DNA of 64,000 bases from Nymphaea colorata. Its lineage: Eukaryota > Streptophyta > Magnoliopsida > Nymphaeales > Nymphaeaceae. Each line of letters begins with the position of its first letter. Position 1 is the first letter of the stretch. A program made the translations under genes and the position numbers. Shown here piece by piece: positions 1-64,000 of this stretch. The stretch lies in contig NC_045143.1 of NCBI RefSeq assembly GCF_008831285.2, forward strand, positions 13,408,151 to 13,472,150, in the 5' to 3' direction. The notes beneath the pieces are model-generated. The model ran no database searches and was not told the origin of the DNA. It saw only the letters and a program-made list of their open reading frames with translations.

Positions 1-259
1 CTTCATGACCGTACTAGATACAGGCCTTGGCATGAAAAGAACAATATGATCCTGATTAGGCTGCCAATGGATGACTACATTGCACCAAACTTTGTGTCTG
101 AAGCTTCAGCTAGATTTTCGGTTCAGATCTCTCCCAAAGACATGTTATTTTGAACCATGTCTCAAATATTACTAAGGTAGAAGCGTAGTCTTGACCACAA
201 CATTTGTGATCGTATTGACAGTTCTGCAATCACGGATCCTCAATCTCATTCCACGTTTG

Positions 260-301
<42 letters not shown>

Positions 302-709
302 TCTCTCTTCCCCCCCTACCAAGTTATAGATTCGCCCAATGAAATTTAGATGAAAAGTGCAATTGTTACAGACCGACCGACATAGCAATGGTCCAAAAAG
401 ATATACAATACGATTTAATTGTTACAGATGGACATTCTCCTTTTTACCCTCTCAAATTTTATGCTTCCTTTTAAAGGATTACAATGTCCCGTACAAGTTG
501 AAAAAAGAGATTGAGATGGAGAAAATGGCGGCCGAAAAAGCAAACAATGAAATTATCAAAGAAAAGAAGCTGTCCATCCACTGCAAATGTATGGATCAGA
601 TTTTGTTGTACATTTAGGAAGAGAGAGATATCAACCCTATCATACCTCGTTGACGTAGAATTACCTCCGGTTCTACTAGACCTTTTATGAGGCCACAGGA
701 TGAAAAAAG
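1..709. other. Non-coding sequence beyond MurD stop
   Basis: This lies downstream of the MurD stop codon and should include its 3' UTR. I see no convincing gene. An (AT)n run occupies about 262-299. Confidence 0.5.
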
Positions 710-3700
710 TCAACGGGACTGCATGGCCAACTCTTCAAAGACTTTCCCTCTATGTTCAAAGTTCTCAAATTCATCAAAGCTTGCACAACCTGGACTAAGC
801 ACAATTGCATCACCTGCAAATATTTCACAAATAATAAAAGAGGTAAAATCGATCTCACTAGAAAACAAAAAAAGGATCATTGGTGATTTTATACATTCAA
901 GGAATTATAGTAGGAACCACATCATCGAAGTTCACATTAAAAGCACTGGCTTATGGGCTAAGTCACATGGGTACTTTAATAAGCTCTACCTACCCATGTC
1001 GCCGTACCCGTACCCAAAATAAGTACTTAGAACACTTGGATACTTTTAGATCCGAACTGCTTAATTTCCTTACTTTTCATTCTATTCTTAGAGTTATTGT
1101 TCATTAACATATAATGTTTTTTACCCATATCACTTGTTTATTGAAATGTTGTTTTTATTTTGATTTTTTTGTGTTATTTTGCATATATACATACATATAT
1201 TTTGCCGTACCCCTGTACCCACATTTTTTAAAGTTATCGTGTCCGTACACGTATCTCCGTACCTATACCCAAACCGTACACGTACCCATGTGACTTAGCT
1301 TATGGGCCTTTAACACTGATTTCTTGAAAACCACAAATGTTCATCTTCATTATTTTTTTATCCTTTTGCCTCTTCCGCAGAGAATTTGGCCAGTCATTAC
1401 AAGAATTAGATTACTGACATGATGCCAAACAAGTAATTCAAGCCAACATATTCGTCCTTGATGCCAAAAAATGCACCTTAAATGAATGTCAAACTTGAGA
1501 GATTGTTCCTCGTCCAGATGGTAAGAATGTAGTTGGCTCAAAATGAGTTTACAAACTCAAGTATAAACCTGATGGAAGCATTGATAGATATAAAGCTCGA
1601 CTTGTGGCTAGAGGCTTCACTCAGCAGTACGGAGAAGATTATGTTGAGACTTTCAATCCAGTCATCAAGATGGGAACGATCTGGGTTATCATCTCTCTTG
1701 TCGTCTCATATGGATGGAATTATATCAGTTGGATGTAAAAGATGTTTTTCTTCATGGCTTTCTAAAGGAAGAAGTATACATGAAACAACCTCCAGGTTAT
1801 GCTACCAATGATCCAGCCAAATGGGTGTGCAAATTACAAAAATCACTGTATGGGCTTAAGCAAGCATCTCACTCATGGTTCGATAGATTTTCTCTTCATA
1901 TACAACAGGCTAGTTTTCTCAGAAGTTCACTTGATCATTCCTTATTTATCTATCATTCAAGTGAAATTACCACTTGGCTACTCATATATGTAGATGACAT
2001 AGTTCTTACTGGAAATTCTTCATGTCATATATCTCATGTTAAGAAGGTATTGCAACAAGAATTCAAGATGAAGGATCTCGATGAACTACGGTATTTGTTG
2101 GGAGTTGAGCTTGATAGAAAAGGTGACACATTAACCCTTACGCAACATAAATATACTCTTGATATTTTGGATAGAGTAGGTATGACAAATTGCAAGCCCA
2201 TAAATACTTCTAGTGTTCTCAGCACAAAATTGAATGCCTCGGACGGGAGTGATGCATACTCAAATCCTAGTTTCTATCGGAGTATAGTTGGCATGCTGCC
2301 ATATCTCACTTTTACACGCCCAGACATAGTATATGCAGTGAATCAAGTATCTCAGTTATGCACGCACCCACAGAGGGGCATATGGATGCTACCAAACGCA
2401 TTTTGCGTTATCTTAAGGCTACTCTTGAGAATGGACTCGTTTACACAAAACAGTCAACTGCTTTGCATGGCCACAATGTTTTCACCTACACTGATGCAGA
2501 TTTGGTAGGTGATCTAGACGATAGACGATCAGTTTTCGATTATTGTCTCTTCCTTGATTCCAACCTTATTTGTTGGAGTAGCAAGAAACAACGTGCAGTA
2601 GCCAGATCTAGCACTGAGGTAGAATACAAGGCAATGGCTGCAGGCACAGCTGAAGTTTCATGGTTACGCCATCTGCTTGGAAAACTCTCCCTTCCCATTG
2701 CTCAATCATCTTTATTTTGTGACAACCAAAGTGCGATCAAGATTGTCTCCAATCATGTTCTACATAATCGTACTAAGCATATAGAAATTGATCAACACTT
2801 CATTCGTCAAAAGGTTGTGGAAGACGAGATTGTTCCCACTTATATGGCCACATCTCAACAAGTGGTTGATCTTTTTACCAAGGGACTCACAGGGCACCAT
2901 TTTTGGGAATTGAAGAACAAGTTGTGCATGATCCAGCCCCATGCACTACTTAAGGGGGGCTGCTAAGATTGTACGATATGGATCGGGTCACCCAGACCTG
3001 ACCCATTTGATTCACACGCCCATACATCATGGGCAGTGGCATACTTGTAATTCTTAATGTTGTTTTGTGTATTTGGTTTTCTATCCTAAATTGTGATTAG
3101 TATATAATGATAACTAGAGGCAGACGTCAAGGTTGCTACCCTCTTTCTTCTCTCTCTTTCTTGCACGTGCGGTCTATTTCTCTCTTCCTCCTCTTGCATC
3201 TAACTTCATCTGGTGGTTTGGTTCAAAATGTTACACTCCTCTTTCATGAGAATTAAATCTTCCTTGTCCTTGCCCATATGTCTCCCAGGTTACTACTAGG
3301 GAGACTGTGATTGATTGTGACGGAGTCACTTCAGAAAATCCTTTCAAAGTCATCTTGTACTAAATCAGCTTGGTTCATAGCTCTTTGAACATCAGAAGAT
3401 TGAGCAAGCACAACAGTGAAGTGACAATCATATTGTGATGGGACCCCAATCCACTCAAAGTTTGTTCCACCATGTCTATGTCATTCACTATGCACCCAAT
3501 ACTAGCAAAAGCTGGCCTGACAGTTTTCATCTTATTCATGCACTCCATACTGCTCATAGAGTCTTTCTCCAGTAACCGAAACACTCTCTTAAGAAACACC
3601 ATTCTAGTATGTCAGACCTGACCACATGTCTGAACCAATCTATCGCACAGCTGAATAGCAGAAAATTCCATCACGGAATGGTTATAAGCACTTCCTATGA

Positions 3701-6700
3701 CAGAGTGGAAGTTCTGTCACATGGGTGCAGGTTGCAGGTGGTGGTGCGGAAGCGGATGCAGGTGTGGTGTGAATATTTTCAGAAAAAAATTGGGTGTGGT
3801 TATGGCAAAAGTATACATATATATATAATTATATAAATATATATATATATATAAATATATAAAATGTTATATACTATATTTTTTCGCTGAAAATTTTATT
3901 AAAAGGACATTTTGGTCCATTTTTGAAATTTTATGGTGAATAATTTTTCAATAGTGGCAGACCTTAAAAGGACAACAGGCCTGTCATCCTTCAGGCATGT
4001 GCGTGACCCAAGAAGACTGAAAAAGAGAGGAGAAAACAAGGGAAAGGAATTTCTTGCCAAAAAATGGGTGGATGAGGTCAACGGCACCACAAGCGTGCTG
4101 ACTGCATCAGTTTGCATGATGGAGCTGCAACCATGTCCGCATCCACACCTGCATCATCTTGATGTCAGTGTGGGTCCTTTTTTGAAGAATCCATGTGACA
4201 TAGAGTAGAAGTAATGCATGCAACCAAGAATAATCTTTTTTTTTTTTCAACAAAGATACTGCAGATTTTTGACATACACAATTGAGGTCACCTTTCAGAA
4301 AGGGATTCCAGACTATGGCAGAAAAATGGAAGACATCAGATCTGCAGAAGAATTCAGAACTAAAAAGAATATGGCAGGTTTGAGACTTGTAAACACAGAA
4401 TACTTTGAAAAGGACGTGAGATCTGAAAAGAAATTAAAAACTGATGTTGGCCATGAAGATTTAAGAAAGAATGTCAGATCTAATTCAGATTTAAAGGATG
4501 TCAGATCTGAAATCGGGAACATTTGATCTGATTCAGAAAAAAATGATGTCAGATACAAAGAAGGAGAAGTTAGATCTGATTTGGCAAAGAGTATGTTAGA
4601 TCTGATTTCTATCTCAGATCTGGAGCAACAAAGAATAACCTTTAAAAGAAGAAAAAAAAATAAATATACAAAAGAAAAAAAATAGAGAAGTTTAGGCTGA
4701 TATGAGGGAAAACTTTAACTTGGATGAAGAAACCTTGACCTACCTGGTCATTCCTTCCAGAGAAAGCTCAACAGCCAATCATGGAACTTGGCTCTCATAC
4801 TTGTTAGTTTTTGACACCACAGATCCTTCACAGAAGAGAAGGCCACATGGAAGAAAAGGGCTGCCCCTCAACTGTGAAAGGAGCAAATCAAACCACAAAT
4901 TCCATTGACTGCTATATGGGTATGATCGTAAGACATTAGGGTGCATTCAGGTACAAGCATAAATTGATAAATTACAATATGCTATTAATAACATGACCCA
5001 GATCAATGACATCTTTTTATGGACATGCGGATGAAGCAGTTCCAACACTGGACTGATCTCCCTTTCTAATATATGACTGTGGCATTAAAGACTGAAACAC
5101 CTTTGAATTGAGACCTGGATCCATTAAGGACCCAGATCCACAAATCAAGTCATATGGATTATAAACATGTTTCAATGAAGGGAACCTCCCCTCTTTTGGG
5201 ATAGGTTTCCCTTGACAAAGACATTTTTTTCACCTGTGTTCTCTAGTGCATTTCTACTTTGTGTGATATTGTGCTTGGTGTACTTGTGTGTTGCTCAAGC
5301 TCCTTGAAAGTGGTTTAACAAGTCAATTATTGAGCGTTGTTTTATGACTTTGAGTGCTGCTTTTTACATATACTCCAGTCGAAGACATGATTTAGCCATA
5401 GGAATGGGACATCAGAAATTATACACGAAAAATTAAGCAAGCTAGCAGATATGCAGCAGAAAGCCTGAATGTGTCCAACCCCAACCATGGAAAATTCACA
5501 TACCAGATTTAGCAATGTCCCGTGCAAGACTCACAGCATCTACCAGACATTTAACTGTAGTACAAGGAATAGAAAGCCCAGCACTCAGCAGTGCCTTCCA
5601 AATCATTTCCCCAGAAGCTCCGAACTGCCATCAATTGTAGCCATCAGAAGCATGTTAGTATTTTAGAAACTTATTCCAGAAATATAATTTCATACATATA
5701 CATGTAGATGTTTAACAACACATTCATGCATCCTGCGTGCATAGATTTAGGAAACATACTCATTACTCACACATGTCTAGTTTCTGATGTTTCATAAAGT
5801 AGTTTTGCAAATCAGCTTCCTTAGGCATATCTCTTCAGTTTAGCAGACATCTATCATTTCAGCAGGAAGTTTGTATGTACCTTGTCATTTGGAACTTCTA
5901 CTTAACTCCCATCAACTATGCAAAAACCACAGGTGCAAGTTACATTTTATAGACGACAGCTCAGTGTACTTTTAACATCCTTGTCATTTGAAACTTCTAC
6001 TTAACTCCCAACAACTATGCAAACCACAGGTGCAAGTTACATTTTCTAGACGACAGCTGAGTGTACTTTTAACATCAAATATGATTTTCCAAGTCAAGAA
6101 ATTTTGCTACATGGTAGACTGATGAACTTTTAAGTTAGAAAATTAATATGTACATGCAACCATGACACAACCCACACTTCATTTTCTACTAAATATGTAA
6201 AGCTAGTTGAACAAAAAGAAAAAACTTAAGGCAGACCTAGGGGCTCCTAGTACATAATCATTCAAATTCACAAGTTCCAGTGGCAATGATGTATTCTCAT
6301 AAAAAAAGCTGAATTCCGAGAAAATATATAGAAGTGGTGGACCATATTGAAGTGCTTCAAATAAAGTTGCTCCTACTCAAAGATCATGTAGATCACATGC
6401 ATCAGGTCAAACTCTAAAAAAGCTCAAAAGTATTACAGGAAATGCAAAACTGAAAACCCCTATAAGCACTGCTGTTCAAAGGAACTGCTATAAATAAAGC
6501 CACAACCTGACAAATCAAGGACTAAGATAGTCTCAATTAATATCTGTAAAAAACAGTGCATTAAAGCACAAACCGGAACTTAGTAATCTCGTAAGATAGA
6601 AGGGCACTACATACACGTAAAAGCAAAAATATTTCAGAAGAGACAATTCTTATAAAAACATTATCAAAGAGAAGGTGGAACCCCTGGCTGTTGAACTAGC

Positions 6701-9700
6701 TTCAAGTTTCAACAATGAGATTGCTAGCCACTAGGGATAACCAACAGCTAGCAGTTTGGACAGAGGCTAAACCAGAAAGAAGCAGCAAATATAAAAGAAA
6801 ATAATTGCTTGGGCATGGTTTTTAGTGATCGAATGCTCCTTTTGTGATGGTTTTGAGCAACACAAAATAAAAAAATAAAAAATAAAGGGCACCTAGCCGG
6901 CTGATTTCAATTTCTGTCTCTCTCTCTCTCTATACACACACATATATACATATATATAAATATATAAAATGACAATCATGTTCAGATATTCTCTAAGTAA
7001 CAACCACCATCCAACACGTGGCTGCCCATGTGCATATGTGTGTCTGTTGTCATGTGTGCTTGAGCAAGTGTGTCAGCGTGTTCGCATACCAAGTCATCAG
7101 CAGACACAGAAAATTAACTTTCACATATCTTACCAAGATGAATTGGTTAAGCAATTTTACAAGAGGCACATGGATAGTTGCTTCTCAAGCGAACCATCAT
7201 CTTTTCACAATGTGAAATTTATAAGTTTCTGAAATTCCTTGTTGAAGCCACCATGGTATTCCAGATGTTGTAATGGAGCCAGAAAGGCCCCTAGAATAGT
7301 GACACGTGTACATAATTGGGTAAGCAAGTGAGAAGTAAAATGTATGCAATGAAGAAAAGTTCTTATTGCAGAGATATTCAAGAAGCATCTATATAACATG
7401 TAAGGCTTCATAACTTACCGTGATTACAGCCTTGTGGCATTTAAGAGGCTCTGCCAGCTTTTCAAAACCACTGGAGCCATTGTTCTCAGCATTTTGCTAA
7501 CATTAGACAAACAGTCTAAGCATCAAAATCAGAATCATTAACATGTAAATCTGTTCATGCAACAAAGATGATAAATTCAGCAGAATCATAGATAAATATC
7601 ACAATCTCTTGTTCTCCCCAAGAAACCTATTGAAAAGCCATATAAGTGAAAATTTCAAAAAAAAAATTAGAAGATTGAAAACTATGTCAAGTTGGAAGTT
7701 TGTGCAAGTCCTAGGTTCTACAAAATTTTTTGCATGTCAGGGCACTAGAATACATATCGAGGCATAAGTGTAGATCATAAAACTCTATTAAACTGCTGCT
7801 GAAATTTGTCCCTTCCTTTCAATATCATTACAATTTAGCCTATTACAGGGGTGAATACCAAACCCATACAAAAAAAAAGTGCCAAAATTCCCCAAAGGGA
7901 TATTTACAGTATAACACCCTCTGGTTGGAGTCTTGGTCCAAATCAACAGTGGGACATGCACATCAATCCAAGAGCATGAATTGGAAATGCACCCACATCC
8001 ATAGGCTGACCTTCTGCCTGGCCGTATAATTTCAATGGCCTTTAAGAAATACTTCCTCATGCACCAACAAAACTTCCTGACATGACTTTTCTAATCCAAG
8101 ATTGCATGATGTCAGCTGTAAAAATGTCCACAAATAGGCACAAAAAACAGTCCAAATAAATAGAAGAAAATCATACTAGAATTGAATCACCAAGAACACT
8201 CAAGAAATATGCACTAAGTCAAAAAATGCACAAGTAAAGAAAACAATAATTCAATTAATAAAATGCTTAGGGAAGAACAAGAAAAACAAGAGAAGATACT
8301 CCCAAGTCCCCATGTGTACAGCCAGCAAGGGGTTGATCTAGCTGTCGGCTGGACCCTCCAAATGAAGCTGTGCGGAGGAGCCAAACTGGCAAGTCAACCA
8401 TGGTCAAGGATAGCTTGACCAAAATAAAAAGCCAAAAAAACAATACAGAAAAATAAATACCATAGAAAAGAAATAAAAATAAAATAAATATTTAACCTAT
8501 TAATATACTATACTCTTGTTGTGCGATAACCAGAGCTCCATAAAACATAGCCTATTCCATGGCTCTGCTACAGCATGCTGCTCAATTTCTCTAGCCTCCA
8601 CTGGCTCTCTCTACAGTCTCTCAACCTCCTGCTGAGATGCCTCTAGTGTCGGGGTGAAAACCTAGAGATCTCAGCATCTCAGTCTCTGCTCACCTGATCT
8701 CGAGTTTGTATCTCCCTGTAGAAGTCTCTCAGCTTCTATAGCAGCTGCTAATATTGTCTTCTTGACCTACCCTATTGGTGAAGGAAGCTTATGATGCTAT
8801 CCCAAGGCAAATGAGCACTTCGACCTGTTTAGAGCATAATCTGGATCATGCCACATCACTTATTCTACTATACCTTAAGAAGCCTACCGGATGTTCCGAA
8901 ACAGGCAGCTGGCATACCACCTGTAGAAGATGGTGAAGCTTGAATTGTGGCTTCTTCCTCTATTTTCTCTTCTGCCTCTAAATCTGCATCTCTAACAAGA
9001 GCAGGAAAAGAAATACATGCTCCTCTGAAAGCAGACACTTTAAACATTCAATTTCTACCTAAATGCAAAAAAACCATGAGATGCAGAAATGAAGAGTGAC
9101 AGGTCACTATAAAGATTACAGAGATGTAAGATTATATTTGTAGCACAAGGGCATTCACAGGAATATAAAATAGATTATGACGAGACTTTGCTCTCGTAAC
9201 GAGAATGACTAATATTGGAACCCTAGTGGTCATAACCTCCTTTCGAAAAAAGTTCAATTTATCACGTATTGCAAAAAATGTGTTTCTTATTGGTGATCTT
9301 AGGAAAGTGAGTGACATTTATACTCCCCCAAAGTATATTACTAAACAATAGAAAGTTTTGAAACTCAAAAAGAACTTTATGGCTTAAAACAAGCTCCAAA
9401 GTCTTGGTATGACAAGTTCAGTAAAGCACTTTTTTTCTTCGATATAAAACATGTGTCCATGAAACTGCTATGTTTGTTAAAGAAACTAGGTAAAAAAATA
9501 AAACTTTGGTTGCTATATGTAAATATGATGATACAAGGAAAAAGATGGAGTGAATCAAATTGCCCAAATGCTTAAGGAGAGTTTTGAGATGTTAGATGAG
9601 ACATTTCTTCAAGATAGAAGTTGCCAGTTACCAAATTAGATTTTGCTTTAAATGAAACAGGTTGCAGGTCAGAATCACAAGTGTTGACATATGTTGTATT

Positions 9701-12700
9701 TGGGACACCTGTCTGGATCTGGACCCGATCCAGTGTGTTACTGTTATGGAAACCCTAAATTCTGTGTGTGAATGAATTCTTAGAGAGAGTATGTCTGTTG
9801 GACTAGGGTGTTCCCAACAACTTTGTATTCAGTATTTAGGAACACCCTATTCCTCCACTCCATGTCTGGTCTCCACAGGCTGTCCGTTGGAACCTACCGT
9901 GAAGTTCTGGTGCCTTCGCTCACGCCAACTGTTGAAGTTTTTTCCTCGTTTGTCGTTTTTTTTTTAGTCGCCTGCTGTTGCTCCACTCTGCTTTGGACTC
10001 ATGCGTCAACCATGAGCTCCTTCGCTCGTCTGAAGGTCTTCAGTCTTCATCACTATGCCGCTGCTGCCCTCCGCCACTGCTATGCTTGTCTGCCGCCACT
10101 TCACTTACTCTGCATGACCGTTGTCTTGCTTTACGCCAGGTTCTTCTACAGCATGTGCATTGTTTTTTCCTTGTTACTATCGTCCCCTGCACAACTACTA
10201 TTCGGTTACTGTCGTGTGCTTTCGTCTCTTGCTGTTGTGTTGATCTTTGATAATGGCAGAATAAGAATCAACTTCTTCTACTGTCAATATAGACCAGGCT
10301 GATGTTGGGGCCTCTAGAACTGAAAATGTCCCCATTCAAGTTACTACCATTCGCCTCACCAAGGAAAATTACCTTCAATGGTCTGCTACCATCACTATGG
10401 AGATTGTTGGTCGAGGTCGAATTGCTTATGTAAATGGAAGGAAGGTTGAACCTATTGAGACTAGTGTTGCCTGGGAGACTTGGTTTCTTGAGGACAACCA
10501 AGTAAAAACTTGGATTGTCAATTCTGTATCCTCATATATTCAACCTCTCATCCTTCGTAAGAGGACTGCGAGAGATATGTGGGTTATACTTTAGCTGATG
10601 TATGGCCAAAAGAAGAAAGAAGTTCGAGTGTATCAGTTGATGAAGGATGTCTATTCTCAATGGCAAGGTGAACACTCTGTGGCAGATTTCTATGCAGCCT
10701 TGAAATCTAAGTGGGAGGAACTTGACTACTATTCAGATGACACTTGGGATTGTCCCCAAGATCAAGTGCGTCATTTAGCCAAGGAATGGAGGAATAGGGT
10801 GTTCCTATTTTTAGCAGGGTTGAATGATGACTTTGAAGGTATAAGAAGTCAAATCCTTAATTCTGACGGACTGCCTAGTATTGAAGATGTTTACGCCCGT
10901 GTAGAGGCTGAAGAGCAAAGACGCCTTGTTACTACTGGAAAAACGGGAGATCACATCTCGTATAATGAGAAGTCTGCCCTTGTTAGCCGTGGTCCTGTAG
11001 AAGTTGCTCGACCTCCTCGCAAGTGCACTCACTGCAAGAAGACTGGTCATACAATGGACTTTTGTTGGGACCTCCATCCAAAAAAGAAGAATAGTCGAGG
11101 GAGACCTTCTAGTGGGAAGAAATCTATTTTTGATGCTACCAACTCTAGTGGAGGGAAAAGCTCTATCTCAACTGAACAAATTCGTGAGCTCTGTGCTTCT
11201 CTAAGTCAGATCGATGTTGGTCAAGCCGAAGTGTTAGATGATGTGAAGGTTAACCATGCTCTGGTCATTTCTGGTGAAAAAGGTAATTCTTGTATGGGAG
11301 AATAGATTGTTGACAGTGGTGCCACATGACTGGCAATTCTAAGCCCTTTTATAAGTATAAGCTATCTTCTGGAAAGGAACGTGTTTCTCTTGCCGATGGT
11401 TCATTTACCTCTGTGGCAGGAAAATGGAGTCTTTCTTTGTTAAACAAATTTTTAGTACATGGTGCCTTACATGTTCCTCATCCTCCCTTGAATCTTTTAT
11501 CTGTTAGCAAGATTACATAGGAGTTGAATTGTGAACTCATATTCTTTTATCTGGTTTGTCCCTTGAATCTTTTATCTGTCAGCAAGATTACATAGGATTA
11601 CATGTTCTTTTATCTGACAGCAGTTAGCAGGACTGCAAAGAAGAGAGAAGATTGTCTTCAGTTATTTTTGTATTGACATGAACGCCTTGGACATCTGCCT
11701 TTGGAGTTTTGAAACAGTTATTGCCTGAGTTATGTTCTACTTTGGACATATCTATGATATCTTGTAATGTATGTCAGTTTGCTAAACATGTTAGGGCTTC
11801 ATACCCTGTTTCCAATAGTCGTGCTAATGAAGTTTTTTCCTTGATCCATTCTGATGTGTGGGGGCCTTCAGGAATTCATACCCGTTGTGGTTTTCAGTAT
11901 TTTATAACATTTATAGATGATTACTCAAGGAGTACCTTTGTTTACCTGTTGAAAGATCGTAGCGAAGTGCTTCATGTCATACAGACCTTCATTCTTCTTG
12001 TGGTGAACCAATACGGTGGTTCTGTTAAGACCTTTCGATCTGATAATGCTCGTGAGTATGTGTGTCAAGCTGTTCAGGATTTCCTTCAAAAAAGAGGGAT
12101 TGTTCATGAGACAACTTGCAGCTATACCCCTCCTCAAAATGGGGTCGCTGAGAGGAAAAATCGTCAGCTGCTTAATGTCACCAGAGCCCTCTTCTTTCAA
12201 AGGAATCTTCCAAAACATTATTGGGGAGATGTTGTTCTTACTAGTGCATACTTGATTAACTGCATGCCTAGTCGTGTGTTAAATGGGCGGACCCCCCACT
12301 CTATGCTTCCAGAGGATCGTCAACCCTTTCATCTCCCCCCTCGTGTCTTTGGATGTGTTTGCTTCATTCATTATCACAGCCCAACTGTTAAAAAACTTGA
12401 TCCAAAGTCAATTAATGTTAAAAAACTTGATCCAATGTCAATTAAGGGAATATTTGTTGGGCATCCTTCTACTCAAAAGGGGTATAAATGTCTTGATCGT
12501 ACCATGGTCGTGTTTACGTTACCAAGGATGTCACATTCTTGGAACATGTCTCTTATTTTGGTGAGAATCCTCTTCAGGGAGAGAAGTCTATGTCAGGGGA
12601 AGAGTATTCTCCGAGTCAAGAAATTCAATTTACAGATTTCTTGAAGTACAAGCGAGAAGAGAGTCCACCAGTTGTTGAGGTGCTTGAACATAAGAGGAAT

Positions 12701-15700
12701 GAAGGGTGTTCCACTGGGACGGAAGAGGAATGTAATCGCTTGTTTGGAAAGGTGTTCTCTAGGCGAAAAGTTTGTACAGATAAGGTGACTGATGGTGAGA
12801 ATTCTGCTCCTAGTTCCAATCGTACTCCTTCCCTGGATGACCCAAGTCATGCTCAGAAGAAACCTGTTGAGGAAGACATTCAGACAGAAACTGTTCAGAC
12901 AGAAATTGAAAATGAGGAGCTTCTCATTGCCCTGAGAAATCATGTCAGGTCATGTACTCAACACCCTATTGGTAACTTTGTGTCATATTCTAGACTGAGG
13001 ACAGATTACAAATGTTTTGTATCATTTCTTTCTATGGCTGTGATTCCCAGGACTGTTACAGAGGCTCAGAGTGATCCCAAGTGGACTCATGCTATGCAAG
13101 AAGAGATGGAAGCCTTGAGCAGAAACTGGACATGGGAAGTGGTAGAGATCCCTGAAGCGGCTCATCTGATTGGATCCAAGTGGGTCTATACCATTAAGTA
13201 CAAACCAGATGGGAATGTTGAGAGGTACAAAGCTCGCCTGGTTGCCAAGGGGTTTAGTCAGAAATATGGGATTGACTACTTGGAGACATTTGCTCATGTT
13301 GCGAAGACGAAGACTATTAGAGTTATTATTTCTCTAGTAGTGTTGAAGGAGTGGAAGATGTGCCAACTCGACGTTAAGAATGTTTTTCTCAATGAAGATC
13401 TTGAAAAAGAAGCGTATATGTGTATGCCCCCAGGATATGAGAAACCGGGAAAATGATGTAAACTGAAGAAGGCTTTGTATGGGCTCAAGAGTCTCCCCGA
13501 GCATGGTTTGAACGTCTTAGACTTGTAATGAGACAACGTGGCTATAATCAAGGAAACGGATATCATACTTTGTTTGTAAGGAGGAAGGAGAGTAAGGTTA
13601 CTCTCTTGTTCGTCTATGTTGATGATATGATTGTTACAAGTGATGATAAAGATGAGATAACAAGATTAAAGGGTTTACTGGCTGTTGAATTTGATCTCAA
13701 GGACCTTGGCAAACTAAGATATTTTCTTGGTATTGAAATTGCCAAATCAGGTACGACCCTTGTGCTAAATCAAATGAAGTATACCCTGGATTTACTGAAG
13801 GAGATAGGAAAACTAGGGTGTAAGCCGGCTTTTACTCCTCTGGATGCTGGACACAAACTCAGTATTAAGGATGGAGAACGTCTTTGTGAAGAAGCTAAGG
13901 GGAAGTATCAATGTCTGGTTGGAAGATTGATCTACCTCACTCTGACTAGACCTGATATCACCTTTGTTATAAATGTGATGAGTCAGTTCATGCACGCGCC
14001 TACAGATACTCACTTGAAGGCTGTCGACAGAATTTTGTGTTACTTGAAGAGGAATCCTGACAAGGGGCTTCTATATGTGAAATAAGGGCCGATTGAGATT
14101 GAAGGGTATTCAGATGCAGACTGGGTAGGCTCTGTTGATACTAGAAGATCTATTTTAGGGTACTGCGTCTACTTGGGTGGAAATCTTGTTGTTTGGAGGA
14201 GCAAGAGACAAGATGTTTGTTCTCGCTCAAGTGAAGAGGTTGAATATAGGGTTGTTGCTACTGGAGTGTCAGAATTATTGTGGCTGAAAGTATTATTGAC
14301 AGATATTGGGATAGAGACTGAAGGACCTATGAAGATGTACTGTGATAACATAACAAGTCTGCAATTAATCTTGCCAACAATCCTATGTTACATGACTGAA
14401 CAAAGCATGCCGAGATTGACTGTCATTTCATCCGAGAGAGAATTGATGCTAGAGAGTTTATTCTACCATATATGAAATATGAAGTCCAAACTGCTGATGT
14501 TCTGACTAAAGTCTTACATGTGACTCAGATTGAGAAAAATGTATCCAAGTTGGGCATGTTTGATATGTATGCCCAACTTGAGAGGGAGCGTTGACATATG
14601 TTGTATTTGGGTCGCGTATCTGGGTCTGGATCTGGACCGATCCAGTGTGTTACTGTTATGGCCCTACTTAACCTGTGTAAACTCTAATTTCTGTGTGTGA
14701 AGGAATTCTTAGAGAGAGTGTGTCTGGCTACTAGTGGGCACTAGACCTCCTCTTACGTGGTTTTTTTTCCTCTAGTTGAGGGGTTTTTCCATGTTACATC
14801 ACTGTTCTTCCTTTGTTTGTCTTCTACAACAAGCATGTTAATACCTCGGAACTAATAAACACAAAAATGAGAGCAGAAGTTGGAAAGTGTTCAACATTCC
14901 AATGCCATAGCATCAGCTAATTATGGCTTTAACTTGCTGCTCGACTTGAGATTAGCCATGCAGTGAAATAAATGACCAATTTCAGCAGCCACAAGCAAAG
15001 TGCAGTGTTCAACCAAGGGTTAATGTTCATCCTATCTCTTAACTTTTTTTGCTCAACTATTAGGTTCTGTGTGCTTTTTAAGTGACTCCTTGATTTCATG
15101 GTGATGTACGAAGCAGCAAAAATGTGGTGTTCTCATCCACATAGACAAAATACAAAGCTATAGCAAAATATACAACAGAACTTGTGTGCAGTAAAGCTCT
15201 TCTAGAAGATATAGGAGCTAAGAAATCCAAGTTCTCAAAGCTTAACTATTATAACAAAAATGTTACCTACATTGCTAGCAAATATACCTTTCATGAGCCA
15301 ACATAGCACATTAAGATGTACTGTCTCTATATTGGTGAACAATTTTTTGAAGGCCATATTCAGCTATCTCATGTGTCCAAGAGTATCGGATGCAACTCGT
15401 TTTCACTAAGGCACACCTATCACCTAAATTTTTTGTTCTTGCTTGGCAAACTGGCAGCCATTACACCGTAAAGTTAGACAGGGATTGTTAAATGATATAC
15501 ATATATATGTATGCGTGCATGTGTGCTGTGTAATTTTGTGTACATACCTATGTATGGTTTATACACTATAAGTTGCACTTCCTTTTCTTTTGCTTTTTTT
15601 AATCTTTTTCCTGCCTATTGGTGGCTGTCAAACTAGTTGCTGAAGGTCGCAATGGCTAGTTCGACAATTAGCTGAACTAGCCATTGGGGCATCCAATAGC

Positions 15701-18700
15701 AAGCTCCTGAGTACTACTCAACTCCTCTCTCTTGCTCTCATTCTTGTATAAATAGTATCCTTTATGTACAGAATTTTACTAAAGTAAATTTTCATGCTGC
15801 TTTCCTGCTATAATACAATTTGTTTATTTATCTCAAGTCTCTCAAGGGTTTCATTCAAGTATTGTTCTTTGTGACACTTCTTTCTTTATTAGTTCATTGT
15901 GAGTTTGTGACTAAGACGATTGTGCCCGACTCTAACTTTGAAAGGTCATGAAACTTGACAAGGCACATTTTTCTGCAAGCTGGATACAGGAATTTATGGG
16001 AAAAAGAACAACTCCCGAGACTTCCAACCAATTCATTATTGCAAAAGCTTCAAGAGAAGTCTAAAGAACAAAAATAGAGCTCTAGTTCCAAAATTTATAA
16101 TTGTAAAGAAACATCATGTAACATTATTGCCATCATATAGGATGATAACAATTCATTTCATGATTCTTTCAAAATACAAGGACTGCTCTTGGTTTAATCA
16201 CAGATCTCTTAGCAGAAGCCTAATCAAAGAGAAATAATTTGGCACTAGCTATTTGTTAACTATGATGCATCTCAGTGCTAAAAGCCAACAGATGGTCATC
16301 AAATCTAACAATCACCATTTTTTAGGTCATTCCGAAAGAACTTTGTTAGGTGGTAGCAAAAGAAGTATTTCACCTTTGCGATGCCCCCAAGAAGAACAAC
16401 TGACTTGAATTCTTTCATACCAACCAATCCAGCATATGTAGCTTCCACATTTGTTGCCTTGCTATCATTAACCCATATTTTTCCTTCATTGTCAATGTGA
16501 ACTGTCATGGGAACAATTCCATCGAACAAAAATTTAAGAGTTAATAAATATGTGTTCAAGGAAGGAAATGACCAAAAGCATACATGCAACAAATTAATGC
16601 TTTAGTCTTTTCTCCAGATAGATGATGAATTATTTGATAAGGAATCTTCGAACAAGAAATGAAAACCAGAGGAAATAATTTGAAATTATTCTTCCTGGGA
16701 TGAGACAAGAGTTGATGAGTTGGAGGAATTGAGAAGGACCTGTTGAACATGTAGAAAATACTATAAAGCATGGCTTGTTGTTTGCGCAGGATCTCATGGC
16801 TGTTAGAACAATAGTTTGGATTGCAAATACTAAGTATACTTTGTATGTATGTGTGTCCATATAGATATATATCTACGTCAAATGGATATGGGTACGATTC
16901 AGGTACGGGTACAGAGATACTGGTATAGACACGGTAACTTTAGAAAATGTGGGTACAGGGATACGGCAGGATATATATATATGTATACAAGCAAAATAAC
17001 ACAAAAAAAACAAAAATGAAAGAAACATTTAAGTACACAAGTGATAAATAAAAACATTATATGTTAATGAACAATAACTCTAAAAACAGAATGAAAATTG
17101 AGTTCAAAAAATTAAATCAAGTAAAATTAAGTAGCTTGGATCAGCTTTGAGCTAAAAAGTTCCCAAGTGTCCATTTTAGGTACAGATACAATGATATGGG
17201 TACATGGACCTTACTGAAGTACAAATGTGAGTTATATACATAAGAATTGTAATCAGGCCGCCAACCTCTATGGCCAGATGGTTTTTCATATTTTCTGATT
17301 ATTGCAAATGGTACATTGCACGATGACAGTTGATGGAGCAGAGTTTTTAGCCATGGAATGCATGTCACAAAGTTACCCAAAAAAGAAAAAAGAAAAAAAA
17401 GAAGACCATCTGCCATAGAGGTAGCTGGCTGATTTCAAATTTTTCTAGACACATACATATCTTGTTGAACACCACTGAGAGAGAAAAAGAGAGAATGATT
17501 TCACATTAACCTAATGTTAAATGAGATTAAGGTAGCAGCCACTAGATTACAAAATCAGTCCAGGCATAAAACAGAAATTATTAAAAATGGCCTGAACTAA
17601 AAATAATAAAACATAAGAACATGACTAACTTCTAGAAATTGCTACTAACCACCTCACCAACTAAAACTTATTTTCCAACACTTCCCCTCAAGCTGGAGCA
17701 TAGATATCCATCATGCTCAGCTTGTTACATCATTAGTAAAATTTTCAATTCAGAGAGGTTTGGCAAACATGTTTGTAACTTGTTCTTCTAAAGTAACATG
17801 AAATGGTTGATATAGCTTTGGACGCACAAGACCACGAATGTAATGACAGTCTACTTCGATATGTTTCGTCCTTTCATGAAAAACAAAAATATTAGCAATA
17901 TGCATAGCTGCCTTATTATCACACATCATCTCCATTGGTAGTTTTATTTGAACACCAAGACCATCCAACATAGATCTTATCCACGTCATCTCTACAGCAG
18001 TTGAGCCATAACTTGATATTATGATTCAACACTAGACCTAGCACTAACGTTTTATTCTGACTCTACCATGACATAAGATTTCTCCCAACAAACACATAGC
18101 ATCCAATAGTAAATTAAATTCCCTATCATCAACAGAACCTGCATAGTCAGCATCAGAATATGCTTTTATATCAGTGTCACAAAAAAAAAACGCGAGATAA
18201 ATTAAATTGTTGTTTAAAACTTTTAAAAAATGCATTTAAAAAAAACGTTAAAAATGAAAAAACGGTTTTTTCATTTTTTTCTTTTTCTTTTTTTTAATGC
18301 CAAACAGTTTTTTTTATTTGTTGCAAATCTACTTAATTTTTGATGTTTGTGTGATTAGTTTCTCACTTATTTGATTTTTCCACCATTTTTAGCTTTTTTA
18401 AAAAATTTTAAAATTTGTTGTATTTTTCTCTTTTTTCCAGTTTTTTTCAAGCTTAACGTATTATACCCAAGAAAAAACTTGCCATTTAAAACTCTAAAAT
18501 GGTATTTGTGACTATGCTTTATATCTAGAGAAGTTCCCTTTCGGAATAAGACCCTTCCTTGGAATGAATTTAGAAACCTCAATACCATCAGGGCTGCTTC
18601 CCAATGAACTCACCTCTGTTTGTCCATAAACAGGCCAAGGATATATCTAGTCTAGTAACAGTCACATGTAGAAGCTTCCCAATCAAAGACATGTTGGATG

Positions 18701-21700
18701 TATTGACCACAGGTTCTAGTTCATCATCATGAAGATGAACTTTGGAATTCATTGGAATGCTCGTGGGCGTTGTTCCAAGCATGTATGTTTCCTGCAATAA
18801 ATCAACTACATACTTTCTCTGAAAAAGAATAGCTCCCTCTTTGTTTATTGATGCTTCAATTCCCAAGAAGTATCTAAAGGACAAAGGTCATTGGTAACAA
18901 AGTGCTTTTCAAAATACTTCTTAGTTTCTGTAATATATTGTTCATTATCACCTGTCAGAATGATATCATCCACATACACAACCATTGCGACAATACCTCT
19001 TTCACTCTTCTTAACGAACAAAGAGTGATCTGAAATAAATCGTAGAAAACCAAAACTAGTCATTACCTCTGAGAGCTTGTGAAACCAGGCCCATGAACTT
19101 TGTTTGAGAACATAAATCGCCTTTTTCAATAGGCACACCTTGGAACACTCCCTGTCGCTCAAAGCCAGGAGACCGCTACATATATATTGTTTTAGAAAGG
19201 TTCTTGTAGAAACAAAATGTGCACGAGAGTAGAAGAAAGCACACAGATGTAACGTGGAAAACCCTCAACTCGAGGGAAGAAAAACCACGGGTGAGGAGGT
19301 CTGGTGCCCACTAGCCTCCAGACACTCTCTCTCTTCAACACTTCATTAACACAAAGATTAGGGTTTACAGAGGTAAAAGTAGTCCTAATTAGGACAAACC
19401 GGATCGGGTACGGATCCGGACCCGAACAACAAAACCCGTCAACACTCCCCCTCAAGTTGGGCATACATATCAAACATGCCCAACTTGGATACATTTCTCT
19501 CAAATGGAGTTACACTTAAGGCCTTGGTTAGGACATCAGCAGTTTGGTCTTCAGACTTCATGTATGGTAGCATTAATTCCTTAGCATCAATTCTTTCTCT
19601 GATGAAGTGACGGTCGATCTCCACATGCTTTGTTCGATCATGAAGAACCGGGTTGTTAGCCAAGTTAATTGCAGACTTGTTATCACAATACATCCTCATA
19701 GGCCCTTCAATCTCTATTCCAATATCTGTCAGTAAGATCTTCAGCCATAACAATTCTGATACCCCAGTAGCCACAGCCCTATATTCAGCCTCTGCACTCG
19801 AGCGGGAACACACATCTTGTCTCTTGCTTCTCCAAACAACTAAATTTCCCCCCAAGTAGACGCAGTATCCTGAAGTAGATCTTCTGATGTCAACACAATC
19901 TGCCCAGTCTGCATCAGAATACCCTTCAACTTCAATAGACCTTTGTTCCACATATAGAAGTCCCTTTCCGGGATTCTTTTTCAAGTAGCACAGAATTCTA
20001 TCTACAGCCTTCAAGTGCATATCTGTAGGTGCATGCATGAACTGGCTCATCACATTTACAGCAAATGTGATATCAGGTCTAGTCAGAGTGAGATAAATCA
20101 GTTTGCCAACTAGACGTTGATATCTCCCTTTAGCTTCTTCACACAATAGTTCTCCATCTTTGCTACCAAGTTTATGCCCAGCATCTATAGGAGTAGAGGC
20201 TGGTCTGCATCCCAGTTTTCCTGTCTCCTTTAGTAGATCCAGGGTATACTTCCTTTGACTAAGTACAAGAGTTGTACCTGATCTAGCAATTTCAATACCC
20301 AGAAAATACTTTAGCTTACCAAGATCTTTTAGATCGAATTCAGTAGATAGTAAACCCTTTGATCTTGCTATCTCTTCCTTATCATCACCTGTAACAATCA
20401 TATCATCAACATAAACCAATAGTAGAGTAACTTTACTCTCTCTTCTCTTTACAAACAGGGTATGATCTCCATTTCCTTGTTTGTAGCCATGTTTCTTCAT
20501 AACAAGTCTGAGCCGTTCAAACCATGCTCGGGGAGACTGTTTCAGCCCATACAAAGCTTTCTTCAATTTACAGCATTTTCCAGGCTTCTCAAAACCTGGT
20601 GGCATGCACATGTACACTTCCTCTTCGAGATCTCCATTGAGAAAGGCATTTTTCACATCAAGTTGGCACATCTCCCAACCCTTCAGCACCGCCAATGAAA
20701 TAATAACTCTAACAGTCTTCATCTTTGCAACAGGAGCAAACGTCTCTAAGTAGTCGATCCCATATTTCTGACTGAACCCCTTGGCCACCAATCGTGCTTT
20801 GTACCTCTCAATGTTCCCATCTGGTTTGTACTTAACAGTGTAGACCCACTTCGACCCAACCAAGTGGGCTGCTTCAGGAATATCAACCACCTCCCATGTC
20901 TGATTTCTGTCTAAAGCTTCCATCTCTTCTTTCATTGCATGAGACCACTTAGTGTCACCCTGAGCCTCTGTAGCATTCCTGGGAATCACAACCACAGCCA
21001 AGGAGGATACAAAACATTTATAGTCAGTGCTCAATCTAGAGTAAGATACGAAGTTACCAATAGGGTGCTGGGTACATGACCTGACCCCCTTTCTCAGGGC
21101 AATAGGAAGATCCTCCTTTTCTTTTCCAGTCTGAATTTCTCTTCCAACATCTTGCTTCTGAACACGACTTGGATCATCCAAGGAAGAAGTAGGATTGGGA
21201 TTCGGTGTAACCTCCTCATCATCAATCACCTTGTCAGTACAAGCTCTTCTCTTGGAATACACCTGCCCAAACATACGATTACCCTCTTGTTCTGTCACCA
21301 TAGGATGCTCTCCCTCCTTCGCCTGTTCATGTACATCAGTAGTCGTCCCCTCTTCATCTTTGCCAAGCACCTTGGCAACAGGATTCTCTTCACGCCTGTA
21401 ATCCATAAAGTCTGTAAACTGAATTTCCTGTGTGGGAGAATACTCTTCCTTAGACATTAATTTCTCCCCCTGAAGAGAATTCTCACCAAAATAGGAGACA
21501 TGTTCCAAGAATGCGACATCTTTGGTAATGTGAAGACGACCAGTGGTGGGATCTAGACATTTATAACCTTTTTGAGTGGAAGAATACCCAAGAAAGATGC
21601 CCTTAATAGATTTGGGATCAAGTTTTTTCACATTGGGGCTGTGGTTATGTATGAAACACACACATCCAAAGACTCGAGGAGGAAGATGAAAAGGTTGACT

Positions 21701-24700
21701 ACTCCCTGGAAGCATAGAGTAGGGAGTACGACCCTTTAGCACACGACTAGGCATGCGATTAATCAAGTAGACACTAGTAAGGATTGCATCACCCCAATAG
21801 TATTTTGGGAGATTTCTTTGGAACAGTATGGCTCGGGTGACATTGAGCAACTGACGATTTTTCCTCTCAGCAACCCCATTTTGAGGGGGGTATAACTACA
21901 GGATGTCTCATGAACAATCCCCCTCTTTCGAAAGAATTCTTCAACAGTGAGACACAGATATTCACGAGCATTATCAGACCGAAAAGTCTTGACAGAATTT
22001 CCATACTGGTTCTCCACTAGGAGGATGAAAGTTTCAATAATGTGAGGCACCTCACTACGATCTTTCAACAAATACACAAAGGTACACCTTGAATAATCAT
22101 CTATAAAAGTTATAAAGTATTGAAAACCACCACGAGAATGAATGCCCGAAGGCCCCCACACATCAGAATGAACCAAGGAGAAAGCTTTATTAGAACGACT
22201 ATTTGAAATTGGATAAGAAGCTCTAACATGCTTCGCAAACTGACACACATCACATGATAACATGGAAATGTTTAAACTAGAACATAGTTCAGGGAACAAA
22301 TGTTTCAAAATCCCAAATGGGAGATGACCAAGGCGTTCATGCCAAAACAAAAATAACTGACGACACTCTTCCTCCTTCTTCTCTGTTCTGCTGACTGCTG
22401 ACATAAGAGCTGTGACAACGCGTATAGGAAGCCGATACAGCCCATCAGACACCAAACCAATCCCAATCCTCTTCCCTGTCACCAAGTCCTGCAAAACACA
22501 ACGTTTTTCAGAAAATATAAGCTCACACTTCAGTTCCTTGGTAATCTTACTAACAGATAACAAATTTAAGGGAAGATGAGGAACATGTAAGGCATCATGA
22601 ACTAAAAAATTATTTAACAAGGAAAGACTCCCTTTCCCTGCCACAGAAGTAAAGGAACCTTCGGCAAGGGACACACGTTCCTTTCCCGAGGATAGCTTGT
22701 AGTCATGGAAAAGCTTGGGGTTGCCAGTCATGTGATGAGTGGCACCACTGTCAACAATCCATTCACCCATATAAGAAGTACCTTCTCCCCCTGAAACAGC
22801 CAATGCCTGATTGATCTTCACCTCATCTGGTGTATCTGCCTGACCAACATCAATCTTGCTCAAATATGCTCGTAGCTCACGAATCTGCTCTGCAGAAATA
22901 GAACCTTTCCCATCACTCAGACTTGTTGCAGACGATACAGGCTTCTTCCCACTCGAAGACCTCCCCCTACTATCCTTCTTCTCTGGATACAGGTCCCAAC
23001 AAAAATCCCTAGTATGACCAAGTTTTTTGCAATGTGTACATTTCCGGGAAGAACGAGGAGTTCCCACAGGGGCACGACTAACATAGGCAGACTGTTCTTC
23101 CCCCTTTCGTCCACTAGAGAGCAGCCTTCTCTGTTCTTCAGCTTCAACACGGGAATAGACATCTTCAATACTAAATGATTCGTCAGAGTTAAGAATCTGA
23201 CTCCTTATATTTTCAAAGTCATCATTCAGTCCGGATAAGAAAAGGAATACCCTGTTTTCCCATTTATCAGTCATGTACTGCATCTAGTCGTGAGGACACC
23301 TCCATGGAATATCAGAGTGATAGTCAAGGTCCTCCCACTTAGATTTTAATGCTGCATAAAAGTCTGCAACCGAGAGAGCACCTTGTCGCAGGGAATACAC
23401 ATCCTTCATAAGTTGATACACACGAACTTTCCTTTTCTTTTGGCCATATATCTGCTCCAAAATAATCCACATATCCCTTGCAGTCTTCTTACGAAGAATG
23501 AGGGGTTGGATATCCGGGGACACTGAATTGACAATCCAGGTTTTGACCTGGTTGTCTTCAAGAAACCATGTATCCCAAGCCAGACCATCTGCAGCAGGTT
23601 CAACCTTTCTCCCATTCACATAGGCAATGCGTCCTCGCCCAGCAATCCCCATGGTAATCGCAGCAGACCATCGGGAATAGTTCTCCTTGGTAAGTTGAAT
23701 GGTGGTAACCTGAACCGGTACATGATCAGTCCGCGCAGACACAACATCAGGTAGAGTAGTGTTGACTGAAGAAGAAGACGAGTCAGCCATGATCACCAGG
23801 TAGAAGTGGCTGCCAAAGAACACACACAGCAGCAGTAACCTAGAGAAGAGGTGAGATGACGCAGTCGGGGATCAACAGCGGAAGCGGTGGGAGCAACGGA
23901 AGCAGCAGGACGCGGCGGAAGCAGAGGGCGGCGCTTGGCAGCGCGCGCCGAGAAGAGGCGACAGCGTCGGACGTCGGCGTCGGTGGTCGGACGTCGGCGT
24001 CGGCAGAGGCGTTAGCAGAGACGTTGGCGTCGGCAGTCACGACACCAGCGACACAGCAGCGGTCACAGCCACGGCGGGGCAGTGACGGAGGCAGTCACGC
24101 GGCCACGGTGCGGCGACAGCGGCGGTGGTCACGGTCACGGTGCGGCGACAGCGGCGGCGCAGCAAGGGCAGCGGCGGCGGTGGTGGTAGCGACGGCGACG
24201 GTGGTAGCGGCGGCGGCAGTCAGGGTTGGAACTTCACAACCATAGAAAAAACAGATTTTGTTTTCTCCAAGTCCGACGGCTCTGATACCATGTAGAAACA
24301 AAATGTGCACGAGAGTAGAAGAAAGCACACAGATGTAACGTGGAAAACCCTCAACTCGAGGGAAGAAAAACCACGGGTGAGGAGGTCTGGTGCCCACTAG
24401 CCTCCAGACACTCTCTCTCTTCAACACTTCATTAACACAAAGATTAGGGTTTACAAAGGTAAAAGTAGTCCTAATTAGGACAAACCGGATCGGGTACGGA
24501 TCCGGACCCGAACAACAAAACCCGTCAACAGTTCTCATAGAGAAAGACATTTTTAACATCAAGCTGATATACGTTCCATCCAGAATAAACAGCTAGTTCT
24601 TCTAGAAACCAGTGCCTCCATTTCTTCTTCAATTGCCTTCCACCACCTAGGATCGAGAAGAGCTTGCTGGTGGGCCGTGGCTAACAAGGATGGAAGCAAC

Positions 24701-27700
24701 AGACAAAGTTGAAATGACGACACCTAATCCAACGACTTCATATGGTTGATGACAACTGATCTGATCTGCTCTAGGATCACCTGATCTGATCCAGCAACTC
24801 TGATAGGTTCGACGGCCACATCAGGGTGCTAATCATGTCTCTACATGATAAACATGATTAGCCCTTTCAAACAAGCATTCTAGTCTTCCTCTAAGCAAGC
24901 AGCATAAGTCCTAGGAGTAAAACCCTTGGCTGGAGGGAAAGGAAGAAGATGGAGAGGGGAAGAATATGGCGTGAAACCCTAGGACCAGCAAAACCCTAGG
25001 ATCGGTTCTATGTTGTGAGAGAGTATTGAAGAGAGAGAAAACATGTTAATCTTCATTATTCTTGATCATATGCAATATATGATTAGGTCAAGGGAAGGGA
25101 GCAGCCACTTTACAATTTCAGTCCACTAGAAAAACATAAAAAACACAAGGAAACTAGCGAACTTAAAGAAATGAACCCCATGATCTTAGGCTATTTACCG
25201 AGAACTCTCTTTTTTTGTGCCATCTAGTTCTTTAACTTTACCATCAATAGGCATGATAAGACAGAAATTTTGGCTCGATTTTCCGAACCATCTATAAAAC
25301 CCCAAAAGACCTTCACCTCCCATGTGGTGCTTCATAGTAGAAGCCCAAGTCACATAATTCATATAAGAATGTTTGAGGAATGGTTGGAGAGAAAGATATT
25401 CCTTGTTTTCCAATTTGAAAAAATAAACTCCGGTTCTAGGAAGAAACATAAAACACTGGAAAGAGGGATTGTAACTTGCTAAGCAGACAATCCACACAAG
25501 CTACAGCACCCATAGAACTGATGAAGATCCTCAAAGGTATGTCAGCAAACAGTTGGTAAACAGCCAGAGATTTACAGTAGTAGGGAACTCAATTTTCCAA
25601 GGAAAAATCCACAACTTGCGATAAGAACAGACCGTATAGAGCCAAGCTCTGATACCATATAGGAAACAAAATATAGACATCAAGCTCTTGATCTTTCCCA
25701 CAAATGACATAAGGGACAATTCATTGCATATATAGATACAAATCTACATTTAACAGAAGAGAGCACTCACAAGGAAAAACAGTGTGCTAAGGCACCAAAA
25801 AAATTATTATTAATGTGATAACAAATAGATTACAAGAAGCTTGACATACAAGGGGGCCACAAGGTCCATTAAATAGAAAGAGGGAGGAACTAAACATCCA
25901 ATGGCTAGATTCCAAGTTCCAATGACTCTCTCAGCTAAGAATGACTCAGCTCAAAAAGAATAGAGCAAATACAAAAGAAAAAAGTAAAAGGAAAAATTAC
26001 AGAAAAAGAAAAATAAAAAATTTAGAAAAAAACTAGAAAGATAACCTGAAATTACATAAATCTTAACAGTTGGATGGCTCTATTGAACATCTAGGGGCAA
26101 GTTTGAAATGGGCCTAGTGGCACATGTATTGGCTTGCTTGCATCAGCTAATGCTTGCATGTAACCTGATCTATTTCACCAGTGGAAGAGACAATGAGCTA
26201 AAACATTATGACATAAACCAGAGTGATGCATACGTAGGGCCTCCAACCATCAAAGGAAAAAACAAGCAACTTCAGTAACTAGCTAATTAATTAGCAATTT
26301 CCATGGATGAGCTCTAAAATGAGAATTTTCAAATATATCTTAAGAAACATATCTGAAGATCAATTAAGGAGACTCACATTAACCAAAGTTTCTTTCACTG
26401 ATGATAAAGTATATATCATTCTCCTCAGTTTCTTCATGAATAACACATTAGCACACTCTTGGATTTGCAAAGAGCCTATTCACACAAACACGAAAAAAGA
26501 AGGCAGGAAGAAGGAATAGATATTCACCTATTTGCATCCGATGGGGAAGAGGGGATAATTTCCCAATAGCTTCATTTATTGAATTTACTTCAATTCCCAT
26601 ATTCAGTCCAAGTACACAGAATGTAGCGACTGCTGCATTCTGGAAGTTATGGTTACCCACTGTATTAAGGGAGTCCAATTTCAGTTCTGCACTTAGGCCT
26701 GTGGTTGGAAGTTCTATATAGGCAACCTTCTTATCCATCACCATCTGCATTAGCTTGAAAATAATACAATGACAATTAAGAACTCCGGAAACTTTCAACT
26801 AAAAACTACAAGCACAGATATTATTAACTTGCCTTGAGACCAGGAAGGTCTCCTATCCAAGTAAGAGTGCAATGGTTTAGCCCATGACGAAAAGCCTCCA
26901 CTAATAGTTGATTATCTATTTAAAGAAATCAATAAGAGCAAATAATGTGTGAAACATTGGGAAAGGTACCTCTAAATGTAATTTAGAAGGCTATATATGT
27001 TGATTTGGACAATGAAAGGAGAAAAGTTAGAGAACAATAATTTTTTGATACTGTCATTGAAAGATAAACTATTCATAAGATACTATAACAGTTCCAAAAT
27101 ATCATGATACTGTCATGATAGCTTCAGAGTTTCCTTTCTGTCATAGGCCTCCCCAGTCCATCATCCGGCTTATGTTCATGTTATTTGCTTGTTCCTCATA
27201 TTCTACAAATGTTTTCTCCTTGTTATTATACGTTTCAACCAAAGAAATTTCACTGAAACCTTCTTTTATACATCTTTCTACAATTCAGAAGTAATCAACT
27301 TTTATATTATTGAAAATATTGCCAAGACTGACAATTATGATTCAAATTAAGCGAAATGAGTACTTGAAAAATATTAAAAGGAATTCACAAGCCACATTAT
27401 TTTCTCACTTTGTTTCTCCAGTATTCTTTGTATACAAAAGTTCCTTATATATCAAGGATATTTCTTCTCAAATTAGGCTTAAATTTCTTCGAACAAATAT
27501 AATTCATGATATAATAAGCATGACTTTAAGAAGAAAACAGAATCATGCTAAGAGTAAAGTTTATCAAAAACTCCTTTAAGTAAATTTGAACTTTAGCATG
27601 ATCTCAAAACATGCTAAAACAGAAGGTATGCAGTCAACTGTTGTCATCACTATTAAAGCCAAATCTGACATCGATAGTGTTGAATAATATTTGTGTTAGG

Positions 27701-30700
27701 TGGTTTTTTGAATATTTAAGAGTTTCAGGAACAACTCTTTACAAATAAATGTTCTAGTAGTAGACTAATCTTGTAATTTGTTATCTTACCCTAATTCTCA
27801 TTTAACGTGAGAATAGGGCAGACTATTGAGACAACGAATAGAACTTTCTCTCTCTGTCTCTCTCTCGCTCTCAACCTCTTCTCCTCTCTCTCATCTTGCT
27901 TCCAGCAACATGGTATCAGAGCCCAACCCTTCTTGGGACTGACACCTATTTCTCTCCCTCGCCATCTTACCCATCTTCTTCCTCTTCTTCTGTTATCGTT
28001 GGGGATTTTGTGGGTCAAACTTGTGGATCATGCGTATTGGGGCTCAATCTAGGGTTTTCTTAACAAAAGATGAAAACCCTAGGTCGATGCCTCGTTGAAG
28101 TGGACGTGGTTGCAAAATCTGATAAACGTGGGAACAACAAAGTATTCTTCACTGTCGCTAGTAACTTCTGCTAAGCGTGGAAACAGCAGAGTCTTCCTCC
28201 TTGTCGTTGGTAACTTCTGCTAAGCGTGGGAACAGCAGTAAGTGTTAAAAGTGATTTTTTATCATGTCTGTGGAATATATTATCAGTCTTAAAGTTGTGG
28301 CGTGGCGTGGATGTTAGGACTGATACATGTGGAGTTAAACAAGGCATGGAAAAGATACCTACGATGACCTGCTTCTTGTCTGCCGTGAACCAGTTTTCTA
28401 CATTATAAAGTGAAATTTTATTTTCAGCAGAAAGCTTCTTATCTATTGTTTACTGCTTTGACTACTGCTACGTGTTCTACTTACTGCTCACTACTACTAC
28501 ATATTCTGCTTACTGTTACGTGTTCTACTTGCTGCTCAAGGCTGCTGCATATTCTACTTACTGCTGCATATTATAGTCAGATTGTGTGGTTCAGTTGTTT
28601 GTGTCTCAAGATGGATCTGGAACAGCAATCTAATATGACAGACAGCCCTAAGATCGAGTCTCATACTGAATACAAAGTTGTTGGGAATCCATTCTTCTAT
28701 GGTTCGACTGTGAAATTAGATGGTCACAACTATAAAATTTAGTCGCGTATGTTCATGATGTCTGTAGTAGGACATTAGAAAGACCATATCATTAAAGAAG
28801 ATGAACCAAATGTTAAAACAGGAAAGTATACCACATGGAAAGAAGATAATAGTATTGTTATGTCGTGGATTATGAACAGTGTGTAGTCTGATGTCGGTCC
28901 TACTCTTACTTACTATACTTACTATACAATTGCTAAACACATGTGGACTTTTTTGAAACAGATTCAAAAATTTTACAAGTTGAGAAGGAGTTACTCAAAC
29001 TACAGCAAGGTGACTTGGAATTATCTCAATACTTTGCTTCAGTTAAAGCAGCGTATGAACAATTGAAGGCTCTTCGACCTCCATGTCGGCACGTTACAAG
29101 ACTCATTTTGAGTAGACAATGGTGACAAAGTTCTTGGCTGGTTTGTCCCCTAAATATGAGGTAGCTAAAGTTCAAATGCTTACTAGCGCAAAAATTCCAG
29201 ATCTTGCTAAGGCATATAATAGACTGAGTAGATTGGCTATATCTCTCTCTCAGCCCCAAAGTGAGTCTCTTGCTGCTGCCTTAGCCGTGTCTGGAGGACG
29301 TAGACATGGTACAACGCGAAGAGGCTCAGGTCGTGGTGTAGGGGGGAGAGGGAGATTTCAGTGTACATACTGTGACAAATTAGGACATTTAGAAGATAGA
29401 TGTTGAGACAAACATGGTCATCCAGCTCCTAGTTTCCATGGAAGAGGATTCAGTACCTCAGGTGGTAGAAGGAGATTCACTTCTCAAATTCCTGTAGGGT
29501 TTGCTTGAGCTACTACATCACTTGGAGAGACTCCTGATAGTTCCTTGACGACTACTGATAGCTCCACGGTGATTATGAGCAAGGTAGAGTATGATCAGCT
29601 TATGGCTCAGCGATCTCTCCCTGCCTCGACGCCTGTTACTGCATCCTCGGTTGTGGTCGATTCTTCTTTGTCTGTTGGTAGTACTTCCCATGAACCAGGT
29701 ATTGTGTGGATTATTGATTTTGAGGCTTCGAAACATTTCTACAGTCAGCCTCACTCATTTACCTTATTGCATCGTTTTGCACAACCTCAACATGTTAGAC
29801 TTGCCAATGGGAAACTTTCTCCTATTATAAGAGTTTGGGATGTGAAACTCTCGAATTCTATATCTCTTTCCAATGTTTTATACACTCCAGAATTTCCTAC
29901 TAACCTTTTGTCTGTTACTCAGTTGACAAAGGATTTGCAATGTAGAGCCATATTTGATCCTGGTTCATGTATTTTTCAGGACTTGCAAAATGGGAAGACG
30001 ATTGGTGGTGGCCATGAGCGCAAAGGAGTTTACCTTTGGTCGAAACCAATAGAGGGTGTGGCATTTATGGCTCCATCTAAGCCTACCCCGTATCAGTGGC
30101 ATCTCCGACTCGGCCATCCTTCATTATCCAAGCTTTGTGGTGTCCTCCCTAATATTTACTTATATGAGTGATTCCAGTGTGAGGCCTGTCAATTGGGCAA
30201 ACACACTAGAAGTAATTTTTCTTTCAGTATTAGTCCGTCGAGTCATGCAGTTTTTGATCTCATTCGTGTTGATTTTTGGGGGCCGAGCCGGGTTGTAAGC
30301 GGGGCCAAGTTTAGGTATTACCTTGTTACTGTTGACGATTTTTCTCGTCTTAGTTGGGTGTTCTTGTTAAAAGAGAGGTTTGAAGTTATTTGTATTCTTT
30401 AAAATTTCATTATTGAAATAAAGACTCAGTTTGGTTCCATTGTCAAAAACATTCGCACTGATAATGCTTGTGAGTTCAAATCCAATACATTGTTGCAATT
30501 TTATACCAAATATGGAATTTGCCTTCAATTTACTTGTCCCCACACTTCTCAACAAAACGGTATTGTTGAACGTAAACATCGTCAGCTACTAGATATGGCT
30601 CGTACTCTCATGATACATAGTTGTGTTCCAACCCAGTTTTGGGGTGATGTCATACTCACTTCATGTTACCTAATTAACCGTTTTTCGTCCTCGTCCATTG

Positions 30701-33700
30701 GCAATCAAATTCCTACTCAAGTGATCTATCCAGATAGACCCTTGTTTTCCCTTCCACCCAAAGTCTTTGGGTGTACTTGTTTTGTTCACATCCTTGGTAC
30801 TAATAGGGACAAACTTGGTGTACAATCGATTAAATGTATTTTCATTGGTTATCCAAAACACCAAAATGGTTATATCTGTTTTGACTCTCATACTCATAAG
30901 CAGTACATCAGTGCAGATGTTACATTTTTTAGTCATGTCCTTATTTCAAGTCTACTCCATCACTATCAGACAAGTTGATGTCTATTCCTTTACCTATACC
31001 ACCAGTTCCCTTGCAGTATATTCTGTGTGCTACCGATTCACCCCCTAGTGTCAACAGATTTCATGATCCCCCACGGGTATACACCCGTCGACGTGCTTCT
31101 ACAGTTCTACTCATGACTGCCAACTAGTTGCTTCTCAGGATGTAAGTATACCTGACCTCACTGCTCCTCCTCCACAGGATGCTTCTAGAATATCGTTGGA
31201 CTTACTGATTGCCTTGCACAAAGGCAAACGACAGTGTACTCTGCATCTTATATCTCGATTTGCTTCTACTAACAGCAGCTTGTGTCATCCTTGTCAGTGC
31301 ATTCAATTCCTTCTAGTTACCTCCAAGCATTACTTGACCCAAATGGCGACAAGCTATGCAGGATGAGATGGAGACACTACTGCAACGTGGGACATGGGAA
31401 TTGGTTGATCCCCTTCTAGGTGTGATGTCGTGGGCTCCAAATGGGTTTTTACCATAAAGTATTTATCTAATGGTTCAGTGGAACGATACAAAGCTCGTCT
31501 TGTCGCAAAAGGTTATACTCAAACTTTTGGTGTCGATTTCTTTGAGACTTTTTCTCCTGTGGCCAAGATGGGCACCATACGTCTTATTGTGTCAATTGTT
31601 GTACATTATGATTGACCCTTATATTAGTTGGATGTCAAAAATGCTTTCTTGTATGGGGAACTTGATGAGACGGTTTAAATGCACCAGCCTCCTGGCTTTG
31701 AACGTCAGGGGGAGTGTAGTAAGGTGTGCAGGTTGAGAAAAGAAATATATGGCTTGAAACAAAGTCCTCGTGCTTGGTTTCACAAATTCTCAGAAGTTGT
31801 GCTAGAATGTGTCTTTAAGAGGTCTCAACTAGACCATTCGTTGTTTATCAAGAAATGATCGAGAGGTATAGTTGTGCTAGTGGTGTATGTTGATGACATT
31901 GTTTTGATAGGTGAATGTGAACAGGAGGTAGCTCAGACAAAGAAATTTCTACAAAAACACTTTGTTACCAAAGATCTTGGCCAGCTGCGGTTCTTCCTTG
32001 GCATTGAAGTTGCTCGTAGTAAGGAAGGTGTGGTGTTACCACAAAGGAAGTATGTTCTTGATCTTTTACAAGACACATGGATGCTAGGAGCTAAACCTAC
32101 AACTCTTCCTATGAACCCAAGAGTACATCTATATGATGATGACCTCGGAAGAGATAGCTTCACAAGCCTACAGTTCGTTGATTGGTAAGCTTCTTTATGT
32201 GACAATAACTCGACCAGATATTAGCTTTGCTATGAGCAAATTAAGCCAATTCATGGAAAAACCACAAAATAACAGGGCTGCCACCTGTATTGTCAATAAT
32301 CTTGTATTTCATGAGAGGGCAAAACACATTGAAGTAGATTGTCATTACATTCGTGATATGGTTCAAGAGGGAATGATCTCCACTATAGATGAAGCCTCTG
32401 AAAATCAAGTCGTTGATATCTTCACTAAAGCCTTGCCTATTTCAGAGTTTTCTAGATGGTGTGACAAGTTGAGCATGATTAACATCTTACATCTATGCTC
32501 CAGCTTGAGGGGAGTGTTGAATAATATTTGTGTTAGGTGGTTTTTTTAATATTTAAGAGTTTTAGGAACAACTCTTTACAAATAAATGTTCTAGTAGTAG
32601 ACTAATCTTGTCATTTGTTGTCTTACCCTAATTCTCATTTAACGTGAGAATAGGCAGACTATTGAGACAATGAATAGAACTCTCTCTCTCTCTCAACCTC
32701 TTCTCCTCTCTTTCGTCTTGCTTCCAGCAACAGATAGTGTATAGCATCAGACAACAGATGCCAATGACCTAGTGCCAAGCCATTGGAAAAATACTAGCTA
32801 TGCGTTGGGTTCATTCGGGTGAAAGGCAAATGAGAATGATGGATTAAAAATTCAACTATTGTGACAATATATTTTCTAGAAGGATTAATAGAATGCAGCA
32901 CTATTTTACAAAGACACACGATAATGTGGCTTCATGCAATGGTAGTCCATATAAGCTATTGCAACCATTTGTGTGTCCAAGTACCACACGGACCAGTGGA
33001 GTATCTGGCCCAAATAGGCCAGACCCAAGCATAACAGCGGGCCCAACGGGCCGATATTTGTTGGGCAGAGCCTGGCCCAAGTCCAAGAAGTTAACAGGCT
33101 GGGTCCAGGAACTACATTCGCAACAATGATGCCTATTGGGCCAAATAATTTTTTTTTTTTTTCATTTTTCATTGTTCAATTCTTAAACAGCAGCCCACTT
33201 TCTATAACAATTTTTTGGTTGACACTCTCATTATTTTTCAGTACAGGATAAAAGGTGAGCCTTTCTTTAGTCTTTCTTCTTTAGTCTTTCTTTAGACCGT
33301 TTTTATAAAAGTGAAAACATTAACACATTGTTCAATGAATCAGGGCTGGCAACTTTATACTAAAGTCTTTAGTCCTTTACTGATGGTGTGAGAATGGCCG
33401 CCCTTGGAGAGCTGTCATATAAGGGGCATGGATTGAATAAACAATAAATTGGCCTAGTTTGGTTTGTAAAAAAATAAATAAAATAAATAAAAAAACATTA
33501 ACGGGCCAAGTACTAGGCAGTGGGTATGGCCTCACACCCAATAAAGCCCAGGCCCGGCTCGGCTCATAGGCTCGATTAGTAATGGGCTAGGCAAACAGGT
33601 CCAGCAATTATCCAATTGGGCCCACCGGGCCCATATGACAATTAAGCCAGGCCGGGTCAGGCTGAGCTCGGCAATGTTTGGATATGCTTAAGGTTTTATA

Positions 33701-36700
33701 GAAAAAGAGGATTCAAAAATAAATAAATGAGGTAGATAGGGGCTATGGCGAACCATAGGAAGTCGAGGATGGAGATGAATGCATTAAAGAGGGTGAGGAT
33801 GTTGATGCTGGCCTAAGATTAAATGTGGCTAGCTCGAGAGCCAAAGGGAAAGGCATCCTGCATGAAGAGTAAAATTTCTAGCAGGAAGAGAAGAAGTGTG
33901 CCAACTAGTAGGCATGGTCATCGTGGTAGAGTAGTAGTGCAAGTATAGTATTGGATTTATCAAAAGTTTTTTTTCCTTCATATATTGCTCCAAGTGCTCA
34001 GCGCAACATCTGTGCTGCTATAGCCTCAAAAGATATGATAGAACAAGCATATATAGAAGTTGGGAGATGGTTTTTACAATGCATGTATTCCCTTCAATGC
34101 AACTAATTCATTTCATTTCCAGGCTATGGAAAATGTGATACTTCTATAGAGTCTGGATTTAAAATGTCTTCATATCATCAGCTAAGAGGCAAAATTCCTG
34201 ATGCAATAGCAAAAAAAGTAATAAAATATTGTGAAAAATTGAAATTGAGCTAGAATGAAACAGGCGGCAGCATTATGGAAGATGACGGACCAATACAAGG
34301 TTAAGACTTAAGAATACTTCTGAACTTTCTAGTTCATTGCCCTAAAGGTACTATATTCTTAAAATCACTTGATATATCTAATGTACCTAAGACTGTTGAT
34401 ATTTTGTGCAATATTTTTGATAATGTTGTACAAGAAGTTAGGTCTGCAAATTTTTTACAGTTATTATGGATAATGCTGCAAATTCTAGAGTTGTAGCCTT
34501 GCAGGAGAATTGTTGTTTCAAATTTTTTTAAAGTTCATTACTGTCATGCATAAATCTCATGCTTCAAGATCTTGGTGAACATATATGAGATGAGTTTAAC
34601 AATGCCAAGGGATCACAAATTTTTTTTATAATCATGTACACATATTGAGTCTCATGATTGGTATCATCTTAGCTTTTGTCAACTCAGTTTCTTGTGTAAT
34701 CAAGCTTTAAGTCTTTCACCAAAGGCCTGAATTTTCATCTTTTGTCATATTGTTTGTACTTCTATCACATGTAGTCATGTACAACATGTTTCGACTGATA
34801 CAGTTTCTTGTTTACCTTTGACCTCACATCCCTTTTCCTCTTCATCTATTTTTAGCCCATAAGATTTATTTCTTCAGACATCTAGCTTGTGTTTCTTGAA
34901 AATTACCTGGCACTTGGTGTATTGGGATCTAGAAATATTTTGTAATGAATGTACCGGAAAACCTTCTTTGGATTTGCCCAAGAAGGCAAGAACTTTGGGC
35001 TTCATTTATTTTTGTCTGGGATGGCTTGCTTTGAGTTTGGTGCATTTCATGTAATAGGTTTGTATGGCCCTGGAATATGGGTGTCTGATCTAACGGCTAA
35101 CCGGAAAAGTACAGCCTGTAAAGTGTAAACCCTTCATGGGGCATGGAGGGTTTTGATCCTTTTGTTCTAGGAGGGAATAGCTTCTCACATACTGCAGCAG
35201 GCACCTTGAGAATATTAGCAGGTCTATTCCATCTTATTGCATGACCAGACATGGACAACATATAGGTAAATTATCAATTTACAATAATAAAACAAAATGA
35301 AAACCAAATCTTGTATGAATCACACAGACCAACAGAAATTAACCAAATCTTGTATGAATCACACAGACCAACAGAAATTAACTGCAAAACCATGTATTAC
35401 GTTGATCTATAGGTATCTTCATACCAGCTGGAAGAACAGCAAGATCGCAATCAGTCATATGACAGAATAATCGGCATTTTGTATAGGCATAATTCCACAT
35501 AGTCTTGTGTCTCTCTAAGTGATCAGGAGTGAGATTTAATATGACTGCCACCTGGATTCCACAGAAAAGGTAAGCTGAATGATAAAATCACGATAAGAAA
35601 GGGAAAGAAACTTGCTTCAGATTCGGTCATCACATACAGAGGGATGCAAGTACTTATTCGGAATCTCCAACTGATAGCTGCTCACCTCCACAACTGCAAC
35701 CTAAGTATCGGGGTAATTATGTAAGGCTAAAATTATAAAAGAAATAATTAAATAGTGGTTTCATTTATCATTATAGATTATACCACATCCAAAGAATGGT
35801 TACCAGGTCAACTATGGTCAATGTCTACAAGTCATTAAGCTTCTTACCAATATTCTGGAGATAATTGTTATATACCAAAAATCTGAAAAACTAAGGCCTT
35901 ATGTGTAAGGATAAAAGTGAGTGTGAAGATAATTCAACTTACCTGGAATTGGGATTCACCAGATCCCATACACTGTAAAGCAGCCTTTGAAAGTGGATTT
36001 CCAAAATTTCCTCCAACAAAAGCCTTGATGCCAGAATGCTGAAGTAGCTGTCTTCAAGATAAACCCAAGTGAGTTTGAAGTTGAGGATGATCAAGAGAAA
36101 TAAGTTATTCTATGAATATACGTTCTGTTTACAGAAACAAGTCTCCGAGCAACTGTTTCCATGTATACACTGGGACTGAAATTAGACTATACCAGATTTC
36201 AATCATAGTTCTCTCTTACTCCTCCTGAAATCAGAAATCTATCATACTCAGGACCGTCGTTAACCATAGAGGAGAATCAAATGGCTCCTACTGACTGTGT
36301 CTACACTGTGTTAGTAGAACTCATGGAGAACACAGCATGGGATCAACTGTCCACCTAGATGTTTCCACTTTCCACTATATTCCTAAGTTGGTGCTGCTAA
36401 TTATTGATAAGTACTAGTAAAGATTTTAGGGCTTGGTGATTAGAAATAAAAGTTCTAAAGCTGAGGCCCTAACTCCTCCACAAACACAGATAGGTTTTCC
36501 CCTGTTGACTCCAAAAGACCAATTTCATTCAGTTTAGGCATAAAACCAACTTCACTGATTTACCCATCCATAACCAAGATTTGCTCAAATAAGGCCAACC
36601 ATATTGAGAACTTATCTCAAAAGATAAAACTGACTCTATGCATGTCTGCCCTTGGCACACTCAAAAGAAGTGAACAGACGCCAACTAAGGTTAAGAAGCA

Positions 36701-39607
36701 TGACATTGCAAGAAAACCAGATATAGATACAAATTTATATCTCATACACAAAACACTCTGTCAAGAGAGCTCTTTTCATACTAAATCAACAGGAGCTTGA
36801 GGTCTAAGGCACAAAAAATTGTCATTCACACACTCAACAGGAGGCTTCAAAGAAGCATACATAGGAGAGGACCGTTTAGGACCTTAAATATACAAAATGA
36901 GGAGCCACCAGAATCTTCAGCATCTAGAAATCCAGCGGTTAGAGAGTCCAACAACTCTCTCAACTGACAACTCTCAGCAATAAAAAGTACAAAAATAAAA
37001 TGAGAAAGTACAAAAAAGAAGAAAAATGAAGACATAAAAAAGATGATAAAAAACTAATTCCTAACAACCCCCTCAAACTTAGGGTGAAGTCACCAAAATT
37101 TTGCTAAGAAGAAAAGTAGAAAAAGCAGATCCAAGCCCTTTGGTGAAGAAATCAGCTGGTTGATATTCTAATGGAACATAACGTAACTCAATTGTTTCCT
37201 TTAGAATTTTTTTCCTGCACAAAACGACAATCCATGTCAACGTGCTTTCTCATCTCATGGAATGTACAATAAACTGGCAATATAAAGAGCACTTCTGTTA
37301 TCACAGCATAGCTTGGGAGGGCCTTCAAGATTGACTCCTATATCATCGACTAGATCCCTTAACCGGATAATCTGCATAACAGTTGAGGCCATAGCTTGAT
37401 ATTCTGCTTTTGTAAATGACAAAGAGACCTTCTATTGCTTCTTGCATCTCCACGAAATTAGAAATGAACTTAGGAATACACAAAAAATGAGTAGTAGGGT
37501 GTCGATTATTGGGATTCACCTCCCCAATAAGCATTTGTAAACACATTGAATTCATCATGTAAACGTATAATTTCTGGTGGATTGACAAATTTCCAAATTG
37601 CATGTAGGAGGTTGTTAGTATCCTCTTTAGCAACTTCTTGTAATCATGTCCTCCTCCACTGCTTCGGATAGGTGAACAAATTGATGCCACTTTAGATGAC
37701 ATTGACCAGGTTATTCCAGACTCTGAATGAGGATGAAGATAGAAAACTAGCAGCTAGAAAGATGGTGGACCAACATTTTAATAAAGTGCACCATCATCAT
37801 GAAGAAAAAACAAGGGAACATCTGACCAATATGTTGAAAATTTAAGTTCCTTCTCTTTTTATAGTTGACAACTAATGAGCATTTTGAGGACATTAATATA
37901 TTTTGTATGCTCCAGCTCTATGAAAACAATGACAAACATTGATCTTAGAAATATTTTGTCATCATCAAATATGATTATGTTATTCATTATTGATTGATTG
38001 ATGGACCATGTTTACATGGGAATGGTTCAATTTGCTTGTTGAATATAATATTTAGCACCGCAATCATTCGGTTTCTTTTTCTTTCATATAGCTTAAAATG
38101 TCAAGACATGCCTAGGCTATAGGTGCTACTAAATATCTAGGCTCCACTCTTACCGACATAGCTTATAAGGATCATAGAGGAGGACAAAGAATTCAAGGCA
38201 ACCAATAAGGCCTGTAGAACAACTAAGAAACTTAAACACACTCAATAACAAGAAAGGGCGAGCATTCACATACCTGACTAGCATAGCTAGTCACTGTTGA
38301 TTTTCCATTAGTTCCAGAAATCGCTAAAACTGCAGTTTCTTTGTGCAAAACCTCAGCTGCAAAGTCCAGTTCAGACATTACTTCCTTTCCCTGAAATGCA
38401 GTATTGACAATGGTATGCAAGTGAGCAGTATTGACAATGGCAATGAATTCATTATTGACAGTCATAAGTCATTAGAATGGAAAAAAAGAAAGGGATAAAA
38501 ATATATACAGCAGCTTTGGAACATGGGAAGTCATACAGATTCTAGCAATCCTGCTAAGCCATAGGTCTCAAGAGGAACCCCAGGTGAGACCACCACTCTA
38601 TCGGCATCCTTCAGGAAGTCTGCACCGGAAGGTGCAAGAACTGTTCGCAAGCGTGTATATTTTTGAAACAAAGGATCAACCTGAAAGTAACTTCTAGCAT
38701 TAATAAGAAAATTTGGAACCCAAAATTTCAAAATTTCAAACAGCTAATAGCCATACTTCCAGTGGAAGCAGATTCTCATTTCTATCAATAGCAAGGACAG
38801 ATGCTCCTCTTGCAAGTGCAAGTTCAGCAGCTGCCTTTCCAGAAGCACCTAGCCCCAGTATCTGCAAATGGACATGAAATGAAAAAAAAAAAAAAAAAGT
38901 CAACACAATTTATCCGTTTAGTAAAATTGAGAGATGTAAAAAAGATGACGTGATGAAAAGTTGAGTCAAAAATCATCCTTTCAGTATTATCATTAACAAT
39001 CAGACATATTACTTAGGTCATAGGTTTGAACAATTTAACTGCATAATGCATATTTAACACTGTCACTAACATACACTGTTTTTGGGCCGTAGATTGGAGC
39101 TTCTCTCATAATCAGTTCTAACAGTCATCCAATATGAAACTCAAATCAAGTCAATCATTTTTTGGTTTCAAAAAATCAATGGTGTATAGAACACTAAAAA
39201 TTTTGGTAATAGAAAGATCAATATGTTTAATGAAAATAACTTGAATTAAAACATGATTTATACTAAATTAATAATCATAAACATGTTACCATGTTGACTT
39301 GAATTTAGGTGGTATTGTTTATACATATATATATATATATATAAGCAAAATCCAGAAATTTAGGGGGAAAACCAGGGAAAAAAACAAACTGGCAAAAAAA
39401 AAATTCATTGATTCTTACAAGTTACAACCATTCGCAAAGCATGAAAAACAGGTGAAATTAAGATGATAAATAGGTACTCACAGCGACAGTTTGACCATCA
39501 AGGTCCTTTTGTGTTAGTCCGTGATTCTTACTTGTTGCCGTTACTAGCAAGCAATATCTTGGCCTGTGAACCATCACTTTACATCCACATGGAATCTTGC
39601 ATATCAT
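710..39607 (-). CDS. MurD: MurD-type UDP-N-acetylmuramoylalanine--D-glutamate ligase, 13 exons
   Basis: Adds D-Glu to UDP-MurNAc-L-Ala in peptidoglycan synthesis; in plants the pathway is plastid-linked. Exons (minus strand, in order): 39482-39607, 38757-38861, 38537-38680, 38274-38390, 35943-36047, 35638-35700, 35425-35551, 26833-26915, 26528-26744, 16374-16501, 7419-7496, 5504-5624, 710-813. They total 1518 nt, join in phase with no stop, and give 505 aa (bacterial MurD is about 440, so an N-terminal extension of about 40). Motifs seen: Rossmann GLGASG (45-50), P-loop GTNGKST (151-157), VEVSSYQLE with Glu204, [10 protein letters not shown] with His231, carbamylation-site Lys245, LSPLPHRMQ with Arg359, [12 protein letters not shown] (373-384), GGIAK, and [10 protein letters not shown] near the C-terminus. 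All catalytic positions expected for MurD are present. Twelve introns run from 76 nt to 10 kb, and four of the large ones contain transposons. An in-frame TGA lies just upstream of the chosen ATG, so the true N-terminus may come from another exon. Confidence 0.93.
958..1298. mobile_element. hAT-like MITE copy 1, TIR CTAAGTCACATGG
   Basis: The ends are perfect 17-bp inverted repeats (CTAAGTCACATGGGTAC and its complement). They are flanked by a perfect 8-bp direct repeat CTTATGGG at 950-957 and 1299-1306, the target-site length of hAT elements. There is no coding capacity. Subterminal CCGTACCC-type repeats sit inside both ends. It lies in the last intron of MurD. Confidence 0.8.
1380..2966 (+). 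pseudogene. Copia element A: RT-RNase H remnant
   Basis: This is the 3' half of a Ty1/copia pol. The RT part begins near 1560 ([14 protein letters not shown]-like) and continues through [22 protein letters not shown] and the catalytic [12 protein letters not shown]. RNase H/C-terminal blocks follow ([43 protein letters not shown]). There are frameshifts near 1700 and 2360 and an in-frame stop near 1543. Gag, protease and integrase are absent. It lies antisense inside the last MurD intron. Confidence 0.85.
2961..3235 (+). repeat. Probable 3' LTR of copia A
   Basis: It begins TGCTAAGA directly after a purine tract (AAGGGGGGC) that follows the pol stop, and ends ...ATGTTACA. No matching 5' LTR is seen, so the right boundary is inferred from the TG...CA ends only. 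Confidence 0.5.
3330..3602 (-). pseudogene. Copia gag (UBN2-type) remnant
   Basis: The minus strand encodes a stretch with the copia gag pattern: [16 protein letters not shown], then LASIG-like [15 protein letters not shown], then [16 protein letters not shown]. The next segment toward 3330 is broken by a stop. It abuts copia A in the opposite orientation, so it belongs to a different insertion. Confidence 0.6.
3712..4203. mobile_element. hAT-like MITE copy 2
   Basis: Terminal repeats are TTCTGTCACATGG at the left and the complement of CTATGTCACATGG at the right (10 of 13 alike). Near-identical 8-bp flanks AGTGGAAG (3704-3711) and AGTAGAAG (4204-4211) support transposition. It contains an AT microsatellite at about 3807-3860 and no gene. 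Confidence 0.7.
4328..4620. repeat. Short interspersed GTCAGATCTGA repeats
   Basis: At least seven variants of the motif (G)TCAGATCTGA or TTAGATCTGATT occur at irregular 30-50 bp spacing. They create a spurious repetitive ORF (DVRSE units). Probably an eroded tandem repeat within a MurD intron. Confidence 0.6.
5881..6076. repeat. Tandem duplication, two units of about 98 bp
   Basis: The unit starting CTTGTCATTT and ending TTTAACATC occurs at 5881-5979 and again at 5980-6076 with a few substitutions and small indels. It lies in the MurD intron between exons 12 and 11. Confidence 0.9.
6077..7418. other. Intronic sequence, no gene seen
   Basis: This is AT-rich MurD intron with a (TC)n/(CA)n/(TA)n stretch near 6917-6965. 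Nothing else is recognised. Confidence 0.5.
7497..9129. other. Intronic sequence, no gene seen
   Basis: This is the first part of MurD intron 10. There are no usable ORFs and no recognised transposon domain. Confidence 0.45.
9130..9665 (+). pseudogene. Copia element G: reverse transcriptase remnant
   Basis: Broken copia RT is readable on the plus strand: [16 protein letters not shown], then [20 protein letters not shown], then [11 protein letters not shown], with a frameshift and stops between the blocks. The catalytic YVDD block is eroded. Copia B starts 17 bp downstream, so B may have inserted beside or into this older element. Confidence 0.65.
9682..9804 (+). repeat. 5' LTR of copia B, truncated/rearranged
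   Basis: The first 120 bp (TGTTGACATATG...) match the 3' LTR. The match then stops at a segment carrying an 11-bp inverted repeat (TAGGGTGTTCC ... GGAACACCCTA, about 9805-9850). No TGGTATCAGAGC primer site is found, so U5 and PBS appear lost. Confidence 0.7.
10253..11303 (+). pseudogene. Copia B gag region
   Basis: Gag reads from ATGGCAGAA (stop three codons in) through [42 protein letters not shown] and a CCHC knuckle ([14 protein letters not shown]) at about 11023-11064. Stops interrupt at 10262, 10592 and 11303, the last where the element C homologue reads [11 protein letters not shown]. The longest open piece is 235 codons (10598-11305). Confidence 0.8.
11303..12540 (+). pseudogene. Copia B protease and integrase region
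   Basis: The protease begins with a damaged IVDSGAT block. Integrase shows CNVCQFAKH of the zinc domain, [17 protein letters not shown] and [12 protein letters not shown] of the catalytic core, and [22 protein letters not shown] short direct repeat (VKKLDPxSI twice, near 12390-12450) is an internal duplication. Stops and a small duplication of SVSKIT-coding DNA near 11510-11600 break the frame. Confidence 0.8.
12540..14588 (+). pseudogene. Copia B reverse transcriptase and RNase H region
   Basis: RT blocks are in order: [46 protein letters not shown](Q)[20 protein letters not shown] (catalytic DD) and [11 protein letters not shown]. RNase H follows with [10 protein letters not shown] and RSSEEVEYR. 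It is interrupted by a stop at 13454, a frameshift near 13490, a stop at about 14083 and a frameshift near 14380. Confidence 0.85.
14589..14828 (+). repeat. 3' LTR of copia B
   Basis: This 240-bp LTR, the same length as those of element C, runs from CGTTGACATATG to CTTCTACA. The expected 5' TG is CG here, one sign of decay. A purine tract (GAGAGGGAG) precedes it. Confidence 0.8.
14834..16373. other. Intronic sequence, no gene seen
   Basis: This is the rest of MurD intron 10 on the exon 10 side. It is AT-rich, with no recognised domain or clear repeat. Confidence 0.45.
16873..17214. mobile_element. hAT-like MITE, relative of copy 1 (inverted)
   Basis: The reverse complement aligns with MITE copy 1 along most of its length, including GAGTTATTGTTCATTAACAT and TGTACCCACATTTT. 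The ends (CTACGTCAAATGG at the left) are decayed versions of the CTAWGTCACATGG terminus. The target duplication is not clear. Confidence 0.65.
17750..18235 (-). pseudogene. Copia D RNase H remnant
   Basis: [15 protein letters not shown], then [24 protein letters not shown] and [14 protein letters not shown] are readable in two frames, with a frameshift between about 18000 and 18060. Confidence 0.8.
18236..18587. other. AT-rich insertion interrupting copia D
   Basis: About 350-400 bp with no coding signal separates the RT C-terminal block ([11 protein letters not shown]) from the RNase H SDAD block, where copia elements usually have about 60-100 codons of related protein. It is rich in T-runs. 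Its identity is unknown. Confidence 0.5.
18588..19199 (-). pseudogene. Copia D reverse transcriptase, downstream part
   Basis: [21 protein letters not shown] carries the catalytic [31 protein letters not shown] and [17 protein letters not shown] follow in a shifted frame. The upstream continuation is across element C at 24536 and above. Confidence 0.85.
19205..19444 (-). repeat. 3' LTR of copia C
   Basis: 240 bp, TGTTGACGGG...TTTCTACA on the minus strand. It is preceded by the purine tract GAGGGGGAG. The pol stop codon lies within its first bases. Confidence 0.95.
19439..21850 (-). CDS. Copia C pol: integrase C-terminus, reverse transcriptase, RNase H
   Basis: An open frame of 803 codons from a frameshift in the integrase core to the natural stop in the LTR. 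Order: [20 protein letters not shown] (integrase), [12 protein letters not shown], then an acidic linker. RT blocks [40 protein letters not shown] and the catalytic [12 protein letters not shown] follow, then RNase [20 protein letters not shown] and [10 protein letters not shown]. All expected catalytic residues of RT are visible. The annotated first Met is only where the frame opens; in an intact relative it would be part of one gag-pol polyprotein. Confidence 0.9.
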   Translation of the reverse strand: MLNVTRAILFQRNLPKYYWGDAILTSVYLINRMPSRVLKGRTPYSMLPGSSQPFHLPPRVFGCVCFIHNHSPNVKKLDPKSIKGIFLGYSSTQKGYKCLDPTTGRLHITKDVAFLEHVSYFGENSLQGEKLMSKEEYSPTQEIQFTDFMDYRREENPVAKVLGKDEEGTTTDVHEQAKEGEHPMVTEQEGNRMFGQVYSKRRACTDKVIDDEEVTPNPNPTSSLDDPSRVQKQDVGREIQTGKEKEDLPIALRKGVRSCTQHPIGNFVSYSRLSTDYKCFVSSLAVVVIPRNATEAQGDTKWSHAMKEEMEALDRNQTWEVVDIPEAAHLVGSKWVYTVKYKPDGNIERYKARLVAKGFSQKYGIDYLETFAPVAKMKTVRVIISLAVLKGWEMCQLDVKNAFLNGDLEEEVYMCMPPGFEKPGKCCKLKKALYGLKQSPRAWFERLRLVMKKHGYKQGNGDHTLFVKRRESKVTLLLVYVDDMIVTGDDKEEIARSKGLLSTEFDLKDLGKLKYFLGIEIARSGTTLVLSQRKYTLDLLKETGKLGCRPASTPIDAGHKLGSKDGELLCEEAKGRYQRLVGKLIYLTLTRPDITFAVNVMSQFMHAPTDMHLKAVDRILCYLKKNPGKGLLYVEQRSIEVEGYSDADWADCVDIRRSTSGYCVYLGGNLVVWRSKRQDVCSRSSAEAEYRAVATGVSELLWLKILLTDIGIEIEGPMRMYCDNKSAINLANNPVLHDRTKHVEIDRHFIRERIDAKELMLPYMKSEDQTADVLTKALSVTPFERNVSKLGMFDMYAQLEGEC
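21763..23283 (-). CDS. Copia C gag C-terminus, protease and integrase
   Basis: 506 codons. Order: gag C-terminal half, CCHC knuckle [14 protein letters not shown], aspartic protease [13 protein letters not shown], integrase zinc region ([19 protein letters not shown]), SDVWGPSG and [10 protein letters not shown] 1-nt frameshift near 21885, in the block coding SYTPPQNG in relatives, diverts the end of this frame into the wrong phase. The upstream boundary is a TAG at 23284 that interrupts gag. Confidence 0.88.
   Translation of the reverse strand: MQYMTDKWENRVFLFLSGLNDDFENIRSQILNSDESFSIEDVYSRVEAEEQRRLLSSGRKGEEQSAYVSRAPVGTPRSSRKCTHCKKLGHTRDFCWDLYPEKKDSRGRSSSGKKPVSSATSLSDGKGSISAEQIRELRAYLSKIDVGQADTPDEVKINQALAVSGGEGTSYMGEWIVDSGATHHMTGNPKLFHDYKLSSGKERVSLAEGSFTSVAGKGSLSLLNNFLVHDALHVPHLPLNLLSVSKITKELKCELIFSEKRCVLQDLVTGKRIGIGLVSDGLYRLPIRVVTALMSAVSRTEKKEEECRQLFLFWHERLGHLPFGILKHLFPELCSSLNISMLSCDVCQFAKHVRASYPISNSRSNKAFSLVHSDVWGPSGIHSRGGFQYFITFIDDYSRCTFVYLLKDRSEVPHIIETFILLVENQYGNSVKTFRSDNAREYLCLTVEEFFRKRGIVHETSCSYTPLKMGLLRGKIVSCSMSPEPYCSKEISQNTIGVMQSLLVST
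23284..23790 (-). CDS. Copia C gag N-terminus
   Basis: It starts at the ATG of [12 protein letters not shown], the match to element B's start, and reads [30 protein letters not shown] and [19 protein letters not shown]. It ends at a TAG nonsense codon, after which gag continues in the same frame. The ORF could extend 11 codons upstream, but alignment with B favours this start. Confidence 0.85.
   Translation of the reverse strand: MADSSSSSVNTTLPDVVSARTDHVPVQVTTIQLTKENYSRWSAAITMGIAGRGRIAYVNGRKVEPAADGLAWDTWFLEDNQVKTWIVNSVSPDIQPLILRKKTARDMWIILEQIYGQKKRKVRVYQLMKDVYSLRQGALSVADFYAALKSKWEDLDYHSDIPWRCPHD
23840..24278 (-). other. GC-rich untranslated leader of copia C
   Basis: Between PBS and gag lies a strikingly GC-rich stretch of CCGCCG/GTCGCC-type repeats, unlike the AT-rich surroundings. 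Element B has a far less GC-rich leader at the same place. No coding role is seen; it may be structured leader RNA. Confidence 0.6.
24279..24290 (-). promoter_or_regulatory. Primer-binding site of copia C (tRNA-iMet)
   Basis: TGGTATCAGAGC directly follows the 5' LTR and is complementary to the 3' end of plant initiator-methionine tRNA, the usual copia primer. Confidence 0.95.
24291..24530 (-). repeat. 5' LTR of copia C
   Basis: 240 bp. It is identical to the 3' LTR except for one base (ACAAAGG here, ACAGAGG there, as read on the plus strand). Confidence 0.95.
24536..24700 (-). pseudogene. Copia D reverse transcriptase, upstream part
   Basis: Minus-strand [13 protein letters not shown] and, adjoining element [18 protein letters not shown]. 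This is the half of the RT motif that is completed on the other side of element C, which proves the nesting. Confidence 0.8.
25195..25497 (-). pseudogene. Possible copia gag scrap of element D
   Basis: A 100-codon frame contains [21 protein letters not shown], which resembles the N-terminal gag pattern (LxxxNYxxWxxxMxxxLxGxGL). It lies 150 bp downstream of a tRNA-iMet primer site in the right orientation. The match is short and the rest is unrecognisable. Confidence 0.4.
25646..25657 (-). promoter_or_regulatory. Second tRNA-iMet primer-binding site
   Basis: The minus strand reads TGGTATCAGAGC, preceded by TTGTTTCCTATA, as at the end of a copia 5' LTR. It probably marks the 5' end of element D. 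The LTR itself (above 25658) could not be matched to a partner. Confidence 0.6.
25658..26527. other. Intronic sequence, possible D 5' LTR
   Basis: AT-rich MurD intron 9 near exon 9. It may begin with the undefined 5' LTR of element D; nothing else is recognised. Confidence 0.35.
26831..26832 (-). other. GC splice donor of MurD intron 8
   Basis: Exon 8 ends ...CTCAAG and the 88-nt intron starts GCAAGT, matching the known AG|GCAAGT consensus of GC-AG introns. It ends TGCAG. The reading frame (LPGLK|MVMDKK) requires this junction. Confidence 0.85.
27678..27910 (+). repeat. 5' LTR of copia E
   Basis: TGTTGAATAATATTTG ... CAGCAACA, with a TC-rich tract near its 3' end. Confidence 0.93.
27911..27922 (+). 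promoter_or_regulatory. Primer-binding site of copia E (tRNA-iMet)
   Basis: TGGTATCAGAGC directly after the 5' LTR. Confidence 0.95.
28611..29406 (+). pseudogene. Copia E gag
   Basis: ATG of MDLEQQSNM, then [10 protein letters not shown] followed by a stop where the family normally has Trp. It continues as [37 protein letters not shown] and a CCHC knuckle [14 protein letters not shown]. At least four stops or shifts. Confidence 0.8.
29407..31429 (+). pseudogene. Copia E protease and integrase
   Basis: The protease block is altered to [12 protein letters not shown]; the family expects DSGAS, so the motif is lost. Integrase shows [32 protein letters not shown], the RTDNACEF block and [14 protein letters not shown]. 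There are stops near 30170 and 30400 and a shift near 30975. Confidence 0.8.
31430..32490 (+). pseudogene. Copia E reverse transcriptase and residual RNase H
   Basis: [32 protein letters not shown]-like [16 protein letters not shown] (catalytic DD), [13 protein letters not shown] and [20 protein letters not shown]. The text then jumps straight to [20 protein letters not shown]: about 100-150 codons including the SDAD and CDN blocks are missing. Confidence 0.85.
32515..32732 (+). repeat. 3' LTR of copia E
   Basis: It matches the 5' LTR with scattered substitutions and a shorter TC tract. It ends CAGCAACA just before GATAG. Confidence 0.93.
32985..33670. repeat. GGCCC/CCCGG-rich interspersed repeat region
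   Basis: Two GC-rich blocks (about 32985-33110 and 33500-33670) with repeated CAGGCC, GGGCCC and GGCTCGG words flank an AT-rich middle. They resemble the GC-rich arms of the repeat family at 44.8, 56 and 57.3 kb but lack its AT core. Possibly a related non-autonomous element. Confidence 0.4.
33980..34525 (+). pseudogene. hAT transposase remnant (DUF659 region)
   Basis: Plus-strand pieces in several frames: [15 protein letters not shown] (about 34079-34123), [21 protein letters not shown], then [35 protein letters not shown] and [11 protein letters not shown]. These follow the order of plant hAT proteins with a DUF659 domain. Several stops and shifts. No terminal repeats were identified around it. 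It lies in MurD intron 7. Confidence 0.75.
34560..35424. other. Intronic sequence with a 39-bp tandem duplication
   Basis: No gene is seen. A perfect 39-bp direct duplication (AACCAAATCTTGTATG...) occupies 35302-35379. Confidence 0.6.
36048..37060. other. Intronic sequence, possible copia F 3' LTR
   Basis: MurD intron 4. The part next to 37060 is likely the LTR of the copia scrap described at 37061-37420; its far edge is not visible. Confidence 0.35.
37061..37420 (-). pseudogene. Copia F RNase H remnant
   Basis: Minus-strand [41 protein letters not shown] and a decayed end. The purine tract TTTGAGGGGG follows, then TGTTAG, the start of an LTR. Only the last about 100 codons of pol survive. 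Confidence 0.75.
39320..39345. repeat. (TA)n microsatellite
   Basis: A short TA run in MurD intron 1. Confidence 0.8.
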
Positions 39608-39610
39608 AAT

Positions 39611-41390
39611 TTTCTCTGTGTTAAATCACCAGCAAAGAGCCTAACATTTAGAAACATAGAAGACTAAAAACATGAAACCTTAATTACAAATTCAAGTGAG
39701 CAAGAGAAAGAGAGATCTTGGCCCTTCCCCCCACAAAAACAAGATCAACGGGAACATTTACATGCCTAATAATCATATATGCAAATGGGTACCTGAAGCA
39801 TTTGCAATTCGTTTTATTTCTGACTGGTGTCCAAGGATTAATTAAATAGCAAATATACCACTGCAAGGAAAAGCTACTCTCTCCAATCGGAAAAAATGAT
39901 GGAGAAGGATTAAAAACAACAAAATCCATTAATAAACACTAAATCATTTTCAAGAAGCGACCCTAAGAGAAAGAGTGTTATTTACATTAACTATTTTCAG
40001 GAGTTCTTAGTCATTGTTTCATATATATTGGAATTTCTTCTCCAGTTTTTGTGAATTAGTGGATCCTCAATTCATGTACAGTATGTAGGATATGTAGGAT
40101 ACATGAAGCCTCGAATTTGTATTCAGTAATGTGCTGGAAGAAGAAGAAAGAAAATAGCATAAAAAGAAAATGGAAATTGATTCAAAACATCCTGCTGGAT
40201 TTCCAGAACTAGCTGGATCCAAGCACACTTTAAAGACGATCCAACTCACACCAAGCAAGAAATATTTGTCCAATCGCACAGGAAATAATGCTAGAGAAAA
40301 TGAAGACAAACTGAATTAGGATCAAAAGGATCGTAAATGCCCAGCATGGTATTCGCTAGTCGCAGACCTCACACAACACCCACCGTCGCAGAAACGTCGA
40401 AAACATCCGCATTGTTAACTTGCTCACGGGGAGAGGGTGAAGGTTCGCACGGTTTCCAAGCGAACGTGAAGGAAAAAGAATACAGGAAAAAAAAAATGCA
40501 AGAAGAGGCTCACTGTGTAGAACGAACGATGCCGACAAATTAGAAGCCGGAGGGATCAGAACCCAGCGCCTGCTGCTTACTCGACAGCGGTTCCTCCTCC
40601 CAGCAAAAGCCGGCATCATGAAATGCACAGCAGATTCAATGCTAGAGGGTCGACCATTGAACTCCATGGTCGACCATCCCCCAGAAACCACCACTACAGG
40701 GATCGGGTCCCTCCCACGGCGGGCGGGACGCTTTCGATACGTATCCCCCGGTTATAAACTAATGAAAAGTTACAGAAAGCTGCGCGACATTAGGATGTAT
40801 TACCAAAAGCGCTCAGTGTTTGAGAATTTACTCGTTACTGCTCAGTCGAGAAAGTAATTAACAAATAAATCACCATCTCAAACATGAAATTAGGGTTGTA
40901 GAATAAGCCGAGTTTGAGTTGTAAGAACTCAACTTGTCAGATTCCACTTGAGATTCCACTTGGCTCGACTACAAAACGAATGTTGAAATATATTGAGAAA
41001 ATAGTTAAACGAGTAGTGAAATGAGTTAATGAGTTAAAGCAAACGAGATAGGTTTAACAAAAACTAGTAAAAGAAGTTAAACAAGTCAGGCTTGAGCTCA
41101 ACATTGTATTGTCGAGTCAAGCTCAAGCCAATTCTATGGAGCTCAACTTAAGTTTGAGTCAAGCTCGAGCTCGACAATGGTGTATAGCCCATTGAAGGGT
41201 GATAGAAAACATTAAGTGACACATGGATAGTCGTAAATACCCTTGTGTATTGAATGAAGCCTTGGATATTGGCCATGAGGGAAATATTTTTGGTTGCACC
41301 AACTTTCAGGCCGAGCAATCTTGTTTATGAGGAAGGATCACCTCTAATTTGGACATAAGATGCATGGTCTGGATGCCTCTACTAGAATTT
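39611..41390. other. MurD upstream region
   Basis: Probable 5' UTR/promoter zone. The 40.35-40.75 kb part is richer in G+C than its flanks and holds the candidate extra first exon. No clear TATA box was assigned. Confidence 0.4.
40581..40667 (-). CDS. Candidate alternative first coding exon of MurD (transit peptide)
   Basis: An ATG-led stretch of 29 codons ends at CGA followed by GTAAGC, a fair donor. It would splice in phase 0 to an AG at 39596-39597, giving ...[17 protein letters not shown] and a 530-aa protein instead of 505. The peptide is basic, Ser/Ala containing and free of acidic runs late on, as transit peptides often are. It sits in the locally GC-richer 40.55-40.75 kb segment. An earlier in-frame ATG lies at 40692-40694. 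This is inference only; the shorter start at 39607 is equally open from sequence alone. Confidence 0.4.
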
Positions 41391-41399
41391 AGATGATTC

Positions 41400-41660
41400 T
41401 CAAAATGGAAGCAGGAGATACTTCTTTCGTCAAGTATGAAAAGGTGCTGCGGGAAGAATTGACTGCTTCCTTGATTGAAGAAGAGGAAAAGAAGAGGAAG
41501 TACGGCGTACCAAGTCCAGAGCAAAGTGGCTGATTGAAGGTGATAGGAAGTCATGTCATTTCCAGGCTGTTACAAGAGGGCGTCGTGCAAAAAATCATAT
41601 TGCCTCACTAGAATATAACAGAGGCACCCATTCAGGCCAGGAAACCATTAAAATGATTTT
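41400..41660 (+). pseudogene. LINE ORF2 scrap
   Basis: Plus-strand EELTASLIEEEEKKRK, then in another frame RAKWLIEGDRKSCHFQAVTRG and RRAKNHIASL. This matches the region between endonuclease and RT of plant L1-type LINEs (xxxWLxxGDxNTxFFHxxxxxRRxxNxI). Broken by a shift. Confidence 0.7.
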
Positions 41661-41972
41661 TTCTATATCTTGTTAGGGATGTCTGCAAGGTCTGGTGAAG
41701 TGCTTCCTAATTTGATGGAGGGGTCAAAAGTTAATGAAAGCCAAAATGCTGAATTCTCAAAATGTGGTTTTCAAGGATGATGTTGTTGGGTTCTTTGCAG
41801 CGGAACGACATCCTTGATCAGCTTTTTGTCTGCGCAGCGCGTTCACCAGTGGCACCTCCAACCGAGTGTCAATGCAGTAGCAACCACCACTGTTGATGAA
41901 GGAGAGGAAGAAGAAATATAGATTTATGGGTTTGCTTCTATGATGAGGCTCCGATTAGGGCGTTCAACCTGT

Positions 41973-42028
41973 AACCTTAGATGAGAAAATCGTTGGGCAT
42001 AACCTTAGATGAGAAAATCGTTGGGCAT
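41973..42028. repeat. 28-bp perfect tandem duplication
   Basis: AACCTTAGATGAGAAAATCG... occurs twice head to tail. Confidence 0.9.
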
Positions 42029-42544
42029 ATAACTGCAAGAGGACCTTCTTGCAATTCACACAATTCAAAGCATCAGTGAACTTGACGATGAGATGGTCAG
42101 ATTGCTTCTACTATTTATGGGTTTTTTTTAAATAGTTTTTTAATCTTTAGTTATGTGGATTTCTATAATTGGTTTATCTATCATAACTCAAATATTTAAT
42201 AGATTTTTTAATAAATTTAACATTAGTTAGAGGTTTTCTTCAAAAGGTTTTACCATCGTAACATGTTAAAACTTAGTTTTATGTCTTTACATAAAAATCA
42301 TCTAGAATTCTCTTGTAAAAAATGTTAGCAATCACATAAGCATTTGAAAGGTACATAAACACTCTCTTCTTGTTCAATCAATGAAATCAACCTGAATACT
42401 TTTAACCATATTGTTCAACTCAAATATTTAATAGATTTAACATTAGTTAGAGGTCTTCTTGTTCAACATGTATTAGCTTTCCAACATAGAAAAAGGTATA
42501 TTCGAATGTGCTCTCACTTTTCATATGTTTACATAATCCACAAA

Positions 42545-42557
42545 TAGGATCTCTCTT

Positions 42558-42591
<34 letters not shown>

Positions 42592-42598
42592 CCCCACC

Positions 42599-42631
<33 letters not shown>

Positions 42632-42662
42632 CCCCCCTCTCTCTCTCTCTCTCTCTCTCTAA
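42545..42662. repeat. Compound (CT)n-(CA)n microsatellite
   Basis: The (CT)n (CA)n CCCC block is itself duplicated twice in this stretch, then ends in (CT)n. Confidence 0.9.
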
Positions 42663-43145
42663 CAGCATGAGATAAAACAAGACAGAAAATCACACATTAC
42701 AAAGAATATAAATAATTTAAGCAATAAAAAATGTCTTGGTTTGCTTGCATCAAGCATGCAGATAAGTGGGTTCACAATATTAGAACCCACACACAAGGTA
42801 GAATCCTACAATTCACATCCTTTAAGTAAATTCATTATTCACTGGCTTCATTTAGCATCCAACCAATAATTCAGCATGGTTTTTTAATATAATACACAAA
42901 ATCAGAAGAGTATGGTGCTCATGAAACAAGAAAAGTTCAGAAAGTCGACTTGTAGAGGCAAAAGTCATCTCAATACAAAAAGGTAAAAAACTCAAAGGCA
43001 GCTTCAAATGCTGCTTGAGCTTCTAAATCCGATTTACTTTGTGGAATCACTTGCGTAAAACTCCAATTATTTAAGAATAATACAAAAAGGAAACGTGGAT
43101 ACAATGGGACCAAAAATGTCAGAGCGACACAGCTCAGTAGTTAAA

Positions 43146-43958
43146 TTATATTGCTTTTTGTTGAGCATCTGATAATCCAGAATGAGCTGCCTCCAATGCA
43201 GCCTTGTTTCTTTCAATTGCAGCAGCCACTTCCTTTGGCATGTACTTCTCATCATGTTTGGCTAGAACCTCTATAGCATCAAAGTAACAATCGCCTTTTC
43301 TTGCTTTCTCTAATGCAGGCTTGTTCGACGGCACCACCTCTCTATTCTCTGCATCAAAAGGGCGGATGAAGCCCTCAACAACAGCTGAGTGACCCTCTCT
43401 GAAAAGATCAGGTAGTGAGCCTTGATACCTAACCAAAATATCCGTCACGAGATCGGTAATCACAAATTGCATTTCAGGCGATTCTGCCGGTTGAACCACA
43501 CTCCCTTCCAGCACCAAACCCCCAAGCCTGAACTTGTTCTTCGAAGGATTCAGAGAAAATCTATCCAAAGCATCTGTGGGAGTCAAATAAAACATCATCT
43601 GATCTTGGAAATTGTTGAGGACTATTATGACAAATCCAGCAATGCCGCTGAAAGTAAGAGCATAGGTCCACAACCGGCGGTTCTGGAGCTGCCTAGCTCT
43701 GGCCCCGATGTCCACCGTCCGGGGACGAGCTGGTTGGCGACGAAGGGTGGCCAGGAACCGAGCGCCATTTCTCGAACATGCAGAATTCCTGGACAAATGG
43801 AAAGAATCAAACAAGGGAGCCGCTGTCCACGGACGAGACCAATCCAATACTGCCGTTTCGATTTGATGATGAGGCGGAAGACGGAAACGCGACCGACTGA
43901 ATAACCGAGAAGCGAAGCGAAAAGAAGCCTTAGAAGCCATAACCGTACCTAATTCCAA
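43146..43958 (-). CDS. CCME: Cytochrome c-type biogenesis protein CcmE, mitochondrial
   Basis: Haem chaperone of cytochrome c maturation system I: it binds haem covalently and hands it to the lyase, anchored in the mitochondrial inner membrane. The 270-aa intron-free frame has an Arg/Ser-rich presequence (about 1-75, e.g. RFASRLFSRSRFRL), a membrane helix at about 96-116 (LWTYALTFSGIAGFVIIVL), the OB-fold core (FRLGGLVLEGSVV, VRYQGSLPDLFREG) and the haem-binding segment VLAKHDEKYMP with His235 and Tyr239. The length fits plant CcmE. The ATG at 43940 (MASKASF) is an equally good start. It is on the same strand as MurD, 3.2-4.3 kb upstream of it; no functional link is implied. Confidence 0.95.
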   Translation of the reverse strand: MELGTVMASKASFRFASRLFSRSRFRLPPHHQIETAVLDWSRPWTAAPLFDSFHLSRNSACSRNGARFLATLRRQPARPRTVDIGARARQLQNRRLWTYALTFSGIAGFVIIVLNNFQDQMMFYLTPTDALDRFSLNPSKNKFRLGGLVLEGSVVQPAESPEMQFVITDLVTDILVRYQGSLPDLFREGHSAVVEGFIRPFDAENREVVPSNKPALEKARKGDCYFDAIEVLAKHDEKYMPKEVAAAIERNKAALEAAHSGLSDAQQKAI

Positions 43959-44640
43959 TATGGATCACATAAGGAAACCACCAGAGCAATGGGAATTTAT
44001 CAAAAGGGAAAAAGGAAAACGAGAACAAAATTTTCAAGGATCGACTATCCAACAGCTTTAATGACTTCGATGAAGGCTTCCAGCAACAAAAGATGCTTTC
44101 TAGAACCCGAAACTGCTAACTAATCTACTACAACCAGCATGGGTCAAAATTTAAGCATCGACCACTAAACAAGATTGATGGAGATGCTTAAAGAAATTCG
44201 CCAAAATCAGAATTCTTTTCTAAATTCCGGAAGGAATTGACACACAAAATCGGCAAAGCGGGGGAAAGCAAAACTAAACCCTAATCTTAATAAAAACCGC
44301 GCATAGGGAAAGGGAAACGAAAAGGAAAACCGATCTAGTCCAGAAATTTTTGGGGCTTCTACACATCTACCTGCAATGAGGAGGAACGCTTCTTCCCGGC
44401 AGATTAGCACACCAAGGAAGGCGTCCTTGGCGCCACCGCCCACCTATTTGGAAATGTCGCGAGGCTGCAGAGCCTCCCTACCTTAACCGCCGCCTCCTGC
44501 GATGGCTCAAGGACAGCAGACAGGGGAGAGATGTTTGAGACGCGACTTTAATCGCGTTAGAGTTTCTCTAAAAAATTGTATGAAAAGAAGCCTACTTTCG
44601 GAGGCGGCGCGGGCGCTCACGGTGGACTCTTATTTCGTTT
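43959..44640 (-). promoter_or_regulatory. CCME upstream region (5' UTR/promoter)
   Basis: GC-richer near 44.38-44.53 kb and likely transcribed leader. A 5' UTR intron is possible but not provable here. A 19-bp repeat (CTCTTATTTCGTTTT twice) sits at about 44625-44661. Confidence 0.4.
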
Positions 44641-44754
44641 TAGGGCTCTTATTTCGTTTTACTATGTAAATGTTTAAGTATTTACTTAGTTCTGAGCATT
44701 GGGCTAGCCCCATAACCCATAAGAAGAGGTCGGTCTCTCGGGTAAGTCCGACAC

Positions 44755-44960
44755 TTAAACTCGAGTTCGATACTAATTCACACTTAAATTTGGGGCTGGA
44801 GTTCGGTCTGATTAAATTAAAATATATATATTTTTGATATAAAATATTATATAAATACAATTAATTGTAATAAAATATTATAATTTTATATAAAAATTAA
44901 TTAAATATATATTAAAAAAATATTATGGAGCTCCCCCGACTTAATTGAGCTTACCGGTTA
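44755..44960. repeat. AT-core dispersed repeat, copy 1
   Basis: About 115 bp of AT-rich core (TTAAATTAAAATATATATTT ... ATTATAATTTTATATAAAAA) matches cores at 56.06-56.19 kb and, inverted, 57.30-57.41 kb, with GC-richer arms. Confidence 0.7.
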
Positions 44961-45577
44961 AGGGGTCCATCCAAAACCTTGAAATAACTCATAGAGGCAT
45001 AAGAGTATGGCCTTAGAGATTTTATATGATACTAGTTTCTTTCCAAATGTTTTGTTGTGTTTGGGTGAACCGAAGTAGACAGAGGTTCAAAAGTAGTAAA
45101 AAATATGGCTTAAGTATAGGTTAGGCAGAGGTGGTCTAAAGTTTTTGTTGGTAGTTCAAGCTCAGCCAACTTAATTGTCATTGTCTGGTTGGATTCGACC
45201 GTCTGCTTCATGCTCATCAGGGACCCCTGCTTGGGCTGTGGCCAAAAAAAAAATTTGAAAAGATTAATATTTTTTAGTTTGGCGGATGTAGTATGTGGAT
45301 TTAAATTTAGTTTACTTTTACCCGGATCCAACCCACGAAACCCAGTTTTGGAAGGAAAAAACGCAGGCTACAAGAAGAGAGTGCGAGGGAGGGACGAGAG
45401 ACAAAGAACGGGAGACAGAGAATGAAAGAGTGAGACGGGAGAGAGCAGGGCTGCAGGAAGGACGAAGGAGGTCGCCACTGTCTCTCTCACTCTCTGCCTT
45501 TGTCCACGTCTCTCTCTTTCTCTTGATTAATTCGGTGTTTGGCATTTCTGGTTTTGTTTCTGCCCTACGGGGTGCAG

Positions 45578-45915
45578 GGAGCATGCGTACAGAACGTCCT
45601 GGACTCAGTTATCTCTGCTTTATTAGCTGATAAAGAATCAGAAGTTCATATATGTAGAGCAAGCAATGGAACTTCCCTGCATTTGTCTCCTTTTCACCCT
45701 CGTTCGTTTGGGATACTTTTATTGCTTCAGCTTCTGTTTAGGTGTTTAGCTAAACATTAAAGCGGATACGCGTTCGAGGCCGGGCAGGCATGCATTGCTT
45801 AAAACTGACCCTTTTGAGCAACGCAGGCATTTTTTCAGCGATGGTGGAGAAACCAGAGCCCCATGGTGCAGGAAATTGTGAAAGAACTAGTTGACTCCGG
45901 ACAGCTTGAATTTAT
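45578..45915 (+). pseudogene. Two-exon fragment of a GH38 alpha-mannosidase gene
   Basis: Exon-like 45578-45662 reads GACVQNVLDSVISALLADK, then needs one base removed to continue KFIYVEQ. Exon-like 45827-45915 reads AFFQRWWRNQSPMVQEIVKE then LVDSGQLEF. These are adjacent exons of plant lysosomal-type alpha-mannosidase. The acceptors (GTGCAG, ACGCAG) and the second donor (GTACGA) are preserved, but the first donor reads GCAATG. No further exons (for example NGGWCMHDEA) are found on either side. A gene copy caught or left behind, not functional. Confidence 0.8.
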
Positions 45916-46595
45916 GTACGAATACATGCTCATCTTGGCTTTTTCTATGTGCAACATGTTACTGATTCTGAATCTCTGATGCATCTTAGCTCCCTTTGTT
46001 TGTTCATAAATATATAGAACTCTTTATTCTTCCAAGCCATACATTTTTTCATTAATCTCAATCCTTTTTTGTCCCCATGCAATTGAAAGATCATAGAGCC
46101 TTCGTGTTTGTAAGTTGCTGGGGACAAAGTCGTTCACCAGTCAATGCAATACCTGAAAATATGAAACAACCTTTTCAGTAAAGATTTCATTGAGATAATG
46201 GTTACACACACACGCGCGCCGAGAGCCAGAGGGAGTTTTCAAAATTTCAGCGATACATCCAAATGGAAAAAACAAGGGAAGTCAAATTTATTTTATAAAT
46301 TTTCAAGGTTTATCAAACACTGCACTTTTCAAGAAAATACCAAATAAGATTTATGGAAACTTGATAAGTAGAAAACCAAGAAGAAAGATTTTCTTGGTTT
46401 GCTACCGAAAGGGTTATCTTTTTCTGTTGTTTAGTTACAATTTTTAGGGTACCTAAAGCCAATGAGATTTAGCAGAGTCAAGAAGAAAGTGTATAGATCT
46501 GATTATATTATCATGGTAATGGACCAAAGAACATGGTAATGGACCAAAGAAAAGGGAAAAACTCGAGGCTTGAGATTTTGAGAAGTTCAGTTTAG

Positions 46596-46928
46596 CTATG
46601 TCACATGGATGCGGGTTGTGGGTGCAGATGTGGTAATTTTTCGACAAACTTTAGGTGTGGGGACAGTGGGGTTGTATCTATGTATGTGTATATATGTATA
46701 TAAATAATTTGTTACATAGTTTTTGACTGTTTAGTAACCTTATTTTATCTATATTTACGTATAAAAGCTTTTTGTATTAGAGATAGTTTAGTTATGTTGA
46801 CATTTAAAATGGTTAGTTTTGGTCCAGTTCGACTGACCGAACCAGATGTGCTATGTAGAGAAGCACCAAGACCAGCTCCAGCATGAACACAGGTGTGGCA
46901 GCCATTTAGAAGCGCCCATGTGACATGG
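46596..46928. mobile_element. hAT-like MITE copy 3
   Basis: Ends CTATGTCACATGG and the complement of CCATGTCACATGG. 8-bp flanks CAGTTTAG and TAGTTTTG match at six of eight positions. Shares GATGCGGGTTG/GGTGCAGGTTG and AGGTGTGG subterminal words with copy 2. No coding capacity. Confidence 0.7.
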
Positions 46929-46929
46929 T

Positions 46930-48500
46930 AGTTTTGTTGATTTTCCTGACGAACCCATTCTAACCTACAATAACATTATGGCTGTGAAAAGATGCTGCTC
47001 TTTAGAAACAACTTAAAAGAACTAAGTGTTATGATAACGTTCAAATGCTGGAATATGCATTTATTATAGGGCCATTTTCCAGTTGTGGATTCATAAAATT
47101 TTCCAATCCCTTTGCTTATTTCTTTCATGGGAATCCTGTAGAGCTATATCCATACGCGTAAAATGGTGAGTTTCATCACTTTGATGCTTTGCTGGTTCTA
47201 CTAGTGAAAGCTCCAGATACCAACGTTCCTGTTTATGCCACAATATGTTTATGATCCATCAATGGCGTGATTCGATAAATGGAGATAGCATTGGTGGTGC
47301 ATGGCAAATCGATTTATCTACACTTTCCGTCGCCTCTCCTTCCTCCTTCACCGGCCTCCTTCTTCCTTGCCAAGCTAAAATGATTACCTGTCATCTCTCT
47401 ACTCACGAAGAACTTCGTATCTATTTGATTCTTCATGTATGAGATGATCAATTTTATTCACTCACGAAAAGATGAAGGGACTGCATCCAGCTTTATCCGA
47501 GCAGGTGCATTTATAAGCACATCCGTAATTTGCGCAAGGCTTTCCAAGCACACTTGATCTCAGAATCCATCAGCTGCTCCTCTTCCTGCCGTGGCCACCA
47601 TTGCCTTTTCCCAAATTCTGTAAAGCGACCGATGTCTACCACCTTGTGATTTAGACCGAGGTTCCGTTTCCTCCTCCTTTGACTGAACATGTTGAAAAAA
47701 GCAAGATAAGAGCACATAGCAATAGGAGTTATGGGTTTTAGCTGCAGCCATGGGTATGTCTCAATGATATGAGATGAAACAAAGAAAGAATGCGTTTCAT
47801 ATACAATGATGACGGTTTAAATTACAAACTGTGTTCCAAAAATTTGTCAACTGCTCTAAGCTGCTACCATAGCTCTTCAACAGTTGCTGGTCCTGATCAC
47901 TCTTTTAAATTATCACTTTTTTTTTTCCCAATTTCCTTTTGTTGATCCAAGAGATATTTCGAATAGGGAAATTTTGCATTCACACGGTGTGAATTTGGAC
48001 ACGGAGAGACAAGGAAGTAATGATAAAATATTAACAATTAATAACTTCTACTTGGACCAGACCTAGACCTCGTATTCATCCTGGGCCACTACTGGACTTG
48101 AAATAATATTGAATTGCAAATCTAAATTCTGAATTTATTAGTTCTTTCTTTTTCATGTTTATCAGCCAATCAGATTTCAAATATAAAACCCGGATGCAGA
48201 TTAGATTCAGAATTTAAATTTAGAAGTCAGATTCAAATACTGTATGAAACTTTTTTCATGTATATCTACAAAAAATTGGATACAGTAAAAGGCATATCAG
48301 ATTTGAATATAATTGACATTCTTATTGGTGGGAAGCAGTCAATCTTTTAAAAAATATAGGCCAAGTAGAGCTTGAGTTCTTCTTTAGGATTTTTAATAGA
48401 GTTTTTTTCCTTAAAAAGCGGGCAAAGACTACACAATCTCAAACCCACCAGTAAGAAAACCATCATAACCCATTTTTTATTCTTTTCCATTTTTGGAGGG
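46930..48500. other. Intergenic, no gene recognised
   Basis: Short frames only. A 60-70 codon minus-strand frame near 47.5-47.75 kb has no recognisable domain. CAGATTT/GATTCAGA words recur at about 48.1-48.3 kb. Confidence 0.4.
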
Positions 48501-48539
48501 AAAGTGAGGTTATTGCTGAGCTCATCTTTATGAATTGCC

Positions 48540-50306
48540 GTGGATTCCCCTCATTTACGGCTATCAAGAAAACTTTTCCACCCACTTACTCTCTCATTTC
48601 TGACATCCTCTTCTCCCTCTCTCGGTCTCTCCAGTCTCCCTCATTTCCTTCACTCCTCTCTCGGTCTCTCCAGTTTTCTTTGCTCGCCTGAGGGGGTTCG
48701 TCAAGCGCAGGCATTGTCTTTCAGTTGGCAGTCTACTATCTTCAATTGCGTTTTCGCCGGCACACTTCAGCTGAAAGATGCTCGCGGGCTCCTCCAGGCC
48801 TTCCTCCTACCAGCGCGTTGTTGTTTTCTCCTTCTGCAGATGGGCGACTATTCCTTGCGGCCGAGGCTCCCCAAGGTGGTCTCCGTTGGTAGGCCAGCCC
48901 CCTCACCGTGGTGTGTCCCCTCTTCTCGGTGTGCTTCCAGGCTTCGTCACCTTCTCCGGTCTGCTGCTTCTATCATCGTCAGATGGGGCCAGTGGTGGTG
49001 TCAGAGGTGTGCTTCCTTGAACGGCCGCCAGGCCGTCACGTGTTCTCGATGTCGCTTTCCTGCTCGTCAGAATGATCGTCGCCTTTTTGCTCGACGGCAT
49101 GGTTTTGCAGCTGTCACTGCTTCCTTCTAGGTCCAGGTTCCTCCTCAAGTTGTTCAGCGGTCACTTTCTTTGGGCGAGAGCTCTATGTTCTTTGGCTCTA
49201 TCAGACTTCCTTGACCTGGGCCTACTTGTCCTGGAACGCGGGGTCCTCCTTTTTCGGTACAGGTTCCGCAGGTTTTCAGGCCAGGTGATCCGCCGCACCA
49301 GTGCTCTTCGGTGGTAGAGCTGCCGCCTTCTCAGCTTCCGCCCTTGCTTCCCTCACCGCGGGCGCCAGCCTCTCCTCAGCGAAGGAGTCTAGCCTGCTCT
49401 CTGCCACGCTCCTCTGAGGTACCCTGCTCGCCCTTTCCTTTTCCTGCTTTGCGAGCTGGGGCTCCACGCGAGTCCACCTCGGGCTGCCCCGACCCGTTGC
49501 TGGTCGCTGCTCAGTCTGACCTTGGCGACGTCTGGTCGTCCGCACCGTCTCTTTCAGTTGCCCGCCCGTCGGCAGAGGGTCTTCCCCTTGAGGCTGTTGT
49601 TGTTGCTCGCTCTCGTCCGACTGCGGCCTGCGTTGTCTTGGCCTCTGGAGTCTTGGCACCCCCAGTCAGTCGTTCTCCCTCCGTTGCCTGTACGTTGCTC
49701 TTTACCTTGGTTACTGGCCCCCCTATGCCCCCTCTTACACCCAGGACCTCCTCCTTTGCCTATCTGCCTTGGGTTTTTTCTGTTTCTTTTGACAGTAGCT
49801 TTAGTTCTTACTGGCCTTCCCTACATTTTCTGCTCCCTAGACTCAGTCGCTGCTCGCCTCTAAACCTCACCTACCTGCCTCTCCCACCAGTTAGCCCTGC
49901 CCTCTCCCGCATCCCTTATGTTGGCTCTTTTTCCCCTGCCCTGCGGTCTGAGTCTGAGTTCACCTCTACCCCATCGTCCTCCCCTGTTCAGTTGTCTGGC
50001 CCCACCACGAGTCCTGTGGGTCGTCACTCCCTGCCCGATAGGTTGCCACCTGTTGCCCCCTTGTTGGATGCTGAGTTGGGCATCTCCCTCTCAGATGCGC
50101 TTGACGCTCTTAAGGTCTCTCTTCCGCCTGAGCAACTTGATTTGTTGCGTTCCTCTTTTGCTGCCGCTGTGGCACCGGTCTCCCGCTCCAGCCTGGCCAG
50201 GTTGCGGCGGGAGTTGCGTAGGATTGGGGCTTCCGCAGCCTCCGTCCTCCCTCCTGGTGCCGCCAGGGCGGCCAGACGTTCGTCGCTTCACGTGGTTTCC
50301 CCATGA
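48540..50306 (+). pseudogene. LINE ORF1-like frame with internal stops
   Basis: One frame runs through two stops (TAG at 49128-49130 and a TGA near 49214). The pieces are 196 and 331 codons. It is rich in Ser, Pro, Leu and Arg, with a Cys cluster (WCQRCASL, TCSRCRF) near 49000-49060 that may be a decayed zinc knuckle. No clear RNA-binding domain. Called ORF1 from its position and its overlap with ORF2. Confidence 0.55.
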
Positions 50307-53300
50307 GAGTTGCATGTTGGAATGTGCGGGGCCTCAGTGCCCGTTATCGGCGTAGGTATCTCTCTTCTTGGATCCGTCAGCATGGGCCTTCGGTGCTTAT
50401 TGCGGTTGAGACCAAGATGTCTGTCATCTCTCACGCTTGTGTTCGTACTTTGTTGCGCCAACCGTCTTTTGGGTTCCTTCCAGCTTGTGGAGCAGCGGGC
50501 GGCATCCTGCTGGTTTGGTCTCCACCCCTTACGGGGGCTGTTGTGCATGTCGGAAGGTACTCTATCTCTGCTTCTCTCAGCGGATTTTGGCCTAATGGTC
50601 CGGTCTTGGTTACTGCGGTTTATGGCCCTTGTGTTGGGGCTTTGCGTGGGCAGCTGTGGACTGAGCTGCATCAGGTTCGCCAGCTTGCAGCTTCCCCTTG
50701 GTTTCTGGCAGGAGACTTCAACTGTTTGCTTAGCCCTGCTGACTCTTCCTCCCCTGTCACTTCTGGCCTGTCTATGTCTGCTTTTCGATCTTTCGTTGAT
50801 GAGTTTGGTCTTTTTGACGTGCCTTCGACTAACGGTACGTTTACTTGGTCTAATAATAGGAACCCTCCGATCCTTCGTAGGTTGGACCATATCTTCCTCT
50901 CGCCTGAGTTGTTCTCTGCTTTTCCTTCATCCTCCTTGGTTCTTGGCCCGAGGCACCTGTCTGATCATGCTCCACTGCTCTTTTCCCTTCTTCGGGGTAG
51001 GGCTGCTATCAGGCACGCCAGGTTTCGTTTTGAGATTTGGTGGCTCCGTGATGAATCCTTTGTAGCTACCGTCCCTAATTGGTGGGCTCGTACAGTCAAT
51101 GGTAGGTGGGTTGCTTTCAGGCTCTCACGGAAGTTGCACTTCATCAGGAGGGAGGCGCTCGCCTGGAAGCGCATTTTCTGGAGCAGCAAATTTTTGGAAG
51201 TGGCCGTTTGGGATGAGGAGATCATGTCCCTTCAAGCCTCTGATAATATTTCTGCGGATCAGTCTTCCCGTCTCCTTTGTCTGCAGTGTCTTGCCCAAGA
51301 GTGGCGGATTAGGGAGTCTATCCATTGGCAGCAACGCTCTAGGCTGGGTTGGCTCGCGCATGGGGACCAGAACTCTAGATTCTTTCACTTGGCCGCCTCT
51401 CAGAGGCGCCGTCAGACGTTGCTCCAGTTCATGGGTATCGGGGGCAGGATTTTTCTTGGTGATGACATCCTCCCAGCCCTGAGCGCTCATTTCAAGGATT
51501 TCTACTCTAAACCTCTTTGCTTCCGTGCCACGCTGCCGGATTTTCACATCTTCTCTCTCTCTGTCTCTTGTGCGATCGCTCTTGAGCGGCCCTTCCAACA
51601 CCAAGAGATCAAGAACGCGGTCTGGGCCCTTGGCTCGGGCAAGGCACCCGGCATTGATGGTTTCCCAGTCGAATTTTTTCGTACTTTTTGGGAGGTTTGT
51701 AGCGCGGATGTGTTTGCGTTTTGTGATGAGTTCGCCTCCAATTCTGTTTTCCTCAATGAATTCAATCAGGCTACCTGTGTCCTGGTGCCTAAGCGCCCTA
51801 ACCCTATGGACGTCACCCACTTTCGCCCGATCTCCATCCTTGGCACGCCGTACAAGATTATTGCTAAGTTGCTCTCTATGCGGCTTGCGCCTGTCATGTC
51901 TTCAGTCATTAACCTCTTCCAGGTTGCTTTCGTCAAGGGTCGGCGTCTGCAGGATGCGGTTGTCCTAGCCAATGAGGTTGTTCACTCCCTTTACTGTCTA
52001 CGGCTACCTTCATTCATCCTGAAGTTGGACATCTCTAAGGCTTTTGACTCGGTTAGTTGGGAGTTCCTTTCTGACCTCCTCACCCGTCTTGCGTTTAGTC
52101 CTTCGTTTAGGCAGTGGATCATGTCGCTGGTCACTGGGGCCCAGCTTGCGGTTTCCTTCAATGGGAAGTGTGGTGATTTCTTCTGTCTCGAGCGTGGCCT
52201 CCGTTAAGGTTGCCCGTTATCGCCCTTGCTTTTCAACTTGGTTGCTGAGAGCTTTTCTGCGCTTTTCCATCACGCAACGGTCGTTGGCTTCCTCACACCC
52301 CATTCGCTTCCCCACTTACCGTCCTTCTCCACCCTTCAGTATGCTGATGATTTTCTCCTGTTCGGCAGTGCTTCTCGCCAGCAGGTTGTGAGAACGTGGC
52401 TCATCCTTCGGGTCTTTGAGCTCATCTCAGGTCTTTCTATCAATTCCGTCAAGTGTCAACTCTCCTTCATTCACGCGGATCCGGCCACGGTACTTCTCGC
52501 GGAAGCTTGCTTTGGGTGTAAGGCTACTTGCCTGCCCATGGACTATCTGGGGCTTCAGATTACGTTGTCGCCTCCTGCTCCTTCTTTTGAGGATGGGGTG
52601 GAGCAGAAGCTTACGGATCGCCTTCAGTGTTGGCAGGGAAAGCTGCTTTCTCTTCCAGGTCGGATTACTTTGGCTAAGCACTGTCTTGCGTCAGTTCCTC
52701 TCCATGCTTTGTCTGTCTTTCGGCCTCCTATGGCTGTCTTGCGTAGGTTTGATAAGCTTATTCGTAAGTTTGTTTGGGATGGTGATCGACCTTCAGATCG
52801 CCTTGCGCATTGAGATGTGGTTGCCTTTCCGCGTCTTCTTGGGGGTGCTGGGGTTACCAACCTTAGTCGGGCTTGCGAGTCTTCCCTGTGTTCTTGGTGG
52901 TGGCGGTTAGCTACTGAACATTCTCCCATCACCTAATTCATTAGTTCAAAATTCGACCTGCCTTTCCCTAGCGTCTGGCATAGTTCTATATCTCACATCT
53001 CCCATTCTCACTTTTGGTCCGACATGCTTTCTGTCCTTCCTCTTTTCCTCCGCCTTGCTGACCTCTCATCGTTCACGTCTCCATCCTGGCCCCTTTCACC
53101 TACCTGTGAGTTCACTTTTTCTTCTTGCTACCTGGCCTCCTTTGGTCCCTCTGTCGCGTCACTCCCCCCCCCGGTCTCTTTGGTCTCCTGGCCCTTCTCC
53201 TCGAGCCATTGCTTTTGTTTGGCTTCTTCTGACTGGCCATATCAACACTTTTGATCACCTACAGCGCCTTGACATCAGTTTGGCTAACCAGTGTCCCCTA

Positions 53301-53594
53301 TGTCTTGTTGCGACTGAGTCTCGGCTCCACCTTTTTACTTCTTGCCCTTTTTTCTCTAGTGTCCTTGCTTCTACTTGGCCTTCCCTTGTTAGTAATCTTC
53401 CAAACCCACCATCCATTCGTCTTTTCTTCCTCTTTTGTCATTCCCCCCACCTGACTGCTTCCTGGGGTCATGTCTGGAGGCCGTGGCTCATTTCAGCTTG
53501 GTGGCGCATTTGGGTGGAGCGCAACAACATGGTCTTCAGGGGCACATTCTCTTCACCAGATTCTGTGGCTCGTCTTGTGCAAGGGGATATCTAG
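50303..53594 (+). pseudogene. LINE ORF2: endonuclease, reverse transcriptase, zf-RVT
   Basis: The start ATG overlaps the ORF1 stop as ATGA. Endonuclease: CWNVRGLS with Asn7, VETK with Glu36, AGDFNCLL, LDHIFLS and SDHAPLL. Linker: GWLAHGDQNSRFFHLAASQRRR. RT: GKAPGIDGFPVEFF, VTHFRPISI, LKLDISKAFDSVSWEF and LQYADDFLLFG. Then the C-terminal zf-RVT (FVWLLLTGHINTFDHLQ, CPLCLVATES, WRIWVERNNMVF). Damage: TAA at 52205 within the GLRxGCPLSP block, TGA at 52811 and another stop near 52934, and a frameshift around the C-run at about 53163-53172 that puts zf-RVT in another frame. The catalytic residues themselves remain. Confidence 0.88.
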
Positions 53595-53865
53595 TTCGCC
53601 ATTCGGTTAAAGCACCGCCGCCTGACTGCGGTTGGGTGACTGTGTCGTTTCGTCTTTCCTCTTCTCTCCTATTTTTCTGTGCATTGTATTGTTTATTTGT
53701 TCCTCCTGCTTGTGTTTTTTGCATAATTTTGTTCTTTGCGGATTGTTTTTGTATTTAGGGGACCTCTTGTCCCCAAATTTTGTTATATATTCCCATTTTA
53801 TCGGCACTCCTCTCTCTCTCTCTCTCTCTCATTGTTTTTCTCTTCTATCTCTCATACTGAGTCCA

Positions 53866-54105
53866 GAATAGATCTCAGACCGGATTATGCTAAACTCTTT
53901 TGGGATATAACCTATGGAGCCATGAAGTTGATTTGCTTGGCCCTAACCTAGGTTATCCAGTCTTAGATCCTGACTGGGTTAGGTTCCACTCTTTTGAGTT
54001 ATAATAGCCCATTGAGCCATGAGGTTCTGACCAGGTTATCCAGTCTTAGGTCCTGATTGGGTCAGGTTCGCCACTTTCTCGTTATGACCCATTGAACCAT
54101 GCCCC
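53866..54105. repeat. Tandem repeat, about 83-bp unit, 2.5 copies
   Basis: AGGTTATCCAGTCTTAG... units start at 53950 and 54033. A diverged partial unit precedes (CTATGGAGCCATGAAG vs CATTGAGCCATGAGG). Confidence 0.8.
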
Positions 54106-54374
54106 ATGCCATGTCCTCTTCTTCTTGGTCCGCCTGTCTCTACTTCTCCTTCTTGTCCTTCACTATTCATTCACCTTGTAGTCTCTCCTGAAGAGAAGAA
54201 AGAACAACTTAAAGGTAGATAAGAAAGCTAGAGAGAAGAGATACAAAGAGAACAAGAATAAGTTTTTACAATGCAAAGTGCCACCCAGAGCAAGAACTAA
54301 CATCCTAGTACAATAATAGGCAAACAAAAAGTAAAATTAGTATTTCTATTTGTCTCGACGTGCCATTAGGGATG

Positions 54375-54770
54375 TCAGCGGGTCATATATGCTTTTTCGG
54401 ATATTTACATATTCGGATTCGAATAAAGAAAAGTCATATCCGAATCCAAAATTTAATTTTAGAATCTGAATCCAATTCAAATCTGATTTTTATATTTATA
54501 TCCGAATCCAAATTTTGAACCGGATTTTGCCAATTTTCAAAATTTAATAGCATTAGATACAGAATATTTGTCTAAAAATGAATTCGATCCGAATTCATAT
54601 CCGAATCCAATTGGATATTTATGTATATCTGAATCCGATCGGATGCCATCTATTAAATCTGAATCTGATCGGAGTTCTTAATCGGATATTAATTTTTTTT
54701 CCATATCCGATTTCTTTGATCGGATATGCGATTCAAATTGAATATTTTGACATACATACGTGCCATTGTT
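54375..54770. repeat. ATCCGAATCC / CGGATAT-rich degenerate repeat
   Basis: Dozens of variants of CCGAATCC, TCGGATAT and GATCGGAT occur on both strands, including inverted arrangements. Non-coding; likely a dispersed element with internal short repeats. Confidence 0.6.
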
Positions 54771-54839
54771 GGGCATTTTACACAACTTTTAATGAAAAAT
54801 TTAAATATATATTTTTTATTTCCAACAGGTCCCTTGTTT

Positions 54840-55920
54840 CAACTCGTTGGAGTGGCGAATTGGCAAAACTATTTTTTTTCTTTTTTGTAGCAACGGTTCT
54901 TGAACCGTTTCGACTGCCCCAATGTGTTTACAGTGATACATTAAAAAGCCTAAAAGACAAAATATTAGTGATACTTAAAAATAACAACCTCCTTCCATGT
55001 AAGATCCACATGTGAACCAAATATAAGTTGCTACTTGTTGAAAAGCTCGAACACAATAAACAATACATAACTCAAATATGGGATTTGGAATAAGGATATG
55101 CTTATCCTAAATGACAGTGCTTTCCAAGCTTATTGTGCTCGTTTGTTGCCTATCTAAAACCATCTAGTTAAGTCATTGGATAGCCAACACAATTTGATGG
55201 ATGCAATTTTCGAAGTTTCTTTAAGAAATGGCAATTCTTGAATCACATCCATCCTTGAATGTGTAACAAGGAAGATCAAGGGCATGAGTATTTCTGTTGT
55301 ATCACAACTTTATGGGCTAAAGATCATGATTTTACCCAAAGGATGCTATTTAATCAGACCAATGCACACCGACTAAATGGTGTTCTCTTTTTTTTTTTTG
55401 GTGCCTTTGACTAGAAGACAGCTATAGCAAAAATAATCTGGTGGCACAAACAGATTCGGTAGCACATTTTTTAGTCATGTAATTTGGAGACAAAATCAAG
55501 TTGTGATGTGAACCTATGTGCGATCATGATTTTATTTGCAAATAACATGTTCCAAAGCATGATAAGATCAAACAAAGCTTTATAAACCAACAAACTTATT
55601 GGGAGAGAGGTACTTAGCATACAATTGATGAGAAGAATGTGGTGGGAGTGACATTGGGCTACTAATCTTCGTTTTCGATACCTAAGACTGAAAATTCTCG
55701 ATACCAAGAGTTCCCCAATTAACATTTAGTTTCTCAAAACTGCACTGCGCGTATCATTATTATTGATAGTAACAACTAGTTTATTCCTAGAGGCAATCTA
55801 GTCCCAGGATTGTTCATGGCACACCCTGCCTCTTGTCTTCCTACTGTTCATAAGTTAGTGGGATTGACTTTAGTGCCTGCTATCTTTAACCAAAAGGGGA
55901 TGTCTAGTTCATCACATATG
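54840..55920. other. Intergenic, no gene recognised
   Basis: AT-rich; no domain or intact gene seen. Confidence 0.4.
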
Positions 55921-55924
55921 ATTA

Positions 55925-56285
55925 AGCTTGGGCATAGGGCCGGCTTGGCTCGATAATGAGTCGGGCTTGGGCCGACCCGATAACCAAAACCTGGGCTTGG
56001 GATCGGCCCAAGAATTAAAACTTGAGCCCGAGCCTGGCCCGAGCCGGGGCCCGACCAGATTAAACTAAAAAATATATTTTTAATATAAAATAATATATAT
56101 ATATATATATAAAATTAGTCATAATAAAATATTATAATTGGATATAAAAATTAATAAAATAAATATTAAAAAATTTTATCGGGACCATCTAAGACAGCCT
56201 GATAAATCATCGGGCCGGTCCGGTGCCCTTTTTTCCAGGCCTGGGCTTGAGTTGGGCTGAGGACTAGGTACCTGCCGATGACCCG
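55925..56285 (+). repeat. AT-core dispersed repeat, copy 2
   Basis: GC-rich left arm (GGGCTTGGGCCGACCCGATA), AT core (AAAAATATATTTTTAATATA ... CATAATAAAATATTATAATT), GC-rich right arm (GGGCCGGTCCGG). The core matches copy 1 in direct orientation and copy 3 in inverted orientation. Confidence 0.8.
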
Positions 56286-56289
56286 ACAT

Positions 56290-57170
56290 GGTGCTGAGAC
56301 TTACATATATTAGCAAAAGGTCTGCTCTTCAAAGAATTAGCAACCCTCTCAGAAAAGGAAGAAAGCGAAGGAAGAAAAAGGATAAAAACCAACCAGCGGC
56401 AATGTGTGTTCTAGATTATTTTTTTCAAAAATCAAACAACCAGGTTTTACCCCATCGAATCCATATTTCCGATTTGTTTCCAAATGAAAAAAAAAACTAT
56501 GACATGTAAACCTTTAATTAATTGTTGACTTTATACTATAACCGATACAGTTTAATTAATTTTTTCATGTTAAGCAAAACCTTTAACCCACCAGCATCCT
56601 TTGGCTCTATCTGTGGACTTAATTCATATGAACCATAAGGATTGGAAAACTAGAAAAAAAGCAACCAGCATCTTGATGACAATTTAGTTCCATGGCCACT
56701 AGATATACTTAGGAAATTATTTGGGTTGAGTACTTACATTGGCTCAAAGCCAACAACCTGGAAGATTGGATCCCAACCAAGATCTGGTGGACCTCTCTTG
56801 GAGACCTGATCATTCTCTGCTTGATAAGAACAAGGAGTATGACCACCTAAGTTTACAAGGGAAAAAATGTGTCACTTCAGGTTTTCCAATCAAAGTGATT
56901 GAGAATCTGAGACAAGTGTGAGAGAAAAAACACATTACACATAAGCAGCTTACTCATCATCATAAGTTAAAATACTGTTCAGACCTCTCTCAAGATAGAG
57001 GCAGCAACAATGAAATTAGATGCATGATAGAAAAGTGTGAGAACCACTTGCTCTAATTCCAAATATGAGCAGATGAATGAGAAAGAAAACCTAAACCCAA
57101 CGATGCGTGCGCATCTAGCCCATCTCCCCATGAGCGCATCCATCATGGGGAATTGGGATGATGTGCATCA
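56290..57170. other. Spacer between inverted repeat copies
   Basis: No recognised gene. A short stretch at 56.75-56.92 kb is open but has no known domain. Confidence 0.4.
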
Positions 57171-57174
57171 CAGC

Positions 57175-57540
57175 ATCGGGTCAAATACCGGATACCCGGC
57201 TTGAGACTCGGGCCCAAGCTCAGGCGCAAAGAAAAGACATCGGGCCAGCTCAATAAGTAATCGGACCGGCTCAAGTGGACCGACTATGCCCCGCTTGGTT
57301 CGATAATTTTTTTAATATATATTTTATTGATTTATATATATAATTATAATCTTTTATTATGATTAATTATATTTATATATTATTTTATATTAAAAATATA
57401 TATTTTTAATTTACAAGCCCACAAGTTTTAGGTATTATGTATCGAACCCGAGCTTGGGTTTCGAGTGTCGAGCCAGCCGAAACCCCACTCTTTATTGGGT
57501 AAGGCCGGTAAGGCCGGGCCCAATGTCCAAACTTAATCAG
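57175..57540 (-). repeat. AT-core dispersed repeat, copy 3 (inverted)
   Basis: The reverse complement of 57300-57415 aligns with the AT core of copy 2; the arms are again GGCCCG-rich. It forms an inverted pair with copy 2 around a spacer of about 0.9 kb. Confidence 0.8.
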
Positions 57541-57829
57541 TGATAAGCACGCATCTGATGCTCATGCCTAATATCACGCATCAGCAGACATCAAGCACAA
57601 TCACTTTCTTTTTATGTTTTATTTTTTTTAATGCTTTAACGTTTTTTAAACATTGTAGTGGTTTATTTCTTTGATATTGTTGTGAAATTAGTTTGCAAAA
57701 TCGTGCCATATCTTTCGGATAGGTTTGTATTTAAAATTTTTTAATTACAAAAGTAGCATAAACCTTTTAAATTAATTCTGAACATAAAAGTAATAAACGT
57801 TAACCCGTATCACTGGTGCGTCCTATTGG

Positions 57830-58580
57830 AAAAGATAAAAATCAGACTCATTAAAAATTAATTATTAAAATATTTTCTTTGCAGTCTAACCTTACAAATA
57901 TGATTTTCAAAGTGATTTGGTGAGAAACATATAAGTTGATTATTTTCTTACTTAAAAAATGTTTTTTAACAATTAAAAACATGAATATCTCCCACAACAT
58001 CAAAATGTTAATATTACAAGGATCTTTTTTTTTCCAAAGATGTGTTGAAATAAAGCATGAGTTATATTAAGTTAATCTTTATAAATATATAAAAGGTTTA
58101 CATTTTGTTTAAAGCAGTTTTTAACACAATTTTAAGAAGTTTGGTTTTTAGCTCTTACCCAAATTATATATATATATATATATACTGAGTGGAAACCAGA
58201 CCGATAGGTCAGAAATAAAAATCAAACTCTTTAAATATAATATTTAAAGTGTTTTTTTAGACTAGAAATAAAAAATCAAACCCTTTAAATATAATATTTA
58301 AAGTGTTTTTTTAGTCTAACCTTACCCATATGATTTTATGGATTGGTAGATGCAAAATATGTATTAACTTTATAGTCTTTTATGTTCTAATGGTGTTAAA
58401 ATAATAAGCAAAAATGAATGACTCTTACAGCATCAACATTTTGATAATAGAAAGTCAATATTTTTTAATAAAAAAAACCTTCATTCAAAGCATATTTTAT
58501 ATTAAAATAGTTTTTATAATATATTAAGATAATTTTTACTTAAAATAATTTTTTAGCACCTGGTTTTCATCCATGGCTTC
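57830..58580. repeat. Two diverged tandem units of about 380 bp
   Basis: AATAAAAATCAAACTC ... TAGTCTAACCTTAC ... ATATGATTTT occurs near 57835-57905 and again near 58212-58340, and later blocks also correspond. Within the second unit a 53-bp piece (58212-58264, 58265-58318) is duplicated again. Confidence 0.65.
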
Positions 58581-58597
58581 ATTGGTTTTTATTGATT

Positions 58598-58601
<4 letters not shown>

Positions 58602-58642
<41 letters not shown>

Positions 58643-58650
58643 TATATATA
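58602..58650. repeat. (AT)n microsatellite
   Basis: About 49 bp of near-perfect AT. Confidence 0.9.
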
Positions 58651-59146
58651 ATCATTATAATGACGAGATGGCAGTTGGCATGATTACCAGTACACAGCTA
58701 GCCATTTAAAGCAAGCAAACTCTGGTGTTGATTTGATATAAAGAGGATGGTGCCGGCTTACAGTAGATATGAGCCAACCACCTGCACGAATTTCCTGGCC
58801 ATGTGCAATATTTCATATGAACGCACATAGAAGCAAATGAACAAGGAAGCACACTTCTAGCTGGCTTGTTTCATGTCAAATCCATGACAAAAATGCAAGA
58901 ATTTGGAAGACCCGTAATGTTTTTGTTCCAACAATATTCCAGTGAACCTTTGCCAAGCCCCCCACAATTAGCAATGTTTAAAATTAGAAAATACCAATAC
59001 TTGTAACTATATTTAACACGTAGCATGAGTCCGCACCTTAATAGGATCTCTTGACTGGTTCTGTAGCTTCTGTTACGTGCGTATGGTCCACCTTTCTGTT
59101 CATCATCCCCTGGAGATCAGCCCGCATCTTTCTCACCTCCCTCCCT

Positions 59147-59153
59147 TATAAAA
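59147..59153 (+). promoter_or_regulatory. TATA box of the AG-peptide gene
   Basis: TATAAAA in a C-rich setting, 113 bp upstream of the ATG. A transcription start near 59180 would give an 85-nt leader. Confidence 0.7.
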
Positions 59154-59265
59154 CCCCTTCCACCCCCCGTTGCAGCCTCAGGCCCTGCCGGAGAATTGCA
59201 AGTGTCATCGATCCCTCAGTCACCAGTCACAGCGCATCAAGGCAAAGATTTTCCCATCTCTCACC

Positions 59266-59445
59266 ATGAACACCATCAGGAAAATCTCTTATGCCTTGCT
59301 CATCGTCGCTGTGACTACTGCTAGCTCGGCACTTGCAGCCGAGGCCCCCGCCCCATCGCCCACGAGCGGATCAATGGCTGTTGCACCTGTCATGGGATCA
59401 CTGGCAGCAGCCTCTCTCCTCTCTTTCTTCGCCTTCTTGCACTAG
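59266..59445 (+). CDS. Arabinogalactan peptide (AG-peptide), GPI-anchored
   Basis: A 59-aa precursor. Residues 1-24 form a signal peptide (KISYALLIVAVTTASSALA). The very short mature core AEAPAPSPTSGS has Ala-Pro and Ser-Pro units that plants hydroxylate and load with arabinogalactan. The C-terminus (about 37-59, ending LLSFFAFLH) is hydrophobic, as in GPI-attachment signals. Length and layout match the AG-peptide family of plant wall/plasma-membrane proteoglycans. The frame is open further upstream, but this ATG is the one that gives a signal peptide, and the TATA box position fits. Single exon, with its own TATA box and AATAAA. Confidence 0.9.
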   Translation: MNTIRKISYALLIVAVTTASSALAAEAPAPSPTSGSMAVAPVMGSLAAASLLSFFAFLH

Positions 59446-59602
59446 GCACAAATCGTAGACAGAAGATGGAGGAGGGTCTCATGGAGGAAGAAGGAAAATA
59501 AATCAACCTTAAAGACGCAGCACCAATCATGTAAAACTGTCTCTTTGTATAATTTTTCTTCAAGGTTGTGATCTGGAGCCCTTTTGTATTGGCATGTTCA
59601 TC

Positions 59603-59608
59603 AATAAA
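59603..59608 (+). terminator. Poly(A) signal of the AG-peptide gene
   Basis: AATAAA about 155 nt after the stop codon, preceded by a T-rich stretch and TTTTGTATTGG. Confidence 0.65.
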
Positions 59609-59619
59609 TGAAGCTTTTA

Positions 59620-60640
59620 TTGGCCAATCCCATTGTTGTTAGCATACTTTATCAAATTCTTTTCAACCGTTCGTGTTTTCCCCTTAAGGCATGGAAGCAT
59701 CTTCCTTTATTCGCTGTGCCTCATCGACGAGCGCCTCCGAGATCCATCAAACTGTGGATCTTATTTTCAGAGATTTTCTTTCCTGCCTATCAGGTTAAAA
59801 AATCAGGGGAGAAATTTTATTTCTTGGATTTTTTGTTTTATATGTGGATTTTTATCCATCGATTTTAGTTTGTGGATTTTATTTCATGGCCATCAAACGG
59901 GGAATACAGTTCATCATCCACCTCACTCCTCCAAGTCCTGTAATGCCTCTTTCTCTATGCTTCAACGACATTGATAGGAAATTCATGAGTTGCTTGATAT
60001 ATATTTGGACTTAGGCCCGGCTTTTGACTAATGCTTCTTTCCTTGTTTGTCCTTCTTTGGAAGCCAACAGCCTAGAAGTTAAGCTACAAAGATCAATGAT
60101 CTTTCTTCCGGCAATATGTTTTTCCTAAGTTGGATTATATATCTCTTGTTCCGCGATCAAACAACATGATTTAATACATGAATCCAAGTGAATCTATGAC
60201 TTAGGTTTACTTATCACGATCGTTTTCTAACCATACAGATTCTTACCCAAAGGTTGACAGTAAATGAATCGCACAGGAAGGATAGTTCTGGTATTCCAGA
60301 AACCGAAAGACTTTTTGGTGTTTCTTGGCCAAGGTCGAGGTATTACAACTCCAATGATTGTATGCAACATTTTTATCGTCAGTATACACCATTGCCAACA
60401 TTGGTAAATAGGGATAAGCATTTTGATACAGATACAAATAAACCGTTCCTCAACAACAACTGTAACTGCTACATTCAAATACACGTGTATAACATACTTT
60501 CAAAATTTTTCTTGTTTTTTTGCATGCGCTACTCAGTTATCTAGGGTGGTTGTCTAAGGAAAAGCTTATTTGGACAAATATTTTCCCTCTTTATGCGTAG
60601 ACTTTAGTAGTTCGTCAATCTCGGCCCACAACCTCTTCTC
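59620..60640. other. Intergenic, no gene recognised
   Basis: Only short frames without a domain. Confidence 0.4.
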
Positions 60641-60647
60641 ACATCTC

Positions 60648-60649
<2 letters not shown>

Positions 60650-60738
<89 letters not shown>
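60650..60738. repeat. (TA)n microsatellite, about 89 bp
   Basis: An uninterrupted TA dinucleotide run, long enough to extrude cruciforms and to vary in length between individuals. Confidence 0.95.
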
Positions 60739-60739
<1 letters not shown>

Positions 60740-60742
<3 letters not shown>

Positions 60743-62580
60743 GAGAGAGTGTATGAATGATCCATCATGCATCTACCCAAAAATTGGGGCAGATTCATGA
60801 AACAATAAATTTAAGTGTTTATGAATTTGTTTCAATCTTTGTGAAATTCATTGAACAAAGACAAAGTAATCCATTTGCCAAATGACCCCTTAGATTGCCC
60901 CACAAATTCCTTCATTAGTGACATAAATGTGTTTCCCCCAAACCTGAAAAATGGTTTCACGAACCAGGCCTTGAATGATACAAAAGTTAAAAAAAAAAAA
61001 AAACTGAAAAGTTATATTTAAAAAGATATTTTCACCCTTAAGATGGGGATCTATCATCATCACAAACAATAATAACTAAGTAGTAATATCAAAATTCCAC
61101 TGCAAAACAACATTAATGATTTTAGTATTTTGCTATACAACACCATTCTTTAGGAAACACATAGACAGACATGATATTTTACAAAAAAGACCCCATAATT
61201 GCTGTATACTTTTTCCTCCTCCTCATGTTTTTGGTTCATCAATCTATAGGATATAGATAAGTAAGCTGCATTAAAAAGACAAATTCTGTACACGCGAATG
61301 TGATCATCTTGCATATGCTTCACCATGGTCTAGTGTTATGCACTCACTAATTCTCACGTTTGAATGATTCCCTAAATTAAAGACTCTCTTACAGCCACTA
61401 AGGTTATTAGAAGTTGCTGTAGATGCGATAATTTTATCAATTTCAGTTAAGTATAGAGAGAATATATAGTTTCAAGAGCAAGCAAGATGAAGTATAATAT
61501 GAAGGTAAATATATAAAGGAAGATTTGATCAACTCCAGTGACAGTTCATTTAACGAGCTTCCAAAGTTTTACTAAATGAAGCATGAAATTCTGGCACACA
61601 CAAATGCAGACCATGAAAAGTCCAATGTCAGATATAAAAGACCTCAAACATCACATTCAACATGGGTCTCATCTAACATATGGGCAAGATACCAAAATTA
61701 GATCGAGACTTCCAATGCCTATCTGCACTTGAATGACCTTGTCAATTTATTAAAAACCGTGCAGGTTTCCCTTAATATATCCAATGTTTACATCAATCCC
61801 TTTGTCTAGGCCTTCAGTAGATCAACTTTTTTGATCGGTTCAATTGGCAGTTTCGTTAATTCTTTGTCAATTGTTTGAACCTTTTACTAGGTCAACCTAG
61901 CTAGTACCTTTCCCTTCTTGTTCTGGTCATTAGTCTATCATTGCTCTTTATTGACTCCTTTCTGTCAGTAAAACATGATCAAACCAAAGCCAAATTATAT
62001 AATTATGAAAAATCGTTGGATGCCTTTGCTTTCTTTGTCTGAGAGCACATCATTAAAATAAACTTGCTTCTAAGTCCCAACATTGTGTCTTTCTTGGCTA
62101 TTTCGCACAACCAATAGTGTACTATTATATGTCCCTTGAAAATGGATGAGTATTTGTCTCCAGGGATGATGTGTATGATGAGGCTTGGTTTCCATTTCAA
62201 GAAAAGAATGACAGCTACATTCATTCCTTCTACTAATAAAGAAAATCAAGTTCTCCTTATAATTGTCCAAATCAGCTCCGTCAGCTGTCAAGAGCTGGTT
62301 AGAACTAAACACCATGCACCATGGCTAAAAACCCTCCTACTCATACCTAAGCTCCTCCTTCATGTGTTCATCATATGATAACATGCTCGGAGTCTTAACC
62401 TTAACAGTTATTGTGCATCCTTTATCATAGGTGTGTCTCTTACATGCTCAACAAGACAATGAACCCAACCCATGAAAACAGGCTATGCAGGACTCTAACT
62501 GGTTGATTGCTATATGAGAGATGAGTACAATGCTTTCGTAAAGAAAGAGACTTGAACTCTTGTTCACCTAGCACTTCTCA
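60740..62580. other. Intergenic, no gene recognised
   Basis: AT-rich; no protein domain, RNA gene or clear transposon seen. Confidence 0.4.
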
Positions 62581-62591
62581 ACACATTATAG

Positions 62592-62830
62592 CACTACAAC
62601 AAACATAGTTATTGGCAACGACCTATACCCTAGCAATTGCTAAGGGCAACCCTTGCCATAGGTCTTCTGCCCAAAAATCATTGGGCAATGGCTGAGCGGT
62701 TGCCAAAAAGTTTTTGGGCACAACTACATATTTTATTGGCAACAAGAGTGGCTGTTGCCAAAAGATTTTTTAGCACGGTTGCATATTTTATTAGCTACAA
62801 AAGTAGCTGTTTCAAAAAATAGCTATATTT
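62592..62830 (+). mobile_element. Possible CACTA-type terminus with subterminal repeats
   Basis: It begins CACTACAACAAA, the typical plant CACTA (En/Spm) end. Several copies of TTGGCAAC/GTTGCCAA words follow in both orientations, as in CACTA subterminal regions. The opposite end was not found, so it may be a fragment. Confidence 0.45.
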
Positions 62831-62894
62831 GAAACCAGCCACTAATGTGGTCCGAAGCATTATCATCTGCATGAGCTTTTCAATTGCAGCATTA

Positions 62895-62928
62895 TATATA
62901 TACATACATATATATATATATATATAAG
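62895..62928. repeat. (TA)n-rich microsatellite
   Basis: Interrupted TATATACATACATATATA run. Confidence 0.8.
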
Positions 62929-63120
62929 AGAAATTATTAATAGAAATTAATTTATATTGTCCAACCAATATCTTACATAATTAATTTGCAAGTTTAATAC
63001 CAACTTGCTACAAATATAAACCAATCTTGATTTTACTTGAGATACCATCTCTCTCAAGCATCTAGAGGAAGCAACAAAATGTGAATGAGGATTTGTTGCA
63101 ACAACATCTTCGGTATCTTC

Positions 63121-63232
63121 TTATGATTCACCATAATTAACTATTAATGATAGTCCATGAATTGTAGCCGCATCAATTTTCCTCAAAACAATATCCTTTC
63201 CTTGCAAGAGCTTCCCAAATATAATGTGTTTA
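63121..63232 (-). pseudogene. Cyclophilin-like last exon (gene or remnant)
   Basis: After an acceptor-like TTTGCAG the minus strand reads KHIIFGKLLQGKDIVLRKID, then AATIHGLSLIVNYGES and a TAA. This matches the end of the cyclophilin domain (KHVVFGKVxxGMDVVxxIE ... VKIVDCGE). I could not find the preceding exons (for example the NGSQFFI block) at 63.25-64 kb, so it may be a pseudogene or its other exons lie outside the window. Confidence 0.45.
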
Positions 63233-63239
63233 CTGCAAA

Positions 63240-64000
63240 TAAAATACCATCAATTGAAATCAGCAAAATTGCTATGAGAAAAAGAAATAGAAAAATCAAG
63301 CCATATGTATGGAAACCAAGGAAATATATGTGCCAAATCATGGTTGAATATGCAAATTCTTAGTTAAACTATTAAACAAAGAAGCATCATACAATTAAGG
63401 GTAAATAAAAGATAAATTTTCATAAATAAGAGAATTTTTCACATTGGCAAAAGGAACTTACTTGTCTCTAGGAAGATTCTAGCAACAACTAAAAATGAGA
63501 CTGACATTTGAATCAAGAGTTACTATTGCACCTATGGAAGAAACTATATTAACAGCTGTTTCATCTTTGGAGCATAACTTTGAAACAATTGCTTTATTTC
63601 TACTTGAGTTTGCATCCTGCATTGCCTTTCCACTTCTAAAAATTTTGAATAGCAAAGTTTTGTACTCTTCATTTCCCCTTACAATTTTCTATGACTTGAG
63701 CTGAATACTTGATACATGAAGCATATCCACAAACTGATCACAAAAACTAGCAATATAGGCTTACATAGGCCTCTAATATATGTAATTGTTAATATTATGA
63801 GTAAACTGACTTGGATCAATTCAAACCGACTAGCCCGACTAGTCTTTTTAGGGTTCGACAGGCCTTAGTATGACTTTTGATGTTGATTGTTGACAACCAA
63901 GCATTTGTTCCGATAGGAATAGATGCAGCTGGTTCCAAGAACATTAGAACAAGATGTTTCTAGTCATGCTGCACTTGGAAACTAGATGCCTTCTAAGTGT
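63240..64000. other. Right end, nothing firm
   Basis: If the cyclophilin-like exon belongs to a real gene, this is its intron. No other coding signal is supported. Confidence 0.35.

Follow-up and report, generated by a model that had tools for sequence, protein, structure and literature searches.

A 2016 paper (van Baren 2016, PMC4815162) describes peptidoglycan gene sets across vascular plants that lack only the penicillin-binding protein (PBP), and nine of ten genes were reported in several monocots and dicots in 2023 (Tran 2023, PMC9954125), according to the sections of these papers that treat plant gene sets. In corresponding passages, Asparagus officinalis and Citrus sinensis are credited with the full toolkit (MacLeod 2024, PMC10784329), and a paper of 2025 gives these two species nine genes, with angiosperms having only a transglycosylase-domain gene (PMC12681378). 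Ddl, MraY, MurG and MurE are described as present in all sequenced plant genomes in part of PMC9954125, and Arabidopsis as lacking MurA, MurB, MurC and MurD in part of PMC4815162. A role in plastid gene expression has been described for angiosperm MurE, as excerpts of two papers relate (PMC9434261; PMC12681378). Among the matches listed in a literature search, none is by its title a paper on a Nymphaea Mur gene, and a search on peptidoglycan and MurE in plastids of Amborella found nothing.

The locus considered here is at 39607..710 in a window of 64,000 nucleotides (the whole stretch of DNA analysed) from Nymphaea colorata. It is probably an intact nuclear angiosperm gene for MurD, UDP-N-acetylmuramoyl-L-alanine--D-glutamate ligase. 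Angiosperm MurD is already known from the sets reported in parts of PMC4815162, PMC9954125, PMC10784329 and PMC12681378, and therefore the gene can be taken as a real plant gene and comes as no surprise. The sequence-only reading, which had ascribed a fuller set to mosses and gymnosperms, was incomplete on this point, as the same passages extend such sets to angiosperms.

The land-plant set without a full PBP, as outlined in portions of van Baren 2016, MacLeod 2024 and Tran 2023 (PMC4815162; PMC10784329; PMC9954125), has MurA to MurE in common with N. colorata, as well as a transglycosylase without a transpeptidase domain. It differs in that the reported nine-gene set includes MurF, which six probes did not find here. 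The full Mur sets of Picea abies and Physcomitrium have MurD at the same pathway step; however, they include a bifunctional PBP and are documented, in the relevant passages, by cloned cDNAs or detected intermediates (PMC12681378; PMC9434261), whereas the N. colorata genes are known from genome sequence alone. The four-gene set of Arabidopsis (MurE, MraY, MurG and Ddl), as given in part of PMC4815162, shares MurE with N. colorata, and MurD, MurA, MurB and MurC are found only in the latter.

Structure of the MurD gene

The locus is on a 26.3-Mb contig (C6) of the plant assembly (407.8 Mb, 783 contigs). Thirteen predicted exons on the minus strand splice into an open frame of 505 codons (1518 bases including the TGA stop), and the rebuilt model matches exactly the continuous 505-residue MurD that the sequence-only reading had assembled. 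The features are as follows.

39482..39607, minus strand: exon 1, residues 1-42, with the likely ATG at 39607 and an in-frame stop a few codons 5′
38757..38861, minus strand: exon 2, with the glycine-rich motif ILGLGASG
38537..38680, minus strand: exon 3
38274..38390, minus strand: exon 4, P-loop GTNGKST with K155; own match to the MurD model
35943..36047, minus strand: exon 5
35638..35700, minus strand: exon 6, with E204 and SSYQLE
35425..35551, minus strand: exon 7, with H231 and K245; own match to the MurD model
26833..26915, minus strand: exon 8, with WIGDLPGLK; placed by motif scan, GC donor
26745..26832, minus strand: intron 8, GC-AG, 88 bases, donor context AAG|GCAAGT
26528..26744, minus strand: exon 9, with GNHNFQN and R359
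16374..16501, minus strand: exon 10, with NDSKATN and K405; own match to the MurD model
7419..7496, minus strand: exon 11
5504..5624, minus strand: exon 12
710..813, minus strand: exon 13, with the stop codon; own match to the MurD model

The exons were placed by spliced alignment guided by bacterial MurD, that of Escherichia coli and then that of a bacterial relative (L010). Exon 8 was missed by the alignment and was positioned by eye through a motif scan of the gap; a middle exon that the alignment proposed near 33004 was discarded in favour of 26915-26833. Alignment to E. coli MurD alone, with introns penalised only lightly, was dropped, as it gave spurious mini-exons.

The introns, 1 to 12, measure 620, 76, 146, 2226, 242, 86, 8509, 88, 10026, 8877, 1794 and 4690 bases. 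All 12 junctions are predictions; the acceptors are AG at each of them, and the donors are GT at 11 of 12, donor 8 being GC. Across the 13 predicted exons no stop codon or frameshift interrupts the frame, and every splice site is kept. The chance of 505 stop-free codons at the base composition of the introns is about 3e-15, a crude figure since the exons were picked for openness. Least secure in the model are the start codon and the N-terminal extension, which spans about 34 residues. The extension is short, and its reading as a plastid-targeting sequence, made by eye, is tentative.

Relationship to bacterial MurD

The spliced protein scores 307.4 bits (E 1.9e-91) against TIGR01087, the NCBIfam MurD equivalog model with a curated cut-off of 211.95 bits, over model positions 1-439 of 441, and a chance match is excluded by this score. 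The second-best family reaches 109.2 bits, far under its own cut-off of 550. The closest solved structures lead to the same family, the best eleven all being listed as MurD. When the whole genome was scanned with the MurD model at E <= 10, seven matches were obtained: the window accounts for four, all on the minus strand, MurE on contig C12 for two, and C11 for one weak match. Thus, 4 of the 13 exons match the model on their own.

E. coli MurD has identical residues aligned to K155, E204, H231, K245, R359, N374-D375-S376-K377 and K405, and all of these are at the positions that the sequence-only reading had assigned to them. The aligned E. coli residues have catalytic or substrate roles, as the P-loop lysine, the glutamate, the histidine, the carbamylated lysine, the arginine, the NDSK block and the second lysine. 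The C-terminal SPxCAS block is also kept in the alignment. Compared with bacterial MurD (TIGR01087; E. coli MurD, PDB 2jff and others), the plant protein is alike in whole length and fold family, and, with E. coli, in the P-loop, the His/Lys/Arg/NDSK residues and the C-terminal SP(G/A)CAS block. In contrast to the bacterial genes, the plant gene has 12 spliceosomal introns and a short N-terminal extension, and its protein has an insertion of about seven residues after K405.

Identity is 31.2% to E. coli MurD (134/430 aligned columns) and 42.7% to the L010 protein (197/461). The record that holds L010 is titled as a metagenome-assembled genome of Rhodobacterales, and L010 is top-ranked among six bacterial relatives found. 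These six loci were obtained by a scan with exact peptide patterns, which does not rank bacteria and is silent on the origin of the plant gene. Moss MurD, according to a passage of PMC9434261, is nearest to homologues of the Fibrobacteres-Chlorobi-Bacteroidetes group.

Retrotransposon fragments and neighbouring sequences

Each of the four longest introns contains LTR-retrotransposon fragments, which account for the 39-kb span of the gene.

1648-2505: RVT_2, in intron 12 (fragment zone 1648-2966)
11682-12641: integrase, in intron 10 (fragment zone 9784-14475)
19442-23283: RVT_2 and integrase, in intron 9 (fragment zone 18845-23871)
29509-30168: Pol_BBD, in intron 7 (fragment zone 29509-32549)

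RVT_2 is the model for Copia-type reverse transcriptase. The retrotransposon in intron 9 has the same strand sense as the MurD gene, and those in introns 7, 10 and 12 are opposite.

Upstream of MurD, at 43149-43964 on the minus strand, is a frame with a CcmE domain (a cytochrome c maturation gene of nuclear type). Farther along the window, LINE-type frames at 50222-52813 comprise an endonuclease and a reverse transcriptase, the latter broken by a stop at 52207, and a G+C-rich stretch at 48-52 kb surrounds this element. Elsewhere in the assembly, contig C783 (159,842 bases) is the plastome, with frames of atpB, ndhK and matK type by eye.

Other peptidoglycan genes in the genome

MurA, MurB, MurC and MurE coexist with MurD in the genome, with profile scores above their cut-offs. 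MurA (C13:9072897-9069997) gave five exon matches that were found unguided, and its model, guided by E. coli MurA, reaches 461.2 bits versus a cut-off of 392.7, the splice choice before EPEV being doubtful. MurB (C11:15938345-15939531) scores 232.1 bits versus 144.5. MurC lies at C9:24037083-24047583 and slightly past; its model is partial, scoring 353.8 bits versus 335.1 over model positions 23-403 of 449, with the C-terminal end left out. On C12, MurE occupies a single open frame of 703 codons and scores 360.2 bits versus 257.3. Guided gene models are biased to the guiding family; the exon matches for MurA, MurB and MurC came without guidance.

The transglycosylase domain PF00912 is found in three pieces at C10:17280738-17282137, and the transpeptidase domain PF00905 has no match in the genome at E <= 10. 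Published accounts of angiosperms give the same pattern, with a transglycosylase but no transpeptidase domain. The finding of the four Mur genes and of the transglycosylase domain bears out the earlier suggestion of a fuller plastid peptidoglycan pathway in this plant than in Arabidopsis.

MurC is also represented by four copies, at C1:14248034 (L067), C8:19818830 (L069), C7:17031694 (L070) and C7:1761380 (L071). They carry exons and introns of the C9 locus, in blastn pieces of 61 to 2034 bases with 72-85% identity, and there are stop codons near their exon-like stretches. Against the C9 exons, codon differences over these short stretches are 30 non-synonymous and 15 synonymous (17/6, 3/4, 6/2 and 4/3 for the individual copies). 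These counts are compatible with decay of the copies, and are no proof that the C9 gene is under constraint. Since MurC, the enzyme before MurD, has decayed copies at four places, it appears that pathway genes can decay in this genome. Comparable copies of MurD were not seen in the genome-wide scan with the MurD model (E <= 10).

The search for MurF

A search of the same genome for MurA, MurB, MurC and MurF had been proposed on the basis of the window; the first three were found, and MurF was not found by any of six probes, which short or diverged exons or assembly gaps can escape. The family models PF08245, TIGR01143 and PF02875, like the MurF protein of L010, gave no matches except to Mur ligases that had been identified as MurC, MurD or MurE. 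A DNA pattern for DAYNANP had no match in the genome, and a pattern for GDM.ELG had six, versus three in a reversed control, none of the six in a MurF-like context. For comparison, a search with L010 MurD, the window being scaled to genome size, recovers the plant MurD in seven pieces at E <= 10, although L010 MurF may be less close to plant MurF than L010 MurD is to plant MurD.

Apart from the main genes there are five weak Mur-type matches, and none of them is MurF: four are the decayed MurC copies, and the one on C11 reads as folylpolyglutamate synthase type. The latter (C11:1167015-1167101; L068) is a P-loop exon with GTKGKGST, assigned to that type by eye.

An absent MurF is the sole departure from the reported set, and may reflect a failure of search or assembly. 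It seems rather improbable that the plant has lost MurF while retaining MurA to MurE intact along with a separate transglycosylase. In that case UDP-MurNAc-tripeptide would be the end of the pathway, or another ligase would substitute for MurF, and tripeptide stems would be carried by the plastid product, whether peptidoglycan or a nucleotide precursor.

What the MurD gene may do

The gene is likely to encode a ligase that is part of a retained peptidoglycan precursor pathway. The transcripts would be spliced as predicted, and the expressed product would most likely be imported into plastids, where it would add D-glutamate to UDP-MurNAc-L-alanine, between MurC and MurE; the retained pathway would end in a transglycosylase without a transpeptidase. 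Against this are the failure to find MurF or a transpeptidase domain, the decayed extra copies of MurC at four places, the very long introns filled with transposon sequences, and the short N-terminal extension. The earlier interpretation is supported in part: an intact-looking nuclear MurD and a pathway fuller than that of Arabidopsis stand, selection on the gene is at most presumed, and the six probes without a MurF, together with the unfound transpeptidase domain, speak against a full set.

Perhaps the gene is a young pseudogene or has been relaxed from selection, i.e. it is still open, gives no working enzyme, and is surrounded by a pathway that is breaking. MurF missed by the six probes, the unfound transpeptidase domain, retrotransposon fragments in the four longest introns and decayed MurC copies elsewhere would agree with this. 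However, the 13 exons have kept their frame and splice sites, every named catalytic residue is kept, and models of MurA, MurB and MurE score above their cut-offs, as does MurC over positions 23-403 of 449. The decayed MurC copies add slightly to the weight of a pseudogene and leave the main reading unchanged; overall, a pseudogene is unlikely.

About equally unlikely is a ligase that was kept for a changed job, a Mur-type ligase or a part of the plastid machinery no longer used for peptidoglycan. Angiosperm MurE, with the plastid gene expression role described in parts of PMC9434261 and PMC12681378, could be a precedent, and the unfound MurF would be in keeping with it. Yet MurD has kept the residues for ATP and the amino-acid substrate, and MurA to MurC, which would supply that substrate, are present. 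Bacterial contamination or a recent bacterial transfer, to which the bacterial protein family and the metagenome-assembled origin of the highest-ranked of six relatives might point, is refuted by the 12 spliceosomal introns and by the gene's place in the chromosome: it lies on a 26.3-Mb contig, its introns harbour retrotransposons of plant type, and a nuclear-type CcmE gene adjoins it. Identity to L010 is just 42.7% (197/461).

N. colorata, which probably belongs to an early-diverging line, joins the angiosperms that retain a larger share of the plastid peptidoglycan pathway than Arabidopsis does. The absence of MurF, if true, would make the plant a naturally occurring example of a pathway interrupted midway, in which the remaining functions of angiosperm Mur enzymes could be studied.
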